The notes beneath the pieces are model-generated. The model was not told the origin of the DNA, made no database searches, and was given only the letters and a program-made list of their open reading frames with translations. DNA of 64,000 nucleotides, taken from NCBI RefSeq assembly GCF_947490415.1, contig NZ_CANLGX010000002.1:1-64000 (forward strand), written 5' to 3'. The stretch is from an uncultured Eudoraea sp. Lineage in GTDB: Bacteria; Bacteroidota; Bacteroidia; Flavobacteriales; Flavobacteriaceae. Positions 1-64,000 of this stretch are shown here, piece by piece (position 1 is the first letter of the stretch; every line of letters starts with the position of its first letter). The translations under genes and the position numbers were made by a program.

Positions 1-27
1 AACTGGTGGGAGAGTAGGCCGCCGCCT
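1..27 (+). rRNA. rrf: 5S rRNA, 3' end only
   Basis: The first bases carry the closing strand typical of Bacteroidota 5S rRNA (GTGGGAGAGTAGG followed by CCGCCGCC). The window starts inside the gene, so only the tail is visible. A strong hairpin with a T-run follows directly, as expected at the end of an rRNA operon. The exact 3' end is uncertain by a few bases. Confidence 0.7.
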
Positions 28-34
28 TCTTCGA

Positions 35-72
35 GGATCCCGATCATTCATTTGGTCGGGATCCTTTTTTTT
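35..72 (+). terminator. Rho-independent terminator of the rRNA operon
   Basis: Arms GGATCCCGA (35-43) and TCGGGATCC (56-64) are perfectly complementary over 9 bp with a 12-base loop, followed by eight T's (65-72). It lies directly after the 5S tail. Confidence 0.9.
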
Positions 73-81
73 GATCACATT

Positions 82-137
82 GTGGGAGAGCCGCTGACTT
101 TTTCGAAAGACCCCGAGAGAATTCTTGGTGTCTTTTT
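82..137 (+). other. Decayed 5S-tail fragment followed by a hairpin
   Basis: GTGGGAGAG at 82-90 repeats the 5S-tail bases at 6-14, then diverges. It is followed by a hairpin whose arms GAAAGAC (104-110 and the next base) and GTCTTTT pair around 104-137 and end in a T-rich run. The order 5S-like tail then terminator copies the arrangement at 1-72, so this is probably a degenerate duplicate. Confidence 0.45.
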
Positions 138-237
138 TGTTTGCAAAAACCAGTAATGTAGATCCACGCCTTTGGCGTGGTTCATTCCTGCAGCTGCTTA
201 TTCTGTACTGCGCTTGAATGCACAGGCAGTCATTGAA

Positions 238-254
238 TAGGCCGCCGCCTTCTT
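238..254 (+). repeat. 17-bp repeat of the 5S rRNA tail
   Basis: TAGGCCGCCGCCTTCTT at 238-254 is identical to 15-31 in the 5S tail. The bases before it do not resemble 5S rRNA, so this is a remnant of a duplicated 5S end rather than a second gene. It too is followed at once by a terminator. Confidence 0.7.
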
Positions 255-255
255 T

Positions 256-294
256 AAAAGCACTTATCAATTCGTTGATAGGTGCTTTTTTTTT
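256..294 (+). terminator. Second Rho-independent terminator
   Basis: Arms of 15 bases (256-270 and 275-289) pair with only one wobble around a TTCG loop, and the 3' side runs into a T-tract to 294. It closes the 5S-tail remnant and insulates the downstream protease gene. Confidence 0.85.
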
Positions 295-478
295 GTTTTT
301 AAACATAGCTTGACCCTTACCTCGCAAGAAGTCAGTCGGGATTCTCTGAAAGCTATTTTTTTATTCAGCAGTAGCTTATAGACTTATACCCTAAACCAAT
401 ACATTGCATGTAATTTTCTCATTTCGGAGCGTTGAAAGGGAAAAACAAGACGAATAAAAGACTGGCACTTTACATTAT

Positions 479-522
479 ATGACTAAGGTCATAAATAACC
501 AATACCGATTCGTTTAACTTAG
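479..522 (+). promoter_or_regulatory. Crp/Fnr-type operator plus -7 box, Lon-like protease
   Basis: Operator ATGAC-TAAG-GTCAT at 479-492 has perfect 5-base arms. The -7 box TAACTTAG begins at 515, exactly 36 bases after the operator start. The start codon at 551 lies about 65 bp from the operator centre. The same geometry is repeated before many stress genes further on, so this gene is inferred to belong to that regulon although it lies 31 kb away. Confidence 0.8.
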
Positions 523-550
523 ATAAGTAATTCCAAAACTACTATACTAC

Positions 551-2941
551 ATGCGACTAGAAGTAAAACCTGAGGCTTTAAGACGAGTATTGGACCCATC
601 GACCATCAATTGGAAAAAACTAAAACAAAAACGTACTTCAAGACCTTTAATAGGACAAGAAAGAGCACTAAAAGCATTGGAATTTGGAATAGGCAATAAA
701 AGTGGAGGCTTTAATATCTATGTTTCCGGATATCCTGGAAGTGGTAAACTTAAAGCGGTAAATCACTATCTGGAAGAAAAAGCACAATTTGAGACCTCAC
801 CAGGGGATTGGTGTTATGTAAATAATTTTAAGGACTCCTACTATCCAAAAAAACTCAATCTCCCTAAAGGCGGGGCTCAAATTTTCAAAGCGGAAATAAA
901 TAACCTCATTGAAGAAGCACAAAAAGTTTTATTAAACGCCTTTGATAGTAAGGAGTATGCGGAAAAACGGCAAGATATAATAGACGCCTTTAAGAATGAA
1001 GAGAATGAGCTGTTTAAGGACCTTAACAAAAAGGCTCTTGCAAATAGATTCATGATAAGACGGACCCCTATAGAAATTCTGGTAATTCCTACAGATGAGA
1101 GCGGTCACCCTTTAAGTGATAAGAAATTTAATCAGCTCAATAAAAAAACACAAGATGAGTTGTTGGAAAAACAGGACAGATTTAAGGAGGAGTTGCTATC
1201 ATTGCTTCGAAAAAACAGGGACCTGGAACGGGAAAGTAGGCGCAATTTAGGGGAATTAGATAAGAATGTTGCACTTTATGCCATAGACTCACTTCTCCAT
1301 GAATTACTGGAGAAATACAATGCCTATAATGATGTCATAACTTATCTGGAAAATGTAAGGAACGATATTATAGAAAATTTACCTCTTTACCTGGATGCTT
1401 CATCAACTCAGGATACTTTCGACCTAAAGATGGATCCAAGATTCATTAAATACCAGGTAAATGTTATCACAGATAATACAAAACTTAAGGGCGCCCCTAT
1501 AATAATGGAACTCAATCCCACCTATAATAACCTGTTCGGCAAAGTAGAACATGAATCGTATATGGGCAACCTTTTGACGAATTTTACATTAATAAGGGGA
1601 GGTTCTTTACATCGCGCTAACGGGGGCTACCTAATTGTACCGCTCAAGGAACTGCTTTTGAACTATTTTTCATGGGATAGCTTGAAAAGAGCTTTGAACA
1701 ATAATGAGATAGTGATAGAGGATGCAGGAGAACGCTTTGGTTTTCAAAATACCAAAAGCCTGAAACCTGATCCAATTCCACTTGATGTGCAAATTATATT
1801 GATTGGGTCACCAAAATGGTACTATTTATTGTACGAATTGGATGAAGATTTTAAGGAGCTCTTTAAAGTTAAGGCGGAGTTCGATACAACTATGGAATAT
1901 AATGCGGCTAATATTAAGGAATTCGCTTTGGTTACCTACAAGATTCAAAGAGAGAATAAGTTACTGCCGATAAGTGATAGCGCCTTAGCCTTTCTCATTG
2001 AGCAGGCATCAAGAATTGCACAGGACCGTAGTAAAATTTCAATCAAGTTCGGGGAGATAAAAGACCTGATGCACGAAGCGAATCATTACGCCCAGATAGG
2101 GAACGAATCAACCATAAGTGAAGAGCAAATCAATAAAGCTATTGATGCCCGGTATTATCGCTCTAATCTCATTCAGGAAAAAATAAATGAAATGATTCAT
2201 AAAAAAACGCTGATGATAGCCCTTACAGGGTCTGAAATAGGTCAAATTAACGGGATTTCCGTAATTGACCTGGGAGATATTGTATTTGGAAGACCCAATA
2301 AAATAACAGCCAGTGTAGCCTCGGGCAAATCAGGGTTGGTAGATATTGAGAGAGAAGCCAAATTAGGCGGCCCTATTCATACAAAGGGGGTACTTATTTT
2401 ACAGGGTTTTCTAAGGGAAATGTATGCACAGAATAAACCTATGAGCCTTTTTGGCAGTCTTGTCTTCGAGCAAAGTTATTCTGAAATTGAGGGTGATAGC
2501 GCCTCTAGTGCAGAGTTGTATGCGATTTTATCAAGTCTCTCTCAGATACCTATAAAGCAGGGTATTGCTGTTACTGGATCTATAAATCAGAAAGGAGAAC
2601 TGCAAGCCGTTGGCGCCATAAACCAAAAAATTGAGGGTTTCTATGAGGTTTGCAGGCAAGCCGGATTTGATGGCGAACAAGGGGTACTCATTCCCAAAAA
2701 TAATCTTGGGAATTTAATGCTAAAGAAAGAGATTCTGAGCAGTGTCAAAGAGGGCAAATTTCATATTTGGGCAATAAGTTCTATCGATCAGGGAATCGAA
2801 ATTCTTATGGGTCTACGGGCAGGTAAACGACTTAAAGACGGGTCATTTTCAAAAGAGTCCTTACATTACCTGGTAGACCGGAGAATAACACAGCTCAATG
2901 AAAATATCCAAACAAATTCGGTGAGTGAGAGGAAGCGCTGA
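551..2941 (+). CDS. Lon-like ATP-dependent protease (LonB/YcbZ type)
   Basis: A 796-residue soluble AAA-type protease. The N-terminal half has a P-loop GYPGSGK at residues 60-66 (the residue after the lysine is Leu rather than the usual Thr/Ser). The C-terminal half is a Lon serine-lysine protease domain: Ser650 lies in GDSAS and Lys693 in INQK, a 43-residue spacing equal to that between Ser679 and Lys722 of E. coli Lon. It lacks the Lon N-terminal substrate domain and has an unrelated insertion, as in the YcbZ/AAA_32 branch. It likely degrades damaged proteins in the cytoplasm. A Crp/Fnr-type promoter at 479-522 suggests control with the stress regulon. ATG 551 fits that promoter. Confidence 0.85.
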   Translation: MRLEVKPEALRRVLDPSTINWKKLKQKRTSRPLIGQERALKALEFGIGNKSGGFNIYVSGYPGSGKLKAVNHYLEEKAQFETSPGDWCYVNNFKDSYYPKKLNLPKGGAQIFKAEINNLIEEAQKVLLNAFDSKEYAEKRQDIIDAFKNEENELFKDLNKKALANRFMIRRTPIEILVIPTDESGHPLSDKKFNQLNKKTQDELLEKQDRFKEELLSLLRKNRDLERESRRNLGELDKNVALYAIDSLLHELLEKYNAYNDVITYLENVRNDIIENLPLYLDASSTQDTFDLKMDPRFIKYQVNVITDNTKLKGAPIIMELNPTYNNLFGKVEHESYMGNLLTNFTLIRGGSLHRANGGYLIVPLKELLLNYFSWDSLKRALNNNEIVIEDAGERFGFQNTKSLKPDPIPLDVQIILIGSPKWYYLLYELDEDFKELFKVKAEFDTTMEYNAANIKEFALVTYKIQRENKLLPISDSALAFLIEQASRIAQDRSKISIKFGEIKDLMHEANHYAQIGNESTISEEQINKAIDARYYRSNLIQEKINEMIHKKTLMIALTGSEIGQINGISVIDLGDIVFGRPNKITASVASGKSGLVDIEREAKLGGPIHTKGVLILQGFLREMYAQNKPMSLFGSLVFEQSYSEIEGDSASSAELYAILSSLSQIPIKQGIAVTGSINQKGELQAVGAINQKIEGFYEVCRQAGFDGEQGVLIPKNNLGNLMLKKEILSSVKEGKFHIWAISSIDQGIEILMGLRAGKRLKDGSFSKESLHYLVDRRITQLNENIQTNSVSERKR

Positions 2942-2964
2942 TGCCGCGTTTATTTTAAGAACTT

Positions 2965-3016
2965 ATTGTATTCATTGAGTTCATAAATACAATATGAATA
3001 CTGCCGGTAATACCGG
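2965..3016. terminator. Hairpins between convergent genes
   Basis: Two inverted repeats lie between the protease and gltD, which converge: ATTGTATT (2965-2972) with AATACAAT (2986-2993), and CCGGTA (3004-3009) with TACCGG (3011-3016). Neither has a long T-run, so a bidirectional terminator is only probable. Confidence 0.45.
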
Positions 3017-3021
3017 GGAAA

Positions 3022-4488
3022 CTAAACCCTGGGAAGATCACCCTCGCCTTTTAACGGGAGATTAGAGTTCCCCATTAAATAGGTGTCCACATGATAAGCA
3101 GCCTGTCGCCCTTCTGAGATAGCCCATACTATTAAGGATTGTCCTCTGCGCTGGTCTCCGGCAACAAAAACTCCCGGAACATTGGTCTTATAGTTTTTTA
3201 CTGAAGCTTTTATATTCGTTCTCGGGTCAGCCTCCAGGCCTAGTTGCTCGGCAATAGTCATTTCAGAACCGGTAAAGCCCATAGCCAGCAATGCCAACTC
3301 ACAGGGCCATTCCTTTTCTGTACCTTCAATTTCTTTTAAAACAGGTCGCTGCCCAGGTACTTTCTCCCACGCTACATTTACAGTAATCAGGCTTTTTAAA
3401 TTTCCATTTTTATCCCCAATAAACTCTTTGGTTGAAATACTGAAAAATCGTTCTGCTCCTTCCTTATGCGATGAGCTGGTACGCAGTCTCATGGGCCAGA
3501 AAGGCCATGGCTGGTCTTCAGGTCGTTCTGCAGTAGCTTTACCCATTATTTCAAAATTGGATACTGAAGTCGCTCCCTGTCTGAAAGAGGTACCTATACA
3601 ATCAGAACCTGTATCACCTCCGCCAATAACAATAACATTTTTATTTGTAGCTTTTATTTCCTCCCCGGAGAATTTCAATCCATCAACTCTGCGGTTATTT
3701 TGTCCTAAAAAATCCATTGCCTGTACCACTCCTTTTAAATCAGCGCCTTTTATAGGTAAATTTCTTCGAACAGTGGCTCCGCCACATAATACGACCGCAT
3801 CAAAATCATTTTGTATTACCTGGGCCTCAATATCAATTCCTATATGAATACCACATTCAAATTCAATACCTTCTTCTTTCAAAATTTCAAGCCTTCGGTC
3901 TATAACATGTTTCTCCATTTTAAAGTCGGGAATCCCATACCTTAACAAACCACCAGGTTTTTCATCCCGTTCAAAGACAGTAACAGAATGTCCGGCCCGG
4001 TTAAGTTGCTGAGCTGCCGCTAAACCGGAAGGTCCCGAACCTACAACGGCAACTTTTTTACCTGTTCTCGTTTCTGGAGGATTGGCCACAATCCACCCTT
4101 TTTTGAAAGCGGTCTCAACAATATTCTTTTCAATATTTTCAATAGACACCGGATCTTCATTGATTCCAAGTACACAGGCTTCCTCGCAGGGAGCCGGGCA
4201 TAATCTTCCGGTAAACTCAGGAAAATTATTCGTCGCATGTAAAATTTCTGCAGCCTTTTCCCACTTGCCTTTATATACGGAATCATTAAAATCGGGAATT
4301 AAATTACCCAGTGGACAACCACTATGGCAAAACGGAATACCGCAATCCATACATCTGGCACCCTGATTTTTGAGTTCTTTTTCCTTCATAGGAAGTGTAA
4401 ACTCTTTATAATTCTGAATGCGTTCATCTACCGGAGCATATTTCTCCACTTTTCTATCGAATTCCAAAAATCCTGTTATCTTTCCCAT
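3022..4488 (-). CDS. gltD: Glutamate synthase (NADPH) small subunit
   Basis: 488 residues, the usual length. The N-terminus carries the cysteines that bind two 4Fe-4S clusters (C46, C49, C54, C58 and C97, C101, C105). An FAD dinucleotide fold GSGPSG follows near residue 150, and a second nucleotide-binding fold IGGGDTGSD near residue 290. The subunit takes electrons from NAD(P)H and passes them to GltB for reductive conversion of glutamine plus 2-oxoglutarate into two glutamates. It lies 7 bases after the gltB stop on the same strand, so the two are one operon. No oddity was seen. Confidence 0.95.
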   Translation of the reverse strand: MGKITGFLEFDRKVEKYAPVDERIQNYKEFTLPMKEKELKNQGARCMDCGIPFCHSGCPLGNLIPDFNDSVYKGKWEKAAEILHATNNFPEFTGRLCPAPCEEACVLGINEDPVSIENIEKNIVETAFKKGWIVANPPETRTGKKVAVVGSGPSGLAAAQQLNRAGHSVTVFERDEKPGGLLRYGIPDFKMEKHVIDRRLEILKEEGIEFECGIHIGIDIEAQVIQNDFDAVVLCGGATVRRNLPIKGADLKGVVQAMDFLGQNNRRVDGLKFSGEEIKATNKNVIVIGGGDTGSDCIGTSFRQGATSVSNFEIMGKATAERPEDQPWPFWPMRLRTSSSHKEGAERFFSISTKEFIGDKNGNLKSLITVNVAWEKVPGQRPVLKEIEGTEKEWPCELALLAMGFTGSEMTIAEQLGLEADPRTNIKASVKNYKTNVPGVFVAGDQRRGQSLIVWAISEGRQAAYHVDTYLMGNSNLPLKGEGDLPRV

Positions 4489-4495
4489 CTATCGA

Positions 4496-7400
4496 TTATA
4501 TTGTTTCTAATTTTTCTCTTTCCAGACGAATTAGTGCCTGCTTGTATTCTTCAGGAAATATTTTAATGAATTTGGGAAGGTTATCTTCCCAATTCTCAAG
4601 GATTCTCTGAGCGAGCGGACTTAAAGTCGCGTTGTAATGATTTTCAATTAATTCCCTAAGTTCCTTTATGTCATAATCTTCTTCAACCGCCAGGAGGTTT
4701 AATGCCTCCATATTACACCTTTTCTCAAAAGTCTTTTTCTCATTAAAAATGTAGGCGATACCCCCACTCATACCTGCTCCAAAGTTTCTGCCAACTTCCC
4801 CGAGTATTACAGCTACGCCACCTGTCATGTATTCGCATCCATGATCTCCAATACCTTCTACGACTGCATGCCCCCCGGAATTTCTTACGCAAAAACGTTC
4901 ACCGGCTTTACCGTTTATATATGCTTCACCTGAAGTGGCACCATAAAGTGTTACATTTCCGGTTATGATATTATTTTCCGGTTGTAGTGTTGATTTATCC
5001 GGTACTTTTATGATCAACTTAGCGCCCGATAGTCCCTTCCCTAAATAGTCATTTGTATTTCCATTGACCACCATAGTAATTCCTTTGGTAGCAAAAGCCC
5101 CAAAACTTTGCCCTGCAGAACCTGTAAAATTCAGTTTCAAGGTGTTTTCAGGAAGTCCTTCAGCACCATATATTTTGGATATTTCATTACTGATTATTGC
5201 ACCTACTGCCCTGTCTGTATTGTGAATTGGAAAATCTAAAGATATTTTTTCCTTTCTAAACAGTGCGGGATGTGCTTTCTCTATAATCTCAAACTCTATA
5301 GATTCATTAATATGATGTTGTTGTTTTTGGGTATTGTACAGTTTCGTGTTCTTTGGAACATCAATCTGATGAAGAATAGGCGTCAGGTCTATCCCAGCTG
5401 CTTTGTAATGATCAATTGCCGCATTTCTATCTAGTTTTTGTACCTGGCCTACCATTTCCTTAACGGTACGAAAGCCTAACTGAGCCATTATTTCTCTTAA
5501 TTCCTCTGCTACAAAATACATGTAATTGACTACATGTTCCGGCTTGCCTTTAAACTTCTTTCTCAGCTCAGGATTTTGTGTTGCAATGCCCACAGGGCAG
5601 GTATTTAAATGGCAAACACGCATCATAATACATCCTGAGGCCACCAGAGGAGCTGTTGCAAATCCAAATTCTTCAGCTCCTAAAAGACAGGCAATTGCCA
5701 CATCTCTTCCGGTTTTTAATTGTCCATCGCATTCCAGGACTATTCTGTTTCTCAGATCATTCAGTACCAGAGTCTGCTGTGCTTCGGCAATTCCCAATTC
5801 CCAGGGAAGGCCTGCATGTTTGAGTGAAGTCAATGGCGATGCCCCGGTTCCACCGTCAAATCCGGAAATAAGAATTACATCTGCTTTGGCTTTGGCAACT
5901 CCGGCAGCAACTGTTCCTACACCAACTTCCGAGACTAGTTTTACGTTGATCCTGGCCTTGCGATTTGCAGATTTAAGATCATAAATTAATTGTGATAAAT
6001 CCTCTATGGAATAGATATCATGATGTGGTGGAGGTGAAATAAGACCTACATATGGGGTTGAATTTCGTGTTTTAGCGATTGCCGGGTTTACCTTTGGACC
6101 GGGTAGTTGGCCTCCTTCTCCCGGTTTGGCACCCTGCGCCATTTTAATCTGTATCTCCTGAGCATTAGTAAGATAATCTGAAGTAACACCAAACCTTCCG
6201 GAAGCAACTTGTTTAATTGCGCTGTTGCGCCAATCTCCTGTTTGGTTTTTATAGAATCTGTCGGCATCTTCTCCGCCTTCCCCTGAATTGCTTTTCCCCC
6301 CGATCCTGTTCATGGCAATTGCCAGATTTTCATGAGCCTCTTTACTAATGGAACCATAGGACATAGCACCAGTCTTAAATCTTTTAACTATATCCGTCCA
6401 GGGTTCTACTTCTTCAATAGGAATTGGGTCATAATTTGAAAATTCGAACAAACCGCGGATGGTCATTAAATATTTGGATTGTTCATTTACCATTTTGGCA
6501 AATTCTTTATAGGTGTCTGGCTCATTATTTCGAACAGACTTCTGAAGTTTGGCAATAGATAAAGGATTGAACATATGTTTTTCCCCATCACGCCTCCAAC
6601 GGTATTCACCTCCTATTTCAAGATCTAAATTAGCAGCAACATGCTGATCCTGATAGGCCTTTTTATGTCTTTTGGATATCTCTTTTTCTATTTCATACAA
6701 TCCAATACCCTGTATACGTGTTGGTGTATTCGGAAAATATTTATCCACAACTTTGGTGTTAATCCCAATACATTCAAAGAGTTGAGAACCCCGGTATGAA
6801 TTTAGAGTAGAGATACCAATTTTATTCATAACTTTTAAAATACCCTTGCCAATGGCCTTATTGTAGTTTTTAATGGCCTCATCAAAAGAGTATTCCGTAA
6901 TATCATGTTCTTCAATTTGTTCTGCAATTATCTCATTTACCAGATAGGGATTAATTGCACTTGCTCCAAACCCGAACAACAATGCAAAATGATGGACTTC
7001 CCTTGGCTCTGCAGATTCTATAATGATGCTTAATTTGGAACGTTTCCCCAATCGCTGAAGTCCGCTGTTTACATAAGAACAGGCAAGTAATGCAGGAATA
7101 GGCGCCTTGTCTTTGTTGGAGTTTCTATCAGATAAAATAATAATGTTTGTTCCTTTATCTATGGCTTTCTCTGCTTCTCCTAAAATGTTTTCAAGAGCTT
7201 CCTCCAAACCATTATGTCCCCTGGAAATATTATAGAGAATAGGAATGGAAACGACTTTATAGTCAGGGCTGGCATCGTAGTTTTTGATTTTATCAAGATC
7301 TTCTTTGGAAATAACAGGATTTTGGATTTTTAACTTTCGACAACTCAATTCAGTAATGTCAAAAATATTATAATCACTTCCCAACGTAAGCGAAATATCT

Positions 7401-9001
7401 GTTATTAATTCTTCGCGAATACCATCTAATGGTGGATTAGTTACTTGTGCGAAAAGCTGTTTAAAATAATTATACAAAAGCTGAGGCCGCTCAGATAATA
7501 CTGCGATAGGGGTGTCTGACCCCATTGAACCTATGGGTTCTTTTGCATGTTGCCCCATAGGAAGAATGATTGTATTTATGTCCTCCAGGGTATAGCCAAA
7601 TACTGCTTTTCTTTTCTCCAGAGAAGCTTCATTTAGAAAAAGAGGGCAATCATTATAGGGGATATTTTTCAGGTGAACCAAATTGGCGTCCAACCACTTA
7701 TTATAAGGATGCTTCTTTGCTATTTTTTCTTTGATCTCTTCATCATTTATAATTCTTCCGGCTTCCATATCAACCAGAAACATTTTTCCCGGTTCAAGTC
7801 GGCCGTGATATTCAATATTCTCAGGTGCTATTTCTACCACTCCTGTTTCAGAAGACATAATTACATAACCATCTTTTGTAACCGAGTAACGTGATGGTCT
7901 GAGGCCATTTCTGTCTAATACAGCACCTATGTAACTACCATCTGTGAAGGGGATAGATGCAGGGCCATCCCAGGGTTCCATCACACAGGAATTGTATTCA
8001 TAAAAGCCGCGCTTCGCTACGGACATTTCCTGGTTCTTTTCCCAGGCTTCGGGAACAAGCATCATCATTACTTCAGGAAGAGACCGCCCGGTCATTAGCA
8101 ACAATTCTACTACCATATCCATAGAAGCAGAGTCAGATTTTCCGGGTAATATTATAGGGAGGATATTTTTTATTTCTTCTCCAAACAGATTGCTTTTTAA
8201 TAGGCTTTCCCGGGATCGCATGCGCATAACATTACCTCTTAGCGTGTTGATCTCCCCGTTATGACACATATACCTGAAGGGTTGGGCCAGATCCCAGGTG
8301 GGAAAAGTATTGGTGGAAAAACGTTGATGAACCAGGGCTAATCTTGTAACCACCCTCGTATCCATTAAATCTTTAAAGTAGAGCTTAATATCATTAGGCA
8401 TTAACAGCCCTTTGAAGATGATTATTTTTGTTGAAAGACTGGGAACATAGAAAAATTTACTTTCTGATAATTTTGAGTTTATAAGGGTATGTTCCGTTAC
8501 TTTACGAGCGATATACAGTTTAAGGTTAAAATCAAAATCCTTTTGATCCTTATTTTCTTTGCCAACAAAGATTTGCTTAACAAAAGGCTCTGTTTCAACA
8601 GCGATTCTTCCGGGAATAGCCTTGTTAACAGGAACATTTCGCCATCCTAATAATTGTAATCCCTGCTTTTTTATGTTTTCTTCGAAGACAGAGACGCAAT
8701 AGTCTCTTTGATTTTCCTTTTTTGGTAAGAAAACATTACCCACGGCATAATCACCTGCTTTAGGAATTTTGAAATCACATTCATCCAGGAAGAACTGATG
8801 TGGAATATCAATCAGGATACCGGCACCATCTCCTGTTTTACCATCGGCACTGACAGCGCCCCTGTGCTCCAATTTATCCAGAATTTCGAGCGCCTTGTGA
8901 ATGATATCATTCGACTTTTTTCCCTTTAGGCTGCAAATAAATCCAGCTCCACAGTTATCATGTTCAAATTCAGGTAGATACAAGCCTTGTCTTTTCATCA
9001 T
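4496..9001 (-). CDS. gltB: Glutamate synthase large subunit
   Basis: 1501 residues, full length. Cys17 in DNCGAGF is the expected catalytic N-terminal cysteine of the class II glutamine amidotransferase domain after removal of a short propeptide. The central domain is followed by the FMN-binding synthase domain with the 3Fe-4S cysteines in RVCHLNTCPVG, then a C-terminal GXGXG beta-helix domain. The enzyme releases ammonia from glutamine and tunnels it to 2-oxoglutarate. It is the first gene of gltBD. Two adjacent ATGs (9001, 8998) leave the start uncertain by one codon. A long palindrome at 9079-9104 is a candidate control site. Confidence 0.95.
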   Translation of the reverse strand: MMKRQGLYLPEFEHDNCGAGFICSLKGKKSNDIIHKALEILDKLEHRGAVSADGKTGDGAGILIDIPHQFFLDECDFKIPKAGDYAVGNVFLPKKENQRDYCVSVFEENIKKQGLQLLGWRNVPVNKAIPGRIAVETEPFVKQIFVGKENKDQKDFDFNLKLYIARKVTEHTLINSKLSESKFFYVPSLSTKIIIFKGLLMPNDIKLYFKDLMDTRVVTRLALVHQRFSTNTFPTWDLAQPFRYMCHNGEINTLRGNVMRMRSRESLLKSNLFGEEIKNILPIILPGKSDSASMDMVVELLLMTGRSLPEVMMMLVPEAWEKNQEMSVAKRGFYEYNSCVMEPWDGPASIPFTDGSYIGAVLDRNGLRPSRYSVTKDGYVIMSSETGVVEIAPENIEYHGRLEPGKMFLVDMEAGRIINDEEIKEKIAKKHPYNKWLDANLVHLKNIPYNDCPLFLNEASLEKRKAVFGYTLEDINTIILPMGQHAKEPIGSMGSDTPIAVLSERPQLLYNYFKQLFAQVTNPPLDGIREELITDISLTLGSDYNIFDITELSCRKLKIQNPVISKEDLDKIKNYDASPDYKVVSIPILYNISRGHNGLEEALENILGEAEKAIDKGTNIIILSDRNSNKDKAPIPALLACSYVNSGLQRLGKRSKLSIIIESAEPREVHHFALLFGFGASAINPYLVNEIIAEQIEEHDITEYSFDEAIKNYNKAIGKGILKVMNKIGISTLNSYRGSQLFECIGINTKVVDKYFPNTPTRIQGIGLYEIEKEISKRHKKAYQDQHVAANLDLEIGGEYRWRRDGEKHMFNPLSIAKLQKSVRNNEPDTYKEFAKMVNEQSKYLMTIRGLFEFSNYDPIPIEEVEPWTDIVKRFKTGAMSYGSISKEAHENLAIAMNRIGGKSNSGEGGEDADRFYKNQTGDWRNSAIKQVASGRFGVTSDYLTNAQEIQIKMAQGAKPGEGGQLPGPKVNPAIAKTRNSTPYVGLISPPPHHDIYSIEDLSQLIYDLKSANRKARINVKLVSEVGVGTVAAGVAKAKADVILISGFDGGTGASPLTSLKHAGLPWELGIAEAQQTLVLNDLRNRIVLECDGQLKTGRDVAIACLLGAEEFGFATAPLVASGCIMMRVCHLNTCPVGIATQNPELRKKFKGKPEHVVNYMYFVAEELREIMAQLGFRTVKEMVGQVQKLDRNAAIDHYKAAGIDLTPILHQIDVPKNTKLYNTQKQQHHINESIEFEIIEKAHPALFRKEKISLDFPIHNTDRAVGAIISNEISKIYGAEGLPENTLKLNFTGSAGQSFGAFATKGITMVVNGNTNDYLGKGLSGAKLIIKVPDKSTLQPENNIITGNVTLYGATSGEAYINGKAGERFCVRNSGGHAVVEGIGDHGCEYMTGGVAVILGEVGRNFGAGMSGGIAYIFNEKKTFEKRCNMEALNLLAVEEDYDIKELRELIENHYNATLSPLAQRILENWEDNLPKFIKIFPEEYKQALIRLEREKLETI

Positions 9002-9078
9002 CTTTATTACGGTATTTATTCAAAAATATCATTTTTAACGAAATATATACATCATTTAATAAGATAGTGCGCAAAATA

Positions 9079-9104
9079 TTTAACGTTTACAATAAAACGT
9101 TAAA
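9079..9104 (-). promoter_or_regulatory. Palindromic operator upstream of gltBD
   Basis: Arms TTTAACGTTT (9079-9088) and AAACGTTAAA (9095-9104) are perfectly complementary over 10 bp with a 6-base spacer. The centre is about 90 bp before the gltB start codon. This is too short-spaced and AT-rich to be a terminator and is best read as a repressor or activator site. The cognate regulator is not known from the window. Confidence 0.6.
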
Positions 9105-9328
9105 AAATATTTAATTTGAAATATTTATGCCTCGTAAATTGAGATTATAATAAAAATGGAGGTAAGCAGGTCTTGAGATTACATAGCTAAGGGGTGACTC
9201 ACCTTGGGTGAGTAATTATCCTAAGCCTAACCCCATCTTTAAGCATAAAACAGGAGTATAATTTTTTGAAATACAAAGGATACCCCTAAAAATATCAGGG
9301 CTTATGGGAAGTGTGCTGATAAATTGCT
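9105..9328. other. Intergenic region with small hairpin
   Basis: Between the gltB promoter and the acyl-CoA dehydrogenase stop. The only clear structure is a perfect 7-bp hairpin, ACTCACC (9197-9203) and GGTGAGT (9207-9213), without a T-run. It could end the dehydrogenase transcript. No open reading frame of note. Confidence 0.4.
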
Positions 9329-10471
9329 CTATTTTTTTAGAATACTTCTGGAGATTACTATTTTTTGAATCTCTGATGTCCCCTCGTATATTTGGGTGAT
9401 TTTGGCATCTCTCATCATACGCTCAACATGGTATTCTTTAACGAATCCGTTTCCTCCAAATATTTGCACCGCCTCCACAGTAGTTTCCATGGCAACTTGT
9501 GAGGCATAAAGCTTGGCCATTGCACCAGAAATATCGTAATCATTATCCTGATCTTTGTCCCAGGCCGCTTTGTACACCAAATATCTGGCGGCTTGAATTT
9601 GCGTATGCATATCTGCCAGTTTAAAGGCAATAGCCTGATGGTTGGATATCTCCGTACCAAATGCTCTGCGTTCTTTTGAATAGTTTTTGGCAAGTTCATA
9701 GGCTCCGGCCGCAATTCCCAAAGCCTGTGCAGCAATACCAATTCTTCCACCGGCAAGGGTTTTCATGGCAAATTTAAAACCAAAACCATCCTCGCCAATT
9801 CTGTTTTCCTTGGGTACTTTTACATCGTTGAATAGTAAAGAATGAGTATCACTCCCTCGTATTCCTAATTTATTCTCTTTAGGCCCTATTTCAAATCCCG
9901 GCATTCCTTTTTCAACTATCAGGGCATTAATCCCCTTGTATCCTTTTTCAATATGGGTTTGAGCAATTACCAGGTAAACGGATGCGGAACTTCCATTAGT
10001 GATCCAATTTTTCGTCCCGTTCAGGACATAATGGTCCCCTTTATCAATCGCTGTGGTTTTTTGAGATGTGGCATCACTACCTGCTTCCGGTTCTGAAAGG
10101 CAGAAAGCACCAATAATTTCACCTGAGGCTAACTTTTTCAGGTATTTTTCTTTTTGCTCTTCGGAACCAAAAGTCTCTAAACCCCAACATACCAAAGAAT
10201 TATTTACGGATACTACAACAGAGGAGGATGCGTCAACTTTGGAAAGTTCCTCCATGGTTAAAACGTAAGACAATGTATCTAAACCACTGCCGCCATATTC
10301 CGGATCTACCATCATCCCCATAAAACCAAGTTCCCCCATTTTTTTGACTTGCTCGGAAGGGAATTGCTGTGTTTCATCACGTTCAATTACACCCGGTAAT
10401 AATTCGGCATGGGCAAAATCTCTGGCCGCCTGCCTAATCATTTCTTGTTCTTCGGTTAGTGTGAAATTCAT
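9329..10471 (-). CDS. Acyl-CoA dehydrogenase
   Basis: 380 residues from the ATG at 10471, chosen because the family's N-terminus (MNFTLTEEQEMIR) starts there; the 12 codons before it use non-family residues. All three domains are present: N-terminal helices, the middle beta domain with FCLSEPEAGSD, and the C-terminal helical domain with the catalytic base Glu363 in YEGTSEIQ, the short- or branched-chain type position. It oxidises acyl-CoA to enoyl-CoA with FAD, passing electrons to ETF. Probably involved in fatty acid or branched-chain amino acid breakdown. Transcribed alone. Confidence 0.93.
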   Translation of the reverse strand: MNFTLTEEQEMIRQAARDFAHAELLPGVIERDETQQFPSEQVKKMGELGFMGMMVDPEYGGSGLDTLSYVLTMEELSKVDASSSVVVSVNNSLVCWGLETFGSEEQKEKYLKKLASGEIIGAFCLSEPEAGSDATSQKTTAIDKGDHYVLNGTKNWITNGSSASVYLVIAQTHIEKGYKGINALIVEKGMPGFEIGPKENKLGIRGSDTHSLLFNDVKVPKENRIGEDGFGFKFAMKTLAGGRIGIAAQALGIAAGAYELAKNYSKERRAFGTEISNHQAIAFKLADMHTQIQAARYLVYKAAWDKDQDNDYDISGAMAKLYASQVAMETTVEAVQIFGGNGFVKEYHVERMMRDAKITQIYEGTSEIQKIVISRSILKK

Positions 10472-10627
10472 TGCTGTAAGTTTGTTGAAAACATTACAAA
10501 GATACAAGACTGCTGGAAAATATGTATGGATACACAGGCTTATTTATAAAAGTGAAAGCCTTTACAAAAGAGATATCTTTTGCGACCAAGTATGATCTAA
10601 AAAGCTTTTAAAGTAGCACAATATTTT

Positions 10628-10635
10628 TATATTTG
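10628..10635 (+). promoter_or_regulatory. Candidate -7 box for glutamate dehydrogenase
   Basis: TATATTTG matches the Bacteroidota TAnnTTTG consensus, about 115 bp before the start codon. No good -33 TTTG partner at normal spacing was seen. Confidence 0.35.
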
Positions 10636-10750
10636 TCTAAGGTCTGCTTATTACCTAAACTATCATATAATTATGAGACAACACTAGCTTCATTTGAATT
10701 ACTATTAGTACACATTTTTAATTCAGGTCACTTAATTAGTTAAAACACAA

Positions 10751-11983
10751 ATGAAAAAGCTATTAAAAATATATGAAAACAAACCGCCAGAGATAGTCTT
10801 TAACTGGAAGGATTCGGAAACTGAAGCTGAAGGTTGGGCCGTTATAAATTCTCTGAGAGGTGGTGCAGCAGGTGGAGGCACCAGAATGCGCGAGGGATTG
10901 GATATGAACGAAGTGCTATCCCTGGCAAAAACCATGGAAGTTAAGTTCACGGTATCTGGTCCGCCAATTGGAGGAGCGAAGTCGGGAATAAATTTCAACC
11001 CTCATGATCCCAGAAAAAGGGGCGTTTTAGAAAGATGGTATGCAGCGGTTGCCCCCCTGCTTAAAAGTTACTATGGAACAGGCGGGGATTTAAATGTAGA
11101 TGAAATTCATGAGGTGATACCAATTACAGAAGATGTTGGCGTATGGCACCCGCAGGAAGGTGTGTTTAACGGCCATTTCAAGCCTACAGAAGCCGATAAA
11201 ATAAATAGGATAGGACAGCTAAGACTCGGAGTAATCAAGGTTTTGGAAAGTAATACCTATTCCCCTGATGTTAGCAAAAAATACACCATTGCCGATATGA
11301 TAACAGGTTTTGGTGTAGCAGAAGCCATTAGGCACTACTATGATATCTTTGGAGGCACCGTGATAGGTAAGCGGGCTATTGTACAGGGATTTGGGAATGT
11401 TGGATCTGCGGCAGCTTTTTATTTGGCCCAAATGGGGGCTAGGATCGTGGGAATAATTGATCGTGTAGGCGGGGTTATTAATGAAGATGGTTTTTCATTC
11501 GAAGAAATAAAGACCTTCTTTTTACATAAAAAAGGAAATACATTAATTGCAGATGCAGATAAAATGATTCCTTTTGATGAAATGAATGAGCGTATCTGGA
11601 GTTTGCCTACAGAAATTTTTGCGCCATGTGCGGCTTCCAGATTGATCACCCAGGAGCAAATCGCTCAAATGATAGATACAGGCCTTGAGGTTATTTCATG
11701 TGGTGCAAATGTACCGTTTGCAGACCCTGAAATATTTTTTGGTTCAATTATGGAGTATACGGATGAAAGGGTAAGTCTTATCCCGGACTTTGTTTCAAAC
11801 TGTGGAATGGCCAGATTATTTGCCTATTTCATGGAGCGAAGAGTGGGCATGGATGATGAATTGATTTTTAATGATACTTCAGATACCATTCGAAAAGCAA
11901 TTTTGAATATCTTTAAGGAAAATGTAACAAAAAAGAACATGAGTAAGACGGCATTTGAAATTGCCCTTAAACAACTAATCTAA
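10751..11983 (+). CDS. Glu/Leu/Phe/Val family dehydrogenase, probably glutamate dehydrogenase
   Basis: 410 residues. The dimerisation domain has the family signature GPPIGGAKSG with catalytic Lys77, and TGGDLNVDE after it. The Rossmann domain has GFGNVGS at residues 213-219. It interconverts glutamate (or a branched-chain amino acid) and its 2-oxo acid plus ammonia. Closeness to gltBD suggests glutamate as substrate, but leucine or valine dehydrogenase activity cannot be ruled out from sequence alone. Followed after 11 bases by nhaD on the same strand, so the two may be co-transcribed. Confidence 0.88.
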   Translation: MKKLLKIYENKPPEIVFNWKDSETEAEGWAVINSLRGGAAGGGTRMREGLDMNEVLSLAKTMEVKFTVSGPPIGGAKSGINFNPHDPRKRGVLERWYAAVAPLLKSYYGTGGDLNVDEIHEVIPITEDVGVWHPQEGVFNGHFKPTEADKINRIGQLRLGVIKVLESNTYSPDVSKKYTIADMITGFGVAEAIRHYYDIFGGTVIGKRAIVQGFGNVGSAAAFYLAQMGARIVGIIDRVGGVINEDGFSFEEIKTFFLHKKGNTLIADADKMIPFDEMNERIWSLPTEIFAPCAASRLITQEQIAQMIDTGLEVISCGANVPFADPEIFFGSIMEYTDERVSLIPDFVSNCGMARLFAYFMERRVGMDDELIFNDTSDTIRKAILNIFKENVTKKNMSKTAFEIALKQLI

Positions 11984-11994
11984 AACCAACCAGT

Positions 11995-13359
11995 ATGGAG
12001 ACCATTATTATTATTGTATTCTTAGCAGGCTATTTGGCTATTACCCTCGAGCATAATCTGAAAATAGACAAACTTATTCCCGCTTTGGCCATGATGGCAA
12101 TCTTATGGGCCGTTATTGCATTGGCTCATATGCCTGTTTTTGAGGTTAATACCGACTTAAAGGAATTGGAGCCCTCACACATAGATGAAATGCTGTTGCA
12201 CCATTTAGGTAAAACTGCCGAAATCCTTGTTTTCCTTTTAGGGGCAATGACTATTGTGGAGATTATAGATTATTTTGATGGATTTGCCACTATAAAAGGC
12301 TATATACGGACCAGGAAAAAATCAAAATTATTATGGCTTTTTTCTATTCTGGCCTTTATACTTTCTGCAATTATAGATAACCTTACAGCTACCATCGTTC
12401 TGGTGACTATATTACAAAAAGTGATCAAAGATCGGGAGGTAAGGCTTTGGTTTGCGGGGATGATAATAATAGCTGCGAATGCAGGAGGGGCATGGTCTCC
12501 TATTGGGGATGTTACGACAACAATGTTATGGATTGGCAATAAGGTGTCTGCACTACAACTTATTGAACATGTGCTGGTGCCGTCCATAGTTTGTATGGTT
12601 GTACCCGTTCTATTTGCTTTGAGGTACAAGGTATTTAAAGGAAATATTGATGCAGAATTGGAAGAAGAAAAAGCAAAATCCCCTTTTGGAGCTACTATGT
12701 TATATCTGGGGTTAGGTTCTATTGTATTTGTTCCTTTTTTTAAGACCATTACTCATTTACCACCTTATGTGGGGATGATGCTTTCACTGGCTGTTGTAGC
12801 TGCGTTTGCAGAAATATATACGAGCGCAAAGTTCAGTATTTCCAGTGTGGATGGAGCCGAGAGTCAGGAAGGAGCTCACCATAGCGCTGTGCATTCTTCC
12901 TTGTCAAAAATAGAACTTCCAAGTATACTTTTTTTCCTGGGGATACTTTTGGCGGTAGCCGCTCTGGAATCTTTAGGGATGCTATTTCATTTTGCAGGTG
13001 CACTAGATACTGCCATGCCCTTTCTTGGAACTGAAGCAGCAGACGGAACTGTTTCAGATTTAGTAATACTGATACTGGGGATTGGTTCCGCCGTCATAGA
13101 CAACGTACCTTTGGTTGCTGCAAGTATGGGGATGTTTTCAATACCATTAGATGATTCTGTCTGGCATTTCATTGCCTATTCTGCAGGAACAGGTGGTAGT
13201 ATGTTAATTATAGGATCTGCAGCGGGTGTTGTAGCCATGGGTATGGAAAAAATTGATTTTTTCTGGTATTTCAAAAAAATAGCATGGCTGGCGTTCCTTG
13301 GTTTTATTGGCGGCGCGGTCGCATTTGTACTAATGCGAAATTTAGTGTTAAACGCATAA
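11995..13359 (+). CDS. nhaD: Sodium:proton antiporter NhaD
   Basis: 454 residues with about eleven hydrophobic membrane segments. The conserved IDNLTATIV and GGAWSPIGDVTT stretches around residues 120-180 are typical of the NhaD/ion-transporter superfamily, and a second half repeats the pattern (AVIDNVPLVAA). It exports sodium in exchange for protons at alkaline pH, which suits a marine cell. It follows the dehydrogenase closely and precedes the exbB operon by 49 bases. Confidence 0.9.
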   Translation: METIIIIVFLAGYLAITLEHNLKIDKLIPALAMMAILWAVIALAHMPVFEVNTDLKELEPSHIDEMLLHHLGKTAEILVFLLGAMTIVEIIDYFDGFATIKGYIRTRKKSKLLWLFSILAFILSAIIDNLTATIVLVTILQKVIKDREVRLWFAGMIIIAANAGGAWSPIGDVTTTMLWIGNKVSALQLIEHVLVPSIVCMVVPVLFALRYKVFKGNIDAELEEEKAKSPFGATMLYLGLGSIVFVPFFKTITHLPPYVGMMLSLAVVAAFAEIYTSAKFSISSVDGAESQEGAHHSAVHSSLSKIELPSILFFLGILLAVAALESLGMLFHFAGALDTAMPFLGTEAADGTVSDLVILILGIGSAVIDNVPLVAASMGMFSIPLDDSVWHFIAYSAGTGGSMLIIGSAAGVVAMGMEKIDFFWYFKKIAWLAFLGFIGGAVAFVLMRNLVLNA

Positions 13360-13408
13360 TTTAATCGATATTAAACCGTTATAAGGGCAACTTTTAATAG
13401 GGAAAAAT

Positions 13409-14101
13409 ATGGTATTGTTACAGGATCTTGTTGATGAGACACAAGTTGGGGAACTTGTTTCAGAAGAAAAAACGCTTTCAGTGATTGATCTCATCTTTAA
13501 TGGGGGAGCAGGGAGTATTATAATTATCTCCGTTTTATTTGTGATGCTGGCGGTTGGATTATATATTTATTTTGAACGTTTATTAGCCATAAAAGCGGCT
13601 TCACAAATAGATAAGAATTTCATGAATCAAATACGTGATCATGTTATGAGCGGTAAACTGGAAGCGGCCAAAATATTATGTGCCCAAACAGATTCACCCG
13701 TGGCGAGGTTAACAGAAAAAGGAATATCCAGAATTGGCAAGCCCCTGGATGATATCAATACAGCCATTGAGAATGCGGGAACCCTGGAGGTTTACAAACT
13801 GGAGAAAAATGTAAATGTCCTTGCTACCATTGCAGGTGCAGGACCTATGATTGGGTTTTTAGGAACCGTTATTGGTATGATTTTAGCATTCCATCAAATG
13901 GCCAGCAGTGGGGGTCAGGCAGAAATGGGTGCTTTGGCATCTGGAATATACACAGCCATGACTACTACAGTTGCTGGCTTAATTGTTGGTATTGTGGCTT
14001 ACATGGGCTACAACCATCTTGTAAATCGTACGGATAAAGTAGTGCACAAAATGGAGGCAAATGCTGTGGAATTTCTCGATTTACTCAACGAACCTGTTTA
14101 A
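13409..14101 (+). CDS. exbB: MotA/TolQ/ExbB proton channel family protein
   Basis: 230 residues with three membrane segments (around 30-50, 135-160 and 180-205). The last two form the channel pair with GFLGTVIGMI and TTTVAGLIVGI. It forms the proton-driven motor with ExbD that energises TonB-dependent outer-membrane receptors. First of a tight run exbB-exbD-tonB-folC. No truncation seen. Confidence 0.92.
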   Translation: MVLLQDLVDETQVGELVSEEKTLSVIDLIFNGGAGSIIIISVLFVMLAVGLYIYFERLLAIKAASQIDKNFMNQIRDHVMSGKLEAAKILCAQTDSPVARLTEKGISRIGKPLDDINTAIENAGTLEVYKLEKNVNVLATIAGAGPMIGFLGTVIGMILAFHQMASSGGQAEMGALASGIYTAMTTTVAGLIVGIVAYMGYNHLVNRTDKVVHKMEANAVEFLDLLNEPV

Positions 14102-14110
14102 GACAGTCTT

Positions 14111-14497
14111 ATGAAATTTAAAGGAAGAAATAAGATCAGTCCGGAATTTAGCATGTCCTCAATGACGGACATTGTATTCCTGCTACTGATTTTCTTTATG
14201 TTGACAGCTAATTCACCTAATGCGCTGGATCTCCTTTTGCCCAAGGCGAAAGGAAAATCAACGAATACCCAAAATGTATCCGTCACGATTAATAAAAATC
14301 TGGAATATTTTGTGAACAGTGAGAGAATAAACGGAGAATATATAGAAATTGAACTAAAAAAAGCACTTGAGGGCCAGGAAAAGCCCACTATTATTCTAAG
14401 GGCAGAAGAAAGCGTTGCCATTAAAGAAGCGGTTAACGTGATGGATATTGCCAATAGGAATAGTTACAAGGTGATCCTGGCTGTGCGGCCCAATTAA
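14111..14497 (+). CDS. exbD: Biopolymer transporter ExbD/TolR
   Basis: 128 residues: a short cytoplasmic start, one membrane helix carrying the essential aspartate (Asp20 in MTDIVFLLL), then a small periplasmic domain. It partners ExbB. The stop codon shares its last base with the start of the next gene (TAATG), indicating translational coupling. Confidence 0.92.
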   Translation: MKFKGRNKISPEFSMSSMTDIVFLLLIFFMLTANSPNALDLLLPKAKGKSTNTQNVSVTINKNLEYFVNSERINGEYIEIELKKALEGQEKPTIILRAEESVAIKEAVNVMDIANRNSYKVILAVRPN

Positions 14498-15396
14498 TGT
14501 CGTTTTTAGACACGAGACACAAGAAAAAATCATTTACGCTTACAACCATTTTGTTAAGCGTGCTCCTCCTTTTACTTTTTTATATTGGTCTTACTTATAT
14601 GGATCCACCTATTGAGAACGGAATCACCGTAAATTTTGGGACGATGGAATTTGGTATGGGAGAAAAGCAACCCGTTAAGAAAATAAAGTCTCAGCCTGCG
14701 GAACCCGTGAAAGAGTTAGAGGAGGAAGTAGTAGAAGAAAAGCCTGCAGCTCAACCGGAAGAAGTAGCCGAGGAGGATGTTACGGAAAAAGCTACGGAGA
14801 AAGTACTTACACAGGAAGACGAAGAATCTATAAAAATTAAGCAACAGGCGGCTGCCAAGCGCGAGGCTGAAGAAGCGGCAAGAAAAGCCCAGGCCAAAGC
14901 CGAACAATTGGCCAGGGAACAAAAGGCAGCAGAGGAAAAAGCGCAACAGGAAAAAGAAGCCAAAAAGAAAAAGCTGGATGAACTTATGGGTGGCCTTAAT
15001 GAATCTGATGGTGAGGTTCAGGGTAGCGAGGGTGATGATAACAGAGCAGGGGATAAAGGACAACCCGATGGGGATCCATATGGCACAAGCTATTATGGCA
15101 GCCCCGGTTCGGGAAGCGGGACAGGCGGATATGGACTTAATGGACGTTCCCTAGTGAGTAAGGGAAAGGTTCAACAGGAATGTAATGAAGAAGGAAGAGT
15201 AGTTGTTAAAATCACCGTAGATAGAAACGGTAAGGTGGTAAGTGCCACTCCGGGAGTAAAGGGTACTACCAATAGTCATCCTTGCTTATTGGAACCTGCG
15301 CAAAAAACGGCATTGCTGCACAAATGGAACCTGGATTCCAAAGCACCCAGCCAACAGATAGGGTTTGTCGTGGTCAATTTTAAATTGGGGGAATAA
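14497..15396 (+). CDS. TonB-like energy transducer
   Basis: 299 residues: a single N-terminal membrane helix (about 15-37), a long periplasmic spacer rich in Glu, Lys, Ala and Pro (about 55-165) with coiled-coil character, a Gly/Ser-rich linker, and a C-terminal TonB-type beta domain (about 220-299) with KITVDRNGKVVSA. It carries force from ExbBD to receptors. Overlaps the exbD stop and sits 3 bases before folC. It is a shortened, acidic-spacer TonB of the Bacteroidota type. Confidence 0.88.
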   Translation: MSFLDTRHKKKSFTLTTILLSVLLLLLFYIGLTYMDPPIENGITVNFGTMEFGMGEKQPVKKIKSQPAEPVKELEEEVVEEKPAAQPEEVAEEDVTEKATEKVLTQEDEESIKIKQQAAAKREAEEAARKAQAKAEQLAREQKAAEEKAQQEKEAKKKKLDELMGGLNESDGEVQGSEGDDNRAGDKGQPDGDPYGTSYYGSPGSGSGTGGYGLNGRSLVSKGKVQQECNEEGRVVVKITVDRNGKVVSATPGVKGTTNSHPCLLEPAQKTALLHKWNLDSKAPSQQIGFVVVNFKLGE

Positions 15397-15399
15397 TAA

Positions 15400-16611
15400 A
15401 TGACCTACAAGGAGACCCTGGATTGGATGTTTGCTCAACTTCCAATGTACCAGCAAAAGGGGCCAAAAGCCTATAATGGTAAATTAGACAATAGCCTCTC
15501 TTTGGCTGCACATCTTAAAAACCCACATCTAACTTTTAAAAGTATTCATGTGGCGGGGACAAATGGCAAGGGCTCCAGCAGCCATATGCTGGCATCTGTC
15601 TTGCAGGAAGCAGGGTATAAAGTAGGTTTGTATACTTCTCCGCATATGAAGGATTTCAGGGAGCGGATTAAGATTAATGGAAAACCTATTAGTGAAAAGA
15701 GTGTCATAGAATTTATAGAAAAGAATAAGGCATTTCTGGAAAAGAATAAACTTTCTTTTTTTGAGATGAGCGTGGGGATGGCATTTGATTATTTTTCTAA
15801 GAAAAAGGTATCCATTGCGATTATAGAAGTAGGTCTGGGCGGACGTTTGGATTCTACTAATATTATAAAGCCTGAAGTTTCTTTGATTACCAACATTGGT
15901 TTAGACCATACAGACATACTGGGTGATACACTGGCAAAGATAACAAGGGAAAAGGCGGGCATTATAAAGCCTGGTATTCCCGTTGTGATTAGTGAATGTC
16001 AGGATGAGATTGCTCCTATTTTTGAAGAAATTGCGAAGGAGAGAAATTCAGATATAGTCTTTGCTGAAAAGGAAGATCTTAAGCTGTATAAAACGTCACT
16101 TTTAGGCAGCTATCAAAACAAGAATATGAAAGGGGTGTTGGCCGCCATTAAACGGCTTAAAGGGTTTGCTATTAGTGAGGAGCATATTAAAAGCGGACTT
16201 ATGAAAGTGGTGGAGAATACCGGGCTTCTGGGAAGGTGGCAGGTACTTCAGGAAAATCCAAAAGTTGTGTGTGATACGGCTCATAATAGTGAAGGCCTTA
16301 CTCTGGTGCTGGAACAGGTAAAACGGCAGGAATTTAAAACGTTACATATTGTTCTCGGTTTTGTAAAAGAGAAAAACCTGGATGTGATATTGCCTTTATT
16401 TCCTAAAGATGCCATCTATTATTTTGCCCGACCCGATATTCCAAGGGGTCTGGATGTAGAAATTTTAGGAAAGAAAGCCACTGAAGCCGGTTTAAAAGGG
16501 TCAATCTATGATTCCATACCGAATGCATATAAAGCAGCGCTAAGCAAAGCGGCTAAAGATGATTTTATCTATATAGGCGGGAGTACATTTACGGTTGCCG
16601 AGGTACTGTGA
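15400..16611 (+). CDS. folC: Bifunctional folylpolyglutamate synthase/dihydrofolate synthase
   Basis: 403 residues of the Mur-ligase fold. The P-loop GTNGKGSS lies at residues 53-60, followed by the metal and substrate motifs IEVGLGGRLDSTN and DHTDILGDT. The C-terminal domain has the DTAHNSEG motif. It adds glutamate to dihydropteroate and then lengthens the polyglutamate tail of folates. Coupled to the tonB-like gene by a 3-base gap, an arrangement common in Flavobacteriaceae. Confidence 0.93.
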   Translation: MTYKETLDWMFAQLPMYQQKGPKAYNGKLDNSLSLAAHLKNPHLTFKSIHVAGTNGKGSSSHMLASVLQEAGYKVGLYTSPHMKDFRERIKINGKPISEKSVIEFIEKNKAFLEKNKLSFFEMSVGMAFDYFSKKKVSIAIIEVGLGGRLDSTNIIKPEVSLITNIGLDHTDILGDTLAKITREKAGIIKPGIPVVISECQDEIAPIFEEIAKERNSDIVFAEKEDLKLYKTSLLGSYQNKNMKGVLAAIKRLKGFAISEEHIKSGLMKVVENTGLLGRWQVLQENPKVVCDTAHNSEGLTLVLEQVKRQEFKTLHIVLGFVKEKNLDVILPLFPKDAIYYFARPDIPRGLDVEILGKKATEAGLKGSIYDSIPNAYKAALSKAAKDDFIYIGGSTFTVAEVL

Positions 16612-16624
16612 TTTTTTCTTATTT

Positions 16625-16659
16625 TTTGTTTTAGGTAACAAAAAACTATTCTATATTTG
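16625..16659 (+). promoter_or_regulatory. Promoter of tRNA-Val
   Basis: A TTTG element at 16625-16628 and a perfect -7 box TATATTTG at 16652-16659 lie 12 bases before the tRNA. The gap between them (23 bases) is a little long. Confidence 0.55.
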
Positions 16660-16670
16660 CATCCCCTTAG

Positions 16671-16745
16671 GGGCTCTTAGCTCAGTTGGTTCAGAGCACC
16701 TGCCTTACAAGCAGGGGGTCACTGGTTCGAATCCAGTAGGGCCCA
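16671..16745 (+). tRNA. tRNA-Val (anticodon TAC)
   Basis: A complete 75-base cloverleaf: acceptor stem GGGCTCT with AGGGCCC (one T-G wobble), anticodon stem CCTGC/GCAGG with anticodon TAC at 16706-16708, T stem ACTGG/CCAGT around TTCGAAT, discriminator A at 16745. CCA is not encoded. Confidence 0.97.
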
Positions 16746-16755
16746 CATCATTCAG

Positions 16756-16790
16756 AAAATCCGCACGGTACCGTGCGGATTTTTTATTTT
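16756..16790 (+). terminator. Terminator after tRNA-Val
   Basis: A perfect palindrome centred on GGTACC (16759-16780, extending by A/T pairs to 16756-16783) is followed by a T-rich stretch to 16790. Very stable and only 10 bases after the tRNA. Confidence 0.93.
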
Positions 16791-16817
16791 CCGGAGAATG
16801 TCAAACTTGTTTGAACA

Positions 16818-17102
16818 TTCGGAGGGAAATAAAAAATATCCGGCTGCGCAGTATGCCGGAATTTACTAACTGCAGGATTGGTTTCCCGATGGATCACCGA
16901 ATAGAATGAGGTAATCCAGCTTTCGGAGGGAAATAAAAAATATCCGGCTGCGCAGTATGCCGGAATTTACTAACTGCAGGATTGGTTTCCCGATGGATCA
17001 CCGAATAGAATGAGGTAATCCAGCTTTCGGAGGGAAATAAAAAATATCCGGCTGCGCAGTATGCCGGAATTTACTAACTGCAGGAGTGGTTTCCCGATGG
17101 AT
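16818..17102 (+). repeat. 104-bp tandem repeat, 2.7 copies
   Basis: Three copies start at 16818, 16922 and 17026. Copies 1 and 2 look identical over 104 bases; copy 3 has one visible change and ends after about 77 bases. Each unit holds an inverted repeat TCCGGC-N10-GCCGGA (16839-16860 in copy 1), and CCGAA/TTCGG pairs across the unit junctions. A separate strong hairpin (16796-16820) precedes copy 1. There is no convincing protein reading frame and the spacing is far too long for CRISPR. The array sits between the tRNA terminator and another terminator at 17136. Confidence 0.92.
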
Positions 17103-17135
17103 ATGCAATCCAGTAGTTTTCACATAACTATCAAC

Positions 17136-17169
17136 GAGTTACATGTTATTTTTATATAACTCTTTTTTT
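17136..17169 (+). terminator. Terminator after the tandem repeat
   Basis: GAGTTA (17136-17141) pairs with TAACTC (17157-17162), followed directly by seven T's. It would end a plus-strand transcript, and the only thing upstream on that strand since the tRNA terminator is the repeat array. The remaining bases to 17329 are AT-rich with nothing recognisable. Confidence 0.6.
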
Positions 17170-17329
17170 ATTTGTACAAAATTTTAGAATTATTATAAAA
17201 TATTCCAATTATGATCAAAAGATGGAAGGTTTGAATTGGGGCGACTTCACATTCAATATATAGGATTTAGTTAGATGGGATTCCTATTGAATATCAGTTA
17301 TGCTTATATGATCATTAATGTTGATGTAA

Positions 17330-17656
17330 TTATGCTCGTCTTTTTTGCACTTCACTTGGTAATTCACCAAATCTTTTTCTGAAATCCGCAGCAAATTGCC
17401 ACATGTGCCAGAAGCCGTATTTTGCCGCAACACTGGAGATCAGTTGCTCCTTTGATTGTAAAAGTTCTTTTTTGACCTCATTTAGTTTTATGGCTTTGAT
17501 ATACTCAATAGGCGAGACCTGGTATTTCTCCTTAAATACATAATCAAGTGTCCTTTCGCTCACATGGGCATTTCTACATAATTGATCAATTCTAATAGCT
17601 TCTTCCAGATGATTCTGTATGTAGTCAATGGCCGAAGAAAGGGCGCGGTCTCTTTT
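17330..17656 (-). pseudogene. 5'-truncated AraC-family regulator (HTH domain only)
   Basis: An open frame of about 108 codons, bounded upstream by an in-frame TAA at 17657-17659, encodes a complete double helix-turn-helix AraC DNA-binding domain (for example SERTLDYVFKEKYQVSPIEY and a C-terminal FRKRFGELPSE). There is no N-terminal sensor domain and no ATG at its head; the nearest start is a GTG at 17563 inside the first helix-turn-helix. It is best read as the 3' remnant of a regulator of about 300 residues. A short stand-alone HTH protein is possible but less likely. Confidence 0.75.
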
Positions 17657-17700
17657 TTATTTTTAATATATTAATAGTTATCATTTTACAAGTTCAACCT

Positions 17701-17814
17701 CTAATCTTCCAGCATCTGGGCTGTCTTTTCTGTTGGATACCCTGATGGAAATTCGAGTTTACCAATTTTAGATTTAATCAATGCTGCTATAAGGGGCTTT
17801 AGATTGATACTCAT
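17701..17814 (-). pseudogene. DUF1254-like N-terminal remnant
   Basis: A 37-codon frame starts with an ATG that overlaps the stop of the upstream transporter gene (ATGA), the usual sign of coupled translation of a real gene. Its residues LIKSKIGKLEFPSGYPT and the TAQ that follows resemble the start of DUF1254/DUF1214 proteins, which often accompany arylsulfatases. It stops at a TAG after 37 residues where the family continues for hundreds. I infer a gene whose body has been lost, probably in the same deletion that beheaded the AraC gene next to it. Confidence 0.5.
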
Positions 17815-18851
17815 TTTGAGGTTAAAAGATTTGGGTTGAATAGTAAATTAAGCACGAAAGTATTGCTTTTGAATCTTTGACGGGCCCTATAGTCAAATCC
17901 ATATTTGAAGTTGATCATCATTCGCTCACTAATGGGCCAATAGCTCACGTTGAAAAAGAGGACACTTTTTTTGTCGTGATAGCTTGGGTCCCAAAATACA
18001 TCTTCACCCCTGTCATCACTTACCTGCCAGTTGTGTCCACCAAATATCCCGACTTCAAACTTTGTGGATAAAAACTGGCTGACTCCATATTCCAAAGTCA
18101 AACGATCCCCTGGCCTAAGGTCAGAATCCTTTGCCTTCGAGTTCTTTTCATAGGTCAGACCCAGCATGAAAGCAGTCGACTTGTTCTCAACAGGGTAATA
18201 ATATCCAAATCCCTGGAATTGGTGAGTCCAGTAACCCAGGCCTATATTGTCATCTGCGCCTGTTTCGTATCGGCCTGTGGGCGCATATATGGTATAGGTG
18301 GTGGTGAAGTCCATTTTACTGCCTCCCCAGCTCAATCCGAGGGGTACGAAGATCAGGTCACCAAATCCCGAAACCCTTGTGGAGATTTCCCGGGTGTATG
18401 TGGTATCCAGCACAATTCCAGGCCTTTCTGTGACCATCGATACCTCGGCAGTAACGTAATTTGGAGCGATCCCAACGATGTATCTTGCGTTGCCAAGGAA
18501 GGAGATTTGAGGCGATGCCCAAGCGACAACGGGGGCACTACCGAAACCATTCAGACCGGGCTCAACTTCAACATCCGGAAGTGAAGGATGCAGATCACTC
18601 AAAGGAATGTTTTTAAATTCCTTTCCATCCCTGTCAACGTACGTGTTGCTGCTCACGGCAAAGTTATACCATAAAAAGAACAACCCCGAGGGAGGATGAG
18701 CCATGTCCCTTGTACTTAAAAGTCCCGGATAGTAATGACCGGACTGCATGGGTGATGCCTGCTGGGCGATAACATTTGTGCTCGATATGAAAATGAAAAG
18801 GACGCAACTCTTTAGTACTAGCCCTGACCATCGAAAAAAATTCTTTTTCAT
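17811..18851 (-). CDS. Outer-membrane transporter, SphA/MetA-pathway (phenol degradation) type
   Basis: 346 residues with a signal peptide ending near VIAQQ (residue 30). The rest is rich in alternating aromatic beta strands (for example LGYWTHQFQGFGYYYP) typical of the transporter family annotated as putative MetA-pathway of phenol degradation, an outer-membrane barrel. It probably lets a small hydrophobic or sulfated substrate through the outer membrane. It lies 103 bases after the large sulfatase on the same strand, and its stop overlaps the start of the DUF1254-like remnant. By eye its base composition is more GC-rich than that of the core genes. Confidence 0.7.
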   Translation of the reverse strand: MKKNFFRWSGLVLKSCVLFIFISSTNVIAQQASPMQSGHYYPGLLSTRDMAHPPSGLFFLWYNFAVSSNTYVDRDGKEFKNIPLSDLHPSLPDVEVEPGLNGFGSAPVVAWASPQISFLGNARYIVGIAPNYVTAEVSMVTERPGIVLDTTYTREISTRVSGFGDLIFVPLGLSWGGSKMDFTTTYTIYAPTGRYETGADDNIGLGYWTHQFQGFGYYYPVENKSTAFMLGLTYEKNSKAKDSDLRPGDRLTLEYGVSQFLSTKFEVGIFGGHNWQVSDDRGEDVFWDPSYHDKKSVLFFNVSYWPISERMMINFKYGFDYRARQRFKSNTFVLNLLFNPNLLTSK

Positions 18852-18915
18852 TCTGTATTGATTATACTCCTCTATGTGTATTTCGCAATCATATGGAATA
18901 ATCCTTTTAGTACTT

Positions 18916-18943
18916 ATTGATGATAGATCTATAGATCATCAAT
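18916..18943 (-). other. Intercistronic hairpin
   Basis: ATTGATGAT (18916-18924) and ATCATCAAT (18935-18943) pair perfectly over 9 bp. It lies between the large sulfatase and the transporter gene and lacks a T-run, so it may be an RNA processing or stability element rather than a terminator. Confidence 0.5.
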
Positions 18944-18954
18944 CTATTTGAAGA

Positions 18955-21345
18955 CTATTCGGGAATACTGATTGTTACCTTGTTGACATGACCAGTGAAT
19001 CTCGAGTCTTCCAAATCCTTAAAGACTTCATTCGCTACCTGTGTAGCATCATCCATTCCAACATCTGCAGTTTCATCTCCTGAGAAAACAGCAGGTTCGG
19101 TTTTATCGACACGACCTTCAGCAACTTTTTTACCATCTACATATAGTATAGCATTACCTCCTTTACCAGTCCCACCACCATCATAATCAAACTGTAGCTT
19201 GATTTCGGCTTTGGGGCCTGTTAATCTTGTGTCAGACTTGATTGTATAACTTTCCAAACCGAAATAATTGTACGTGTAGGTAGGTTTACCATTATCCATG
19301 TAAACAGCCCAGCCACCGAATTTACCTCCTTGACAGAGAATAATCCCTCGGTCATTGCCTTTAAGGTTTACATCAGCAACGATGGTTTTTGATTTGTTTT
19401 TCACATTCAAAAAGGCATTTTCCATGATACCTTCCATCCCATGAGACAAGGTAAGTGATTTACGGTCGCCCATTAGATCAGGTCTTCCGGCAAGTTCAGC
19501 ATTGAATCTTTCATACAAGCGATCATCCAATGGATATACATTATTGGCAATAGCTTCTTTTTCAAACAACGCTTTCATTTCTTCCAGCTTCTCAGGATAT
19601 TCCGCAGCCAGGTTATTGGTAAGGCTAAAGTCTTCTTTAACATTGTACAGATCCCAAACATCTTCCTGCAACGTATTGAGTGGCTTATTTTTCCATGCCG
19701 GTCTGTGAATCACGCGTGCCAGCCACCCCTCATGATAGATGCCTCTATTTCCTGCGATTTCAAAATATTGAGTGGTATGGCGCTCAGTAGCATTTGCATC
19801 TTCAATGGCATAAAGCATGCTTACACCATCCATTGGCTTTTGCTCCACCCCATTAATTGTTTTAGGAACTGGCAGCTTAGTTGCTTCCAATATTGTTGGA
19901 ACTACATCATTTACATGGCTAAACTGGGTTCTGATTTCTCCTTTTGCACTGAAACCTTTTGGCCAGTGTATTACTACGCCATTTCGTGTACCTCCAAAAT
20001 CACCAGCAATCTGCTTGGTCCATGAAAAAGGAGCGTTGGTTGCAACAGCCCAACCAGCAGACATATGAGGGAAAGAATTAGGTCCGCCCCAATCATCGCC
20101 GCGCTTCAACATCCCATCAATCGTTTCTGCACCAAATATTCCATTAAGGCTTACTAACTCGTTATAGGTTCCTTGCATACCGCCCTCAGCACTTGAGCCA
20201 TTATCTCCCATGACATATACAAAGAGGGTATTATCTAATTCGCCTATCTCGTCAATGGCATTCACTAATCGCCCTACTTCAACATCGGTATGTTCAACAA
20301 AACCGGCAAAAACTTCCATTTGAATTGCAAATAACTTTTTCTCATTTGCACTTAACGATTCCCAGTCTTTAATGTCCTCGGGTATTGGAGCTAATTCGGC
20401 ATCTTGAGGTATTATACCCAATTTTTTCTGTCGTGCAATGGTTTCTTCTCTTAGTTTTTGCCAACCATCATCAAATTTCCCATTGTATTTATCTATCCAT
20501 TCTTTAGGAGCATGGTGAGGGGCATGAACAGCACCTGGTGCATAATAGATCATAAATGGTTTGTCAGGTGTTAAGGCTTGTTGGAATTTCACCCACTTAA
20601 TTGCCTCATTTGTCATGTCAGTGGTAAAATGATAATCGGGATCATCTTTTTTATGAACCTTAGTAACACCGTCGAAAATTACGGGATCCCATTGATTGGT
20701 CTCACCGCCAATAAAACCATAAAATTTATCAAAGCCGGAGTTTGTCGGCCAACGAAAGTAAGGACCGGAAACAGAAACTTCCCAGGTAGCTGTTTCGTGC
20801 CATTTACCAAAGGCTGCTGTACTATAGCCATTTTGGCGTAATATCTCAGCGCCGTATTTTGCATTATCTGGTCGTATACCCTGGTTGCCAGGGAAACCAG
20901 TGGCTATTTCCATTACCGAACCAACATTCACATTGTGGTGATTTCGTCCCGCAAGCAATGCTGCTCTTGTAGGTGAACAGAGGGCGGTGGTATGAAACTG
21001 ATTAAACCTGACACCATTATCGGCCAGACGATCAAACGTTGGTGTATTTATGGCTCCGCCGTAAGTAGAAGTTGCTCCAAAACCAATGTCATCAATTAAA
21101 ACCACAACCACATTAGGGGCACCTTCTGGCGCCTTCACTTCAAAACGTTCAGGTTTGGTTGCATTCCTTGCATCCATTTCTGTAATGGCAGCCATAGCCG
21201 GAGGCTGGATAGGTAAATTGGTTCGGTCTAATTTGTCCTTTTCCCCTTTTGAAACATTTTCAGCTGTATTAGACTGATCGTTACAACCGGCTACTAACAC
21301 CTGAAGTAAACCTGCTGTCAATAAGACAATTATTGAAGTTTTCAT
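18955..21345 (-). CDS. Type I arylsulfatase, lipoprotein, with C-terminal beta domain
   Basis: 796 residues. A lipoprotein signal ends at LVAGC (Cys21). The sulfatase core has the metal-binding pair Asp85-Asp86 in LIDDIGFG and the formylglycine motif CSPTR with Cys123, followed by AALLAGR. After about residue 620 comes a jelly-roll-like beta domain (laminin-G-like FGGWAVYMDNG and DGKKVAEG). The cysteine must be converted to formylglycine by a maturase that is not in this window. It hydrolyses a sulfate ester in the periplasm or on the surface; the substrate cannot be told. It follows the smaller sulfatase and barrel gene on the same strand. Confidence 0.88.
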   Translation of the reverse strand: MKTSIIVLLTAGLLQVLVAGCNDQSNTAENVSKGEKDKLDRTNLPIQPPAMAAITEMDARNATKPERFEVKAPEGAPNVVVVLIDDIGFGATSTYGGAINTPTFDRLADNGVRFNQFHTTALCSPTRAALLAGRNHHNVNVGSVMEIATGFPGNQGIRPDNAKYGAEILRQNGYSTAAFGKWHETATWEVSVSGPYFRWPTNSGFDKFYGFIGGETNQWDPVIFDGVTKVHKKDDPDYHFTTDMTNEAIKWVKFQQALTPDKPFMIYYAPGAVHAPHHAPKEWIDKYNGKFDDGWQKLREETIARQKKLGIIPQDAELAPIPEDIKDWESLSANEKKLFAIQMEVFAGFVEHTDVEVGRLVNAIDEIGELDNTLFVYVMGDNGSSAEGGMQGTYNELVSLNGIFGAETIDGMLKRGDDWGGPNSFPHMSAGWAVATNAPFSWTKQIAGDFGGTRNGVVIHWPKGFSAKGEIRTQFSHVNDVVPTILEATKLPVPKTINGVEQKPMDGVSMLYAIEDANATERHTTQYFEIAGNRGIYHEGWLARVIHRPAWKNKPLNTLQEDVWDLYNVKEDFSLTNNLAAEYPEKLEEMKALFEKEAIANNVYPLDDRLYERFNAELAGRPDLMGDRKSLTLSHGMEGIMENAFLNVKNKSKTIVADVNLKGNDRGIILCQGGKFGGWAVYMDNGKPTYTYNYFGLESYTIKSDTRLTGPKAEIKLQFDYDGGGTGKGGNAILYVDGKKVAEGRVDKTEPAVFSGDETADVGMDDATQVANEVFKDLEDSRFTGHVNKVTISIPE

Positions 21346-21420
21346 TTAAAAGATTTTTAAGTTAATGCTATTGCTTTAGTTAAAGATTCTATGTCCGATA
21401 TTACATCATTGTTCAAAGTT

Positions 21421-22260
21421 TTATCTCCAAACGAACTTAAGTCCACCCTCGAAGTTCCAGTCGTATGGTCTGTCGCCTCCAAGACCGAGCCCTGGTCTCA
21501 CATACACGCTGGCTCCGGGCAGGGGTTTTATCATATAACCCCATTCCAGTTCTATTAAGGTGGGGTAGGCGTCTCCCTTATGATCAATCACAACCTGGGG
21601 GTCAACGATAAGCCAATTTGAGCCTTTGCCGAGAATCCATACAAAGTACAAATCAATCTGACTGCGACTAATTTCATTATTCTCACCTCCATCGACATCA
21701 AACAAATACTGGTATCCGGGTGCGAATAGACTTCCCTTTCCTAATAAGCCGGGGAAAACAAAGAATAATGTAGGAGCAAGCACATTGGACCCGAATCCAA
21801 GTGCGTCATTGCTTGAGGTGTTAAAAGTAGCTTCCAGTCCCGGAACGATGATGAGGTTTTTGCTTCCATAGGCCATCCACAAAATACGAGCGTCTATGTC
21901 ACCGATTCCAGAGACGTTTGAATTATTGAATAAGCCCTCTCCGGGAGTGTCCAAATTCAGGTCCCGGTAACGGAAACGCATCCTGGCTCCGAATTTTTTC
22001 CCAAGATCATGAACCAGACCTTCATTCTCAATGCCGGCAACTTTAGCCACATCTCTACCCAACGGCCAGCGAAATTCAAGGACATTTGTTAAATAGGACC
22101 CATTCGAATTTGGTAGTTTCGCCATTTCAAAATAGAATCTCGCATCGTAAGTGAAGTTAGCGGGATTGGTTCCGGTATTATCTTTTTCTTCCTGGGCATA
22201 TCCAACACTGAATGTAAATAAACCAATCAGTAGAAGGATTGTAAACTTAATTAAATTCAT
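21421..22260 (-). CDS. Outer-membrane beta-barrel protein of the sulfatase locus
   Basis: 279 residues. A signal peptide ends at GYAQ (residue 22). The mature part is made of amphipathic strands with frequent Tyr, Trp, Phe and Gly, and ends in FVWR, an aromatic-rich C-terminal strand as in barrels. It resembles transporter-like barrels of unknown substrate. It sits between two sulfatase genes, 23 bases after the upstream one, so it likely imports or exports the same compound. No catalytic motif was seen. Confidence 0.65.
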   Translation of the reverse strand: MNLIKFTILLLIGLFTFSVGYAQEEKDNTGTNPANFTYDARFYFEMAKLPNSNGSYLTNVLEFRWPLGRDVAKVAGIENEGLVHDLGKKFGARMRFRYRDLNLDTPGEGLFNNSNVSGIGDIDARILWMAYGSKNLIIVPGLEATFNTSSNDALGFGSNVLAPTLFFVFPGLLGKGSLFAPGYQYLFDVDGGENNEISRSQIDLYFVWILGKGSNWLIVDPQVVIDHKGDAYPTLIELEWGYMIKPLPGASVYVRPGLGLGGDRPYDWNFEGGLKFVWR

Positions 22261-22283
22261 TTCTAAGGATATAAATTAACGCA

Positions 22284-23711
22284 TTAATTCTCCGGTTTAT
22301 ATGGATCTTTTTGTCCTGTCTTAATGCCGGGATATTTTTTTAAAGAAATTATATGTTCTGTTAGTTGACCAAGCGCAGCTTTAGGAACCCAGGTATGGGG
22401 AAAGAGTACATTGTTTTTTTCTTGCGGGTCGGTATAGAGATTGTAAACCCTTGGCATGGTGTAGGTATCTAATTTACCATTCCATGCACTTTGTTCTTTA
22501 AAATGAAGTTTCCAATTTTTCCATTTTACCGCAAAAATATCATTACCCATATAAACAATAAATCCATCACGCCCCGATTCCTTTCTCTCTCCCAAAAAGA
22601 AATCAGACATTTCAATGCCATCAATAACACGATCTTCCGGAATGCTACCTCCTGTTATTTTTGCTAATGTTGGAAATAAATCCATAGCATGCACTATTTC
22701 ATCGCTCACAGAATTAGCCTGAACTTTATTAGGCCAGCGTATAACAAAGGGAACACGCAATGCGCCTTCAAAACTTGAAAACAAGGTGCTTCTCCATGGT
22801 CCAGCTGAACCGTTGATAGCGCCTTCAATAGTAATGCTGGTGTTTTGAAAATCAAGAGCTTCAGGTCCATTATCGGCAGTAAAAATAAATATGGTATTTT
22901 CAGCTATACCTAACTTATCAATTTTTGCGAGTAATTCACCTGTATAATCATCAATTTGTGTTAACAAGTCAGCCCAGGGGCCATTGCCGGTTTTGCCATC
23001 ATAATCAGGATGTGGCATGGTTGGAAAGTGAGTGGCTGTATAGGGCAAATAAATAAAGAAGGGCTTTTCAGCTTTTGTCTGGCGCTCCATGAAATCCATT
23101 GCTTTATCTGTTAAATCCCTATCAATTAATGGTCTATAATCTAAACGATAAGGTCTTACTTTCTTAGGAGTTTCCCCTTTTTTAGCTTCCATTACATACG
23201 TTTCCGGTAGCCCACTTTCAGCAAAACCACCCAAAGAAGTATAAGCTGACTCATCAGTAGAATTTGGAATTCCATACCATTCATCAAAGCCCTGATCGGT
23301 TGGGAACCTGCCTTCTGTTCTACCCAGATGCCATTTACCATACATTCCGGTAGCATAACCTACATCTGAGAGCATTTCGGCCATAGTTATTTCCCATTTT
23401 ACCAGACCATATATACCTTCTCCCAAAGGAACGGTTGCGTTTCCACTTCGGATAGCATATCGCCCCGTCATTATAGCGGACCGGGAAGGAGTACATTGTA
23501 CTTCCACATTAAAATTAGTTAAGCGTAAACCTTCAGAGGCTAGTTTATCAAGTTTTGGTGTTGGTGCCCCGCGGGTTATACCTCCTCCATTAAAACCAGG
23601 CTCTCCATAACCAAAATTGTCAAGGAATACCAGAACAATATTCGGTTTTTCCTGCGCAAGAGAACTTATAGTACAAAAAAAAGTCAAAATTAAAGTTGCT
23701 AAAGTCTTCAT
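22284..23711 (-). CDS. Type I sulfatase, secreted
   Basis: 475 residues. A signal peptide ends at SLAQ (residue 20). The formylglycine motif CTPSR has Cys73, followed by SAIMTGRYAIRSG. The first metal site reads Asp31-Asn32 (FLDNFGYG) where most sulfatases have Asp-Asp, a known but less common variant. A later FTADNGPE holds further metal ligands. First gene of a four-gene minus-strand unit (sulfatase, barrel, sulfatase, transporter). The AraC gene upstream is a likely regulator. Substrate not known; marine algal polysaccharide or small aryl sulfates are both possible. Confidence 0.88.
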   Translation of the reverse strand: MKTLATLILTFFCTISSLAQEKPNIVLVFLDNFGYGEPGFNGGGITRGAPTPKLDKLASEGLRLTNFNVEVQCTPSRSAIMTGRYAIRSGNATVPLGEGIYGLVKWEITMAEMLSDVGYATGMYGKWHLGRTEGRFPTDQGFDEWYGIPNSTDESAYTSLGGFAESGLPETYVMEAKKGETPKKVRPYRLDYRPLIDRDLTDKAMDFMERQTKAEKPFFIYLPYTATHFPTMPHPDYDGKTGNGPWADLLTQIDDYTGELLAKIDKLGIAENTIFIFTADNGPEALDFQNTSITIEGAINGSAGPWRSTLFSSFEGALRVPFVIRWPNKVQANSVSDEIVHAMDLFPTLAKITGGSIPEDRVIDGIEMSDFFLGERKESGRDGFIVYMGNDIFAVKWKNWKLHFKEQSAWNGKLDTYTMPRVYNLYTDPQEKNNVLFPHTWVPKAALGQLTEHIISLKKYPGIKTGQKDPYKPEN

Positions 23712-23839
23712 GGGAATATGATTTTTATAAATACAAAGCTCAAGTTAACAAGTTCTTAACGAAGTAGGTATTTAAAAACCGAAAATAAGTATCAAAAAAA
23801 CGAACGGATTATATGCTAAAATGTTTAAAGAAGAACTAA

Positions 23840-24811
23840 TCAAAAGAAATTATTTTTGGTCAATTCAACTGTTGAGGATGGTAATTCTCCAAAAAGATTT
23901 CTATAATCTCTGCTGAAACTGCTCATATTTGTAAACCCGGCGTTAAAAGCAATCTTTTTAATCAAAGATTCACCCTTCGAGTTAAGAATAGCCAATCTTG
24001 CCCTATGCAGTTTTCTTTCTTTAAGAAACTGCATGGGTGTGTAATTCCGGTGTTTTCTAAAAATTAACTGCAGATTGCGGGGTGTAGTATTTACTTTTTC
24101 AGCAATTTCATGAATACTAAAATAAATTTCCGGATTTGCATCAATCAGCATCTCGACATTCTTCAAAAATTTTATGTCAGGAGACACTTTTTGTTTTATT
24201 TTAACCTGCATAAAATCCGCAATTATTTCAGTCAGAAACAATTTTGCTACTTCCTTTACACTTGACATGAAATGTAACGATTCTCCAAGATGAGGATAGC
24301 ATTTTAAAGCACTCATTTTACTTAAAATAAGGTTGTAAATCAGCTTGACCTTACTATTTGATTTGTTCATTTCAATACTGGATATATCAACACTCTTAAT
24401 ATTATAATTTTTTAGCAAGAGGGATTCAATCTCATCATAGCTCATTGTAATGATTAAATCATTAACTAAACTGGTTTCAGTGGCATATTTTATGGAATCT
24501 GCGGGTAAGAATAGGCACCCTCTTTCAGGGGTGCATTCACTAAACAGTTTATTCGAAACATAAGTCGTATATTTCCCCTTAAAGGGGATGGAAAAGACAC
24601 AGGATCTTAGGTTGATAATCTCTAACTCTGCCAGATTCTTAGTCTTATTATTGCCTAAATAAAATCCTTTGGATAGTACGCCATGACCCTCAGAACTAAA
24701 ATTATTTGAAAGCACTCTTGACTTTACCAATGATCCCGGAAGCAAAAATTCCAAGGACTTGGAAAACTGCTCCGCAGAGTCTGTATATTCTGTCAAAATG
24801 TAATTTTCCAT
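23840..24811 (-). CDS. AraC-family transcriptional regulator
   Basis: 323 residues. The C-terminal 100 form a double helix-turn-helix AraC domain (FSIHEIAEKVNTTPRNLQLIFRKH, split by the reader, and IAFNAGFTNMSSFSRDYRNLFG). The N-terminal 200 residues resemble the cupin-like sensor half of RipA/FeaR-type regulators without a clear ligand clue. It lies just upstream of and on the same strand as the sulfatase unit (128-bp gap), so it is inferred to control it. A palindrome at 25133-25156 lies far upstream. Confidence 0.85.
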   Translation of the reverse strand: MENYILTEYTDSAEQFSKSLEFLLPGSLVKSRVLSNNFSSEGHGVLSKGFYLGNNKTKNLAELEIINLRSCVFSIPFKGKYTTYVSNKLFSECTPERGCLFLPADSIKYATETSLVNDLIITMSYDEIESLLLKNYNIKSVDISSIEMNKSNSKVKLIYNLILSKMSALKCYPHLGESLHFMSSVKEVAKLFLTEIIADFMQVKIKQKVSPDIKFLKNVEMLIDANPEIYFSIHEIAEKVNTTPRNLQLIFRKHRNYTPMQFLKERKLHRARLAILNSKGESLIKKIAFNAGFTNMSSFSRDYRNLFGELPSSTVELTKNNFF

Positions 24812-25356
24812 AAGAGCAAATCAACTTTCCCAAATTTAATAATTCTTAGAAACTTCAAATTATCGCATGATTCAACGTGATATGTCGCTGGTGTTGAATG
24901 GATCCTAATGAAATCAAATTATAATTGTTAGAAGTTGTTCAATTTTATTCATAAAAGAAGATACAAAAAAAATGACCACCGATAACTAAAATCTTATGAA
25001 CTTGGGTTACTCGTAACTGAGATAGAAGTAAAAACGAAAAAAGTGTGTAAGTTACATTATTATGTCTGAACTATATGTTCACTTAAGGTTTGAAAATTAT
25101 TCTAATAGTTATTTATTAAGACTTATTTATTAATTTGGTGAGTATATTCACCAAATAACCTTACTTATGGTGAATTAAAACACTAATAAGTCATGATAGA
25201 GCGGCCTTTAGAGCAGAAAATAGTTCAAAAAACAAATATGACGCGCATACGTCTTCTAATTTTCTACCATATCTAAGGCCTTCGTCCACCAAAATGGCTA
25301 CATGAAAGCGAGGCAGGCAATCTAACATGATCAGTTTTCGGATGGGTATTTATATT
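24812..25356. other. 545-bp intergenic region, no gene recognised
   Basis: AT-rich DNA between the AraC start and the end of the RND operon. It holds the palindrome at 25133-25156 and a third TGGTGA half-like copy near 25170. A 45-codon minus-strand frame (25191-25328) has no recognisable similarity and is not called. No clear terminator for the efflux operon was found. Confidence 0.5.
25133..25156. promoter_or_regulatory. 24-bp palindromic operator
   Basis: ATTTGGTGA (25133-25141) and TCACCAAAT (25148-25156) form a perfect 9-bp dyad with a 6-base spacer, the size of a TetR- or MarR-type operator. It is 320 bp upstream of the AraC start and 200 bp past the outer-membrane efflux gene. Its target is unclear. 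Confidence 0.55.
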
Positions 25357-26820
25357 TTATTCTTCCAGAGCAGCATTTGCAGCGGCATTCATTTCTTCTT
25401 CAGACAACCATCCGCCCCCTAATGCCTTGTAAAGATTAACATAAGAATTGAAAAGTTTTTGAGTGGTTTCAGACAGACTTAATTCTGCTTCAAAGGCTTG
25501 TCGCTGGCTTTCAATTAATTCTAAAAAACTGGTAACGCCTTTGTCGTACCTCTCTCCCGATAAATACTGGGCGTTCTGAGCTGCCGCAACATGATCTGTT
25601 CTGGCCTGTCTTTCTTCTTTTAAAGTGCTAATTGCAATAAGGGCATCCTCTACTTCCCGGAAGGCTGTAATCACAGTACGTTCGTATTCATAAAGGACCT
25701 GTTCGGTTATCTTACGTTCAATTTCTACGCGCCTTTTATTTTTACCGAATTCAAACAAGGGACCTAAAACACTTCCCCCAATAGCAAATGCCGCCGGATT
25801 GGAAGTCAACGTTGAGATATCATTGCTTGCTACTCCCAGCAGTCCCGTAAGACTGATTGAAGGAAATCTTCGGGCGACCGCTACACCAATACGAGCTGTC
25901 TGCGCATGCAACAAAGCTTCAACCTCTAGGATGTCAGGACGTCTTTCCATCAGCATCGAAGGGAGGCCCACGGGAATATCGGGGGGAAGTTGTTGCTCGC
26001 TTAACTCCACCCCTGTTGCAATGGGGCCTGGGCTTCTGCCTAATAAAATACCTAAAGCATTCTCTGTCTGGGCGACGGATCTTTGGAAAAGAGGAACAGC
26101 GGAGGCGGCAATGGCCCTTTGAATTTGCGCCTGGTTTAAATCAATTTCCGCGACAATACCGCTATTATATCTGGCCTGGATGATGTTTAATGAAGCTTGT
26201 CTTAATTCTAAGGTTTTTCTGGAAATATACTCCCGCCATTTAAAGTCCAGTAGCTGATAATAGGTGGTGGCAATAGCTGATATCAGGCCTATTTGTACCG
26301 TGCGCTGCCCGTATTCTGTAGCTACCAATTCTGCTTTTGCCGCTTCATTTGCCCGTCTGAATTTCCCCCAAAAATCCAGTTCCCAACTCAAGGTGCCAAA
26401 TCCTGTAAAAATATTGCTGGCCCCAAAATCTTGTGTTGGAGCCCCAGCTATTACATTGCCTCTTTGGGCTCCTAAATTATAACCAATTTTTGGGCCAAGA
26501 TCTGCTTTGGTAAAGCCCAATTGTGCCATGGCCTGATCTATCCTTGAAGAGGCGATAAGGGCATCTTTGTTTTCCTCTAAACCAATTTCAATTAAATCGG
26601 CCAAAACAGGATCATCAAACAATTCCCACCAACTGATATTGAGCACAGAATCGGTCATTGCCAATTGAATACTGTCATAGCGGTAAACTGCCGTGGAGTC
26701 TATTTCTGTTCTTTGCGTTTTAAAAGCTGGGCCTACCTTACAGGCATTAAATAAAAAGAGGGTACTTAAAGCAATAAGTATAAAGGAAATTTTGGTTTTC
26801 ATTTCTTTTATCTTTTTCAT
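25357..26820 (-). CDS. RND efflux outer-membrane factor (TolC/OprM, NodT family)
   Basis: 487 residues (481 if the second ATG at 26802 is used). A lipoprotein signal ends at FLFNAC. Two internal repeats of the outer-membrane efflux protein domain follow (about 65-260 and 280-475), rich in long alpha-helical stretches with the NodT signature QAQIQ and LLGRSPG. It forms the outer-membrane duct of a tripartite pump with the two genes upstream. The start is 1 base after the pump stop, so translation is coupled. Confidence 0.92.
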   Translation of the reverse strand: MKKIKEMKTKISFILIALSTLFLFNACKVGPAFKTQRTEIDSTAVYRYDSIQLAMTDSVLNISWWELFDDPVLADLIEIGLEENKDALIASSRIDQAMAQLGFTKADLGPKIGYNLGAQRGNVIAGAPTQDFGASNIFTGFGTLSWELDFWGKFRRANEAAKAELVATEYGQRTVQIGLISAIATTYYQLLDFKWREYISRKTLELRQASLNIIQARYNSGIVAEIDLNQAQIQRAIAASAVPLFQRSVAQTENALGILLGRSPGPIATGVELSEQQLPPDIPVGLPSMLMERRPDILEVEALLHAQTARIGVAVARRFPSISLTGLLGVASNDISTLTSNPAAFAIGGSVLGPLFEFGKNKRRVEIERKITEQVLYEYERTVITAFREVEDALIAISTLKEERQARTDHVAAAQNAQYLSGERYDKGVTSFLELIESQRQAFEAELSLSETTQKLFNSYVNLYKALGGGWLSEEEMNAAANAALEE

Positions 26821-26821
26821 C

Positions 26822-29800
26822 TTAGTCCTTGGTTACAGTTGAGGTTGCCAATTCTTTATCTCGCTTTTTCTCATATCCGGCAAGCTTGCCAATAAGAATA
26901 TATAGCATAGGGTAGAAAAATACACCTAAGAGCGTGGCCAAAGACATACCCCCCAAGAGTGCCATTCCCATAACTTTTCTGGCTTCCGCTCCCGAACCAG
27001 AAGCAATAACCAGAGGAAAAACCCCTAAAATAAAAGAGAAGGCCGTCATTAGAATAGGTCTGAACCTGGATCTTGCTGCTTTTAGGGCAGCATCATAAAG
27101 ACTCGCTCCGCTTTTAAATTCATCATGTGCAAATTCCACAATTAAGATGGCATTTTTCGCAGCCATACCAATAAGCATTACAAAGGAAACCTGGGCAAAT
27201 ATGTTATTTTCAAATGTGGGACTAAATAATCGTGCCACCCATAAGAAAATGAGGGCTCCAAAAATAGCGAAGGGCGTGCCAAGTAATATGGAAAATGGTA
27301 AAGACCAGCTTTCGTATTGTGCGGCCAGGATCAGAAATACAAATACTAAGGAAAAAGTAAGTATGATCATGAGAGATCCTGAAGACTTTTTCTCCTGATA
27401 GGACATGGCATTCCAACTATAGTTCATGTCCGGAGGAAGCACTTCATCGCCTACCTCTTCCAGGGCTGCCATTGCCTGGGCTGAGGTATAGCCAGGGGCA
27501 GGACTACCCGTGACCTCAACAGACCTGTATAAATTAAATCTGTTCGTATAATCCGGGCCAGAAACGGGCCTTACGCTGGCAATTGTAGCTAGGGGAACCA
27601 TATTGCCCTCGTTGTTTTTAATAAAAAAATTATTTATCTGCTCTTCGTTTACCCGATACTCTGGTTCTGCCTGGATATAGGTTTTATAGAGTCTTCCAAA
27701 TCTGGTAAAATTATTGACATAGGCACCTCCCATAAAAGCCCCAATAGTGGTGTAGAGATCATTTAGGGAAACGCCTAGTTTTAATGCTTTCTCTTTATTG
27801 ATATCCAAAAATCTCTGTGGCACATTAGCCTGGAAGGTCGTAAAGGCAGTTCCTATTTCTGGTCTTTCATTGGCGGCCTTTATGAATTTCATGGTGTTTT
27901 GCCCCAGGTATTCCGGGGTATTACCCGCTCTATCCTGGATCATTAGGCTAAAACCAGAACCATTACCCAGGCCGGGTAAGGCCGGTGGGCCAAAGGCAAA
28001 TACCTGGGCCCCTTTTATTTTTTGGGCAAACTCAATATTCAGATTATTAATTACCTCCTTGGCTGTTAAGTCCCTGTCGCCCCATTCTGTGAGGGTTACA
28101 AACATAAATCCATTATTAGGAACTGCGGAACCTGCCAATATACTATATCCTCCAAGGGTGGTTAAATACTCTATATCAGGATTATTTAGAATGATTTCTT
28201 CCGCTTGTTTTGCAATGACATCTGTTCTTTGAATAGATGCCGCATTGGGGAGTTGTATATTAACATAGAAAAACCCCATATCCTCTTCGGGTATAAATCC
28301 GCCAGGTACCAGACTTCCGAACAAACCTGCACCCAGGGTCATTACCAGAATAAAAATGACACCTCTTTTTAGTTTTCGGGAAACTACATTGGTAAAACTC
28401 ATATAGGAATCGGTTGACTTGTCCATTCCCTGGTTGAATTTATGGAAGAATTTCCCCAACAATCCCTTATATGGCTTAGGTTCTTTTAACAGTAATGAAC
28501 ATAAGGCCGGACTTAGGGTCAAGGCATTTACAGAAGATACCAGTACTGAAACCACTATGGTAATAGCGAATTGCTGGTAAAGCAATCCGGTTATTCCTGC
28601 CATCCCGGCAACAGGGATAAAAACTGCTACCAATACTAAGGTAGTTGCAATAATGGGCGCCGTTACCTTACTCATGGCATCCAAAGTGGCTTGTTTGGCA
28701 TTCATCCCCTTAGCAATATTTACCTGCACCGCCTCAACCACCACAATGGCATCATCTACGACAATGCCAATTGCCAGGACAAGTCCTAAAAGGGATAAGA
28801 CATTTATTGTAAAACCCAGTATGGGAAAAAAGATAAAGGCCCCTATTAGGGAAACAGGAATGGCTAAAGTTGGAATTAGGGTAGCACGCCAATCTTGTAT
28901 AAAGATAAATACTACCAATACAACCAGTAAAAGAGCAATAAACAGCGTTACTACAATATCTTTAATACCTGCTGTAATGGGTAAGGTGGAGTCAAGGGCT
29001 ACATCATATTTAATGCCTTCCGGAAAATTCCTGGAAAGATCTTCCATCTCTACTAATAAATTCTCCGCCAATTCAACGGCATTAGATCCTGGAGCCTGGT
29101 AAACCGCTATAATGGCACAGGTTTCTTTATTCATTCTTGGGATCATCGCATAGGTTTCAACTCCAAGATTAACTGTGGCAATATCTTTTATTTTTACTTG
29201 AGATCCATCGGTATTTGTTCGTACCACGATATCCTCAAAAGCCTCAACCGAATTAAATCTTTCAGGCAAACGCACAGTATAGGTAAATTCGGTGCCAGGG
29301 GGTGCCGGCTCCGCTCCAAATTTGCCTCCCGGAACAATAACATTCTGTGCGTTTATGGCATTTAGAATTTCAGGAACCGTAATACCCATTTTAGAAAGTA
29401 AATCGGGTTTCACCCAAATTCTCATCGAATATTCAGAAGTTCCTAAAATATCAACCCGACCAATTCCTTTAATTCTTGATAACTGATCTTTTATATTTAT
29501 CAAAGCATAATTACCCAGGAAATCCTGATCATAGCCACCGTCAGAAGTAAGTGTCATTGCCATCATAATATTTGGCAGGGACTTTTGGGTTGAAACCCCA
29601 AATTTCGTTACTTCCTGAGGAAGCTTTGCGGAAGCAGCAGAGACCCTGTTCTGTGCCAAAACGGTATTCATATCAGGGTCTGTACCTACATCAAATGAGA
29701 TGTCAATAACCATAGAACCATCATTGGCGTTGGTAGATTTCATGTAGATCATGTTATCTACCCCATTGATTTGCTGTTCTAAAGGAGTAGCAACAGATTC

Positions 29801-29986
29801 TTCAACACTTATTGCATTGGCTCCTGTATAGTTGGCTCTTACCTGTACAATTGGAGGTGTAAGGTTGGGATATTGTTCTATGGGTAAACCTATCATGGAC
29901 ACACTACCCACGATGACAATAACAATGGCAATAACAATAGCCACAATGGGTCTCCGAACAAAGAAGTTACCTGAGTTTTCAGCCAT
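26822..29986 (-). CDS. RND multidrug efflux transporter (HAE1/AcrB type)
   Basis: 1054 residues from the ATG at 29986, which matches the family start (ENSGNFFVRRPIVA) and lies 7 bases past the adaptor stop; the longer frame to 30031 would overlap the adaptor. Twelve membrane segments and two large periplasmic loops. The proton-relay residues are visible: Asp-Asp in IVVDDAIVVVEA (membrane segment 4) and Lys in GMAAKNAILIVEFA (segment 10). It exports drugs, detergents or other amphiphiles by proton motive force. Confidence 0.95.
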   Translation of the reverse strand: MAENSGNFFVRRPIVAIVIAIVIVIVGSVSMIGLPIEQYPNLTPPIVQVRANYTGANAISVEESVATPLEQQINGVDNMIYMKSTNANDGSMVIDISFDVGTDPDMNTVLAQNRVSAASAKLPQEVTKFGVSTQKSLPNIMMAMTLTSDGGYDQDFLGNYALINIKDQLSRIKGIGRVDILGTSEYSMRIWVKPDLLSKMGITVPEILNAINAQNVIVPGGKFGAEPAPPGTEFTYTVRLPERFNSVEAFEDIVVRTNTDGSQVKIKDIATVNLGVETYAMIPRMNKETCAIIAVYQAPGSNAVELAENLLVEMEDLSRNFPEGIKYDVALDSTLPITAGIKDIVVTLFIALLLVVLVVFIFIQDWRATLIPTLAIPVSLIGAFIFFPILGFTINVLSLLGLVLAIGIVVDDAIVVVEAVQVNIAKGMNAKQATLDAMSKVTAPIIATTLVLVAVFIPVAGMAGITGLLYQQFAITIVVSVLVSSVNALTLSPALCSLLLKEPKPYKGLLGKFFHKFNQGMDKSTDSYMSFTNVVSRKLKRGVIFILVMTLGAGLFGSLVPGGFIPEEDMGFFYVNIQLPNAASIQRTDVIAKQAEEIILNNPDIEYLTTLGGYSILAGSAVPNNGFMFVTLTEWGDRDLTAKEVINNLNIEFAQKIKGAQVFAFGPPALPGLGNGSGFSLMIQDRAGNTPEYLGQNTMKFIKAANERPEIGTAFTTFQANVPQRFLDINKEKALKLGVSLNDLYTTIGAFMGGAYVNNFTRFGRLYKTYIQAEPEYRVNEEQINNFFIKNNEGNMVPLATIASVRPVSGPDYTNRFNLYRSVEVTGSPAPGYTSAQAMAALEEVGDEVLPPDMNYSWNAMSYQEKKSSGSLMIILTFSLVFVFLILAAQYESWSLPFSILLGTPFAIFGALIFLWVARLFSPTFENNIFAQVSFVMLIGMAAKNAILIVEFAHDEFKSGASLYDAALKAARSRFRPILMTAFSFILGVFPLVIASGSGAEARKVMGMALLGGMSLATLLGVFFYPMLYILIGKLAGYEKKRDKELATSTVTKD

Positions 29987-29993
29987 AGTTTTC

Positions 29994-31166
29994 TTAATTT
30001 TCTGGAGTTTGACTTTTAAACTCTGTAACAACAGGTGAGATTACCATTCCCGTGGCCACTTTTTGTAATCCATCAATTACAATCATTTCATTTTCCTCAA
30101 GTCCTTCTGTAATCAACTGCAGATCACCTAGAGCCCCACCAATTTTTACCTGTCTGGATTTGACAACGTTACCTTCTTCGACAACGTATACGGAATATTG
30201 CCCCTGTAATTCAGTTACACATTTTTGTGGTACAAGAATTGCACCTTCAGCGACCTCAAATTCAACACGTACTTTTGCATACATTCCAGGTCTGAGCAGT
30301 CCTTTCTGATTATTAAATGATGCCTGAACCAAAATGGATCCTGTATTGGCATCAATGGCTCTGCCAAGGAATTCTACACTTCCTTTTTCTTCATAGGTCG
30401 TCCCATCGGCGAGGATCAATTCCAAATTATTGCTGTTTTTGGCATTTTTGCGGTCTATGGTTCCGTCTTCGGAGATTGTTTGATTAAATTCTCTTGCTAT
30501 AGTTAGATACTCCGCCTCCGTGAGAAAAAATTCAACCCTTGTTTTATTGATATCGGAAACAACATTTAGTATAACAGGGTTGGGCTCACGTCCTACAAAT
30601 TCACCCGTTCGAGCCTCTGTTTTGCCTATAAGGCCATTTATGGGAGAAAGTATTTTGGTATAACTCAGATTAATTTCGGCCATTCTTAAGTTGGCATTGG
30701 CGGCCTCTAAAGAAGCTACAGCTGCATCCCTGCTTGCCTGGGCAGCATCTAAATCACTTTTACTGACCGCATTGATCTCGGCCAAAGGTTTGTATCTGGC
30801 GAGTTCATTTTCTGCGTTTACCAGGTATGTTTGGGCTTCGGCAACCATACTTGCTTTGGAAGCAACGGCTTCAATATAAGGTTGAGCATCAATTGTATAA
30901 AGTAGTTGTCCCTTTTTTACAGGAAACCCTTCCTCGAAATGTACGCCTTCTAAGTAGCCTTCTGCTCTTGCTCTAATTGGAATATCCTGAAACCCGTAAA
31001 TCTGTCCAACAAAATCTCTTTTAAGGGGAACATCTTTTTTTGCGGCTTTGATGACTTGGATTTCCGGTATGGGTGCAGTTTTTGCACTCTTTTCCTTACA
31101 GGAGGTAAATGAAAGAAAGCCTGCCATTGTAAAAACTGTAAGGAGAAAAAAGTATTTGCGGTTCAT
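29994..31166 (-). CDS. RND efflux periplasmic adaptor (MFP)
   Basis: 390 residues. A lipoprotein signal ends at SFTSC (Cys23). The order is barrel-sandwich hybrid (GYLEGVHFEEGFPVKKGQLL), alpha hairpin (about 95-165), the second lipoyl half (ILSPINGLIG), beta barrel and membrane-proximal domain. It links the inner-membrane pump to the outer-membrane duct. First gene of the MFP-RND-OMF operon. No dedicated TetR regulator gene lies next to it. Confidence 0.93.
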   Translation of the reverse strand: MNRKYFFLLTVFTMAGFLSFTSCKEKSAKTAPIPEIQVIKAAKKDVPLKRDFVGQIYGFQDIPIRARAEGYLEGVHFEEGFPVKKGQLLYTIDAQPYIEAVASKASMVAEAQTYLVNAENELARYKPLAEINAVSKSDLDAAQASRDAAVASLEAANANLRMAEINLSYTKILSPINGLIGKTEARTGEFVGREPNPVILNVVSDINKTRVEFFLTEAEYLTIAREFNQTISEDGTIDRKNAKNSNNLELILADGTTYEEKGSVEFLGRAIDANTGSILVQASFNNQKGLLRPGMYAKVRVEFEVAEGAILVPQKCVTELQGQYSVYVVEEGNVVKSRQVKIGGALGDLQLITEGLEENEMIVIDGLQKVATGMVISPVVTEFKSQTPEN

Positions 31167-31340
31167 AGAAAAGCTGGTGTAAATTATAGTGTAAAATCAA
31201 CTAAAATCGCGTTAAAATATAACTTCTTCTTGAAAACTAGTTGAAAATAAAGATATAAAGATATTCAATTTACATTCTTATACAATACGATAATTGGAAG
31301 CTTCCTTATCATTTAGGAAGACTTAATAAATAATAATCAA

Positions 31341-31384
31341 CTGATTAATATCATACTAAACACTTTTATTACTCGGTAAATTTG
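31341..31384 (+). promoter_or_regulatory. Crp/Fnr-type operator plus -7 box with long leader
   Basis: Operator CTGAT-TAAT-ATCAT at 31341-31354 and a perfect -7 box TAAATTTG at 31377, 36 bases after the operator start. The operator is identical to the one before the triple Usp operon (52943). The next plus-strand gene begins at 31697, about 300 bases on, so the transcript has a long leader or encodes a small RNA. Confidence 0.75.
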
Positions 31385-31696
31385 GACTTTTGACAGAATA
31401 CCGTATTTCCAACATTGTAAAGTTGCAACAGGGTATTATAAGCCTCCTGAAATAGAGAAAACCTTTTGAAGGCGCAGAGGGTTGGCATATGGAACAAAAA
31501 TCAAGAGATGTTCAGAAAGCCTAAAATTAGGGTATATTTATATTGGAACACTTAAGATGGAATACTATATTTGATATAAATTAAGGGCTTCCTGAACCTT
31601 GAGAGATTTTATTGCGGGTCGGGATTTATTCTTACTATTTCTACTGCAATAGAGTTGTGAAATAGATTTTATTAATTAATATTAAAGTTGATAAAA
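31385..31696 (+). other. Long leader or small RNA region, no gene recognised
   Basis: About 310 bases between the predicted start site and the barrel protein. No frame longer than about 20 codons with a start was found, and no clear intrinsic terminator. It could be a 5' untranslated region or a regulated non-coding RNA. The bases from 31167 to 31340 carry the start region of the efflux operon without an obvious operator. Confidence 0.35.
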
Positions 31697-32542
31697 ATGA
31701 AAAGTATACTTCCCGTTATTGTTTTTTTAGTTGCTTTTGGTTCATTGTTTTCTCAGAATGAAGATAATAAGCACCCAATACTCAAGGATAGATTTTTTAT
31801 TGGACCTGGCTGGTATTTCCCTGCCAGAGATGTGAAATTTGGAGTAGAGGGTAGTATCAATACAGATCAAATTGAAAATTTTGAAGACATTGACTTTGAC
31901 GAGACCTTAGGTCTTGATAAGGGGGAGAATACCTTTAATTTAAATTTCACATGGAGGTTTTCCAGGAATAAATTTTGGTCTGTGCGAGGAGAATATTTTA
32001 AAGTTGGAACTTCAAGAAATGTGACTTTGGATGAAGAGATAGAATGGGATGATATTGTATATCCGGTAGGTGGTGAAGCCAAAGTGTCTTATGAGCTTGG
32101 CTTATACAGAGTCTTCTTCGGGAGGGTTATAAGTACCGGACAAAAGCATGAGTTAGGAGGTGGGCTTGGTATTCATGGGCTTAATGTCAAGGCTTCTGTA
32201 GAGGGAGAAGGCTTTATTGGCGATCAATCAGCGGGCGTCAGCAGAAGTGAAGTAAAGGCATTTCTTCCCTTGCCTAACATTGGATTCTGGTATATTTGGG
32301 CGCCTACGAACAGATGGGCATTTTCGGCTGGTGTAGACTGGTTTGGGATAAAAATTGATAATATATCCGGGGGTTTATGGAATATTAGTCCGGGAGTTAC
32401 TTTCCAGATAATAAGGAATCTTGCAGTGACCGCAAATTATCAGTTTTTAAATTTTAATGCGAATATAGACGAGAGTGATTTTAAAGGCAGTTTTGATTTG
32501 ACATTCAGTGGCCCATCCTTTCGTATTGTAGGTAACTTTTAA
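31697..32542 (+). CDS. Outer-membrane beta-barrel protein of unknown function
   Basis: 281 residues from the ATG at 31697 (a TTG three codons earlier is less likely). A signal peptide ends near SLFSQ (residue 20). The mature part alternates hydrophobic and polar residues with many aromatic and glycine positions and ends with Phe, as barrels do. There are acidic loops (ENFEDIDFDE). No domain recognised. The only promoter found upstream is the regulon-type promoter at 31341. Confidence 0.6.
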   Translation: MKSILPVIVFLVAFGSLFSQNEDNKHPILKDRFFIGPGWYFPARDVKFGVEGSINTDQIENFEDIDFDETLGLDKGENTFNLNFTWRFSRNKFWSVRGEYFKVGTSRNVTLDEEIEWDDIVYPVGGEAKVSYELGLYRVFFGRVISTGQKHELGGGLGIHGLNVKASVEGEGFIGDQSAGVSRSEVKAFLPLPNIGFWYIWAPTNRWAFSAGVDWFGIKIDNISGGLWNISPGVTFQIIRNLAVTANYQFLNFNANIDESDFKGSFDLTFSGPSFRIVGNF

Positions 32543-32577
32543 ATCAAAACGGATTTAAATTTTAAGCATAAAGTTGA

Positions 32578-32596
32578 GGATGATGAAATATCATCC
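32578..32596. terminator. Hairpin after the barrel gene
   Basis: GGATGAT (32578-32584) and ATCATCC (32590-32596) pair over 7 bp with a 5-base loop, 36 bases after the stop codon. There is no strong T-run. The rest of the gap to 32782 holds only a likely -7 box TAATTTCG at 32740-32747 for the next gene. Confidence 0.4.
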
Positions 32597-32782
32597 GATT
32601 TCCGTGGTGACGCAAAGCGCGACCATGATTTCATGCTTCTAATATTTGGTTTGGTAAGTTGAAGATTTTAATTAAAATGAAACCTTGACATTATGGTAAT
32701 AGATGATAAAAAAAGAGTTTAACAGGTTCTCATTTTTTGTAATTTCGCACATTATATGAATTAAAATAAAAAATACTTAAAA

Positions 32783-33253
32783 ATGAAAACAAAAACTATT
32801 TTACTCGTTATTGGAATGATTTTAATGATGAGTCCGGCATTTTCACAGTCTTTTGACGCCTATCTTGAGGTTGTAAGGGATGTGTTAAAAACCGAGAAGA
32901 AGGCTGCAGTAGCCGAAACCATGACACTTAGTGATGCTGAGAGTGGTCCTTTTTGGTCGCTATACAATGAATACAATGCGGAATTGTACAAGGTTCATAC
33001 AGAACGAGTTAATATTATTAAGGATTTTGCCGCCAATTATGAGTCAATGACAGATGAAAAAGCCGATGCCCTTGTGAATCGTTCATTAGCTTACCAGACA
33101 AAATTGCTCAAACTGAATAAGAGTTATTACAAAAAGTTTAAAAAGATTCTACCGGCATCAAAAGCAGCCCTTTATTTTCAGGTCGAAAGTAAAATAGAGG
33201 CATTAATTGATGCAGAACTTGCGACTGAAATTCCACTTGTTAATACCAACTAA
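32783..33253 (+). CDS. Secreted helical protein of unknown function
   Basis: 156 residues. A signal peptide ends near AFSQS (residue 22). The mature part is predicted all-helical, rich in Lys, Glu, Ala and Leu, with regular heptad-like spacing, and lacks cysteine. It recalls periplasmic chaperone-like Spy/CpxP proteins in size and composition, but the LTxxQ signature was not found. Transcribed alone; converges with the L,D-transpeptidase. Confidence 0.55.
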   Translation: MKTKTILLVIGMILMMSPAFSQSFDAYLEVVRDVLKTEKKAAVAETMTLSDAESGPFWSLYNEYNAELYKVHTERVNIIKDFAANYESMTDEKADALVNRSLAYQTKLLKLNKSYYKKFKKILPASKAALYFQVESKIEALIDAELATEIPLVNTN

Positions 33254-33373
33254 ATTCATTGAAAGTAGTGTTCTATTTGTTATACGATTAATTGTATTCT
33301 GTTTAACGCAGCTATTTTAGCTGACTTATAACAAATAGTTCATTTAAAGGCGCTTGAACTGTGATCTTTAAAA

Positions 33374-34321
33374 TCAATTTTCGTAGCCATAAATATCTCT
33401 TGGCTTAGCCTTATCGCTCAATTCACTTTCAAATTCCAAATCGTAGCGGATACTTATTGCAGTATCTGGCGGCGCATAATAATAAATGATCCAGGCATCG
33501 GATTCTCTGGTGCCAATACAACCGTTAGAACTGGCATTTCCAAGAGTTTTAGGATTGGTTGTTGGATGTATCATCTGCCCATTTCGAATTCCGTTTATCT
33601 CTGTCTCTATCCATGGTATTTGTGGCATTAGGGTGGTTTTATCATCATCTCTTTTGGTCAGATAAAAGCGTTTAAGGGTTACAGGGTTATAAAACTCCGG
33701 ATTCCTTACAAGTCTGATGATCTTTCCTTTTCCGGTAATAGTTCTTAAGTCGGTAATTTTGTCACCCATGGCCAAATATTTTTTTGCATTTTTTCCTACT
33801 CTCACCGAAAAGGTATATAGAAGGCTGGTATCCTGATAAATTCGAAGTTTAAACTCCGGGATATTTACATCGAGATATGTTTTTTTAAAAGCATCCATAA
33901 CGTAGGCCGCCGACAGGGAATCCGGGATCATTATAGAATCTGATGGCCGTAATACGAACAGCTTCCGCTGATCATAAACAAAGGAATCTCGTGCAGTCAT
34001 TCGATAGTAATCTGTATTAGCCAGCGTGTCTATTATCCAGGGATTAGCGCGCACCAGCAGGTGTTCTGATAAAGGGTATGGGACCAAAGAGTCGTAGGCG
34101 TTCACCAAAGAGTCCATGTATTCAAAATACTCACTTATTTTAATATCACGGGTTATCCGGATCCAACGGGCTGCATTGAGCTTTTCGGTAGAATCTCGTG
34201 CATGTTCAACAATTCCGGTTTGGTAGGCTTCTGACCAATTATTTGAGCTGAAGGCAGGCTTGACTGAAACACTTATACATACCATAAAAATCCCAAATAG
34301 AACTACAGGTTTTAGAGTCAT
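33374..34321 (-). CDS. L,D-transpeptidase family protein (YkuD domain)
   Basis: 315 residues. A signal-like hydrophobic start (about 5-24) is followed by a domain with the YkuD catalytic signature: His in MIHPTTNP and Cys268 in SSNGCIG. Such enzymes make 3-3 crosslinks in peptidoglycan or attach proteins to it. The residue after the Cys-Ile is Gly rather than the usual Arg. It is divergent from the Mla operon; the Crp/Fnr operator at 34430 has no matching -7 box in this direction. Confidence 0.78.
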   Translation of the reverse strand: MTLKPVVLFGIFMVCISVSVKPAFSSNNWSEAYQTGIVEHARDSTEKLNAARWIRITRDIKISEYFEYMDSLVNAYDSLVPYPLSEHLLVRANPWIIDTLANTDYYRMTARDSFVYDQRKLFVLRPSDSIMIPDSLSAAYVMDAFKKTYLDVNIPEFKLRIYQDTSLLYTFSVRVGKNAKKYLAMGDKITDLRTITGKGKIIRLVRNPEFYNPVTLKRFYLTKRDDDKTTLMPQIPWIETEINGIRNGQMIHPTTNPKTLGNASSNGCIGTRESDAWIIYYYAPPDTAISIRYDLEFESELSDKAKPRDIYGYEN

Positions 34322-34429
34322 CGCTATTATGGTTTAATTTCTATTTCATTTTGTCTTAGAATTACCTGAGACATTGTAAAATTAGTGCACAACTGAGGAT
34401 GCCCCTATGAGCAACATCAGTCCGTTCAT

Positions 34430-34473
34430 ATGACTTATATCATTTATAAGATATAGTATTAAGGGTATATTTG
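34430..34473 (+). promoter_or_regulatory. Crp/Fnr-type operator plus -7 box, Mla operon
   Basis: Operator ATGAC-TTAT-ATCAT at 34430-34443 (one arm mismatch) and a perfect -7 box TATATTTG at 34466, 36 bases after the operator start. The mlaE-like start codon at 34505 is 68 bp from the operator centre. Confidence 0.78.
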
Positions 34474-34504
34474 AAGTAAATAGTCCACAAGGTAAAAAGC
34501 ACCT

Positions 34505-35287
34505 ATGAGTACGGTAAAACCAATATCGGGTGGAATAAAGCAATTCTTCATAGAGATAGGGGAGCTGGCATATTTTGCCGGCCGCTTTTTTAAAGAATTG
34601 TTCAGGCCTCCTTTTGAGTTTAAGGAGTTACTCAGGCAATGTTATCATATGGGTAACCGCTCCCTGGTTCTGGTAATGGTTACAGGGTTCATTATTGGGC
34701 TGGTGCTTACCCTGCAATCCAGGCCTACCCTTATTGAATTTGGTGCAGAATCCTGGATGCCGAATATGGTCGGTATTTCTATTGTTCGTGAACTGGGACC
34801 TGTAATCACGGCACTGGTTTGTGCGGGGCGAATTGCTTCAGGTATTGGAGCTGAATTAGGTTCTATGCGTGTTACTGAACAAATAGATGCCATGGAAGTA
34901 TCAGGAACAAATCCGTTTAAATATTTGGTTGTTACAAGAATCTTGGCAACTACGCTTATGCTGCCATTGCTTGTAATTATGGGAGACGCCATTGCGCTAT
35001 ACGGATCTGCACTGGTTGAAAATTTTAAGGGAAATGTCTCATTCCTGCTCTATTTTAATCGTGTTTTTGATGCATTGGATTATCGGGATTTGATTCCTGC
35101 AACTATAAAATCTTTCTTTTTTGGTTTTGCTATTGGCCTGGTGGGCTGTTTTAAGGGCTATTACAGTAAAAAGGGTACTGCCGGGGTAGGTCTAGCTGCC
35201 AACACGGCGGTAGTATTTACCTCCATGCTTTTGTTTGTGATTGATTTTATAGCCGTTTTTGTTTCTGACATTTTTTACGACCTGTGA
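34505..35287 (+). CDS. mlaE: MlaE-family ABC transporter permease
   Basis: 260 residues with five to six membrane segments. The family core ELGPVITALVCAGRIASGIG with GSMRVTEQIDAMEV lies at about 95-135. With MlaF and MlaD homologues it moves phospholipids between the inner and outer membrane. The stop overlaps the next start (TGATG). First gene of a three-gene operon under a regulon-type promoter. Confidence 0.92.
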   Translation: MSTVKPISGGIKQFFIEIGELAYFAGRFFKELFRPPFEFKELLRQCYHMGNRSLVLVMVTGFIIGLVLTLQSRPTLIEFGAESWMPNMVGISIVRELGPVITALVCAGRIASGIGAELGSMRVTEQIDAMEVSGTNPFKYLVVTRILATTLMLPLLVIMGDAIALYGSALVENFKGNVSFLLYFNRVFDALDYRDLIPATIKSFFFGFAIGLVGCFKGYYSKKGTAGVGLAANTAVVFTSMLLFVIDFIAVFVSDIFYDL

Positions 35288-36066
35288 TGATAGAAGAAAA
35301 AGAAAGTTCCAATAATATCATGATGGACGACCGTGAAGTCATAATCCATATCAAAGATCTTTATAAGAGCTTTGGTAAGAACCATGTACTCAACGGCTTT
35401 AATATGAAACTGTACAAGGGGGAAAATTTGGTGGTCATGGGGAAATCGGGTTCAGGAAAATCTGTAATGATCAAATGCCTTGTAGGATTAATGCAACCCG
35501 ATAGTGGTTATATCTCAGTTATGGGAAATGAGATAAAATTGTTGGATAGGCCCACACTTGATATTCTGCGTTCTGAAATTGGTTTTTTGTTTCAGGGGAG
35601 CGCTTTGTATGATTCTATGACAGTAAGGGAAAACTTGGAGTTTCCTATGCGCCGGCATAAAGAGAAACTGGGTAACATCTCAGATACAACACCTTTAGTA
35701 ATTGAGGCTTTAGAGAGTGTGGGTCTTGCAGATGCCATTGATCTAATGCCGGAGGAACTTTCCGGTGGAATGAAAAGGCGGGTAGCTTTGGCTCGTACCC
35801 TGATTCTTAAACCTAAAATTATTTTGTACGACGAACCAACCAGTGGTTTAGATCCTATAACTGCGAAAGAGATTATTGAATTAATGCGAAGTATTCAAAA
35901 AAAATATGGCACATCCTCCTTGATTATTACACATGACGTGGACTGTGCACGTGTAATTTCAGAGCGTATGATTCTACTCGTAGATGGTATTAATTATGCT
36001 GAAGGTACTTATGATGAACTTGTTCAATCTAAAGACCCTAAGGTAGAAGCATTTTTTAAAAAATAA
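35287..36066 (+). CDS. mlaF: MlaF-type ABC transporter ATP-binding protein
   Basis: 259 residues from the ATG at 35287, which overlaps the permease stop. Walker A is GKSGSGKS, the signature is LSGGMKRRVALAR, Walker B is IILYDEPTSGLDP and the switch histidine is in IITHDVD. It powers the lipid transporter encoded around it. All catalytic motifs are intact. Confidence 0.94.
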   Translation: MIEEKESSNNIMMDDREVIIHIKDLYKSFGKNHVLNGFNMKLYKGENLVVMGKSGSGKSVMIKCLVGLMQPDSGYISVMGNEIKLLDRPTLDILRSEIGFLFQGSALYDSMTVRENLEFPMRRHKEKLGNISDTTPLVIEALESVGLADAIDLMPEELSGGMKRRVALARTLILKPKIILYDEPTSGLDPITAKEIIELMRSIQKKYGTSSLIITHDVDCARVISERMILLVDGINYAEGTYDELVQSKDPKVEAFFKK

Positions 36067-36070
36067 CGAC

Positions 36071-37069
36071 ATGGAAAGAACAAACTTGGAAAAATTGAGA
36101 TTGGGTGTTTTTGTTATCCTTGGGACCAGCTTTCTGGTTATAGCCGCCTATCTTATTGGAAACAGGCAAAATATGTTTGGCAATACCTTTATGATCCATG
36201 CAGTTTTTAAAAATGTAAATGGGTTAGAACCGGGGAACAATGTGCGTTACTCAGGGATAGGCGTTGGGACTGTGAAAGATATAAAAATGGAAAATGATTC
36301 TACGATAGATGTAGTAATGATCATTCAGGAAAATATGTTAAAGCATATTAAAAATGACGCTATAGCTACGATAGGATCTGATGGATTAGTGGGCAGTATG
36401 ATCGTAAATATTGTTCCTGGAAGTGGATCGGGAGAAATGATAAAGTCTGGAGATGAAATTATTTCTTATAGTCGTATTGGGGCTGAAGATATGATGAGTA
36501 CCTTAAATGTAACTTCTGAAAATGCTGCACTTCTTACTGCTGATTTGTTAAAAGTAACAGAGGCTTTAACAAAAGGTAAGGGAACTTTAGGTCGCCTCCT
36601 TAATGATACCCTTATGGCCAAAAATCTTGAGCAGACCATCTTGAATCTGAAACTGGCCAGTGCCCGTGCCAATAATACGCTGGAGGAAGTAAACAGATTT
36701 GTTAACGCAGCCAACTCTGAGAATTCTGTGGTTGGTGTTTTACTGCGCGACTCCCTGGCCGGACTCGAAATAAAACAAATTGTTCACAATCTTGAATCGG
36801 CCAGTGACAGGATGCAGAAGTTAACGGTTAATTTGGATAGTGTGGTTACCGGCATTTCGGAGGGGGAAGGAGCGTTAAATTACTTAACCAAAGACACCAT
36901 TCTGGTTCAGCGACTGGAAGCGACCATGAAAAGTATAGAAGAAGGTACAGCCAGGTTTAACGAGAATATGGAGGCTTTTAAGCATAATTTTTTAACCCGG
37001 GGTTATTTTAAAAAAATGGCCAAAGAAGAACAAAAAAGAGCCAAAATGGAGGAGAAAAAAAATGAATAG
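36071..37069 (+). CDS. mlaD: MlaD/MCE-family substrate-binding protein
   Basis: 332 residues: one N-terminal membrane helix (about 10-28), an MCE domain (about 35-115, with NGLEPGNNVRYSGIGVGTV), then a long helical region rich in Glu, Ala and Leu to a Lys-rich end. The long C-terminal helix is typical of Bacteroidota MCE proteins and may form the periplasm-spanning needle. No MlaB or MlaC homologue lies next to it. Confidence 0.9.
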   Translation: MERTNLEKLRLGVFVILGTSFLVIAAYLIGNRQNMFGNTFMIHAVFKNVNGLEPGNNVRYSGIGVGTVKDIKMENDSTIDVVMIIQENMLKHIKNDAIATIGSDGLVGSMIVNIVPGSGSGEMIKSGDEIISYSRIGAEDMMSTLNVTSENAALLTADLLKVTEALTKGKGTLGRLLNDTLMAKNLEQTILNLKLASARANNTLEEVNRFVNAANSENSVVGVLLRDSLAGLEIKQIVHNLESASDRMQKLTVNLDSVVTGISEGEGALNYLTKDTILVQRLEATMKSIEEGTARFNENMEAFKHNFLTRGYFKKMAKEEQKRAKMEEKKNE

Positions 37070-37089
37070 AATTCATATTTTAGTTAGTA

Positions 37090-37701
37090 TCAATTGCATG
37101 GCTGTCTTATTATAGTCTTCCATTTTTCAGGGGCGGCTCTTCTAATGTCGGAAAGGTAGATTTCATGATGTTTTCCCGAAAGCTTGTACCCATTATCGAT
37201 AATGAAATCATGAACTTTTTTGATGGTGGGACCTTCTTCCGAAAATGGTCCTATATGTAATGTTTGTGCCGCTTTGCCCTCTGTAAAAGCTTCAAGACGA
37301 ATTTTAGATAATGCTTTTGGATTCTTTTTCTTTCTAACCTCCTCAATGGCTCTAGTTACCATTTCACCCGTCACCACTTCTGGTTGCATCATCATAGCGG
37401 TCCATTTCCAATCTTCCTTTTTGTTTGGATCAAACTTTGACATATCGTCTACCCACCAAAGCCCCTCTAGTGGCATAACACCGTAATCAATACCTGACTC
37501 TCCTTTTTTAATCATGAATTTTAAGGTATAAGACAAGGAAAAGAGAGCCTCTATCGCTTCTTTATAGGCTAAAGAAGTATTTGGATCACCAGTTCCATCT
37601 ATCATTAAAAAATTCATTTTAGGGATATCTCTAAATTCAATTTTGAGGGGAGATGGTTTGTAGAGATGTTTCAATTCTTTTTTGTAATCAACCTTATCCA
37701 T
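37090..37701 (-). CDS. GyrI-like small-molecule-binding domain protein
   Basis: 203 residues matching the stand-alone GyrI-like family (MNFLMIDGTGDPNTSLAYKEAIEALFSLSY near the start and HEIYLSDIRRAAPEKWKTIIRQP at the end, both shortened families' hallmarks). The fold binds small hydrophobic ligands, and some members hydrolyse cyclopropanoid or ester compounds. No DNA-binding domain is present. It is the last of three minus-strand genes that could share the promoter at 38846-38889, though gaps of 71-83 bases allow separate promoters. Confidence 0.8.
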   Translation of the reverse strand: MDKVDYKKELKHLYKPSPLKIEFRDIPKMNFLMIDGTGDPNTSLAYKEAIEALFSLSYTLKFMIKKGESGIDYGVMPLEGLWWVDDMSKFDPNKKEDWKWTAMMMQPEVVTGEMVTRAIEEVRKKKNPKALSKIRLEAFTEGKAAQTLHIGPFSEEGPTIKKVHDFIIDNGYKLSGKHHEIYLSDIRRAAPEKWKTIIRQPCN

Positions 37702-37784
37702 CTAATGGCCGTTTGAAGTAAATATTCTATTAATTTTAAAAATAGTCAGGCTCCTAAAATCGAACCCTTTAATTCAAATGAGGT

Positions 37785-38384
37785 CTAAGAACCGTTTTGT
37801 TCAATATTAAGCCGTCTTTTGTCTTTTAAGGCCCAGTAGATGCCTTTAACGCCCGCAACCCATTTGTCATATAAATAAATGAGTGTTATTTCTTCAATTG
37901 TTTCTAAAACCCCTAAAATGATCATTACATAAAACAACCAATAAACGGGGCCAAAGAATAATAACCATAGTATAAATATCCCTTGAATAACAGCAGATAA
38001 TTTTGCCAGATAGGTATGAAAGGCAGTGGCTTTTCCATATTTTCGAAAAGCAAGTATCATTTGTAAAATATAGGGCACAAAAGCAATTAAAATTAAGGGA
38101 TAGTTCTCCCTCATAAAATTGGTTTCAAAAATTATCAACCCTATTAAACCAACCACTAGAGTCATTTGATCGCCGTAGGAGTCTAATTGAGAACCACGTG
38201 CACTTGTAATCTTAAGTTTTCTTGCTAAAAAACCATCAATAGCATCCGTAGAATAGCTAACCAGTAAAAGCCAGGTAAATATTTCGCGTTCATTCCACCA
38301 TATTAAAATAAGCAGAAAAGGTACCGCAGCTATGCGGTAAAATGAAAACCAATCTGCGATATTAAATTCTTTAAATTTTGGCAT
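37785..38384 (-). CDS. CDP-alcohol phosphatidyltransferase family protein
   Basis: 199 residues with about five membrane helices. The family motif DG-x2-AR-x8-G-x3-D-x3-D is fully present in DGFLARKLKITSARG and the following QLDSYGD. It transfers a phosphatidyl group from CDP-diacylglycerol to an alcohol in the inner membrane. The alcohol (glycerol phosphate, inositol or other) cannot be told. It may be co-transcribed with the ArsC-like gene upstream. Confidence 0.87.
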   Translation of the reverse strand: MPKFKEFNIADWFSFYRIAAVPFLLILIWWNEREIFTWLLLVSYSTDAIDGFLARKLKITSARGSQLDSYGDQMTLVVGLIGLIIFETNFMRENYPLILIAFVPYILQMILAFRKYGKATAFHTYLAKLSAVIQGIFILWLLFFGPVYWLFYVMIILGVLETIEEITLIYLYDKWVAGVKGIYWALKDKRRLNIEQNGS

Positions 38385-38455
38385 TACCCAGTATTTAATT
38401 TTTTTAAAAGCACTTTAAAAGATTTGTATAAAAACTTAAATCTAGTGCCTATAAA

Positions 38456-38821
38456 TTATATCTTAAGGATATCCGTTGGAGTTTCTATCAATATGGTAAT
38501 ATTTCCACGGAGCGCTATAGGCTGTTTCATTATTTCGGGGTTGTGTCTAATCATTTTTATCCAATCACGAGATGAAAATTCATGAGCTTCAAATTTAGAG
38601 GTATAGGCCGGATGATTTTGGTTAACCAAATCTTTTATTTCCATTCCTAAACGATCTGCTAATTCGGCGATTTGAGTCCCGGTGGGTGGGTTTTTTAAGA
38701 TATCTATCTCATGTATAGGCCAACCTTCTGATTTAGCATAGGCCAAAGTTTGCTTGGCCCTTTTGGACCTGGAACTATAAAACAGGGTGATTTGCCTGTC
38801 TGAAGTAGCTATTTCGCCCAT
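38456..38821 (-). CDS. ArsC/Spx-like protein without cysteine
   Basis: 121 residues with the thioredoxin-like ArsC/Spx fold: a first strand ITLFY, a helix with AKQTLAYA, and a late IALRGNI strand in place of RPIV. Arsenate reductases have a catalytic Cys just before the first helix; here that stretch reads YSSRSKRAK and the whole protein contains no cysteine. It therefore cannot be a classical arsenate reductase or redox-switched Spx and may act as a binding protein, for instance on RNA polymerase. It has its own Crp/Fnr-type promoter. Confidence 0.72.
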   Translation of the reverse strand: MGEIATSDRQITLFYSSRSKRAKQTLAYAKSEGWPIHEIDILKNPPTGTQIAELADRLGMEIKDLVNQNHPAYTSKFEAHEFSSRDWIKMIRHNPEIMKQPIALRGNITILIETPTDILKI

Positions 38822-38845
38822 AATATGATTCTTTGTTGAGTTATA

Positions 38846-38889
38846 TAAAATTAGTTCATTTGGCTAATAGCGCGCATGACAATTGTCAT
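38846..38889 (-). promoter_or_regulatory. Crp/Fnr-type operator plus -7 box, ArsC-like gene
   Basis: Operator ATGACAATTGTCAT at 38876-38889 is a perfect 14-bp palindrome. On the minus strand the -7 box TAATTTTA runs from 38853 to 38846, again 36 bases from operator start to box start. The gene start at 38821 is 61 bp from the operator centre. Confidence 0.82.
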
Positions 38890-38910
38890 ATTGTGGTTTT
38901 CTTACAGGAT

Positions 38911-38954
38911 ATGACTTAGGTCATTTTTAGTTGTTTTTCTTTTTTATAGATTCA
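38911..38954 (+). promoter_or_regulatory. Crp/Fnr-type operator plus -7 box, Usp gene
   Basis: Operator ATGAC-TTAG-GTCAT at 38911-38924 with perfect arms, and a -7 box TAGATTCA at 38947, 36 bases after the operator start. It is 35 bp from the divergent operator at 38876, so each direction has its own site. The Usp start at 38990 is 72 bp away. Confidence 0.8.
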
Positions 38955-38989
38955 TCTTGTTATTTCAATTAATTCTAAATGCATATCCT

Positions 38990-39850
38990 ATGAAAACTAT
39001 ACTCTGTGCCACGGATTATTCAGATAATTCAATTTCAGCACTCAAGTTGGCCAATGTGTTTTGTAAAAAACTAAAAGCCGAGCTTCATGTTGTTCATGTA
39101 TTTGATATTTCAGCTACTTTTATTAGTACAGTCAGTTTGGCATATGCCCGCTTGGAAGAAGCAGCCTTTAATAATCACCGGGAAAAGCTGGATGCTTTTT
39201 GCTGGAAGCATTTAAATTTGAAAGATGCTGACAAGAGCCCTGTTATTTCTGTGGTTGAGAATAGTATTGAGTCAGATGGGATTATGGGAAAGGCTGAAGA
39301 AATAAAAGCGGATCTGATAGTAGTTGGGATGACCGGAAGTAATATTGTAAAAGACCTGATTATTGGCAGCACAGCGACTGCATTGATAGAAAAATCCTCT
39401 GTTCCTGTACTATCTGTTCCTAAAAATGCACGGATTACTGAAATAAATACCATTGTATACGCAACGGCCTTTGAGGAAGCAGATGTCCCGGCTATTGCAA
39501 AGATTACTGAGTTTGCATCTGCCTTCAATACCGAAATTAAATTAATTCATGTTTCAACCAAAAAAGAATATGCTGCCGAAGATCAAATGCTTTGGTTTAA
39601 GGAAATGCTTAAAGAAAAGGTTACGTATAAAAAGATCAGTTTTGAATTTAGATTATCAGATGATATTTTCAGTACCTTAAAAGACTATTTAAAAGAGGTA
39701 GATGCAGATATTCTTGTAATGCTGGAAAGGGAGGGTCATGCCTTAATTCCGAATCTTTGGCATTTTGATTTGGTAAAACGCATGAAATTGGAGCGACTTG
39801 TTCCATTGTTAAGCTACCAAAAAACAGTATTGGAAATTCATGATCATTGA
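38990..39850 (+). CDS. Universal stress protein, two Usp domains
   Basis: 286 residues from the ATG at 38990, which matches the family start MKTILCATDYSDNS; the longer frame from 38957 begins before it with non-family residues. The first Usp domain (about 1-145) keeps the ATP-binding motif G-x2-G-x9-GS (GMTGSNIVKDLIIGS). The second (about 150-286) lacks it. Such proteins help cells survive starvation, low oxygen or oxidative stress. It is one of four tandem-domain Usp genes in the window. Confidence 0.9.
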   Translation: MKTILCATDYSDNSISALKLANVFCKKLKAELHVVHVFDISATFISTVSLAYARLEEAAFNNHREKLDAFCWKHLNLKDADKSPVISVVENSIESDGIMGKAEEIKADLIVVGMTGSNIVKDLIIGSTATALIEKSSVPVLSVPKNARITEINTIVYATAFEEADVPAIAKITEFASAFNTEIKLIHVSTKKEYAAEDQMLWFKEMLKEKVTYKKISFEFRLSDDIFSTLKDYLKEVDADILVMLEREGHALIPNLWHFDLVKRMKLERLVPLLSYQKTVLEIHDH

Positions 39851-39947
39851 CCGCGAATCATCTTATTTGTAATCGTATAAAAGAAAAGTATAGGCAATAC
39901 TTCTCAAAAAAGGTTAGCGGAGAATCAATGCTAAACATTTGGTTCGG

Positions 39948-41120
39948 TCAAAACCTAAACAAGGCATTCATAGGGGTATTTTTAACAGGCATTTCCTCGG
40001 CCTCCAGAAAGTAGACATTTCCACCTTGGAGAAAAGTATATATGGCAGCCATATTTAATAAGGAGATATTTCGCATTTCTTTACGGGAATCAATAATTAA
40101 GCATCCTTTAGCACTGTTATAGGTGCCAAAAACATCTTCTTTTTGCTGCACAAAGAGGGTATCTATTTTTCCTTTGACAGCTGCCGAAAAAATTTCCGAG
40201 GGGCGAAAGGAAGTTTTAGAAGTATGAATTTTGGCGATAAACTTTGCCAGTTTTACACGCTTTGTATTTTCAAAATAATATTGAACGAGACCCCAGGATT
40301 CTTTGTGCAACTCATTCGTACCTTTAAATTCAGGATCACCACTTAGATGGGTATCCCATAAATTAGGGTGTGAATTTATTTTCTTGTAAATAGGATACAA
40401 TTCATCGGTACATGCCAAAATCAATGGAGCCTTTTTATTTGACAGCATTTCAGTAACACTTTGATTTATTTGTCTAAAGAAGCTAACCAGTTCTTTTTTT
40501 TGGTCTTCCTTGCCTTCTCCCTGGCCATGAAATGACCCGGCCGGATACATCATATGACCTGTTCTGTTTTGTAACATCTTTTGCTCAAAATCATATCCCA
40601 CAACTTCTTCTAATTGTTTGGGAATTATTTTATTAATTTGAAGTTCCCGGAAGTTATTTCTGGAACCCTTGTATAATTTCACATAGTCGCGGCTTAATTC
40701 CAGAAGATAGTAAATACCGTTGTTGTGAAACAAAGGAAGTAACGGGATTAAGTAAAAATGATCGGCAACATAGGTTTTTATATCAAAAGGGAAAGGTAAT
40801 TTATAGTACCTGAATCCGAGATCTTTATCTAAAAATATTGCCAGACCTTCTGAGGGATTTCTCCAGAGACTTAGATCGAAAATAAGATTCCGGATTGGTT
40901 CAAGATATGAATTTATTTTAGTTTCATGATACCCGTATTCAACCAATACTGCATGTACTTTTTTCAGACAAGATTTTAAATTAGATTGCCCTAAGTCTTC
41001 ATTCTGTTCTTTACCTTTTTTATACATTGGCAAGTAAATAGAAACGCAATGCTGATTCCTTATTGCAGCTAGCTGTTCAAAAGCTTTTTTTGTAAATGTG
41101 TGTGCTAAAAAATTAACCAT
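39948..41120 (-). CDS. eRF1-like protein (baeRF; Balon/AOC03_06830-type hibernation factor)
   Basis: 390 residues from the ATG at 41120 (a TTG at 41138 is less likely). It matches my memory of bacterial eRF1/Pelota-like proteins: CVSIYLPMYKKG near the start, NPSEGLAIFLD, HFYLIPLLPLF and YYLLELSRDYVKLYKG, then a loop FHGQGEGKEDQ where true release factors have GGQ, and a C-terminal L30e-like domain ending in a conserved GGNVYFLEAEEMP-like strand. Related proteins (Balon) bind idle ribosomes in cold or starved bacteria. It follows the M50 protease gene by 73 bases and likely shares its regulon promoter. The function is inferred from family resemblance. Confidence 0.72.
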   Translation of the reverse strand: MVNFLAHTFTKKAFEQLAAIRNQHCVSIYLPMYKKGKEQNEDLGQSNLKSCLKKVHAVLVEYGYHETKINSYLEPIRNLIFDLSLWRNPSEGLAIFLDKDLGFRYYKLPFPFDIKTYVADHFYLIPLLPLFHNNGIYYLLELSRDYVKLYKGSRNNFRELQINKIIPKQLEEVVGYDFEQKMLQNRTGHMMYPAGSFHGQGEGKEDQKKELVSFFRQINQSVTEMLSNKKAPLILACTDELYPIYKKINSHPNLWDTHLSGDPEFKGTNELHKESWGLVQYYFENTKRVKLAKFIAKIHTSKTSFRPSEIFSAAVKGKIDTLFVQQKEDVFGTYNSAKGCLIIDSRKEMRNISLLNMAAIYTFLQGGNVYFLEAEEMPVKNTPMNALFRF

Positions 41121-41193
41121 GACCCTAATTTTTCTCAATTTATTAAATCATGCTGAAGTACGAAATGACAAGGATCAGGGAAGTTGAGTTAAT

Positions 41194-42291
41194 TCATGAT
41201 TTTGAATGCAAATTTGTCTTAAGCATAAGAAATTCGCTTACGTTATTTACATCAATTGCACCAATTAGTTTGTTGGTTTTGTCTGTAACAGGAAAGAAAC
41301 GTTGCTGCTCATTGTTGATCATAGCAAAGAATTCTTTTAACTCATCCAAAGCGCTCATAGTATTATATTTTGTGTTCATAATTGTCCTTACTTTAATTGA
41401 ACCATTTTGAGCATTTTTAATAATGTCTTTATGATTTAAAATGCCAACTATTTCCCCATTTTCTGTAACTACAAAATCTTTTTCTGTACCGGTTAATAGT
41501 ATTTCAAAAACATCTTCAAGACTATTTTCGGGATGTAATAGCGTAATATTAGTCAACAAGGCTTCCTTTACAAAATGCCCTTCGACCAGGGATTTCTGTT
41601 TGACCATTTGATTTTCACTATAGGCAGCTAAATAAATGAAGAGCGCAATTAATATCAGGAAGGGATTGAAAAACAGACCCAGCATGAAAAAAATTACAGC
41701 TAAAGCCTGCCCCAATCCTGCTGCTATTTGGGTAGCTCTGGTCCTATCCATGGTAAAAGTCAGCAAAGCCCGAAACACACGACCGCCGTCCATAGGAAAA
41801 GCGGGGATTAAATTAAAGACCACCAGCATCACATTGGCTATAAAAAGATAAAATAAAAGAGTCTCCATACTAGGTGCTGATAATAACTGTATCAAACTAT
41901 CGGCATCCAGGCCAAAATAATTTTTCATAGGTACCACCAGAAAGAGCAATATTGCAATTATCACATTTACAGCGGGCCCCGCTAAAGCTACAATCAATTC
42001 CTGCCCTGGCTTTTCAGGCATTTTTTCTAAAGATGCCACACCACCAATGGGTAACAATGTAATTTTTTTGGTATCTATATTAAATCGCTTCGCAGTTAGT
42101 GCATGTCCTAATTCATGCAGTACTACGCAAAAGAAGAGCAAAAAGATTAAAATAATATTCATCAAGGCGGTATTCGTAGTTCCGCCGCGTTGTATATCAA
42201 GGAAAACTACCCAGATCAATAAAAGCGTAAAGGTCCAATGCACCTCTATTCTAATTCCGGCAATTTTCCCGAGTTTTAATGCACCTTTCAT
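41194..42291 (-). CDS. M50 (site-2-type) metalloprotease with CBS pair
   Basis: 365 residues from the ATG at 42291, preferred because upstream in-frame ATGs (42306, 42336) fall inside the predicted -7 box and operator. Membrane helices carry the zinc motif HELGH (59-63) and NLIPAFPMDGG with Asp168. Two CBS domains follow (about 225-365), which usually sense adenosine nucleotides. It cleaves substrates within the membrane. The same domain layout is found in Rv2625c of the mycobacterial DosR regulon. The predicted leader is very short (about 10 bases). Confidence 0.88.
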   Translation of the reverse strand: MKGALKLGKIAGIRIEVHWTFTLLLIWVVFLDIQRGGTTNTALMNIILIFLLFFCVVLHELGHALTAKRFNIDTKKITLLPIGGVASLEKMPEKPGQELIVALAGPAVNVIIAILLFLVVPMKNYFGLDADSLIQLLSAPSMETLLFYLFIANVMLVVFNLIPAFPMDGGRVFRALLTFTMDRTRATQIAAGLGQALAVIFFMLGLFFNPFLILIALFIYLAAYSENQMVKQKSLVEGHFVKEALLTNITLLHPENSLEDVFEILLTGTEKDFVVTENGEIVGILNHKDIIKNAQNGSIKVRTIMNTKYNTMSALDELKEFFAMINNEQQRFFPVTDKTNKLIGAIDVNNVSEFLMLKTNLHSKS

Positions 42292-42305
42292 CTTTTGGTT
42301 TTTCA

Positions 42306-42379
42306 TGAAATTATTCAGATACAGGATTTTTAACAATGACCATGGTCATTACTTACTTATTATTTGAATTGTAATTTTA
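42306..42379. promoter_or_regulatory. Shared divergent Crp/Fnr-type operator with two -7 boxes
   Basis: Operator ATGAC-CATG-GTCAT at 42336-42349 is a perfect palindrome, extended to 16 bp. On the plus strand the box TAATTTTA starts at 42372; on the minus strand TAATTTCA runs 42313-42306. Both boxes are exactly 36 bases from the operator start in their own direction, so one bound dimer could activate both the flavin reductase operon and the M50-Balon operon. Confidence 0.85.
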
Positions 42380-42406
42380 AGGATAGTACTCTTCAAATCA
42401 TCTCTT

Positions 42407-43018
42407 ATGGACACATTACAGCAAGATAATTATGTACTCCTGGACAATTTAACTTCAATCTGGGATCAAATTTTCACTGTAGCTCCTTTGGTCGTAATTG
42501 GGACAAAGGAAAAGCAAGGTTATGATCTAGCCCCAAAACATATGGCTATGCCCTTGGGTTTTGGCAATTATTTTGGATTTGTCTGTACGCCAAGGCACAA
42601 TACATTTAGCAATGTGTTGGCCACAGGTGAATTTACCGTGAGTTTTCCAAAACCCGATCAAATAATCACAACTTCGTTGAGTGCCAGTCCACGATTGGAT
42701 TGTATTTCAAAATCAGAAGGGATAGTTGAAGCGTTGCCTGTTTTAAAGGCCCCTTCAATGGATGCACCGATATTAGCTGACGCCTATTTTTATTTGGAGT
42801 GTGGGTTACATAAAATTATTGATGGCTTTGATGATTATAGTATTATAACTGGAAAAATTAAGTCGGCTTATGCCCATAGAAATTATATAAAAGCTTCGGA
42901 AATGGATGAGCAGGATCAAATTTCAAAAAACCCCTTACTTGTATATATTGCCCCGGGCAGGTTTGCTAAGATCACGGAAACAATTGCTTTCCCCTTTCCA
43001 AAAAATTTTAAGCGATGA
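42407..43018 (+). CDS. Flavin reductase-like domain protein
   Basis: 203 residues of the FMN-binding split-barrel flavin reductase family (HMAMPLGFGNYFGFVCT, TPRHNTFSNV and GEFTVSFP). It may reduce FMN with NAD(P)H or bind flavin for another enzyme. The stop overlaps the next start (ATGA), so it is coupled to the M20 peptidase. A partner monooxygenase was not seen. Confidence 0.85.
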   Translation: MDTLQQDNYVLLDNLTSIWDQIFTVAPLVVIGTKEKQGYDLAPKHMAMPLGFGNYFGFVCTPRHNTFSNVLATGEFTVSFPKPDQIITTSLSASPRLDCISKSEGIVEALPVLKAPSMDAPILADAYFYLECGLHKIIDGFDDYSIITGKIKSAYAHRNYIKASEMDEQDQISKNPLLVYIAPGRFAKITETIAFPFPKNFKR

Positions 43019-44190
43019 AAACCCCGGAGAAAATAGCGGGCCATACCAAGGAGTATCTTTTGACTAATAAAGAACAAATGATTCTCTTTTTAAAAGAATT
43101 GGTTAGTATTGAATCGCCCACGGACAAAATTAATTCCCAGCACCAAATATTGGCTTATCTAAGAGATAGATTTATTGCTATGGGTTATTTGGTAATTCAT
43201 ATGTCAGGCAAAAATACCGGCGGTTATTTGTATGCAAGACCCAAAAATAGAAAGAAAGGTTTACCCCTTCAGCTTTTGATAGGTCATTGCGATACTGTTT
43301 GGCCCTTAGGAACAATAAAAAATATGCCCCTAACTTACATTAGAGGTAAGATAAAAGGGCCTGGTGTTTATGATATGAAAGCTGGTATTACCCAGATGGT
43401 TTTTTCCCTAATGGCGATCAGGGAGATGAACATAACAGCAAAAGTGGAACCTGTAATATTCATAAATTCTGATGAAGAAACAGGAAGCAGAGAGTCTACT
43501 AATGCGCTTAAAAGATTGGCAAAACTTGCAAACCGGGCCTATGTTTTGGAACCCCCTTTAGGATTGAATGGAAAATTAAAAACAGCAAGAAAAGGATTAG
43601 GTCGCTTTACTATTACCGTTCGCGGCAAGGCAGCGCATGCCGGATTAGACCCTGCCAAAGGCGTGAGTGCCATAGTAGAATTATCCCAGCAAGTCCAGAG
43701 GCTTTACGCTATGAATGATCTGGATAGAGGGATCTCTGTAAATATAGGAATGATTGAAGGGGGTATCTCACCCAATGTGATTGCACCTTTAAGTAAAGCT
43801 GTTATTGATGTTAGAGTCCTTAAAGAAGCAGATGGGGATATGATTACAAAAAAAATAAAAGCCCTAAAGCCAATACATAAAGATGTTGTAATGGAAATAG
43901 AAGGGGGTATTGGCAGACCGCCTATGGAAAAAACTCCTCGTAACCAGCTTTTATGGGAAATGGCAAAGAAACAAGGACAACAATTGGGGCTGGATCTGGA
44001 AGAAGCAACTGCCGGGGGAGGTTCAGATGCCAATACAACAAGCCTTTATACTGCCACTCTCGATGGTCTTGGAACCCCCGGAGATGGAGCACACGCAGCG
44101 CACGAGTATATTTTACAGAACAAGCTTATTGAAAGGACATCCCTTTTAACGCTCTTGTTATTATTAGAACCTTTAAATGAAAAAACATGA
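43015..44190 (+). CDS. M20 family metallopeptidase (carboxypeptidase G2-like)
   Basis: 391 residues. The zinc site is complete: His91 in GHCDTVWPLGT, Asp120 in GVYDMK, the catalytic Glu154-Glu155 in NSDEETGS, and AAHAGLDP in the lid domain. The LEPPLGLNGKLKTARKG stretch is typical of the carboxypeptidase G2 branch that releases C-terminal glutamate from folates or peptides. No signal peptide, so cytoplasmic. Overlaps both neighbours by four bases. Substrate not known. Confidence 0.88.
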   Translation: MKTPEKIAGHTKEYLLTNKEQMILFLKELVSIESPTDKINSQHQILAYLRDRFIAMGYLVIHMSGKNTGGYLYARPKNRKKGLPLQLLIGHCDTVWPLGTIKNMPLTYIRGKIKGPGVYDMKAGITQMVFSLMAIREMNITAKVEPVIFINSDEETGSRESTNALKRLAKLANRAYVLEPPLGLNGKLKTARKGLGRFTITVRGKAAHAGLDPAKGVSAIVELSQQVQRLYAMNDLDRGISVNIGMIEGGISPNVIAPLSKAVIDVRVLKEADGDMITKKIKALKPIHKDVVMEIEGGIGRPPMEKTPRNQLLWEMAKKQGQQLGLDLEEATAGGGSDANTTSLYTATLDGLGTPGDGAHAAHEYILQNKLIERTSLLTLLLLLEPLNEKT

Positions 44191-45233
44191 ACCATCAATT
44201 CATTTATACATCACTAACTAGAATTTCCGATTTGGCTGAAATCGAATTCAATTTAGAAAAACTTGATAGGGCCCAATGGGCAACCGGCGATTATGTTGTG
44301 AGTAAGATTCTGGACCCGGGAAGTAACACACTAAATTTAGAGCTTACTACGGGCAGAATGCGGGGAGTAATTGGAGGAGAATCAATCGTAGGTGCATTGG
44401 GGGAGCGTTATGCAACTCTTGAAGCGACAGGGACATGGCGCAAAGTTAAAGCCGACCTTAAGATGCATGTTTTGACCGGAGCTGGTCTTATGGGAAAATT
44501 AACCTCAAAATCTATTTTTTTGCCAAATATGATGGAAGTAAATTATACAGGCCATGCATTCAGAAATGGTAAAAAACTTACCATGAACGATTTTGTGGAA
44601 TCAGGTGAGCCAATTCCATTTAATACACCCGTGATCCTATTTGTAGGGACTTCCATGTCTGCAGGTAAAACAACTTCTGCCAGAATAGTAGCCAATCTTT
44701 TTAAAGTTGCCGGATACAACGTAGTTGGTGCTAAGCTCACCGGTGCCGGACGTTATAAAGATATTCTGGCCATTAAGGACGTGGGCGCAAATGCGGTTAT
44801 GGATTTTGTGGATGTTGGACTGCCATCTTCAATTTGTCCGGTAGACATTTACAGGACAAAGTTAGATCAGCTATTGAGCAGAATTCAGCATCAAAATGCC
44901 GATGTAGCCATTATTGAGATAGGCGCATCGCCTTTGGAGCCCTATAATGGTGATCTGGCTATTAACGCTTTGAGAGACCATATAAAATGTATTGTTCTTT
45001 GTGCTTCGGATCCATACGCTGTATACGGATTAATGGCAGCGTTCGAAATTATTCCGGACATTGTGACCGGGATTACATCTAATACGTTGGCAGGAGTTAA
45101 TATGGTTAAAAAACTTTGTAATGTTAATGCTCTGAATTTGATTGATTCTTCAACTTCTGAGGAGTTAAAGGAAGTGCTGTCTGCAAAGACCGGTTTTGAT
45201 TTATCAGAAAATACAATGGCTTATAGTAATTAA
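44187..45233 (+). CDS. P-loop NTPase of uncertain function (DUF1611-like)
   Basis: 348 residues. An N-terminal beta-rich domain (1-140) is followed by a P-loop domain with Walker A GTSMSAGKTT at 154-163. Later IIEIGASPLEPYNGD and CIVLCASDPYAVYG resemble DUF1611 proteins, some of which work beside dipeptide epimerases or peptidases in handling glutamate-containing compounds. Coupled by overlap to the M20 peptidase, so the two are likely to act on one substrate. I cannot name the reaction. Confidence 0.6.
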   Translation: MNHQFIYTSLTRISDLAEIEFNLEKLDRAQWATGDYVVSKILDPGSNTLNLELTTGRMRGVIGGESIVGALGERYATLEATGTWRKVKADLKMHVLTGAGLMGKLTSKSIFLPNMMEVNYTGHAFRNGKKLTMNDFVESGEPIPFNTPVILFVGTSMSAGKTTSARIVANLFKVAGYNVVGAKLTGAGRYKDILAIKDVGANAVMDFVDVGLPSSICPVDIYRTKLDQLLSRIQHQNADVAIIEIGASPLEPYNGDLAINALRDHIKCIVLCASDPYAVYGLMAAFEIIPDIVTGITSNTLAGVNMVKKLCNVNALNLIDSSTSEELKEVLSAKTGFDLSENTMAYSN

Positions 45234-45242
45234 GGCCTTTGA

Positions 45243-45286
45243 CTGACAAATATCATACTGTACTAATCACTTAGTTTTTATCTTAG
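45243..45286 (+). promoter_or_regulatory. Crp/Fnr-type operator plus -7 box, zinc-ribbon operon
   Basis: Operator CTGAC-AAAT-ATCAT at 45243-45256 and -7 box TATCTTAG at 45279, 36 bases after the operator start. It begins only 9 bases after the preceding gene's stop, and the zinc-ribbon start at 45313 is 63 bp from the operator centre. Confidence 0.75.
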
Positions 45287-45312
45287 AAATGAAAATTAAA
45301 ATTGAATAAACC

Positions 45313-45606
45313 ATGAAAGCTTCAGAAAAGAATATTTGTCAGAGTTGTGGAATGCCAATGAAAAATATGACAGATTTTGGGACCGATAGCGATGGAAGTA
45401 TAAATTCAGAGTATTGCCACTATTGTTATGAAGAGGGAGAGTTTACCGATAAGGGGATTAGCCTTGAAGAAAAAATGGCAAAGAATATGAATATTGCCAT
45501 TAAAATGGGAATGTCAGAAGTTGATGCAGCCAAATTGGCAAGTAGAACACTTCCTGCCCTTAGGCGCTGGCGGAAATCAAACAAAGCTAAACAAGTAGAA
45601 AAATAA
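45313..45606 (+). CDS. Small zinc-ribbon protein
   Basis: 97 residues. Cys9/Cys12 (CQSCGMPM) and Cys35/Cys38 (CHYC) form a four-cysteine zinc ribbon of the Zn_ribbon_2 type, followed by a helical tail. Often found as a short stand-alone protein of unknown role near transporters or stress genes. First gene of a plus-strand unit with the next two. Confidence 0.8.
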   Translation: MKASEKNICQSCGMPMKNMTDFGTDSDGSINSEYCHYCYEEGEFTDKGISLEEKMAKNMNIAIKMGMSEVDAAKLASRTLPALRRWRKSNKAKQVEK

Positions 45607-45622
45607 CACTGCGCAGATATCA

Positions 45623-46348
45623 ATGGAAACGGTTTCACTTAATGAACAGCGAAGAACACGCTTCACATTCCTTCAAATTCTGGAAGGAGTAGAGGGTATT
45701 CTTATTATTACTGCAGCCTACTTAACCTTGTTTTTTAAACCATTAAGGGACCGATGGGGTATGAATAGTAAGGAGGCAAGCGCTTCATTTCCGGGAGATC
45801 ATCTCGTGCCGCAACCACGCTCAGAGTTTGTTCATGCGATAGAAATAAATGCCCCGGCGAGTTTTGTATGGCCATGGGTTGCCCAACTAGGGCAGGGTAA
45901 GGGTGGTTTTTACAGTTATGAGGCATTAGAAAACATACTGGGTTTACACATCTATAATGCCGATCAAATCTTACCGGAATTTCAACAACCTAAAATAGGG
46001 GATTTAATACCCTTTGGCCCAAAGGATGCTTATCCACTTGTAATTTGTGAACATGGCAAAGCTATGGCGATTGAAAATTGGTACGATTTAAATAAAAATT
46101 CCGTCTACAATCAGGCATTAGAATCTCCTATGAATTATTTGCATCTCAGTTGGTTGTGGATGGTTGAACCAATTGATGAACATAGGTCAAAGTTTATCTC
46201 TAGAAATAGAGTAGATTTCAAACCTACCTTTAAAAACAGTTTGCTATTTGGGCCTTTGGGCGAACCTGTTGTATTTGCCATGGACAGGAAAATGTGTTAT
46301 GGGATAAAAAGAAGAGCGGAGAATTTATATAGGAATTCTTCACGATAG
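45623..46348 (+). CDS. SRPBCC-family protein
   Basis: 241 residues. A hydrophobic segment near residues 20-40 may anchor it. The START/SRPBCC lipid- or ligand-binding fold follows (EINAPASFVWPWVAQLGQGKGG, then ENILGLHIYNAD). It probably binds a hydrophobic small molecule. It lies 16 bases after the zinc-ribbon gene in the same unit. Specific ligand not known. Confidence 0.75.
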   Translation: METVSLNEQRRTRFTFLQILEGVEGILIITAAYLTLFFKPLRDRWGMNSKEASASFPGDHLVPQPRSEFVHAIEINAPASFVWPWVAQLGQGKGGFYSYEALENILGLHIYNADQILPEFQQPKIGDLIPFGPKDAYPLVICEHGKAMAIENWYDLNKNSVYNQALESPMNYLHLSWLWMVEPIDEHRSKFISRNRVDFKPTFKNSLLFGPLGEPVVFAMDRKMCYGIKRRAENLYRNSSR

Positions 46349-46395
46349 CCATTCTCTCTCTCAGGTTTTTTATAAACTCGGAATATGATAGGCTT

Positions 46396-47061
46396 ATGAA
46401 AATAGATATACTTCCGGTAGTTCCTAAACCTTCTGTATTGCTCTTGCCACTTGTAGGAATGGGTATATTTGTTGTTTTATATGTTTTGGCGGCCATTAAT
46501 TATCCCGGGGGTTCATGGATGGTATTGGATCAGGAAGGATTCAGTTTTTGGAACAACTACCTATGTGATTTATTGGACTTATATGCCATAAACGGGGATT
46601 TAAATCCTGCGCGGTTTTTTGCCAGGGGTTCACTGGCAGTGCTTTGTGTAAGTCTGATTTTATTGTGGTATTATTTACCAGGACTTTTTTCAAATAAAAG
46701 CACCAATCTCATTGTCATGTGGCTTGCAGGGATTCTGGCTTTAGCAATTACTATGTCTCTCACATCAGGAACTCATGATATTACAGTTCGTATCGCGGGT
46801 TTTTTTGGGGTAATTGCCTTTATCAGCTGTTTTGTTGAATTATACAAGGCGAAATATTTCTCACTTTTGATTTTGGGTATTATATGTCTGCTGATTTTCT
46901 TGGGAAACTATTATATATATGAAACCGGGGCTATGATAAGAAGCCTACCGGTTATCCAAAAAGTAACCTTTATCTGCTATATTCTGTGGTTTGCCTTTCT
47001 GGATATATCCTACTACAAATTTTTAAAACTTAAACAAGATAAAATTAAGGTAAACCATTAA
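46396..47061 (+). CDS. Multi-pass membrane protein of unknown function
   Basis: 221 residues with about six or seven hydrophobic segments spread over the length, a charged loop after the first (WNNYLCDLLDLYAINGD), and a Lys-rich C-terminus. It recalls DUF998-type proteins in layout but I cannot confirm the family. Third gene after the zinc-ribbon promoter, 47 bases behind the SRPBCC gene. The 249 bases after it hold no gene. Confidence 0.6.
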   Translation: MKIDILPVVPKPSVLLLPLVGMGIFVVLYVLAAINYPGGSWMVLDQEGFSFWNNYLCDLLDLYAINGDLNPARFFARGSLAVLCVSLILLWYYLPGLFSNKSTNLIVMWLAGILALAITMSLTSGTHDITVRIAGFFGVIAFISCFVELYKAKYFSLLILGIICLLIFLGNYYIYETGAMIRSLPVIQKVTFICYILWFAFLDISYYKFLKLKQDKIKVNH

Positions 47062-47310
47062 TAAAACCCTGATATCCAGAGCTTTTATTAAATTAATTAG
47101 TGTATTTGTATCAATATCTTTTGACGCTTATATGTTTTGTTTCGGGCCATATATTTTGTAACTTTAAAAGGGTCTCGTTTTAACCTGAAGGTGAACTCCA
47201 TCTTGCATTAATAATCGGAGGATCAAGCTTTAATTGGATTAGAAAAACAAACGAAGAGTAGATATAAGGTATTATTTACGGGAAAATAAAAATAATTTAA
47301 AACTATCGGT

Positions 47311-48057
47311 ATGAGCGCACTATTTGTTTTCACCATTGTATTCCTGTTGTTTCTATTTGCAGGAATAAGAATTGTCTTTGAGTATAAAAGAGCATTAAAA
47401 TTTCGATTCGGAAAGTATGTGAAGACCTTACAGCCTGGCTTCAGGTGGATAATACCCATAGTGGATACAGTTCAGACTGTGGATATTAGGGTTATTACCA
47501 TAAATATTGTATCCCAGGAAGTAATGACGGAAGATAATGTGCCCTGCAGCATAGACGGAGTGGTTTTCTTTAAGATTAATGATCCGGAAAAGGCGGTCCT
47601 GGAAGTCGAGGAATTTTCCTTTGCAATTACACAGCTTTCTCAGGCAGCATTAAGGGATGTATGTGGAAAAGTAGAGCTGGATACCATTTTATCAAAACGT
47701 GAAGAAATGGGCAAAAATATTAAGAGTATCGTTGAACAGGAAACTCATCAATGGGGTATTGAGATCATAGATGTAAAAATCAAAGATATTCAGTTGCCTG
47801 AAAACATGAGACGAATGATGGCCAACCAGGCAGAAGCTGAAAGATCAAGAAGAGCCAGGATAATTCTTGCGCAGGCCGAAGAGCAGGCTGCAGGCAAATT
47901 ACTGGAAGCAGGATTACAAATAGATAAATCGCCTTCTGCAATTAAGCTGAGGTTATATCAGACATTATCCAATATTGCTGCAGAGAAAAATTCTACCATA
48001 CTCTTTCCGTTTCCTGAAGAAGTATTGCCCAGAACACCCAAAAAAGAAGATTCCTAG
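47311..48057 (+). CDS. Slipin/stomatin-like SPFH protein
   Basis: 248 residues. A short N-terminal membrane segment (about 1-22) is followed by a full SPFH domain (RIVFEYKRALKFRFGKY, then DIRVITINIVSQEVMTEDNV) and a helical tail with AEAERSRRARIILAQAEEQA. It forms membrane scaffolds that gather or protect proteins. No NfeD partner lies next to it. No regulon-type operator was found upstream. Confidence 0.9.
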   Translation: MSALFVFTIVFLLFLFAGIRIVFEYKRALKFRFGKYVKTLQPGFRWIIPIVDTVQTVDIRVITINIVSQEVMTEDNVPCSIDGVVFFKINDPEKAVLEVEEFSFAITQLSQAALRDVCGKVELDTILSKREEMGKNIKSIVEQETHQWGIEIIDVKIKDIQLPENMRRMMANQAEAERSRRARIILAQAEEQAAGKLLEAGLQIDKSPSAIKLRLYQTLSNIAAEKNSTILFPFPEEVLPRTPKKEDS

Positions 48058-48101
48058 AAAAATTTCTTGGAAATATGGAATGTGATTTAGTAATATGAGT
48101 T

Positions 48102-48563
48102 CTAATTGACATTCTCTGTAGTATAATCTCTTTTTGTGGCCGGGAATTGACTAAGTATTATGATTAACACTCCCAGAATTGTATAGGAGAAGTGTAGATT
48201 ATTATAAACAATCCCAAAGTAGAGTTGCATATTAATCCACAGAATAAGTAATATCCCAATGTAAAAGGAAAAGGCGTTGGACCAATGAAATTTCTTATCC
48301 CAATTGATCTTCCGGGCCCAATTCAGCCATTTCCTGGTTAGTAATCCGTACAAAGTAATTAAGGGTATCAGGCCTAAAACTACTAACAGGAATAATCCGG
48401 GAATCAAAAAATTCTTAAATGGTGTATTTTTGAGTACATCTATAGAAAGACCAATACCATTGCCTGAAGGATCATTTAAAAGACTCAAGCCCGAAGGAAT
48501 TGCACTAATAGCTTGAAAAAAAATTAATAAAATAAGAAGATTAGAAGAGATTGATCTTTTCAT
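48102..48563 (-). CDS. Small membrane protein of unknown function
   Basis: 153 residues. A signal-like first helix, then about three more membrane segments (roughly 55-80, 98-118 and 125-142), with a conserved-looking LLTRKWLNWARK loop. No domain recognised. Only 2 bases after the next upstream gene's stop, so the two are coupled and may form a complex. Confidence 0.55.
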   Translation of the reverse strand: MKRSISSNLLILLIFFQAISAIPSGLSLLNDPSGNGIGLSIDVLKNTPFKNFLIPGLFLLVVLGLIPLITLYGLLTRKWLNWARKINWDKKFHWSNAFSFYIGILLILWINMQLYFGIVYNNLHFSYTILGVLIIILSQFPATKRDYTTENVN

Positions 48564-48565
48564 TA

Positions 48566-49015
48566 TTAATATGTGCGATTCTTATACAAATAAATCATCC
48601 CCCATAAACCATAAACGGTTATTAATGTTAATATGATAGGAAAGGAAATGTATTTATCAGGATTCAATACAATTGCGTCTGTTTCGATAGAAATAGTATA
48701 TAGGTGCACTATGGGCCAATAAACCGAGATGGCCAAACCTCCAAACATAATAAAAGCTCCCCATTTTTTTTCTTTAATTAGTCCCAGTACTCCAAGAACC
48801 AGCATGGGGATATAGAATATGGTATCTCCAAAGGCGAAACCCTTGGCAAAAGCTATTCCAACGTTACCAATTTCATTTTCTGATTCTTGTAATCCCAGGT
48901 CTATGGCCAAATTATAATCTATTAATGATAAAGTTTGGCCTGCAGTCAAAAAGAGAATTAAAACAAGTGTCGTTGAAATTAAAATCCAAAATCCGACACC
49001 TTTTTTAGTATTCAT
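48566..49015 (-). CDS. Small membrane protein of unknown function
   Basis: 149 residues with four hydrophobic segments (about 8-28, 55-85, 88-105 and 120-142) and an acidic loop (GLQESENEIGN). No domain recognised. It is coupled to the gene after it and lies 30 bases behind the 164-residue gene. May belong to the end of the operon starting at 52203 or have its own promoter. Confidence 0.55.
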   Translation of the reverse strand: MNTKKGVGFWILISTTLVLILFLTAGQTLSLIDYNLAIDLGLQESENEIGNVGIAFAKGFAFGDTIFYIPMLVLGVLGLIKEKKWGAFIMFGGLAISVYWPIVHLYTISIETDAIVLNPDKYISFPIILTLITVYGLWGMIYLYKNRTY

Positions 49016-49045
49016 AACTGGATTTATAATCGTTGCTGCAATCTC

Positions 49046-49540
49046 TTATTTTTCTAATTGGGCAAATAGTACCATGTAGTTATGACCAGCTTCTTTAGCA
49101 CATTTGGGGCAGTAGGCATAATGCACATAATATCTTTCAGCTTTTTCTTTGCGCTTCTGCAAATAAGAATCCATCTGCTTTATGAATTTTGGGATATCAT
49201 TATAGGCACCATCAAATACCTTACCCCTGAATGTTCCGGAAAGTGTTGTGTTAACGGCGTTTGGCACATTGTCGGTTACGGAGAGATAGATTTCTGACAT
49301 AAAAGCATGTGGGTCCGTAAATAATACCAGGATATTTTCTTTATCGGCTGCTAGTTTTTTAGAATCCTCCGCCAGTTTCATCATTTTGGTAATTCTATTT
49401 CCTATCATTGGAGGCAATGGAATATGAAAAAAAGTAGGCACGGTAGCCTTAATAAACTTTTTATCATCCCAAGCGAATGTCTTTTCATTCCATTTTTCAG
49501 GATGAAATTTTGGGCAACATTCTTGTTTTTCCACTTCCAT
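49046..49540 (-). CDS. Conserved protein with cysteine pairs, unknown function
   Basis: 164 residues, soluble. A Cys8-Cys9 pair near the start and a late CPKCAKEAGHNYMVLFA motif suggest a metal or redox site. I have seen similar proteins labelled hydrolase without firm support. It lies 182 bases after the DUF5661 gene, past a hairpin, so its promoter is uncertain; no regulon-type operator lies in that gap. Confidence 0.5.
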   Translation of the reverse strand: MEVEKQECCPKFHPEKWNEKTFAWDDKKFIKATVPTFFHIPLPPMIGNRITKMMKLAEDSKKLAADKENILVLFTDPHAFMSEIYLSVTDNVPNAVNTTLSGTFRGKVFDGAYNDIPKFIKQMDSYLQKRKEKAERYYVHYAYCPKCAKEAGHNYMVLFAQLEK

Positions 49541-49703
49541 AACGTATAATTTTAAAAGTACCGGTCAAGGGCTAACAGATTAGTTTTCCTGGAGCAGTTC
49601 TTTTTTTAATATATTTCTAAAACGCACAATACTTAAATCCAGGATGCAAAAAGCGGTATCTTAAGCTATAATTTTCAGTTATTAGATCAATAGGATTTAT
49701 TGT

Positions 49704-49720
49704 TCCCTCGTACTGAGGGA
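49704..49720 (-). terminator. Hairpin after the DUF5661 gene
   Basis: TCCCTC (49704-49709) and GAGGGA (49715-49720) pair perfectly around a 5-base loop just past the stop of the DUF5661 gene. No long T-run follows on the minus strand, so termination may be partial. The rest of the gap to 49541 shows nothing else. Confidence 0.45.
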
Positions 49721-49722
49721 CC

Positions 49723-50052
49723 TCAATTAGGTTTGGGGATATTCCAAAAGTCTTCGGCTTCCTTTTCCATTTTTTCAAGCCTGGTGTAATAATCCGGGAA
49801 TTCTTTTAAATGTGCCCAGGCAATTTTTCCGGTAAGGTACTTGTCGTCATTAGTGACATTGGTTTCAGGAAACCTTGTTCCATGTTCAAATTCTACATTA
49901 ATTCCATCAGTAAATTCATCCAAGCTTACTTCTTCCCAATTGATTCCAAGAGATTGTCCTATCTCTTTGGCATCTTTTCTATTCATTTTTTTCATTTTCA
50001 TTGTAGTTTTAATTTCAGTTTTTATATTTCCCATGGGATATATTTTACACAT
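49723..50052 (-). CDS. DUF5661 family protein
   Basis: 109 residues from the ATG at 50052; in-frame ATGs at 50034, 50001 and 49986 are all possible, and the conserved domain starts only at the last. The family hallmarks are present: KEIGQSLGINWEEV, the FEHGTRFPETNVTNDD stretch and AHLKEFPDYYTRLEKME. Function unknown. It follows the FMN-binding gene by 15 bases, so it is probably the fourth gene of the operon that starts at 52203. Confidence 0.78.
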   Translation of the reverse strand: MCKIYPMGNIKTEIKTTMKMKKMNRKDAKEIGQSLGINWEEVSLDEFTDGINVEFEHGTRFPETNVTNDDKYLTGKIAWAHLKEFPDYYTRLEKMEKEAEDFWNIPKPN

Positions 50053-50067
50053 CAAAGCAACCTGTCT

Positions 50068-50790
50068 TTATTTTTTGCTATTAGTGATATTATCGGTTTC
50101 TAATTGGACTAATGGCTGCTTCAGGTAGTTCCGATATTTTTGCAATCCTTGATTAATCATTTCTACCCCGGCTTTACTGGTTATTGTTGCTCCGGAGATA
50201 CCATCAATCATGTTGACACCTTCAATTAATACCACACCGTTCTGTTTTAGCCCAAAGTCCTTTAAATCAGGGTCCAGTTCTATTCCAACAAATTGATTTT
50301 CAAAAGAGCTCTGCGTGATTGCGGCACCATATCCTTCCGATTCCGCCATATGTTCAAACTGGAGCTTCATAATTTCTTTCCTTTTATTGTCAATGATGAT
50401 TTTCGCCCAGATGGCTCCGATATTTCCTCTGCTTTGGATAACCAGGATCACCTCATCAGATCCAAGAATTTCAAATAAGGGCAGCTTAGAAGTCGACCTG
50501 CCCTTTACAAGGTTTTTATAAATCTTCGTATTTTTTTCCGAATCGGAAATAACAACTTTGCCATTTTCATCAATAAACTTAAAACCCAATAAACTGGAAA
50601 TATCAGAGGTATCAGTATAAGGTATATTTGCAAAAACCAGCAACTCCTTTACAACAGGAGAAATTTGCTCAGTAACATACACTGCTTTGACAGGCTGCTC
50701 CAACTCATGTTTTTCCCTGCAGTTCCAAATTAATGCAGGTATTAGTGCTAATGCTAATTTGATTCCGGTATCTTTTAGTATGGTGTTCAT
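50068..50790 (-). CDS. FMN-binding domain protein (NqrC/RnfG-like)
   Basis: 240 residues with an N-terminal hydrophobic segment, then an extracytoplasmic FMN-binding domain. The attachment-site motif of NqrC and RnfG, S/T-GAT-x-T/S, appears as SGATITSK near residue 205. It likely carries covalent FMN and passes electrons at the membrane. No other Nqr or Rnf genes are present, so its partner is unknown. It lies 10 bases after the SDR gene in one operon. Confidence 0.82.
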   Translation of the reverse strand: MNTILKDTGIKLALALIPALIWNCREKHELEQPVKAVYVTEQISPVVKELLVFANIPYTDTSDISSLLGFKFIDENGKVVISDSEKNTKIYKNLVKGRSTSKLPLFEILGSDEVILVIQSRGNIGAIWAKIIIDNKRKEIMKLQFEHMAESEGYGAAITQSSFENQFVGIELDPDLKDFGLKQNGVVLIEGVNMIDGISGATITSKAGVEMINQGLQKYRNYLKQPLVQLETDNITNSKK

Positions 50791-50800
50791 TTAGCTACTT

Positions 50801-51565
50801 TTAACCAGCCATCAATCCACCGTCTATCACATAAGTGCTTCCGTTTACATATTTGCTTTCATCTGAAGCAAGATAAAGCACCAGATTAGAAATTTCCAAA
50901 GCTTCTGCATATCGGCCATAAGGCACGATGGCTTCAAAACCTTTTTGAACCTCGGCTGAATTATCCGGAGAAATATCCGTTTCTATTCTTCGCATCATTT
51001 GGGTGTTAACTGGTCCCGGATGTATGGTATTTACTCGTATTTTTCTATCGGCAAATTCTAAGGCCGACACTCTCATTATACCAATAACGGCATGTTTACT
51101 TGTTACATAGGCTCCTAAACCCTTAAATCCTTTAAGTCCGGCTACCGAGGATGTGATAATCACAGATCCACCTTCAACCATCTTCGGAATTACATATTTA
51201 CACCCATACCATATTCCCTTAAGGTTAACGGCTATTACCTTATCAAATACGTCATTGGGATAGTCTTCAATAGAACTGGAGGCTCCTTCGATTCCCGCAT
51301 TATTAAAGAACAGATTTATTTTGCCAAATTTGGACAAGGTTTCAGCAGTATATCTTTCTACATCAGCAGGATTAGATACATCGGCGACACAATAGTCCAA
51401 ATGAGAAGAATTTAGTTCTTTGGAAGTCGATTCCAGCTTTTCTTTATTTATATCCACGAGCATAACACTTGCCCCTTCCTTAAGAAACAACGCGGCAGTA
51501 CTCTTGCCTATTCCGGCAGCTCCTCCGGTAATAATGGCGACTTTATCTTTTAATAGTTCCATCAT
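50801..51565 (-). CDS. Short-chain dehydrogenase/reductase
   Basis: 254 residues. The cofactor motif is TGGAAGIG at about 14-21, with NNAG near 90 and the catalytic YVTSK (Tyr and Lys) near 153-157. The Asp in MLVDI after the second strand suggests NAD rather than NADP. Substrate not known. Two adjacent ATGs give one codon of uncertainty. It lies 5 bases after the WG-repeat gene. Confidence 0.9.
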   Translation of the reverse strand: MMELLKDKVAIITGGAAGIGKSTAALFLKEGASVMLVDINKEKLESTSKELNSSHLDYCVADVSNPADVERYTAETLSKFGKINLFFNNAGIEGASSSIEDYPNDVFDKVIAVNLKGIWYGCKYVIPKMVEGGSVIITSSVAGLKGFKGLGAYVTSKHAVIGIMRVSALEFADRKIRVNTIHPGPVNTQMMRRIETDISPDNSAEVQKGFEAIVPYGRYAEALEISNLVLYLASDESKYVNGSTYVIDGGLMAG

Positions 51566-51570
51566 TATAT

Positions 51571-52203
51571 TTATAATTCAAGTTTTCGTATTTCCCATGT
51601 ATTCGTTGAAGATTTTACGGCCAAAGTGTTAACCGATAGAAATTTTGCACGAAGTTCAGGCAATTCATAACGTCTTACGGACATCGAAATTCCATCTCTC
51701 TTATTAATAAGTAGCATAATATCGCCGGCAGTATCCAGGAGAACTTCACTAAATTTATAATCATAGATATTCAATTGAAAATTGTTTTTTCCTCTAAAGT
51801 CTTTGGTGACAAGAATGCCAACGGCATATCCTTCATTGAATTCAGTTAGATTCAGATATTCGGGTTCAATTACTATTTTGCCCTCGGTATTTATAAAGCC
51901 ATAAGTAGGAATCTCCTCTTCTTCCATTATTTTTTTTATCATACATCTGCCATTTTTAAATTGAGGAAAACGGATTGAACTAACATCGTTTACTGAGGTA
52001 GCAGGTAAATTGTTCCAAACAAGATCGTCTCTAAATTCTATTGCTAATTGGCCTTCTTTATTAATAAACCCCCATTCATTACCTTTCCTTATTGCTGCTA
52101 ATCCTTCACTAAATGGCGCTATTTCATCAATGCCTGTAAGCCCCTGTGCAAAAAGGAAAAAGGGTAGTATGAACAAAGCGAAAAGCGGGAATATTTTTTT
52201 CAT
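51571..52203 (-). CDS. WG-repeat protein, secreted
   Basis: 210 residues. A signal peptide ends near LFAQG (residue 20). At least two WG repeats are visible (WGFINKEGQLAIEF and YGFINTEGKIVIEPEY). WG repeats form small beta units of unknown role, common in Bacteroidota envelopes. First gene of the operon with the SDR, FMN-binding and DUF5661 genes, under the promoter at 52236-52279. Confidence 0.82.
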   Translation of the reverse strand: MKKIFPLFALFILPFFLFAQGLTGIDEIAPFSEGLAAIRKGNEWGFINKEGQLAIEFRDDLVWNNLPATSVNDVSSIRFPQFKNGRCMIKKIMEEEEIPTYGFINTEGKIVIEPEYLNLTEFNEGYAVGILVTKDFRGKNNFQLNIYDYKFSEVLLDTAGDIMLLINKRDGISMSVRRYELPELRAKFLSVNTLAVKSSTNTWEIRKLEL

Positions 52204-52235
52204 AAGATTTTATATTAAAGTGTTAATATCAGCAG

Positions 52236-52279
52236 CAAAATTACGCTGCCCATAGCTGGTATAAAATGACCTTCGTCAT
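52236..52279 (-). promoter_or_regulatory. Crp/Fnr-type operator plus -7 box, WG/SDR/FMN operon
   Basis: Operator ATGAC-CTTC-GTCAT at 52266-52279 with perfect arms. On the minus strand the -7 box is a perfect TAATTTTG at 52243-52236, 36 bases from the operator start. The start codon at 52203 is 69 bp from the operator centre. Confidence 0.83.
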
Positions 52280-52353
52280 CCCAAAAACCCAAGAATAGCT
52301 ATCTGTGCCTGGTATGTTGAACAGCCATAGGAATGTATATCTCTTCTTATGTT

Positions 52354-52809
52354 TTAGAACATAATATTGGAATAAATCATACTCTTTAGGTCTTTTGGAA
52401 GGCCATCCCTAATATCTTCCATCTCGCCCAGGGAAATATATTTTCTCAAATAAATAAAGGTAGTATCTATATATTGCTCGGCCACTTCATCACTGTATTC
52501 AAAATCATTAACAGCTGAAGGACCGTCGTGTTTTCTTACCAGGTCTATAAATTCAGCCATATGCTTTATTTTCAACTTCTTTTTATTTCTAAGAGTCCAG
52601 CCGTTTACATAAACTGCTTTTAAGAACATGGGCAGTTGCGCAATTAATTGCAAAGATTCCTCGGTTGAAATTATATCGCGTAAGCTGTGAAGAATAGCAG
52701 ATAATATTCTACCTGCTTTATCTCTATTGGTGCCAAGATTCATTTCCTTGGTGTATTCTTTAAGGAAGGTATTCCCTTCTGTAGCATATTGATTAAAATT
52801 TAGTGCCAT
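52354..52809 (-). CDS. DUF2267 protein
   Basis: 151 residues from the ATG at 52809 (MALNFNQYATEGNTF is the family start; the longer frame to 52887 runs through the operator and is rejected). The domain is all helical with AGRILSAILHSLRD and LPMFLKAVYVNGW. DUF2267 proteins are often found in stress and cyanobacterial or hypoxia-linked loci; their function is not known. Own regulon-type promoter, weaker than the others. Confidence 0.85.
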   Translation of the reverse strand: MALNFNQYATEGNTFLKEYTKEMNLGTNRDKAGRILSAILHSLRDIISTEESLQLIAQLPMFLKAVYVNGWTLRNKKKLKIKHMAEFIDLVRKHDGPSAVNDFEYSDEVAEQYIDTTFIYLRKYISLGEMEDIRDGLPKDLKSMIYSNIMF

Positions 52810-52834
52810 GATTATAGTTTTTATAAGTGAACTA

Positions 52835-52878
52835 TAAAGATGAGCAGTAGCAATGCCATTACAAATGATCTTGGTCAC
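52835..52878 (-). promoter_or_regulatory. Crp/Fnr-type operator plus -7 box, DUF2267 gene
   Basis: Operator ATGAT-CTTG-GTCAC at 52865-52878 is imperfect. The minus-strand -7 box CATCTTTA at 52842-52835 is also imperfect, but the 36-base offset is exact. The start codon at 52809 is 62 bp away. Confidence 0.55.
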
Positions 52879-52942
52879 TTGAACCATAATTAGTAAGATT
52901 TTAATTCTAAATCAGCAAATGCATCTTTTCTAAAAGATTCTA

Positions 52943-52986
52943 CTGATTAATATCATAGTTATCATCTCTGATGCTCAGTAAATTTG
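52943..52986 (+). promoter_or_regulatory. Crp/Fnr-type operator plus -7 box, triple Usp operon
   Basis: Operator CTGAT-TAAT-ATCAT at 52943-52956 and a perfect -7 box TAAATTTG at 52979, 36 bases after the operator start. The operator is identical to that at 31341. The first Usp start at 53012 is 62 bp from the centre. Confidence 0.8.
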
Positions 52987-53011
52987 AGATTGAGATATAA
53001 ATACCATTATT

Positions 53012-53863
53012 ATGAACATACTTCTTCCTACAGATTTTTCTAAAAATTCCGGGAACGCCATTAGTTATGCCATGGAGTTATTTAAAAATGAAAAATGTAA
53101 CTTTTTCTTCCTGCATACGTATACCCCCTCATTTTACCGGATGGATTATATGCTGGGGGGGCCTATGTTTAGTGCTATTCCCGATTCTGGCGTTGATATT
53201 TCACTGGCCGGTCTAGAAAAAACACTTAAAGATGTTAAGAAATCTTATAAAAATCCAAATCATAGCTATAATATCATTTCAGCCTTCAATACACTTACAG
53301 ATGAAATCAATGAAGTGACTATAGAGAAGGAAATTGATATGGTGGTGATGGGAACTCAAGGTGCAACCGGGGCTAAAGAGATATTTCTTGGGTCAAATAC
53401 GGTTTATGTTCTCCGAAAGGCTATTGCACCGGTTTTGGTAATACCGGAAAACTATACCTTCCAAAAAATTGAAAAAATATTGCTTCCATCAGACTATTTG
53501 ACAAATTATAAGGATAACGAATTGAGTACTGCTATAAAAATGGTCAAAATGAATAAAGCAAAACTTATTGTTTTACATGTAAAAGAGGAGTACGATCTGA
53601 CCGCCAGTCAGGAGGAAAATAAGATGGCGCTATATCGTCGTTTAGATGGTTTGTCAACGACCCTTACAGAATTAAAAGGTAGTTTAATGCCAAATGCAAT
53701 TTTAAATTATGTCCAGAAGAATGGGATTGATCTCCTTATGATGATGAATAGAAAACATTCATTTTTTGAACGAATTTTTGAAAAACAAAATGTAGATCAA
53801 ATAGGTTTTCATATAAAAATACCCTTCCTGGTCATTAGAGATACAGCCAAGGTGGTTAAATAA
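53012..53863 (+). CDS. Universal stress protein, two Usp domains
   Basis: 283 residues. The first Usp domain has the ATP-binding motif with Gly114, Gly117 and Gly127-Ser128 (GTQGATGAKEIFLGSNT). The second domain (about 150-283) is degenerate. First of three tandem Usp genes, 9 bases before the next. Confidence 0.9.
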   Translation: MNILLPTDFSKNSGNAISYAMELFKNEKCNFFFLHTYTPSFYRMDYMLGGPMFSAIPDSGVDISLAGLEKTLKDVKKSYKNPNHSYNIISAFNTLTDEINEVTIEKEIDMVVMGTQGATGAKEIFLGSNTVYVLRKAIAPVLVIPENYTFQKIEKILLPSDYLTNYKDNELSTAIKMVKMNKAKLIVLHVKEEYDLTASQEENKMALYRRLDGLSTTLTELKGSLMPNAILNYVQKNGIDLLMMMNRKHSFFERIFEKQNVDQIGFHIKIPFLVIRDTAKVVK

Positions 53864-53872
53864 CAGTTACAG

Positions 53873-54715
53873 ATGAAAAATGTTTTATTGCTTACCGATT
53901 TTTCAAATAATGCATGGAATGCGATTTTCGCAGCTCTGAAAATGCACGAACATATAGAATGTCATTTTTTGCTTTTAAATACGTATGAACCCAGTTTTGC
54001 AAATATTCTTGGAGACAAGAGTAAGGAAAGATTGGGGGTAATCTACGACTCTCTTGCAAAAAATTCTTCAATTGAACTTGACAAGATATTACAATATTTA
54101 GAAAAAAATCATGTAAATAAAAACCACACTTTTGAAAAACGTTCTGTATCCAATGATATGGTAAATGCGGTAAAGGAAATTTGTAATGAAAAAGATATTG
54201 ACCTAATTGTCATGGGAACTAAAGGGGCTACGGGAGCCAAAGAAATTTTTATGGGAAGCAATACAGTAGAGCTCATTAAAATGATAAACAGCTGCCCCAT
54301 ATTTGCCGTTCCAAGTAAACATGATTTTAAAGGCTTAAATAAGATTTTGTTTCCTACAGAGTATACAAGACCCTACACAAAATATGAACTGAAGCCGCTT
54401 ATAGAACTGGCAACAACTTGGAATTCAGAAATATTAATAGTTCACATAGCACAGGAATTTTCGTTAAATGATGAGCAACTTTCTAATAAAAAAGTTTTGA
54501 TCAAACGTTTGGGTAACGTTGAGCATTCCTTTCACAATATAGAGATTGAGGTGAGTGTGGCTGATTCAATTAGTAAGTTTGCGATAGAGAGCAGAGCAGA
54601 TATTATTGTTTTAATTAATTATGAGCATACTTTTATAGAGAAACTAACCCGTGAAGCTGTGGTAAAAAAAGTGGGCTTTCATACACAAATACCATTGCTG
54701 GTTCTGCCGCAATGA
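53873..54715 (+). CDS. Universal stress protein, two Usp domains
   Basis: 280 residues, similar in layout to the genes on both sides, so the three are likely products of tandem duplication. The motif GTKGATGAKEIFMGSNT is intact in the first domain; the second lacks it. Co-transcribed with the preceding Usp gene. Confidence 0.9.
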   Translation: MKNVLLLTDFSNNAWNAIFAALKMHEHIECHFLLLNTYEPSFANILGDKSKERLGVIYDSLAKNSSIELDKILQYLEKNHVNKNHTFEKRSVSNDMVNAVKEICNEKDIDLIVMGTKGATGAKEIFMGSNTVELIKMINSCPIFAVPSKHDFKGLNKILFPTEYTRPYTKYELKPLIELATTWNSEILIVHIAQEFSLNDEQLSNKKVLIKRLGNVEHSFHNIEIEVSVADSISKFAIESRADIIVLINYEHTFIEKLTREAVVKKVGFHTQIPLLVLPQ

Positions 54716-54766
54716 GCAGGGTAATTTAGTGTCAGCTACAATATGATCAAATAATAATATAGTATA

Positions 54767-55615
54767 ATGATTCGAATAGTTTTACCTACAGATTTTTCAA
54801 AAAACGCATGGCATGCAATAAAATATGCAACATTTCTTTTTGAACAATCACCTTGTACTTTCATTATAATTCATGCACACCAGGTTAGTCCATCGGGCTT
54901 AATAAGTGCAATAAACAAAGAACATGATACCAGACTTCATGAGATTACGGCCAAAGAATCTGAAAGAAAGCTTAATAAAATAGTAAATCATTTAAATAAA
55001 ATAAATAAGGTTGCAGAACACCAATTTGAAGGTGTACTGGTTGCCGATTCTTTATTAAATGCTATTGGTCGTGAAGTAATAGACAAAGATGCCGACTATA
55101 TTATTATGGGAACCCAGGGAGCTTCTGGTTTAGGTGAAATTTTTATGGGTAGTAATACAGTTAGTGTTATAAAGAATATTAACTTTTGTCCGGTTATTGC
55201 GGTTCCCAATTCTTATGATTTTAGCCCTTTTAATGAAATTTTATTTGCCACAAATTTTAAACACCTGTATCAACGTGTCGAATTACAGCCATTGCTGGAT
55301 CTTGCCAAACTTCGTAAGGCCAGAATTAATGTTATTCATATCAATGAGGAAAAGGAATTAAACGAGGAACAACTACAATTAAAGAAATTGCTGCACAATT
55401 TATTAGGAGAGAAGGACAGTGTTTTTGAAGAATTTGACTATCATCCGAACATTGCTTTAAAAATCAACGATCTGACTGAAAAGAAAAACGCAGGGTTGAT
55501 AGCAATGATAAATTCTCAGTATAGTTTTTTTAAAGGGTTAACGCACGAGCCAGTGGTCAAAAAAGTAGCGTTTAAAACAAAGATCCCCTTTTTGGTCCTT
55601 CCGGAAGTGGAGTAA
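54767..55615 (+). CDS. Universal stress protein, two Usp domains
   Basis: 282 residues. The motif reads GTQGASGLGEIFMGSNT, so ATP binding is probable in the first domain. The 51-base gap from the second Usp gene shows no operator, so it is read through from 52943. Followed by pta-ackA after about 150 bases. Confidence 0.9.
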   Translation: MIRIVLPTDFSKNAWHAIKYATFLFEQSPCTFIIIHAHQVSPSGLISAINKEHDTRLHEITAKESERKLNKIVNHLNKINKVAEHQFEGVLVADSLLNAIGREVIDKDADYIIMGTQGASGLGEIFMGSNTVSVIKNINFCPVIAVPNSYDFSPFNEILFATNFKHLYQRVELQPLLDLAKLRKARINVIHINEEKELNEEQLQLKKLLHNLLGEKDSVFEEFDYHPNIALKINDLTEKKNAGLIAMINSQYSFFKGLTHEPVVKKVAFKTKIPFLVLPEVE

Positions 55616-55660
55616 TTTCTTTTATTCAGCTTCGCAAATTCAAAAAATAAAAACCTTTTT

Positions 55661-55742
55661 AACTATTTATAAGCCTTAATCAATCCTTAAACTATTTATA
55701 AGGATAGATTATCGTTTGAGTAAACAGAATACCATAAATTTG
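55661..55742 (+). promoter_or_regulatory. pta promoter region with direct and inverted repeats
   Basis: A -7 box TAAATTTG (55735-55742) lies 22 bases before the pta start, with a TTTG upstream at about 55714-55717. A 13-base direct repeat AACTATTTATAAG occurs at 55661 and 55690 (29-bp period), and ATCCTTA (55683-55689) pairs with TAAGGAT (55699-55705). No TGA-N6-TCA dyad is at the regulon position, so pta-ackA probably has another control. Confidence 0.5.
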
Positions 55743-55764
55743 CACTTTGAAAATTCTGGTATCA

Positions 55765-57858
55765 ATGAGCAAAGCCATTTATGTAGCTACTACCGAGCCC
55801 AATAGCGGTAAATCGATAATATCCTTAGGACTGATGCATTTATTATTGGGGAAAGCTGCTAAAGTAGGGTACTTCAGGCCAATAATAGATGATTACGGAC
55901 CCGGGGAGAAGGACAATCATATTAATACGGTGATTTCCTACTTTGGAATACAAATGGAATATAATGAAGCCTATGCTTGCACGAGAAGTGAGGTAATCCA
56001 TAAATACAATCAGGATAAGAGTGATGAGGTATTAGACAAGATCATAGAAAAGTATAAAGCCATTGAATCTCGTTTTGATTTTGTATTGGTTGAGGGAACC
56101 GATTTTTCTGGGGAAGGATCAATTATAGAATGGGACATTAATGTTTACATGGCGAAAAACCTTGGAATCCCCACAGTTATTCTGGCAAGCGGTGTGGGCA
56201 AAACCTTGGAAGAATTGGTTGATAACCTTTACCTCGCTTATGATTCCTTTACCAATAAGGGTGTTGAAGTTTTGATGGTAGTTGCCAATAAAGTAGAACC
56301 TCAAAATGTAACCCTGGTAACCAATGGTCTTTTAAAAGCACTTCCGGCCGAAGTGCTAATTGGCACTATTCCTTTAAATCCGGCCCTGGGTAATCCCACC
56401 ATGAAAGAGATTGTTAAAGAACTGGAAGGAGAGGTTCTTTTTGGTCATAACTTTTTAAATAATCAGGTGAGTAATTTTAGTGTGGGGGCGATGCAATTAC
56501 GAAATTATCTCACTCATTTTAAGGAATATGGTTTGGTTATAACTCCAGGTGATAGATCTGATATTATTCTGGGAGCTTTGCAGGCCAACCTATCTTCAAA
56601 TTACCCAACCGCTTCAGGAATTGTTCTTACGGGGGGACTTGTTCCTGAAGATCCGGTTATTCAGTTAATCGAAGGTCTCTCGGAAGTAGTTCCTATCATC
56701 TCGGTTCAGGGAGGTACTTTTTCTATTGCGAATAAGGTTGGTGCAATACGTCCTAAAATATACGCGGAGAATAAACAAAAAATAGAGGGATCAATTCAGG
56801 ACTTTACAAGATTTCTGCCTATAAATGCTTTAGCTGAGCGTCTAATAACCTTTAAAGCAAACGGGATTACTCCACGAATGTTCCAGTATAATCTCCTTAA
56901 AAGGGCCCAAAGTGTCAAAAAGCATATTGTTTTGCCGGAAGGTACAGATGAACGCATACTTCGAGCAGCTAAGGAACTAATCGATGCAGATGCTGTTAAA
57001 TTAACTCTTTTAGGCGATCCGGTACAGATAAAGGAAAAGGCAAGACAATTGGATTTGCTACTTGATTTTGAAAAAATTAGCATTATAGATCCTATAAATT
57101 CAATTTATTTTGAAGATTATACCAATACGCTGTACGAATTACGCAAGCATAAAAATGTAGATAAGGCCATGGCACAGGATCTTATGGCAGATATCTCTTA
57201 TTTTGGAACAATGATGGTCTATAAAGGGAATGCAGACGGCATGGTTTCCGGGGCTGTTCATACCACCCAACACACTATTAGACCGGCGCTTCAGTTAATT
57301 AAGACCAAACCTAATGTATCTATCGTTTCTTCCGTGTTTTTTATGTGTCTGGAAGATAGGGTTTCGGTTTATGGCGACTGTGCAATAAATCCGAATCCGA
57401 ATGCAGAACAATTGGCTGAAATTGCAATTACATCTGCCGCCACCAGTTTGGCATTCGAAATAGATCCCAAAATAGCCATGCTTTCCTATTCTTCCGGAAC
57501 TTCAGGCTCAGGGGAAGATGTAGAAAGAGTGCGCGAAGCTACTCAGATTGTTAAAAAGAGAGCACCTTATCTTAAAGTTGAAGGCCCAATTCAATACGAT
57601 GCCGCAGTAGATAAAATTGTAGGTAAAACAAAAATGCCTGACTCTGAAGTAGCCGGACAGGCAAGTGTTTTTATTTTTCCGGATCTTAACACGGGCAATA
57701 ATACATACAAAGCAGTGCAGCGAGAAACCGGTGCCCTGGCTATTGGACCAATAATTCAGGGACTAAATAAACCTGTAAATGATCTGAGCAGGGGAAGTAC
57801 AGTTAATGATATATTTAATACAGTTATTATAACTGCCATCCAGGCCCAGGCATTATAA
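55765..57858 (+). CDS. pta: Phosphate acetyltransferase, long form
   Basis: 697 residues from the ATG at 55765 (family start MSKAIYVATTEPNSGKS); six codons upstream fall in the leader. Long-form layout: an N-terminal BioD-like P-loop domain (PNSGKS), a central DRTGG domain, and a C-terminal phosphotransacetylase domain (VLPEGTDERILRAA, then AVDKIVGKTKMPDSEVAGQA). It converts acetyl-CoA plus phosphate to acetyl phosphate and CoA. Operon with ackA, 13 bases apart. Confidence 0.95.
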   Translation: MSKAIYVATTEPNSGKSIISLGLMHLLLGKAAKVGYFRPIIDDYGPGEKDNHINTVISYFGIQMEYNEAYACTRSEVIHKYNQDKSDEVLDKIIEKYKAIESRFDFVLVEGTDFSGEGSIIEWDINVYMAKNLGIPTVILASGVGKTLEELVDNLYLAYDSFTNKGVEVLMVVANKVEPQNVTLVTNGLLKALPAEVLIGTIPLNPALGNPTMKEIVKELEGEVLFGHNFLNNQVSNFSVGAMQLRNYLTHFKEYGLVITPGDRSDIILGALQANLSSNYPTASGIVLTGGLVPEDPVIQLIEGLSEVVPIISVQGGTFSIANKVGAIRPKIYAENKQKIEGSIQDFTRFLPINALAERLITFKANGITPRMFQYNLLKRAQSVKKHIVLPEGTDERILRAAKELIDADAVKLTLLGDPVQIKEKARQLDLLLDFEKISIIDPINSIYFEDYTNTLYELRKHKNVDKAMAQDLMADISYFGTMMVYKGNADGMVSGAVHTTQHTIRPALQLIKTKPNVSIVSSVFFMCLEDRVSVYGDCAINPNPNAEQLAEIAITSAATSLAFEIDPKIAMLSYSSGTSGSGEDVERVREATQIVKKRAPYLKVEGPIQYDAAVDKIVGKTKMPDSEVAGQASVFIFPDLNTGNNTYKAVQRETGALAIGPIIQGLNKPVNDLSRGSTVNDIFNTVIITAIQAQAL

Positions 57859-57871
57859 TTTAATTATTTCA

Positions 57872-59062
57872 ATGAATATTCTAATTATTAATACAGGGAG
57901 TTCATCTATAAAGTTTCAGTTAATGCATATGCCATCAGAAAGCGTTTTGTGTTCTGGCATGGTAGATAGAATAGGACTGGAAAATGGAAATTTGAAGTAT
58001 ACAAAGGTTGATTACGAAACTAATGAAATACAGCAGTTTTCATCCCACAGAAAAGGGCTTAATCGGGTTATAGAACTACTTTTGGATCCTGCAAACGGAG
58101 CTATTACCGACGTAAATGAAATAGATGCCGTTGGGCACAGGGTAGTCCATGGGGGAACTGCTTTTTCTGAAACTACAATTATTACCCAGGAAGTAAAAGA
58201 TAAGATTGGAGATTTGAGTCAGTTGGCTCCATTGCATAATCCACATAACCTGGAAGGGATATTGATTGCTGAAGAATTATTTCCAAATGCCAAACAGGTT
58301 GCGGTCTTTGATACCGCCTTTCATCAAACTATTCCCTTGAAGGCTCGTAAATATGCAATACCGGATGAATTATACACGAAACACGGAATACAGCTTTACG
58401 GCTTCCACGGCACTAGTCATAAATATGTTACAGAAAAGGCCATAAGCTTTTTAGATAAAAAAGTGGCTAAGATTATTAGCATTCATCTAGGTAATGGCTG
58501 CAGTATTACTGCCGTCTATAATGGAAAAAGTATGGACCATAGTTTGGGTTTTGCTCCCTCAAATGGACTTATTATGGGTTCCAGAAGTGGAGACATTGAT
58601 CATTCTATGATTTTTTACCTTGTAGAATCGCTGGGCTATAGTTTGCGGGAAGTAAATGATTTGCTCAATAAGAAAAGTGGAATGCTAGGACTTACCGGGT
58701 ATAGTGATTTACGTGAAATTCAGGCTAAAGCTAATGAAGGTGATGCCAAATGCCGGTTAGCCCTGGAAATGAATGCCTACAGGATCAAAAAATATATTGG
58801 AGCCTACAGTTCTGTCTTGAATGGACTGGATGTCTTAATTTTTACAGCGGGGATAGGTGAAAATTCCAGTTATCTTAGGGAACTTGTCTGTTCTGAGATG
58901 GACTTTCTTGGAATTGATTTGGACATGCAGAAGAATGCGCAAAAATCCCATGGAATTAGGGAAATACAAAATGACTCATCAAGAGTAAAAATTTTGGTCA
59001 TTCCTACGAATGAGGAATTGGAAATTGCAAAGCAAACCTTTGACTTGCTCAAAACCTCCTGA
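57872..59062 (+). CDS. ackA: Acetate kinase
   Basis: 396 residues. Family signatures are intact: NTGSSSIKFQL at the start, the GHRVVHGG motif, GFHGTSHKYV and IFTAGIGENS. It makes ATP and acetate from acetyl phosphate, giving substrate-level ATP when respiration is limited, or works backwards to take up acetate. Second gene of pta-ackA. Confidence 0.96.
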   Translation: MNILIINTGSSSIKFQLMHMPSESVLCSGMVDRIGLENGNLKYTKVDYETNEIQQFSSHRKGLNRVIELLLDPANGAITDVNEIDAVGHRVVHGGTAFSETTIITQEVKDKIGDLSQLAPLHNPHNLEGILIAEELFPNAKQVAVFDTAFHQTIPLKARKYAIPDELYTKHGIQLYGFHGTSHKYVTEKAISFLDKKVAKIISIHLGNGCSITAVYNGKSMDHSLGFAPSNGLIMGSRSGDIDHSMIFYLVESLGYSLREVNDLLNKKSGMLGLTGYSDLREIQAKANEGDAKCRLALEMNAYRIKKYIGAYSSVLNGLDVLIFTAGIGENSSYLRELVCSEMDFLGIDLDMQKNAQKSHGIREIQNDSSRVKILVIPTNEELEIAKQTFDLLKTS

Positions 59063-59094
59063 TATAAAAAAATACGCTAAAATTTCTATGTGAA

Positions 59095-59138
59095 ATGATC
59101 TTAATCATTTCGTATAGAAAGTCTATGTCTTAACTTGA
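59095..59138 (+). promoter_or_regulatory. Crp/Fnr-type operator plus -7 box, YtxH operon
   Basis: Operator ATGAT-CTTA-ATCAT at 59095-59108, with arms extending to 8 bp (59092-59111), and -7 box TAACTTGA at 59131, 36 bases after the operator start. The start codon at 59173 is 71 bp from the operator centre. Confidence 0.78.
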
Positions 59139-59172
59139 TCCATTATTAATATTAACCTAAAAAAAATTTATC

Positions 59173-59502
59173 ATGTCAGACAACAGTAGTAATGTTTTGT
59201 TAGCTCTTTTAACAGGGGCAGCAATAGGAGCAGGTATAGGAATTTTATATGCACCTGACGAAGGGATTAAAACCCGAAAAAAAATTAAGGATAAGGCACT
59301 TGAAACCAAGCACGATCTAACAGAACGAATTTCTCATGCCAAGGATGAACTCACCAAAGTAGCAGACGAGAAGAAAGAAGTTTTTGAACAAAAGTTAGAG
59401 GATACCATCTCTACAATGAGTTACAAAGCAGATGAAATTATTGTTCAATTAGAGCGTAAGCTTGAAGAGATCAGAAAGAAAAATGCACAATTACAGAAGT
59501 AG
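59173..59502 (+). CDS. YtxH-domain protein
   Basis: 109 residues. A Gly-rich membrane segment (LALLTGAAIGAGIGILYAPDEG, kept within the YtxH pattern) at about 8-30 is followed by a long charged helix to the end. Small proteins of this type are induced by stress in many bacteria; the function is not known. First of three coupled genes that look like a membrane module. Confidence 0.85.
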   Translation: MSDNSSNVLLALLTGAAIGAGIGILYAPDEGIKTRKKIKDKALETKHDLTERISHAKDELTKVADEKKEVFEQKLEDTISTMSYKADEIIVQLERKLEEIRKKNAQLQK

Positions 59503-59508
59503 GCTATT

Positions 59509-59859
59509 ATGGCTTTTGAAGGATTAAGACAAAATATTTCTGAATTAGACGAAAATGTCAGCTCCTATGTGGAGCATAGCATAGAATACGCCAAGCTTAA
59601 AAGTTTTAAGATATCCATGGTTTTGGTTACCTTTTTGGCCAAAGTGTTGTTGGTTGGTACAATAGTTATTTTGGCTTTGATATTTTTGAGCTTGGCGGCT
59701 TCTTTTGCCTTGGGTCACGCAATGGATAATACCATTTATGGATTCGCTATAATTGGGTTTTTATATCTGTTGTTTGCCATTATAGGTTATCTATTTCGCG
59801 ATAGGTTAAATAAACCTTTACTGCAATTGTTTTCTAAATACTTTTTTGAAGGACCATGA
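59509..59859 (+). CDS. Holin-X-like (phage holin superfamily) membrane protein
   Basis: 116 residues with two membrane helices (about 38-67 and 72-95) in the pattern of the putative actinobacterial Holin-X family, flanked by a helical N-terminus. There are no phage genes nearby, so it is a host envelope protein. The stop overlaps the next start. Confidence 0.72.
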   Translation: MAFEGLRQNISELDENVSSYVEHSIEYAKLKSFKISMVLVTFLAKVLLVGTIVILALIFLSLAASFALGHAMDNTIYGFAIIGFLYLLFAIIGYLFRDRLNKPLLQLFSKYFFEGP

Positions 59860-60077
59860 TAGGAAAATACAACTCGTTTAGGGAAATTGATGAAGATTTG
59901 AAAATCCTCGCTCTTGAAAGAGAGATCAACAAGGAGTATACGAAGTATAGTTTGCAAGAACTTAAAACGTATTTCTATCCCTTTAATTTAATTAGAAGTT
60001 TTGATGGTTTTGTTGCCAAAGTGATGATTCCCTTTATTTTAACTAGGGTTTTTAAGAAAAAAAGACTGTCAGAATAG
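59856..60077 (+). CDS. DUF6327 family protein
   Basis: 73 residues. Matches the short DUF6327 pattern (NSFREIDEDLKILALEREI near the start and a FYPFNLIRSFDGF stretch), with a C-terminal hydrophobic segment. Overlaps the Holin-X-like gene by four bases, so the three-gene module is coupled. Function not known. Confidence 0.75.
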   Translation: MIGKYNSFREIDEDLKILALEREINKEYTKYSLQELKTYFYPFNLIRSFDGFVAKVMIPFILTRVFKKKRLSE

Positions 60078-60227
60078 CAATTTATAAAGATTTCTAAAAA
60101 TGCCATAGGTGTTTAAACTAATACTTATGGTCATTTTTTTTTTGAAATTTATACTCTATTTATATCTTTTTGTTTTCTAAATTTCTTGTGAGTAAAAAGG
60201 TACCTTTACTGTTATTAAGTAAATTTC

Positions 60228-61007
60228 ATGAATACGGGTTTAGTATTGTCTGGGGGAGGATTTAGGGGTATTGCTCACATAGGAGTAATAAAGGCTTTGG
60301 ATGAATATGGCTTCGAGATTACTCATATTTCAGGAACCAGTGCTGGTGCGATAATTGGCGCATTATATTCAGGGGGTGTAGATTGGAAACAAATCCTCGA
60401 ATTTATAAAGCAGATAAATATATTTAGTATTAACAATTATGCGGTTGGCAAACCCGGCTTTGTTGATACTGAAAAATTTTATAACAAGTTCTCTGAATTC
60501 TTTTCTGCCGATAATTTTGAGAGTCTGAAAATTCCTTTATTCATCACTGCAACTAACATTCTGGATGGTAGTTTAAAGGTTTTTTCTGAAGGAGAGCTTA
60601 TTCGGCCATTATTGGCGTCAGCGGCATTTCCAGGGGTTTTTACGCCAATAAAAATAGCAGATTCGTATTATGTAGATGGAGGAGCGTTGAACAATTTCCC
60701 TGTAGATCTGATTAAAAACTATTGTGATCAGATCATTGGGGTTTATGTAAATCCCTTTCTTAAAATAGAGTTAGATGAATTAAAACATTCTTACAATGTC
60801 CTGGAGCGTGCTTATAAGATACGCTCAGCTATGGATGCACTTTCTAAATTTGGAGATTGTAATCTGGTAATTTCACCTAAGGATTTAATCAATCACAGTA
60901 CATTTTCAATAAATGATGTGGATGCTGTTTTTGATTTGGGGTATCAGGCGGCTATAAAGGCTTTGAAAAATCCGGATAATCTTCAATTGCCAAAAGAAGA
61001 TAGCTAA
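60228..61007 (+). CDS. Patatin-like phospholipase (RssA/YchK-like)
   Basis: 259 residues. The oxyanion loop SGGGFRG is at about 8-14, the nucleophile Ser38 is in GTSAG, and the catalytic Asp150 is in YVDGGALNN. It hydrolyses acyl chains from membrane lipids or lysophospholipids. The start ATG at 60228 comes straight after a TAAATTTC stretch, so the leader may be very short or the transcript longer. A half-site GTCAT at 60130 is noted but not called an operator. Confidence 0.88.
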   Translation: MNTGLVLSGGGFRGIAHIGVIKALDEYGFEITHISGTSAGAIIGALYSGGVDWKQILEFIKQINIFSINNYAVGKPGFVDTEKFYNKFSEFFSADNFESLKIPLFITATNILDGSLKVFSEGELIRPLLASAAFPGVFTPIKIADSYYVDGGALNNFPVDLIKNYCDQIIGVYVNPFLKIELDELKHSYNVLERAYKIRSAMDALSKFGDCNLVISPKDLINHSTFSINDVDAVFDLGYQAAIKALKNPDNLQLPKEDS

Positions 61008-61037
61008 AAACGGTTTATGGAGTCTTTATTCTAAATT

Positions 61038-61116
61038 ATGGAAAAAACAATGCCCTCATTCAAGACCTTATACTACATGGACGATTAAAAGATCTTAGAA
61101 AAAGGGCATTTTTACT
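61038..61116. other. Inverted repeat between patatin and hsp20
   Basis: AATGCCCT (61049-61056) pairs with AGGGCATT (61103-61110) around a 46-base loop, followed by T's, so it may terminate the patatin transcript and, on the other strand, hsp20. A 16-codon frame (61038-61088) spans the 5' arm; nothing supports it as a gene. Confidence 0.4.
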
Positions 61117-61129
61117 AAAAAATGAAATT

Positions 61130-61600
61130 TTAACTAATTTCAATTACTTTTGGTTTTGGTTTTAGAGCCACTTCTTTTTTTGCTAGTTTAAAGCTTAGAA
61201 TTCCGTCACTGTATTTGGCTTTAATTTCCTCTTCTTTTACATTTTCTGGTAAAAGCAAGGATCTTTCAAATGCATTATAACTAAATTCTTTTCTGGTGTA
61301 ATCTTCATCCTTTTCTTCTTTACTAACCTCTTTTTTTGCAGAAATATTGAGGTATCCTTCATCAATGGTGATTTCAAAATCTTTCTTAGCGAAGCCAGGT
61401 GCTGCCAATTCAATTTCAAAGTGGTCTTCTTTTTCCATAATATTTAAAGCAGGTTCTCCGGATCTTGCATTCCAGAAACGATCGTTTACTAATCCACGAT
61501 TCCAAAATTTGTCGTCAAAGAAATTCTCCATGTCAAAAAAATCGGAAGTAATTAGGTTTCCAAAAGGTCTTGTCCTTTTTTTAAATTTAACTAGTGACAT
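61130..61600 (-). CDS. Small heat-shock protein, Hsp20/alpha-crystallin family
   Basis: 156 residues from the ATG at 61600 (MSLVKFKKR); the longer frame to 61636 lies in the leader. The alpha-crystallin domain spans about 45-140 with APGFAKKDFEITIDEG and the AKYSDGILSFKLAKK signature. It ends in a PKVIEIS extension that contains the I-x-I motif for oligomer contacts. It holds unfolding proteins in solution. The regulon-type promoter lies upstream. Confidence 0.93.
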   Translation of the reverse strand: MSLVKFKKRTRPFGNLITSDFFDMENFFDDKFWNRGLVNDRFWNARSGEPALNIMEKEDHFEIELAAPGFAKKDFEITIDEGYLNISAKKEVSKEEKDEDYTRKEFSYNAFERSLLLPENVKEEEIKAKYSDGILSFKLAKKEVALKPKPKVIEIS

Positions 61601-61635
61601 AATATTAGATTTTAGGTTAAACATTAATTGAGACA

Positions 61636-61679
61636 CGAATGTAAAGAGTACATCTAATTTTCGGAATGATATTGATCAG
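61636..61679 (-). promoter_or_regulatory. Crp/Fnr-type operator plus -7 box, hsp20
   Basis: Read on the minus strand: operator CTGAT-CAAT-ATCAT (61679-61666) and -7 box TACATTCG (61643-61636), 36 bases from operator start to box start. The operator differs from those at 31341 and 52943 by one spacer base. The start codon at 61600 is 72 bp from the centre. Confidence 0.75.
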
Positions 61680-61852
61680 TTGCATGCCATTTTTTTCATT
61701 TTCTAAATAATCAAGGCCATAAAACTTTGAAATAAATTATCTGAGAACTTTTAAAATTATAAATGAATTTCTTAAAATATCATATTGCTGTTATCATGTA
61801 ATATTTGCCTTCAGATTCAAAATTTCAGAGAATTTGAATATATTCGTAACCT

Positions 61853-63106
61853 ATGGATTACTTTATCATTACCAGTATACTGGTATTTATATCTGCATTG
61901 TTTGGTTATCTCAACATAAGATACATTAAGCTGCCAAACACAATAGGGCTAACCGTAATTACTATATTTTTCACTCTTGGGATTTTTGCACTTAGCTATT
62001 TTGATGATACTTTATTAAACGCAGAACGCTACATCATAACACAAATAGATTTCAGGTCTGTACTGCTTGATATTATGCTTAGTTTTTTGCTTTTTGCCGG
62101 GGCTCTGCATACCGATTTACAAAAACTAAAGGAACTAAAATGGCCTATACTGTTTTTTGCAACTTTTGGTGTTCTGGCATCCACTTTGCTCATAGGTACT
62201 GTTGTATATTTTTTGCTACAGGGAATAGGATTAGAGGTGCAACTTATTAATTGTCTTCTTTTTGGAGCCCTTATATCTCCAACAGATCCAATTGCCGTTT
62301 TAGGGATATTAAAAAAAGCTGATGTGCCTAAAAAACTGGAAATTAAGATTGTAGGTGAATCGCTTTTCAATGATGGTGTTGGCGTAGTAATTTTTCTGAC
62401 GATTTTCGGATTGGCTAATGGAACCGGTGGAGACTTTTCTTTTACGAGTGTTCTTACTCTTTTTGTACACGAGGTTGGGGGGGGATTACTTCTTGGGGCC
62501 TTATTGGGCTGGATTACATTTAAGCTAATGAGATCTATAGACGATTATAATATTGAAGTCATTATAACTTTGGCCACAGTTATGACAGGCACCGTTGTTG
62601 CACAATACCTGCACGTTTCTGCACCATTGGCTATGGTGGTTGCAGGATTAATCGTTGGTGGAAATGAAGCACGGCGACATGCAATGTCTGCAGTCACAGA
62701 AAATTATGTGGACAAGTTTTGGGAGCTGATAGATATTCTTTTAAACACCATACTCTTTGTCCTTATAGGAATGGAATTATTGGTTTTGGACCTTGAATTC
62801 GAATTTGTACTGGCAGGACTCCTTGCGATTCCTATTGCCTTAGTTTGCAGGTATGTCTCCCTGGTTATTCCGGTAAATTTGTTTAAGACACGTCTGGATT
62901 TTGTTCCCAATACCAACCTTATAATGACCTGGGGAGGGTTACGTGGTGCAATATCCATAGCACTCGCACTAGGCCTCACGGCAGAAATGCATAGAGAATT
63001 ATTTTTGGTTATGACCTACACGGTAGTAATTTTCTCCATAGTTGTTCAAGGGCTTAGTGTTGGAAAATTGGTTAAAATACTCAGAAGAAAGAATGACGGG
63101 ATTTAG
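61853..63106 (+). CDS. Cation:proton antiporter (CPA1/NhaP type)
   Basis: 417 residues with about twelve membrane helices. The ion-site region has ISPTDPIAVLGILK and GESLFNDGVGVV (asparagine-aspartate pair), typical of the CPA1 family. It exchanges sodium or potassium for protons. Two bases differ from the consensus in a possible operator at 61784; it is not called. Ends 4 bases before the convergent exodeoxyribonuclease gene. Confidence 0.9.
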   Translation: MDYFIITSILVFISALFGYLNIRYIKLPNTIGLTVITIFFTLGIFALSYFDDTLLNAERYIITQIDFRSVLLDIMLSFLLFAGALHTDLQKLKELKWPILFFATFGVLASTLLIGTVVYFLLQGIGLEVQLINCLLFGALISPTDPIAVLGILKKADVPKKLEIKIVGESLFNDGVGVVIFLTIFGLANGTGGDFSFTSVLTLFVHEVGGGLLLGALLGWITFKLMRSIDDYNIEVIITLATVMTGTVVAQYLHVSAPLAMVVAGLIVGGNEARRHAMSAVTENYVDKFWELIDILLNTILFVLIGMELLVLDLEFEFVLAGLLAIPIALVCRYVSLVIPVNLFKTRLDFVPNTNLIMTWGGLRGAISIALALGLTAEMHRELFLVMTYTVVIFSIVVQGLSVGKLVKILRRKNDGI

Positions 63107-63110
63107 CGGA

Positions 63111-63875
63111 TTATAGGGCTATTTCCAATAGAATAGGGCAATGGTCAGAACCAAAGAATTCGGGAAGGATCTTTGAAGATTTTACTTTTGACATTAAAGA
63201 ATTACTTACCAAAAAGTAATCTATTCGCCAACCATTATTCCGTTCACGTGCTTTAAAACGATAACTCCAATACGTATAGGCTACTTCATCAGGATTGAAA
63301 TATCTGAATGAATCGACAAAACCTGACGTAATGAAATTGTCCATTCCATCAATTTCTATTTGCGTGTAACCTGCGGTTTTATTGTAGTTCGATTTATCAT
63401 TTTTTAAATCGATAGCCCGATGGGCAACATTGAAATCCCCACATACAACTACCGGTTTTATTTTCTCCTTTTCTTTCAAATAATTGAGAAAGTCTGCATC
63501 CCACTGGTGGCGATAAGGCAATCGGTCTAATTGCTGGCCCGAATTGGGGACATAAACATTAATTAAATAAAAATCAGCATACTCAGCGCAGATTATTCTT
63601 CCTTCCGAATCATGTTCGGATACAGCCATATCAAAGCTGACCGCAATAGGTTTGTATTTACTTAAAATCGCGGTGCCGGAGTATCCCTTTTTTTCTGCCG
63701 AATTACAATAAAGATGATGATCTTTTAGGGGTAATAAAGCTTTTTCTACCTCAATATCCTGTGCCTTGGTTTCCTGAATACATAGGACATCAGGATCCAA
63801 GACATTTATAGACTCAAAAAATTCTTTTTTAATGATGGCCCGGATGCCATTTACATTCCAAGAAATGATCTTCAT
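63111..63875 (-). CDS. xth: Exodeoxyribonuclease III
   Basis: 254 residues, the usual length. The AP-endonuclease motifs are present: ISWNVNGIRA with the first Asn, QETKAQD with catalytic Glu, VYVPNSG, CGDFNVAH with Asp and Asn, and GSDHCPI with the catalytic Asp-His. It repairs abasic sites and degrades one strand of duplex DNA from the 3' end. Transcribed alone. Confidence 0.95.
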   Translation of the reverse strand: MKIISWNVNGIRAIIKKEFFESINVLDPDVLCIQETKAQDIEVEKALLPLKDHHLYCNSAEKKGYSGTAILSKYKPIAVSFDMAVSEHDSEGRIICAEYADFYLINVYVPNSGQQLDRLPYRHQWDADFLNYLKEKEKIKPVVVCGDFNVAHRAIDLKNDKSNYNKTAGYTQIEIDGMDNFITSGFVDSFRYFNPDEVAYTYWSYRFKARERNNGWRIDYFLVSNSLMSKVKSSKILPEFFGSDHCPILLEIAL

Positions 63876-64000
63876 TTTACAAAATTTAATTTGAATAAAA
63901 ATAACACACTTTAGTCATATAGAGGCATTTATTAGTTCTCCTTAAAAACCTGAAACTAAAATGGCTCTTAAAAATTCTTTTCTTAATGTTCTTGCTTTAT
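63876..64000. other. Window end, upstream region of xth
   Basis: AT-rich sequence with no clear gene. A GTCAT half-site occurs near 63915 but without a partner arm or a -7 box at the regulon offset on either strand. Confidence 0.4.

Follow-up and report, generated by a model that had tools for sequence, protein, structure and literature searches.

The 64,000-nucleotide stretch analyzed here (the window), partitioned into 7,588 bp of intergenic and ca. 56.4 kb of coding DNA, carries a recurrent dyad, TGAY-N4-RTCA. A pattern scan found 13 sites, 13 of 13 intergenic and none in the ca. 56.4 kb of coding DNA, against a mean of 0.40 and a maximum of 4 in 1,000 first-order Markov simulations of the intergenic DNA. 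All twelve positions given in the first-pass annotation hold a dyad. However, its formula, [A/C]TGA[C/T]-N4-[A/G]TCA[T/G], does not cover the site at 52865 (GTGAC-N4-ATCAT on the promoter strand), and the site at 41165 had been overlooked. The sites are listed below with the TAnnTTTG-type box downstream of each and the number of its six fixed letters matched.

479..492, plus strand: dyad ATGACTAAGGTCAT; box TAACTTAG (5/6) at 515-522; ahead of 551..2941, a LonB/LonC-like protease
31341..31354, plus strand: dyad CTGATTAATATCAT; box TAAATTTG (6/6) at 31377-31384; next ORF of at least 31 amino acids at 31688
34430..34443, plus strand: dyad ATGACTTATATCAT; box TATATTTG (6/6) at 34466-34473; ahead of 34505..37069 (MlaE permease, ABC ATPase, MlaD)
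38876..38889, minus strand: dyad ATGACAATTGTCAT; minus-strand box TAATTTTA (5/6) at 38846-38853; ahead of 38456..38821, without a Pfam match
38911..38924, plus strand: dyad ATGACTTAGGTCAT; box TAGATTCA (4/6) at 38947-38954; ahead of 38990..39850, a universal stress protein (USP)
41165..41178, minus strand: dyad CTGATCCTTGTCAT; box TAAATTGA (4/6) at 41135-41142; ahead of 39948..41120, baeRF family
42336..42349, both directions: dyad ATGACCATGGTCAT; plus side, box TAATTTTA (5/6) at 42372-42379, ahead of 42407..45233 (flavin reductase, M20 peptidase, one without a match); minus side, box TAATTTCA (4/6) at 42306-42313, ahead of the M50-CBS protease at 41194
45243..45256, plus strand: dyad CTGACAAATATCAT; box TATCTTAG (5/6) at 45279-45286; ahead of 45313..47061, whose first gene encodes a zinc ribbon protein
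52266..52279, minus strand: dyad ATGACGAAGGTCAT; box TAATTTTG (6/6) at 52236-52243; ahead of 51571..52203 (WG repeat protein) and the genes that follow it
52865..52878, minus strand: dyad GTGACCAAGATCAT; box CATCTTTA (4/6) at 52835-52842; ahead of 52354..52809 (DUF2267)
52943..52956, plus strand: dyad CTGATTAATATCAT; box TAAATTTG (6/6) at 52979-52986; ahead of the three-gene USP operon 53012..55615
59095..59108, plus strand: dyad ATGATCTTAATCAT; box TAACTTGA (4/6) at 59131-59138; ahead of 59173..60077, YtxH first
61666..61679, minus strand: dyad CTGATCAATATCAT; box TACATTCG (5/6) at 61636-61643; ahead of 61130..61600 (Hsp20)

A box with 5 or 6 of 6 letters lay exactly 36 bases past the dyad start in 9 of 26 orientations, and one with at least 4 letters in 16 of 26, while the 129 other offsets had means of 0.29 and 2.05 boxes, respectively. 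The first-pass annotation had reported 13 orientations with the box at this offset (the "33 bp" of its title is the center-to-center distance); the offset was upheld, and its 13 lies between our 9 and 16. Its view that such rigid spacing is very unlikely by chance agrees with a binomial P of 1.5e-11, if orientations are independent, against a background 5/6 box rate of 1.2% in the intergenic DNA of the window. Start codons, said to follow at 61 to 73 bp from the dyad center, are at about that distance in most units, with the exceptions of 41165 (51 to 52 bp), the minus side of 42336 (40 or 51 bp, depending on the start codon chosen), and 31341, where there is no ORF of at least 31 amino acids for about 340 bp. 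Several units have a box with only 4 of 6 letters or a longer leader.

The core common to sites of the Crp/Fnr superfamily is TGA-N6-TCA, and in class II CRP promoters of E. coli the activator is centered at -41.5, where an upstream promoter element would otherwise lie. The position here is alike, although the promoter is of the Bacteroidota sigma-A type (TAnnTTTG) and there is no sign of a cAMP signal. In the portions available of a study of F. psychrophilum, mapped starts place the -7 box TAnnTTTG at -12 to -5 (PMC9723704). Given this position and the offset of 36, the dyad center computes to -41.5, that is, the class II position, with start mapping taken from F. psychrophilum. In a 70-base logo of 44 sites, chosen only by a gene start 48 to 95 bp downstream, the strong columns are those of the dyad and, at an offset of exactly 36, of TAnnTTTR; 31 sites match 5 or more of the 6 box letters and 39 match 4 or more. 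TTTG at the -33 place appeared in at most 1 of these 44 sites at any offset from 6 to 21.

The regulon is much larger than the window shows. Across 22 other stretches of the same genome, picked for holding dyads or regulator genes, there were 56 more sites, 40 of them intergenic; this selection raises the site counts and leaves the box test unaffected. An equal dyad-box rate in coding DNA, the outcome that the first-pass annotation had named as fatal to its proposal, was not what we found: the box was at exactly 36 in 35 of 80 intergenic orientations (other offsets, mean of 0.95 and maximum of 6) versus 2 of 32 coding orientations. Genome-wide, we counted 153 dyads versus 29 for the reversed pattern. 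Along the same lines, 71 control palindromes in the same DNA had a mean of 3.2 intergenic sites versus 59 for the real dyad, and 20 boxes in 456 orientations versus 47 in 118, with 17 of the 20 coming from a single control, YGAT-N4-ATCR, that overlaps real sites. The rule extends to 80 fnr loci of relatives, where the box was at 36 in 257 of 426 intergenic orientations (elsewhere, mean of 4.8 and maximum of 42, among related sequences). Since the script called ORFs by a simple longest-ORF rule, some of the sites scored as coding probably lie between genes; in those loci, 28 of 48 "coding" orientations had the box at 36 (mean of 0.47 elsewhere). Direct observations are the dyad itself, the fact that it is nearly confined to intergenic DNA, the 36-base offset to the box, and the recurrence of all this in the genome and in relatives.

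The Eudoraea-like genome encodes five Crp/Fnr proteins, none of them in the window. Two share the reading helix TExxIR, an FNR-like protein and a receiver-CRP fusion; both (P0001 and P0002) have a cNMP-binding-like domain and a Crp-type HTH, with matches above the Pfam thresholds of PF00027 and PF13545, and the loci of both contain dyads. The gene of the former (G000:C6:144075-144767) lies between usp and ccoI, with one dyad ahead of usp and one in the fnr-ccoI gap, while the fusion (G000:C4) belongs to an operon HPF - USP - PAS kinase - REC-CRP with a dyad at its head. These loci support the earlier proposal of a Crp/Fnr-type class II activator encoded elsewhere, which is the best reading, although activation and its signal are what we infer from sequence. 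Two regulators, rather than one, may read the operator.

The iron-sulfur cluster of FNR is held by C20, C23, C29 and C122 (Ec numbering), and FNR proper has the reading helix E-x-x-S-R and the half-site TTGAT. When aligned with A. fischeri FNR, the FNR-like protein keeps three of the four cysteines, at the places of C20, C23 and C122, with Asn at that of C29, the third N-terminal Cys; C-x2-C-x5-N was present in 75 of the 75 relatives whose motif was found. In its helix, the Glu and Arg are kept and the Ser place is Ile, and the half-site is [A/C]TGAY. Class II self-activation of fnr is unsupported in this genome, because the fnr side of the fnr-ccoI dyad matches only 1 of 6 box letters at 36 (4 of 6 on the ccoI side). 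Among relatives, a dyad lies no more than 110 bp upstream of the called fnr gene in 58 of 77 cases; on the ccoI side all 58 have at least 4 of 6 letters at 36 and 51 at least 5, and on the fnr side 44 have at least 5.

We consider it probable that an oxygen-type Crp/Fnr activator reads the dyad, with the FNR-like protein as the main and the receiver-CRP fusion as a second reader, and a survival output. [A/C]TGAY-N4-RTCAT would be the operator of this activator, which, centered at -41.5, would occupy the stretch where the -33 element is missing and touch RNA polymerase as in class II activation. The FNR-like protein would be active at low oxygen, and the fusion, binding the same operator, would contribute a phosphorylation input. 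The putative survival program would comprise cbb3 respiration, heme synthesis and metabolism based on ferredoxin, together with universal stress proteins, protein quality control and ribosome hibernation. Activation, binding and the oxygen response are all inferred here.

Among other explanations, we found nothing in favor of chance, a by-product of composition or a copied repeat; the last is ruled out by 22-base spacers that differ from site to site in the window. Dyad enrichment, coding avoidance and the offset rule were repeated in independent DNA, and since the offset rule recurs outside the window, this explanation is already refuted and its probability is negligible. A repressor site, with a factor blocking RNA polymerase, would make sense of a dyad covering the -33 region, where a bound protein could exclude polymerase. 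But repression tolerates variable operator positions, whereas the single-base offset kept across many promoters and the lost -33 TTTG fit activation, which leaves repression very improbable. We give about as little credence to binding by any of the three remaining Crp-type proteins (C2:557218, C2:548498 or C2:170784), cAMP or carbon responsive for example. In its favor, the TGA-N6-TCA core is common to sites of the whole superfamily. Against it, these proteins carry the reading helices REVVSR, RAVVSR and RVVVSR, of which two lack the Glu; no dyad lies in two of the 3-kb loci around their genes, and the third has only GTGACTAAAGTCAC across its own stop codon. The targets, moreover, are low-oxygen and stress genes. 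Flavobacteriales homologues are predicted to be carbon sensing and MalR-like in the portions available of one paper (PMC8510549).

Another division of labor, which we regard as rather unlikely, makes the receiver-CRP fusion, with its PAS kinase as a two-component system, the main activator of the stress part and confines FNR to the cbb3 genes. The shared TExxIR helix and the dyad-headed operon with HPF and USP favor it, as does genome G165, where the receiver-CRP is present and the FNR ortholog is absent, yet 11 of 50 sites, including 7 intergenic ones, have the box at 36; dyad-box pairs there precede usp and, with names assigned by eye, hemN-, ccoS- and CBS-like genes. FNR is therefore not the only possible reader. 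However, G165 also encodes a VETVIR protein (L255), and this second E..IR protein weakens any attribution to the receiver-CRP from that genome alone. Against the fusion as main activator, the search for a full-length receiver-CRP in 26 genomes with fnr gave no match in 7 (in G266, G267 and G270, three of these, 50 of 52 to 58 candidates were scored), and there 21 of 21 dyads in fnr loci have the box at 36, usp promoters included. In one of the seven, G269, FNR is the sole E..IR carrier among 3 HTH_Crp_2 proteins, and the box was at 36 in 13 of 50 sites scored, from 63 in the genome; both there and in the present genome, ccoI and a gene of the hemN type have a dyad. Genomes without an FNR match at 1e-20 can also have a dyad excess (101 versus 15 in G040, 98 versus 14 in G060). 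We dropped attribution by class-wide dyad counts against FNR presence (at least 247 genomes each), because the FNR query also matches receiver-CRP proteins; the loose pattern also varies much.

The FNR-led reading has its closest counterparts in the FNR/Anr regulons of Proteobacteria, which likewise have an activator of the Crp/Fnr superfamily, a TGA-N6-TCA core and the class II position, and likewise take in cbb3 oxidase and metabolism at low oxygen; Anr regulons also include usp control. They differ in half-site (TTGAT there), helix (VETISR there) and third N-terminal Cys, missing here, and in that the present regulon has the Bacteroidota -7 box, a wider stress and dormancy set and possibly a second, receiver-fused reader. 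When oxygen is limited, F. psychrophilum raises cbb3 oxidase and heme synthesis genes, as reported in the portions available of that study, a response resembling ours in these genes and in the TAnnTTTG box; in its main text no word starts with Crp, Fnr or TGA, and the text portions name neither operator nor regulator (PMC9723704). Judging by titles and abstract openings, none of the papers listed in searches of the open-licence literature describes a Crp/Fnr regulon of flavobacteria or other Bacteroidetes that uses this operator. Although Bacteroidota abound in the sea, their low-oxygen control is little described in the literature searched; a rule this rigid makes a regulon readable from sequence across many genomes.

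In the portions available of two papers, the mycobacterial DosR regulon comprises USP, Hsp20, PfkB, ferredoxin, M50-CBS, CBS and an eRF1-related protein, together with its own kinase and regulator (PMC4082495, PMC10901736). By Pfam matches, such content (USP, Hsp20, PfkB, ferredoxin, CBS, eRF1-related) is present in dyad-headed units here, which take in 12 of 13 USP genes, 2 of 2 baeRF genes, two Hsp20 genes, ccoI, hemN, HPF and pyruvate:ferredoxin oxidoreductase; in the PfkB unit the box matches 4/6 letters and the called start is 137 bp away. The likeness, which for several Rv genes depends on the family assigned to them, extends to a kinase and regulator inside the regulon. In contrast, DosR is of the NarL type, while both candidates here are of the Crp/Fnr type with another operator, and the eRF1-related proteins are baeRF. 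For the baeRF protein 39948-41120, the sole PDB match up to E 1 was 8rd8 (with 8rdv and 8rdw, which we take to be entries of the ribosome hibernation factor Balon), distant at E 0.027, and we withdrew "Balon-like" as a firm label.

More tentatively, and with somewhat more doubt than confidence, we propose a DosR-equivalent dormancy regulon of Flavobacteriaceae, in which one class II operator would be read by two exchangeable regulators, a three-cysteine iron-sulfur FNR variant and a phosphorylation-driven receiver-CRP. The loss of oxygen and the signal of a kinase would then act on the same promoters, and a lineage could lose either reader and keep the regulon. DosR-like content seems to assemble under unrelated regulators, with HPF, baeRF, universal stress proteins and cbb3 respiration tied to one operator. 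The three-cysteine FNR, and two regulators that may share one site, offer a testable case. Within the window, pta (55747) and ackA (57872) lie 3' of the USP operon 53012..55615, across a 131-bp gap, and have no dyad of their own.

All 12 operator candidates listed by the first-pass annotation were recovered at their positions, and the dyad pattern TGAY-N4-RTCA gave 13 sites in the window, all intergenic and none in coding DNA; the extra site (41165) lies upstream of a baeRF gene. Simulated intergenic DNA had a mean of 0.40 dyads (maximum of 4 in 1,000 runs). The fixed distance to the -7 box (TAnnTTTG, scored on six letters) also held. Boxes with at least five letters started exactly 36 bases after the dyad start in 9 of 26 orientations, versus a mean of 0.29 at 129 other offsets (background rate, 1.2%), and boxes with at least four letters did so in 16 of 26, versus 2.05. 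At window 31341-31700, the dyad has a TAAATTTG box, matching all six letters, at offset 36 and is followed by ca. 340 bp without an ORF of at least 31 amino acids, which may represent a small RNA or long leader. The sulfatase stretch (18955-24811), where an AraC-type regulator lies near two sulfatases, had no dyad.

Across the 3.89-Mb genome, the dyad alone occurred 153 times, compared with 29 for the reversed pattern. We retrieved 22 stretches outside the window, 20 on contig C1 around listed dyads and two around regulator genes, which contained 56 dyads, 40 of them intergenic by a simple ORF call. Of the 80 orientations that the intergenic dyads offer, 35 had the box exactly at 36 (other offsets: mean of 0.95, maximum of 6); coding dyads had it there in 2 of 32 orientations. 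The real dyad had 59 intergenic sites, versus a mean of 3.2 for 71 control palindromes. The refuting condition set by the first-pass annotation, an equal rate of the dyad-box pair in shuffled or coding DNA, was thus not borne out, and the proposed regulon stands: it is a genuine class II Crp/Fnr regulon, well conserved and evident in its sites, geometry, conservation, and gene content. The 0.29 Mb analyzed contained 50 oriented sites with at least a 5/6 box; by extrapolation, if 35 per 56 sites is typical, the whole genome would have ca. 100 such promoters.

For CRP and FNR, the class II position is -41.5. Because 5'-end mapping in Flavobacterium psychrophilum (PMC9723704) places TAnnTTTG at -12 to -5, and the dyad center lies 29.5 bases upstream of the box, the center likewise computes to -41.5. 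Start codons follow the computed start site by about 20 to 32 bases, close to the median leader length reported for F. psychrophilum, 24. Among 44 oriented sites, selected solely by a gene start 48 to 95 bp away, the strong columns were the dyad, followed by two T-rich columns, and TAnnTTTR at 36, while TTTG was not found in the -33 place. The site is asymmetric. Of the 50 sites with a box in this genome, 48 had ATGAY as the promoter-proximal half, and the distal half started with C at 26 sites and with A at 21. Among 273 sites in relatives, 220 had A at the start of the proximal half and 197 had C at that of the distal half. Activation presumably comes from a bound factor, and the proximal T, together with the T-rich bases that follow the dyad, probably replaces the -33 element.

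By Pfam matches, the dyad-headed units contain genes for USPs, Hsp20 (two genes), a LonB/LonC-like protease, FtsH, an HtrA-type protease, HPF, baeRF, and M50-CBS, together with an MlaE operon, flavin reductase, thioredoxin, PFOR and ferredoxin, alcohol dehydrogenase, PfkB, BON, a LigD primase with an erythromycin-esterase family member, archease and RtcB, and PAS kinases. They include 12 of the 13 USP genes above the cutoff (exception, C1:523593), two of which (C4:487812 and C4:481837) depend on 4/6 boxes of a lone or heading dyad; a third, C6:170076, comes second in its unit, behind a radical-SAM gene that is hemN-like and has a 6/6 box. A subthreshold protein of 739 amino acids also lies outside these units. 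Weak members are the HPF and RtcB units (GATxTTTA boxes, 4/6), PfkB (4/6 box, long distance), and pta-ackA, without its own dyad. The overlap in gene content with the DosR regulon (PMC4082495) is marked, with a regulator of another kind. Both baeRF genes are in dyad-headed units. According to PMC10901736, Balon is an eRF1-related hibernation factor found beside Hsp20, RaiA, and RtcB genes, and Rv2629 is hypoxia induced; since the baeRF match to Balon is distant (E value of 0.027, sole hit), any part played by baeRF in hibernation is conjectural. A diverged family of small proteins (132 to 149 amino acids; 19 to 34% identity in longer alignments; none of five above the Pfam cutoff) occurs in or beside regulon units, as follows.

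L027 5082-5501, small protein
L027 4465-4908, small protein
L029 11830-12228, small protein
L030 7260-7661, small protein
L268 2077-2526, small protein

None of the five Crp/Fnr genes of the genome lies inside the window, in keeping with the suggestion that the regulator is encoded elsewhere. The two candidate regulators and their neighbors are listed below.

C6 144075-144767, FNR-like gene (fnr), between a usp gene and ccoI
C6, ccoI, neighbor of fnr, P-type ATPase with metal-binding N terminus
C6, ccoN-ccoO fusion, next after ccoI, COX1 plus FixO
C4, receiver-CRP fusion, last gene of an HPF - USP - PAS kinase - REC-CRP operon (PF00072, PF00027, PF13545)

The fnr locus has one dyad upstream of usp and one in the fnr-ccoI gap (boxes of 4/6 on the ccoI side and 1/6 on the fnr side), and the receiver-CRP operon has one at its head, with a 4/6 box. 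Both proteins carry TExxIR, and the reading helices of the other three are REVVSR, RAVVSR, and RVVVSR. In 20 genomes of the class, TE[ST]xIR was present in 18 of 20 FNR matches (exceptions, VESTIR in G068 and KETATR in G058). A stand-alone receiver of 127 amino acids (L275 2464-2847, minus strand, contig C1), adjoining the second baeRF gene, is 49.6% identical to that of the fusion over 125 residues.

Conservation was assessed in the best 80 of 282 fnr loci, in which the six nearest FNR relatives, mostly Eudoraea, were 92 to 96% identical. These related, and hence not independent, sequences had 213 dyads in 132 kb of intergenic DNA versus 24 in 1.36 Mb of coding DNA. Their 426 intergenic orientations included 257 with the box at 36 (elsewhere, mean of 4.8 and maximum of 42). 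A dyad was present at most 110 bp upstream of 58 of the 77 fnr genes called; in all of these 58, the ccoI side had a box of 4/6 or better, and 5/6 or better was reached on that side in 51 and on the fnr side in 44.

Oxygen is the probable signal. Aligned with Aliivibrio fischeri FNR, the FNR-like protein retains the cysteines corresponding to C20, C23, and C122, and Asn occupies the C29 place. C-x2-C-x5-N was found in 75 of 75 close relatives with the motif (four further rows of the survey were other ORFs), and Asn or Ser took the third place in five family members that are more distant. The third N-terminal cysteine was absent from the Flavobacteriaceae proteins surveyed. Outside the family, 10 of 15 FNR-like proteins of the class Bacteroidia had C-x2-C-x8-C instead of C-x2-C-x5-C; G021, of the same order, had no such N-terminal motif and was the exception among the 21 distant proteins, 20 of which kept the fourth cysteine. 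The third ligand of this putative sensor has thus moved or been lost. Three cysteines can suffice, as in Bacillus subtilis Fnr, which uses three Cys and one Asp.

We infer that FNR is the main reader of the dyad and receiver-CRP a second one. Full-length receiver-CRP was not found in 7 of the 26 fnr-bearing genomes searched from the 80 loci (a few candidates in G266, G267, and G270 were left unscored), and the fnr loci of these seven had 21 dyads, all with the box at 36. Since such genomes keep the dyad-box pairs, FNR, as the putative reader, is sufficient where alone. G165 presents the converse case, with a receiver-CRP but without an FNR ortholog (best E value of 9.4e-21); the box was at 36 in 11 of 50 sites examined (of 51), 7 of them intergenic, and the genes preceded by such pairs include usp as well as hemN-, ccoS-, and CBS-like genes. 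This genome also encodes a VETVIR protein. An operator common to FNR and receiver-CRP is likely. In Croceitalea dokdonensis (G269, locus L109), the box was at 36 in 13 of 50 sites examined (of 63), and E..IR occurred in one of three HTH_Crp_2 proteins, namely, FNR. A second FNR-like protein near fnr in this species (L252; G269:C12:116808-117023) has a degenerate reading helix, SPEYIIN.
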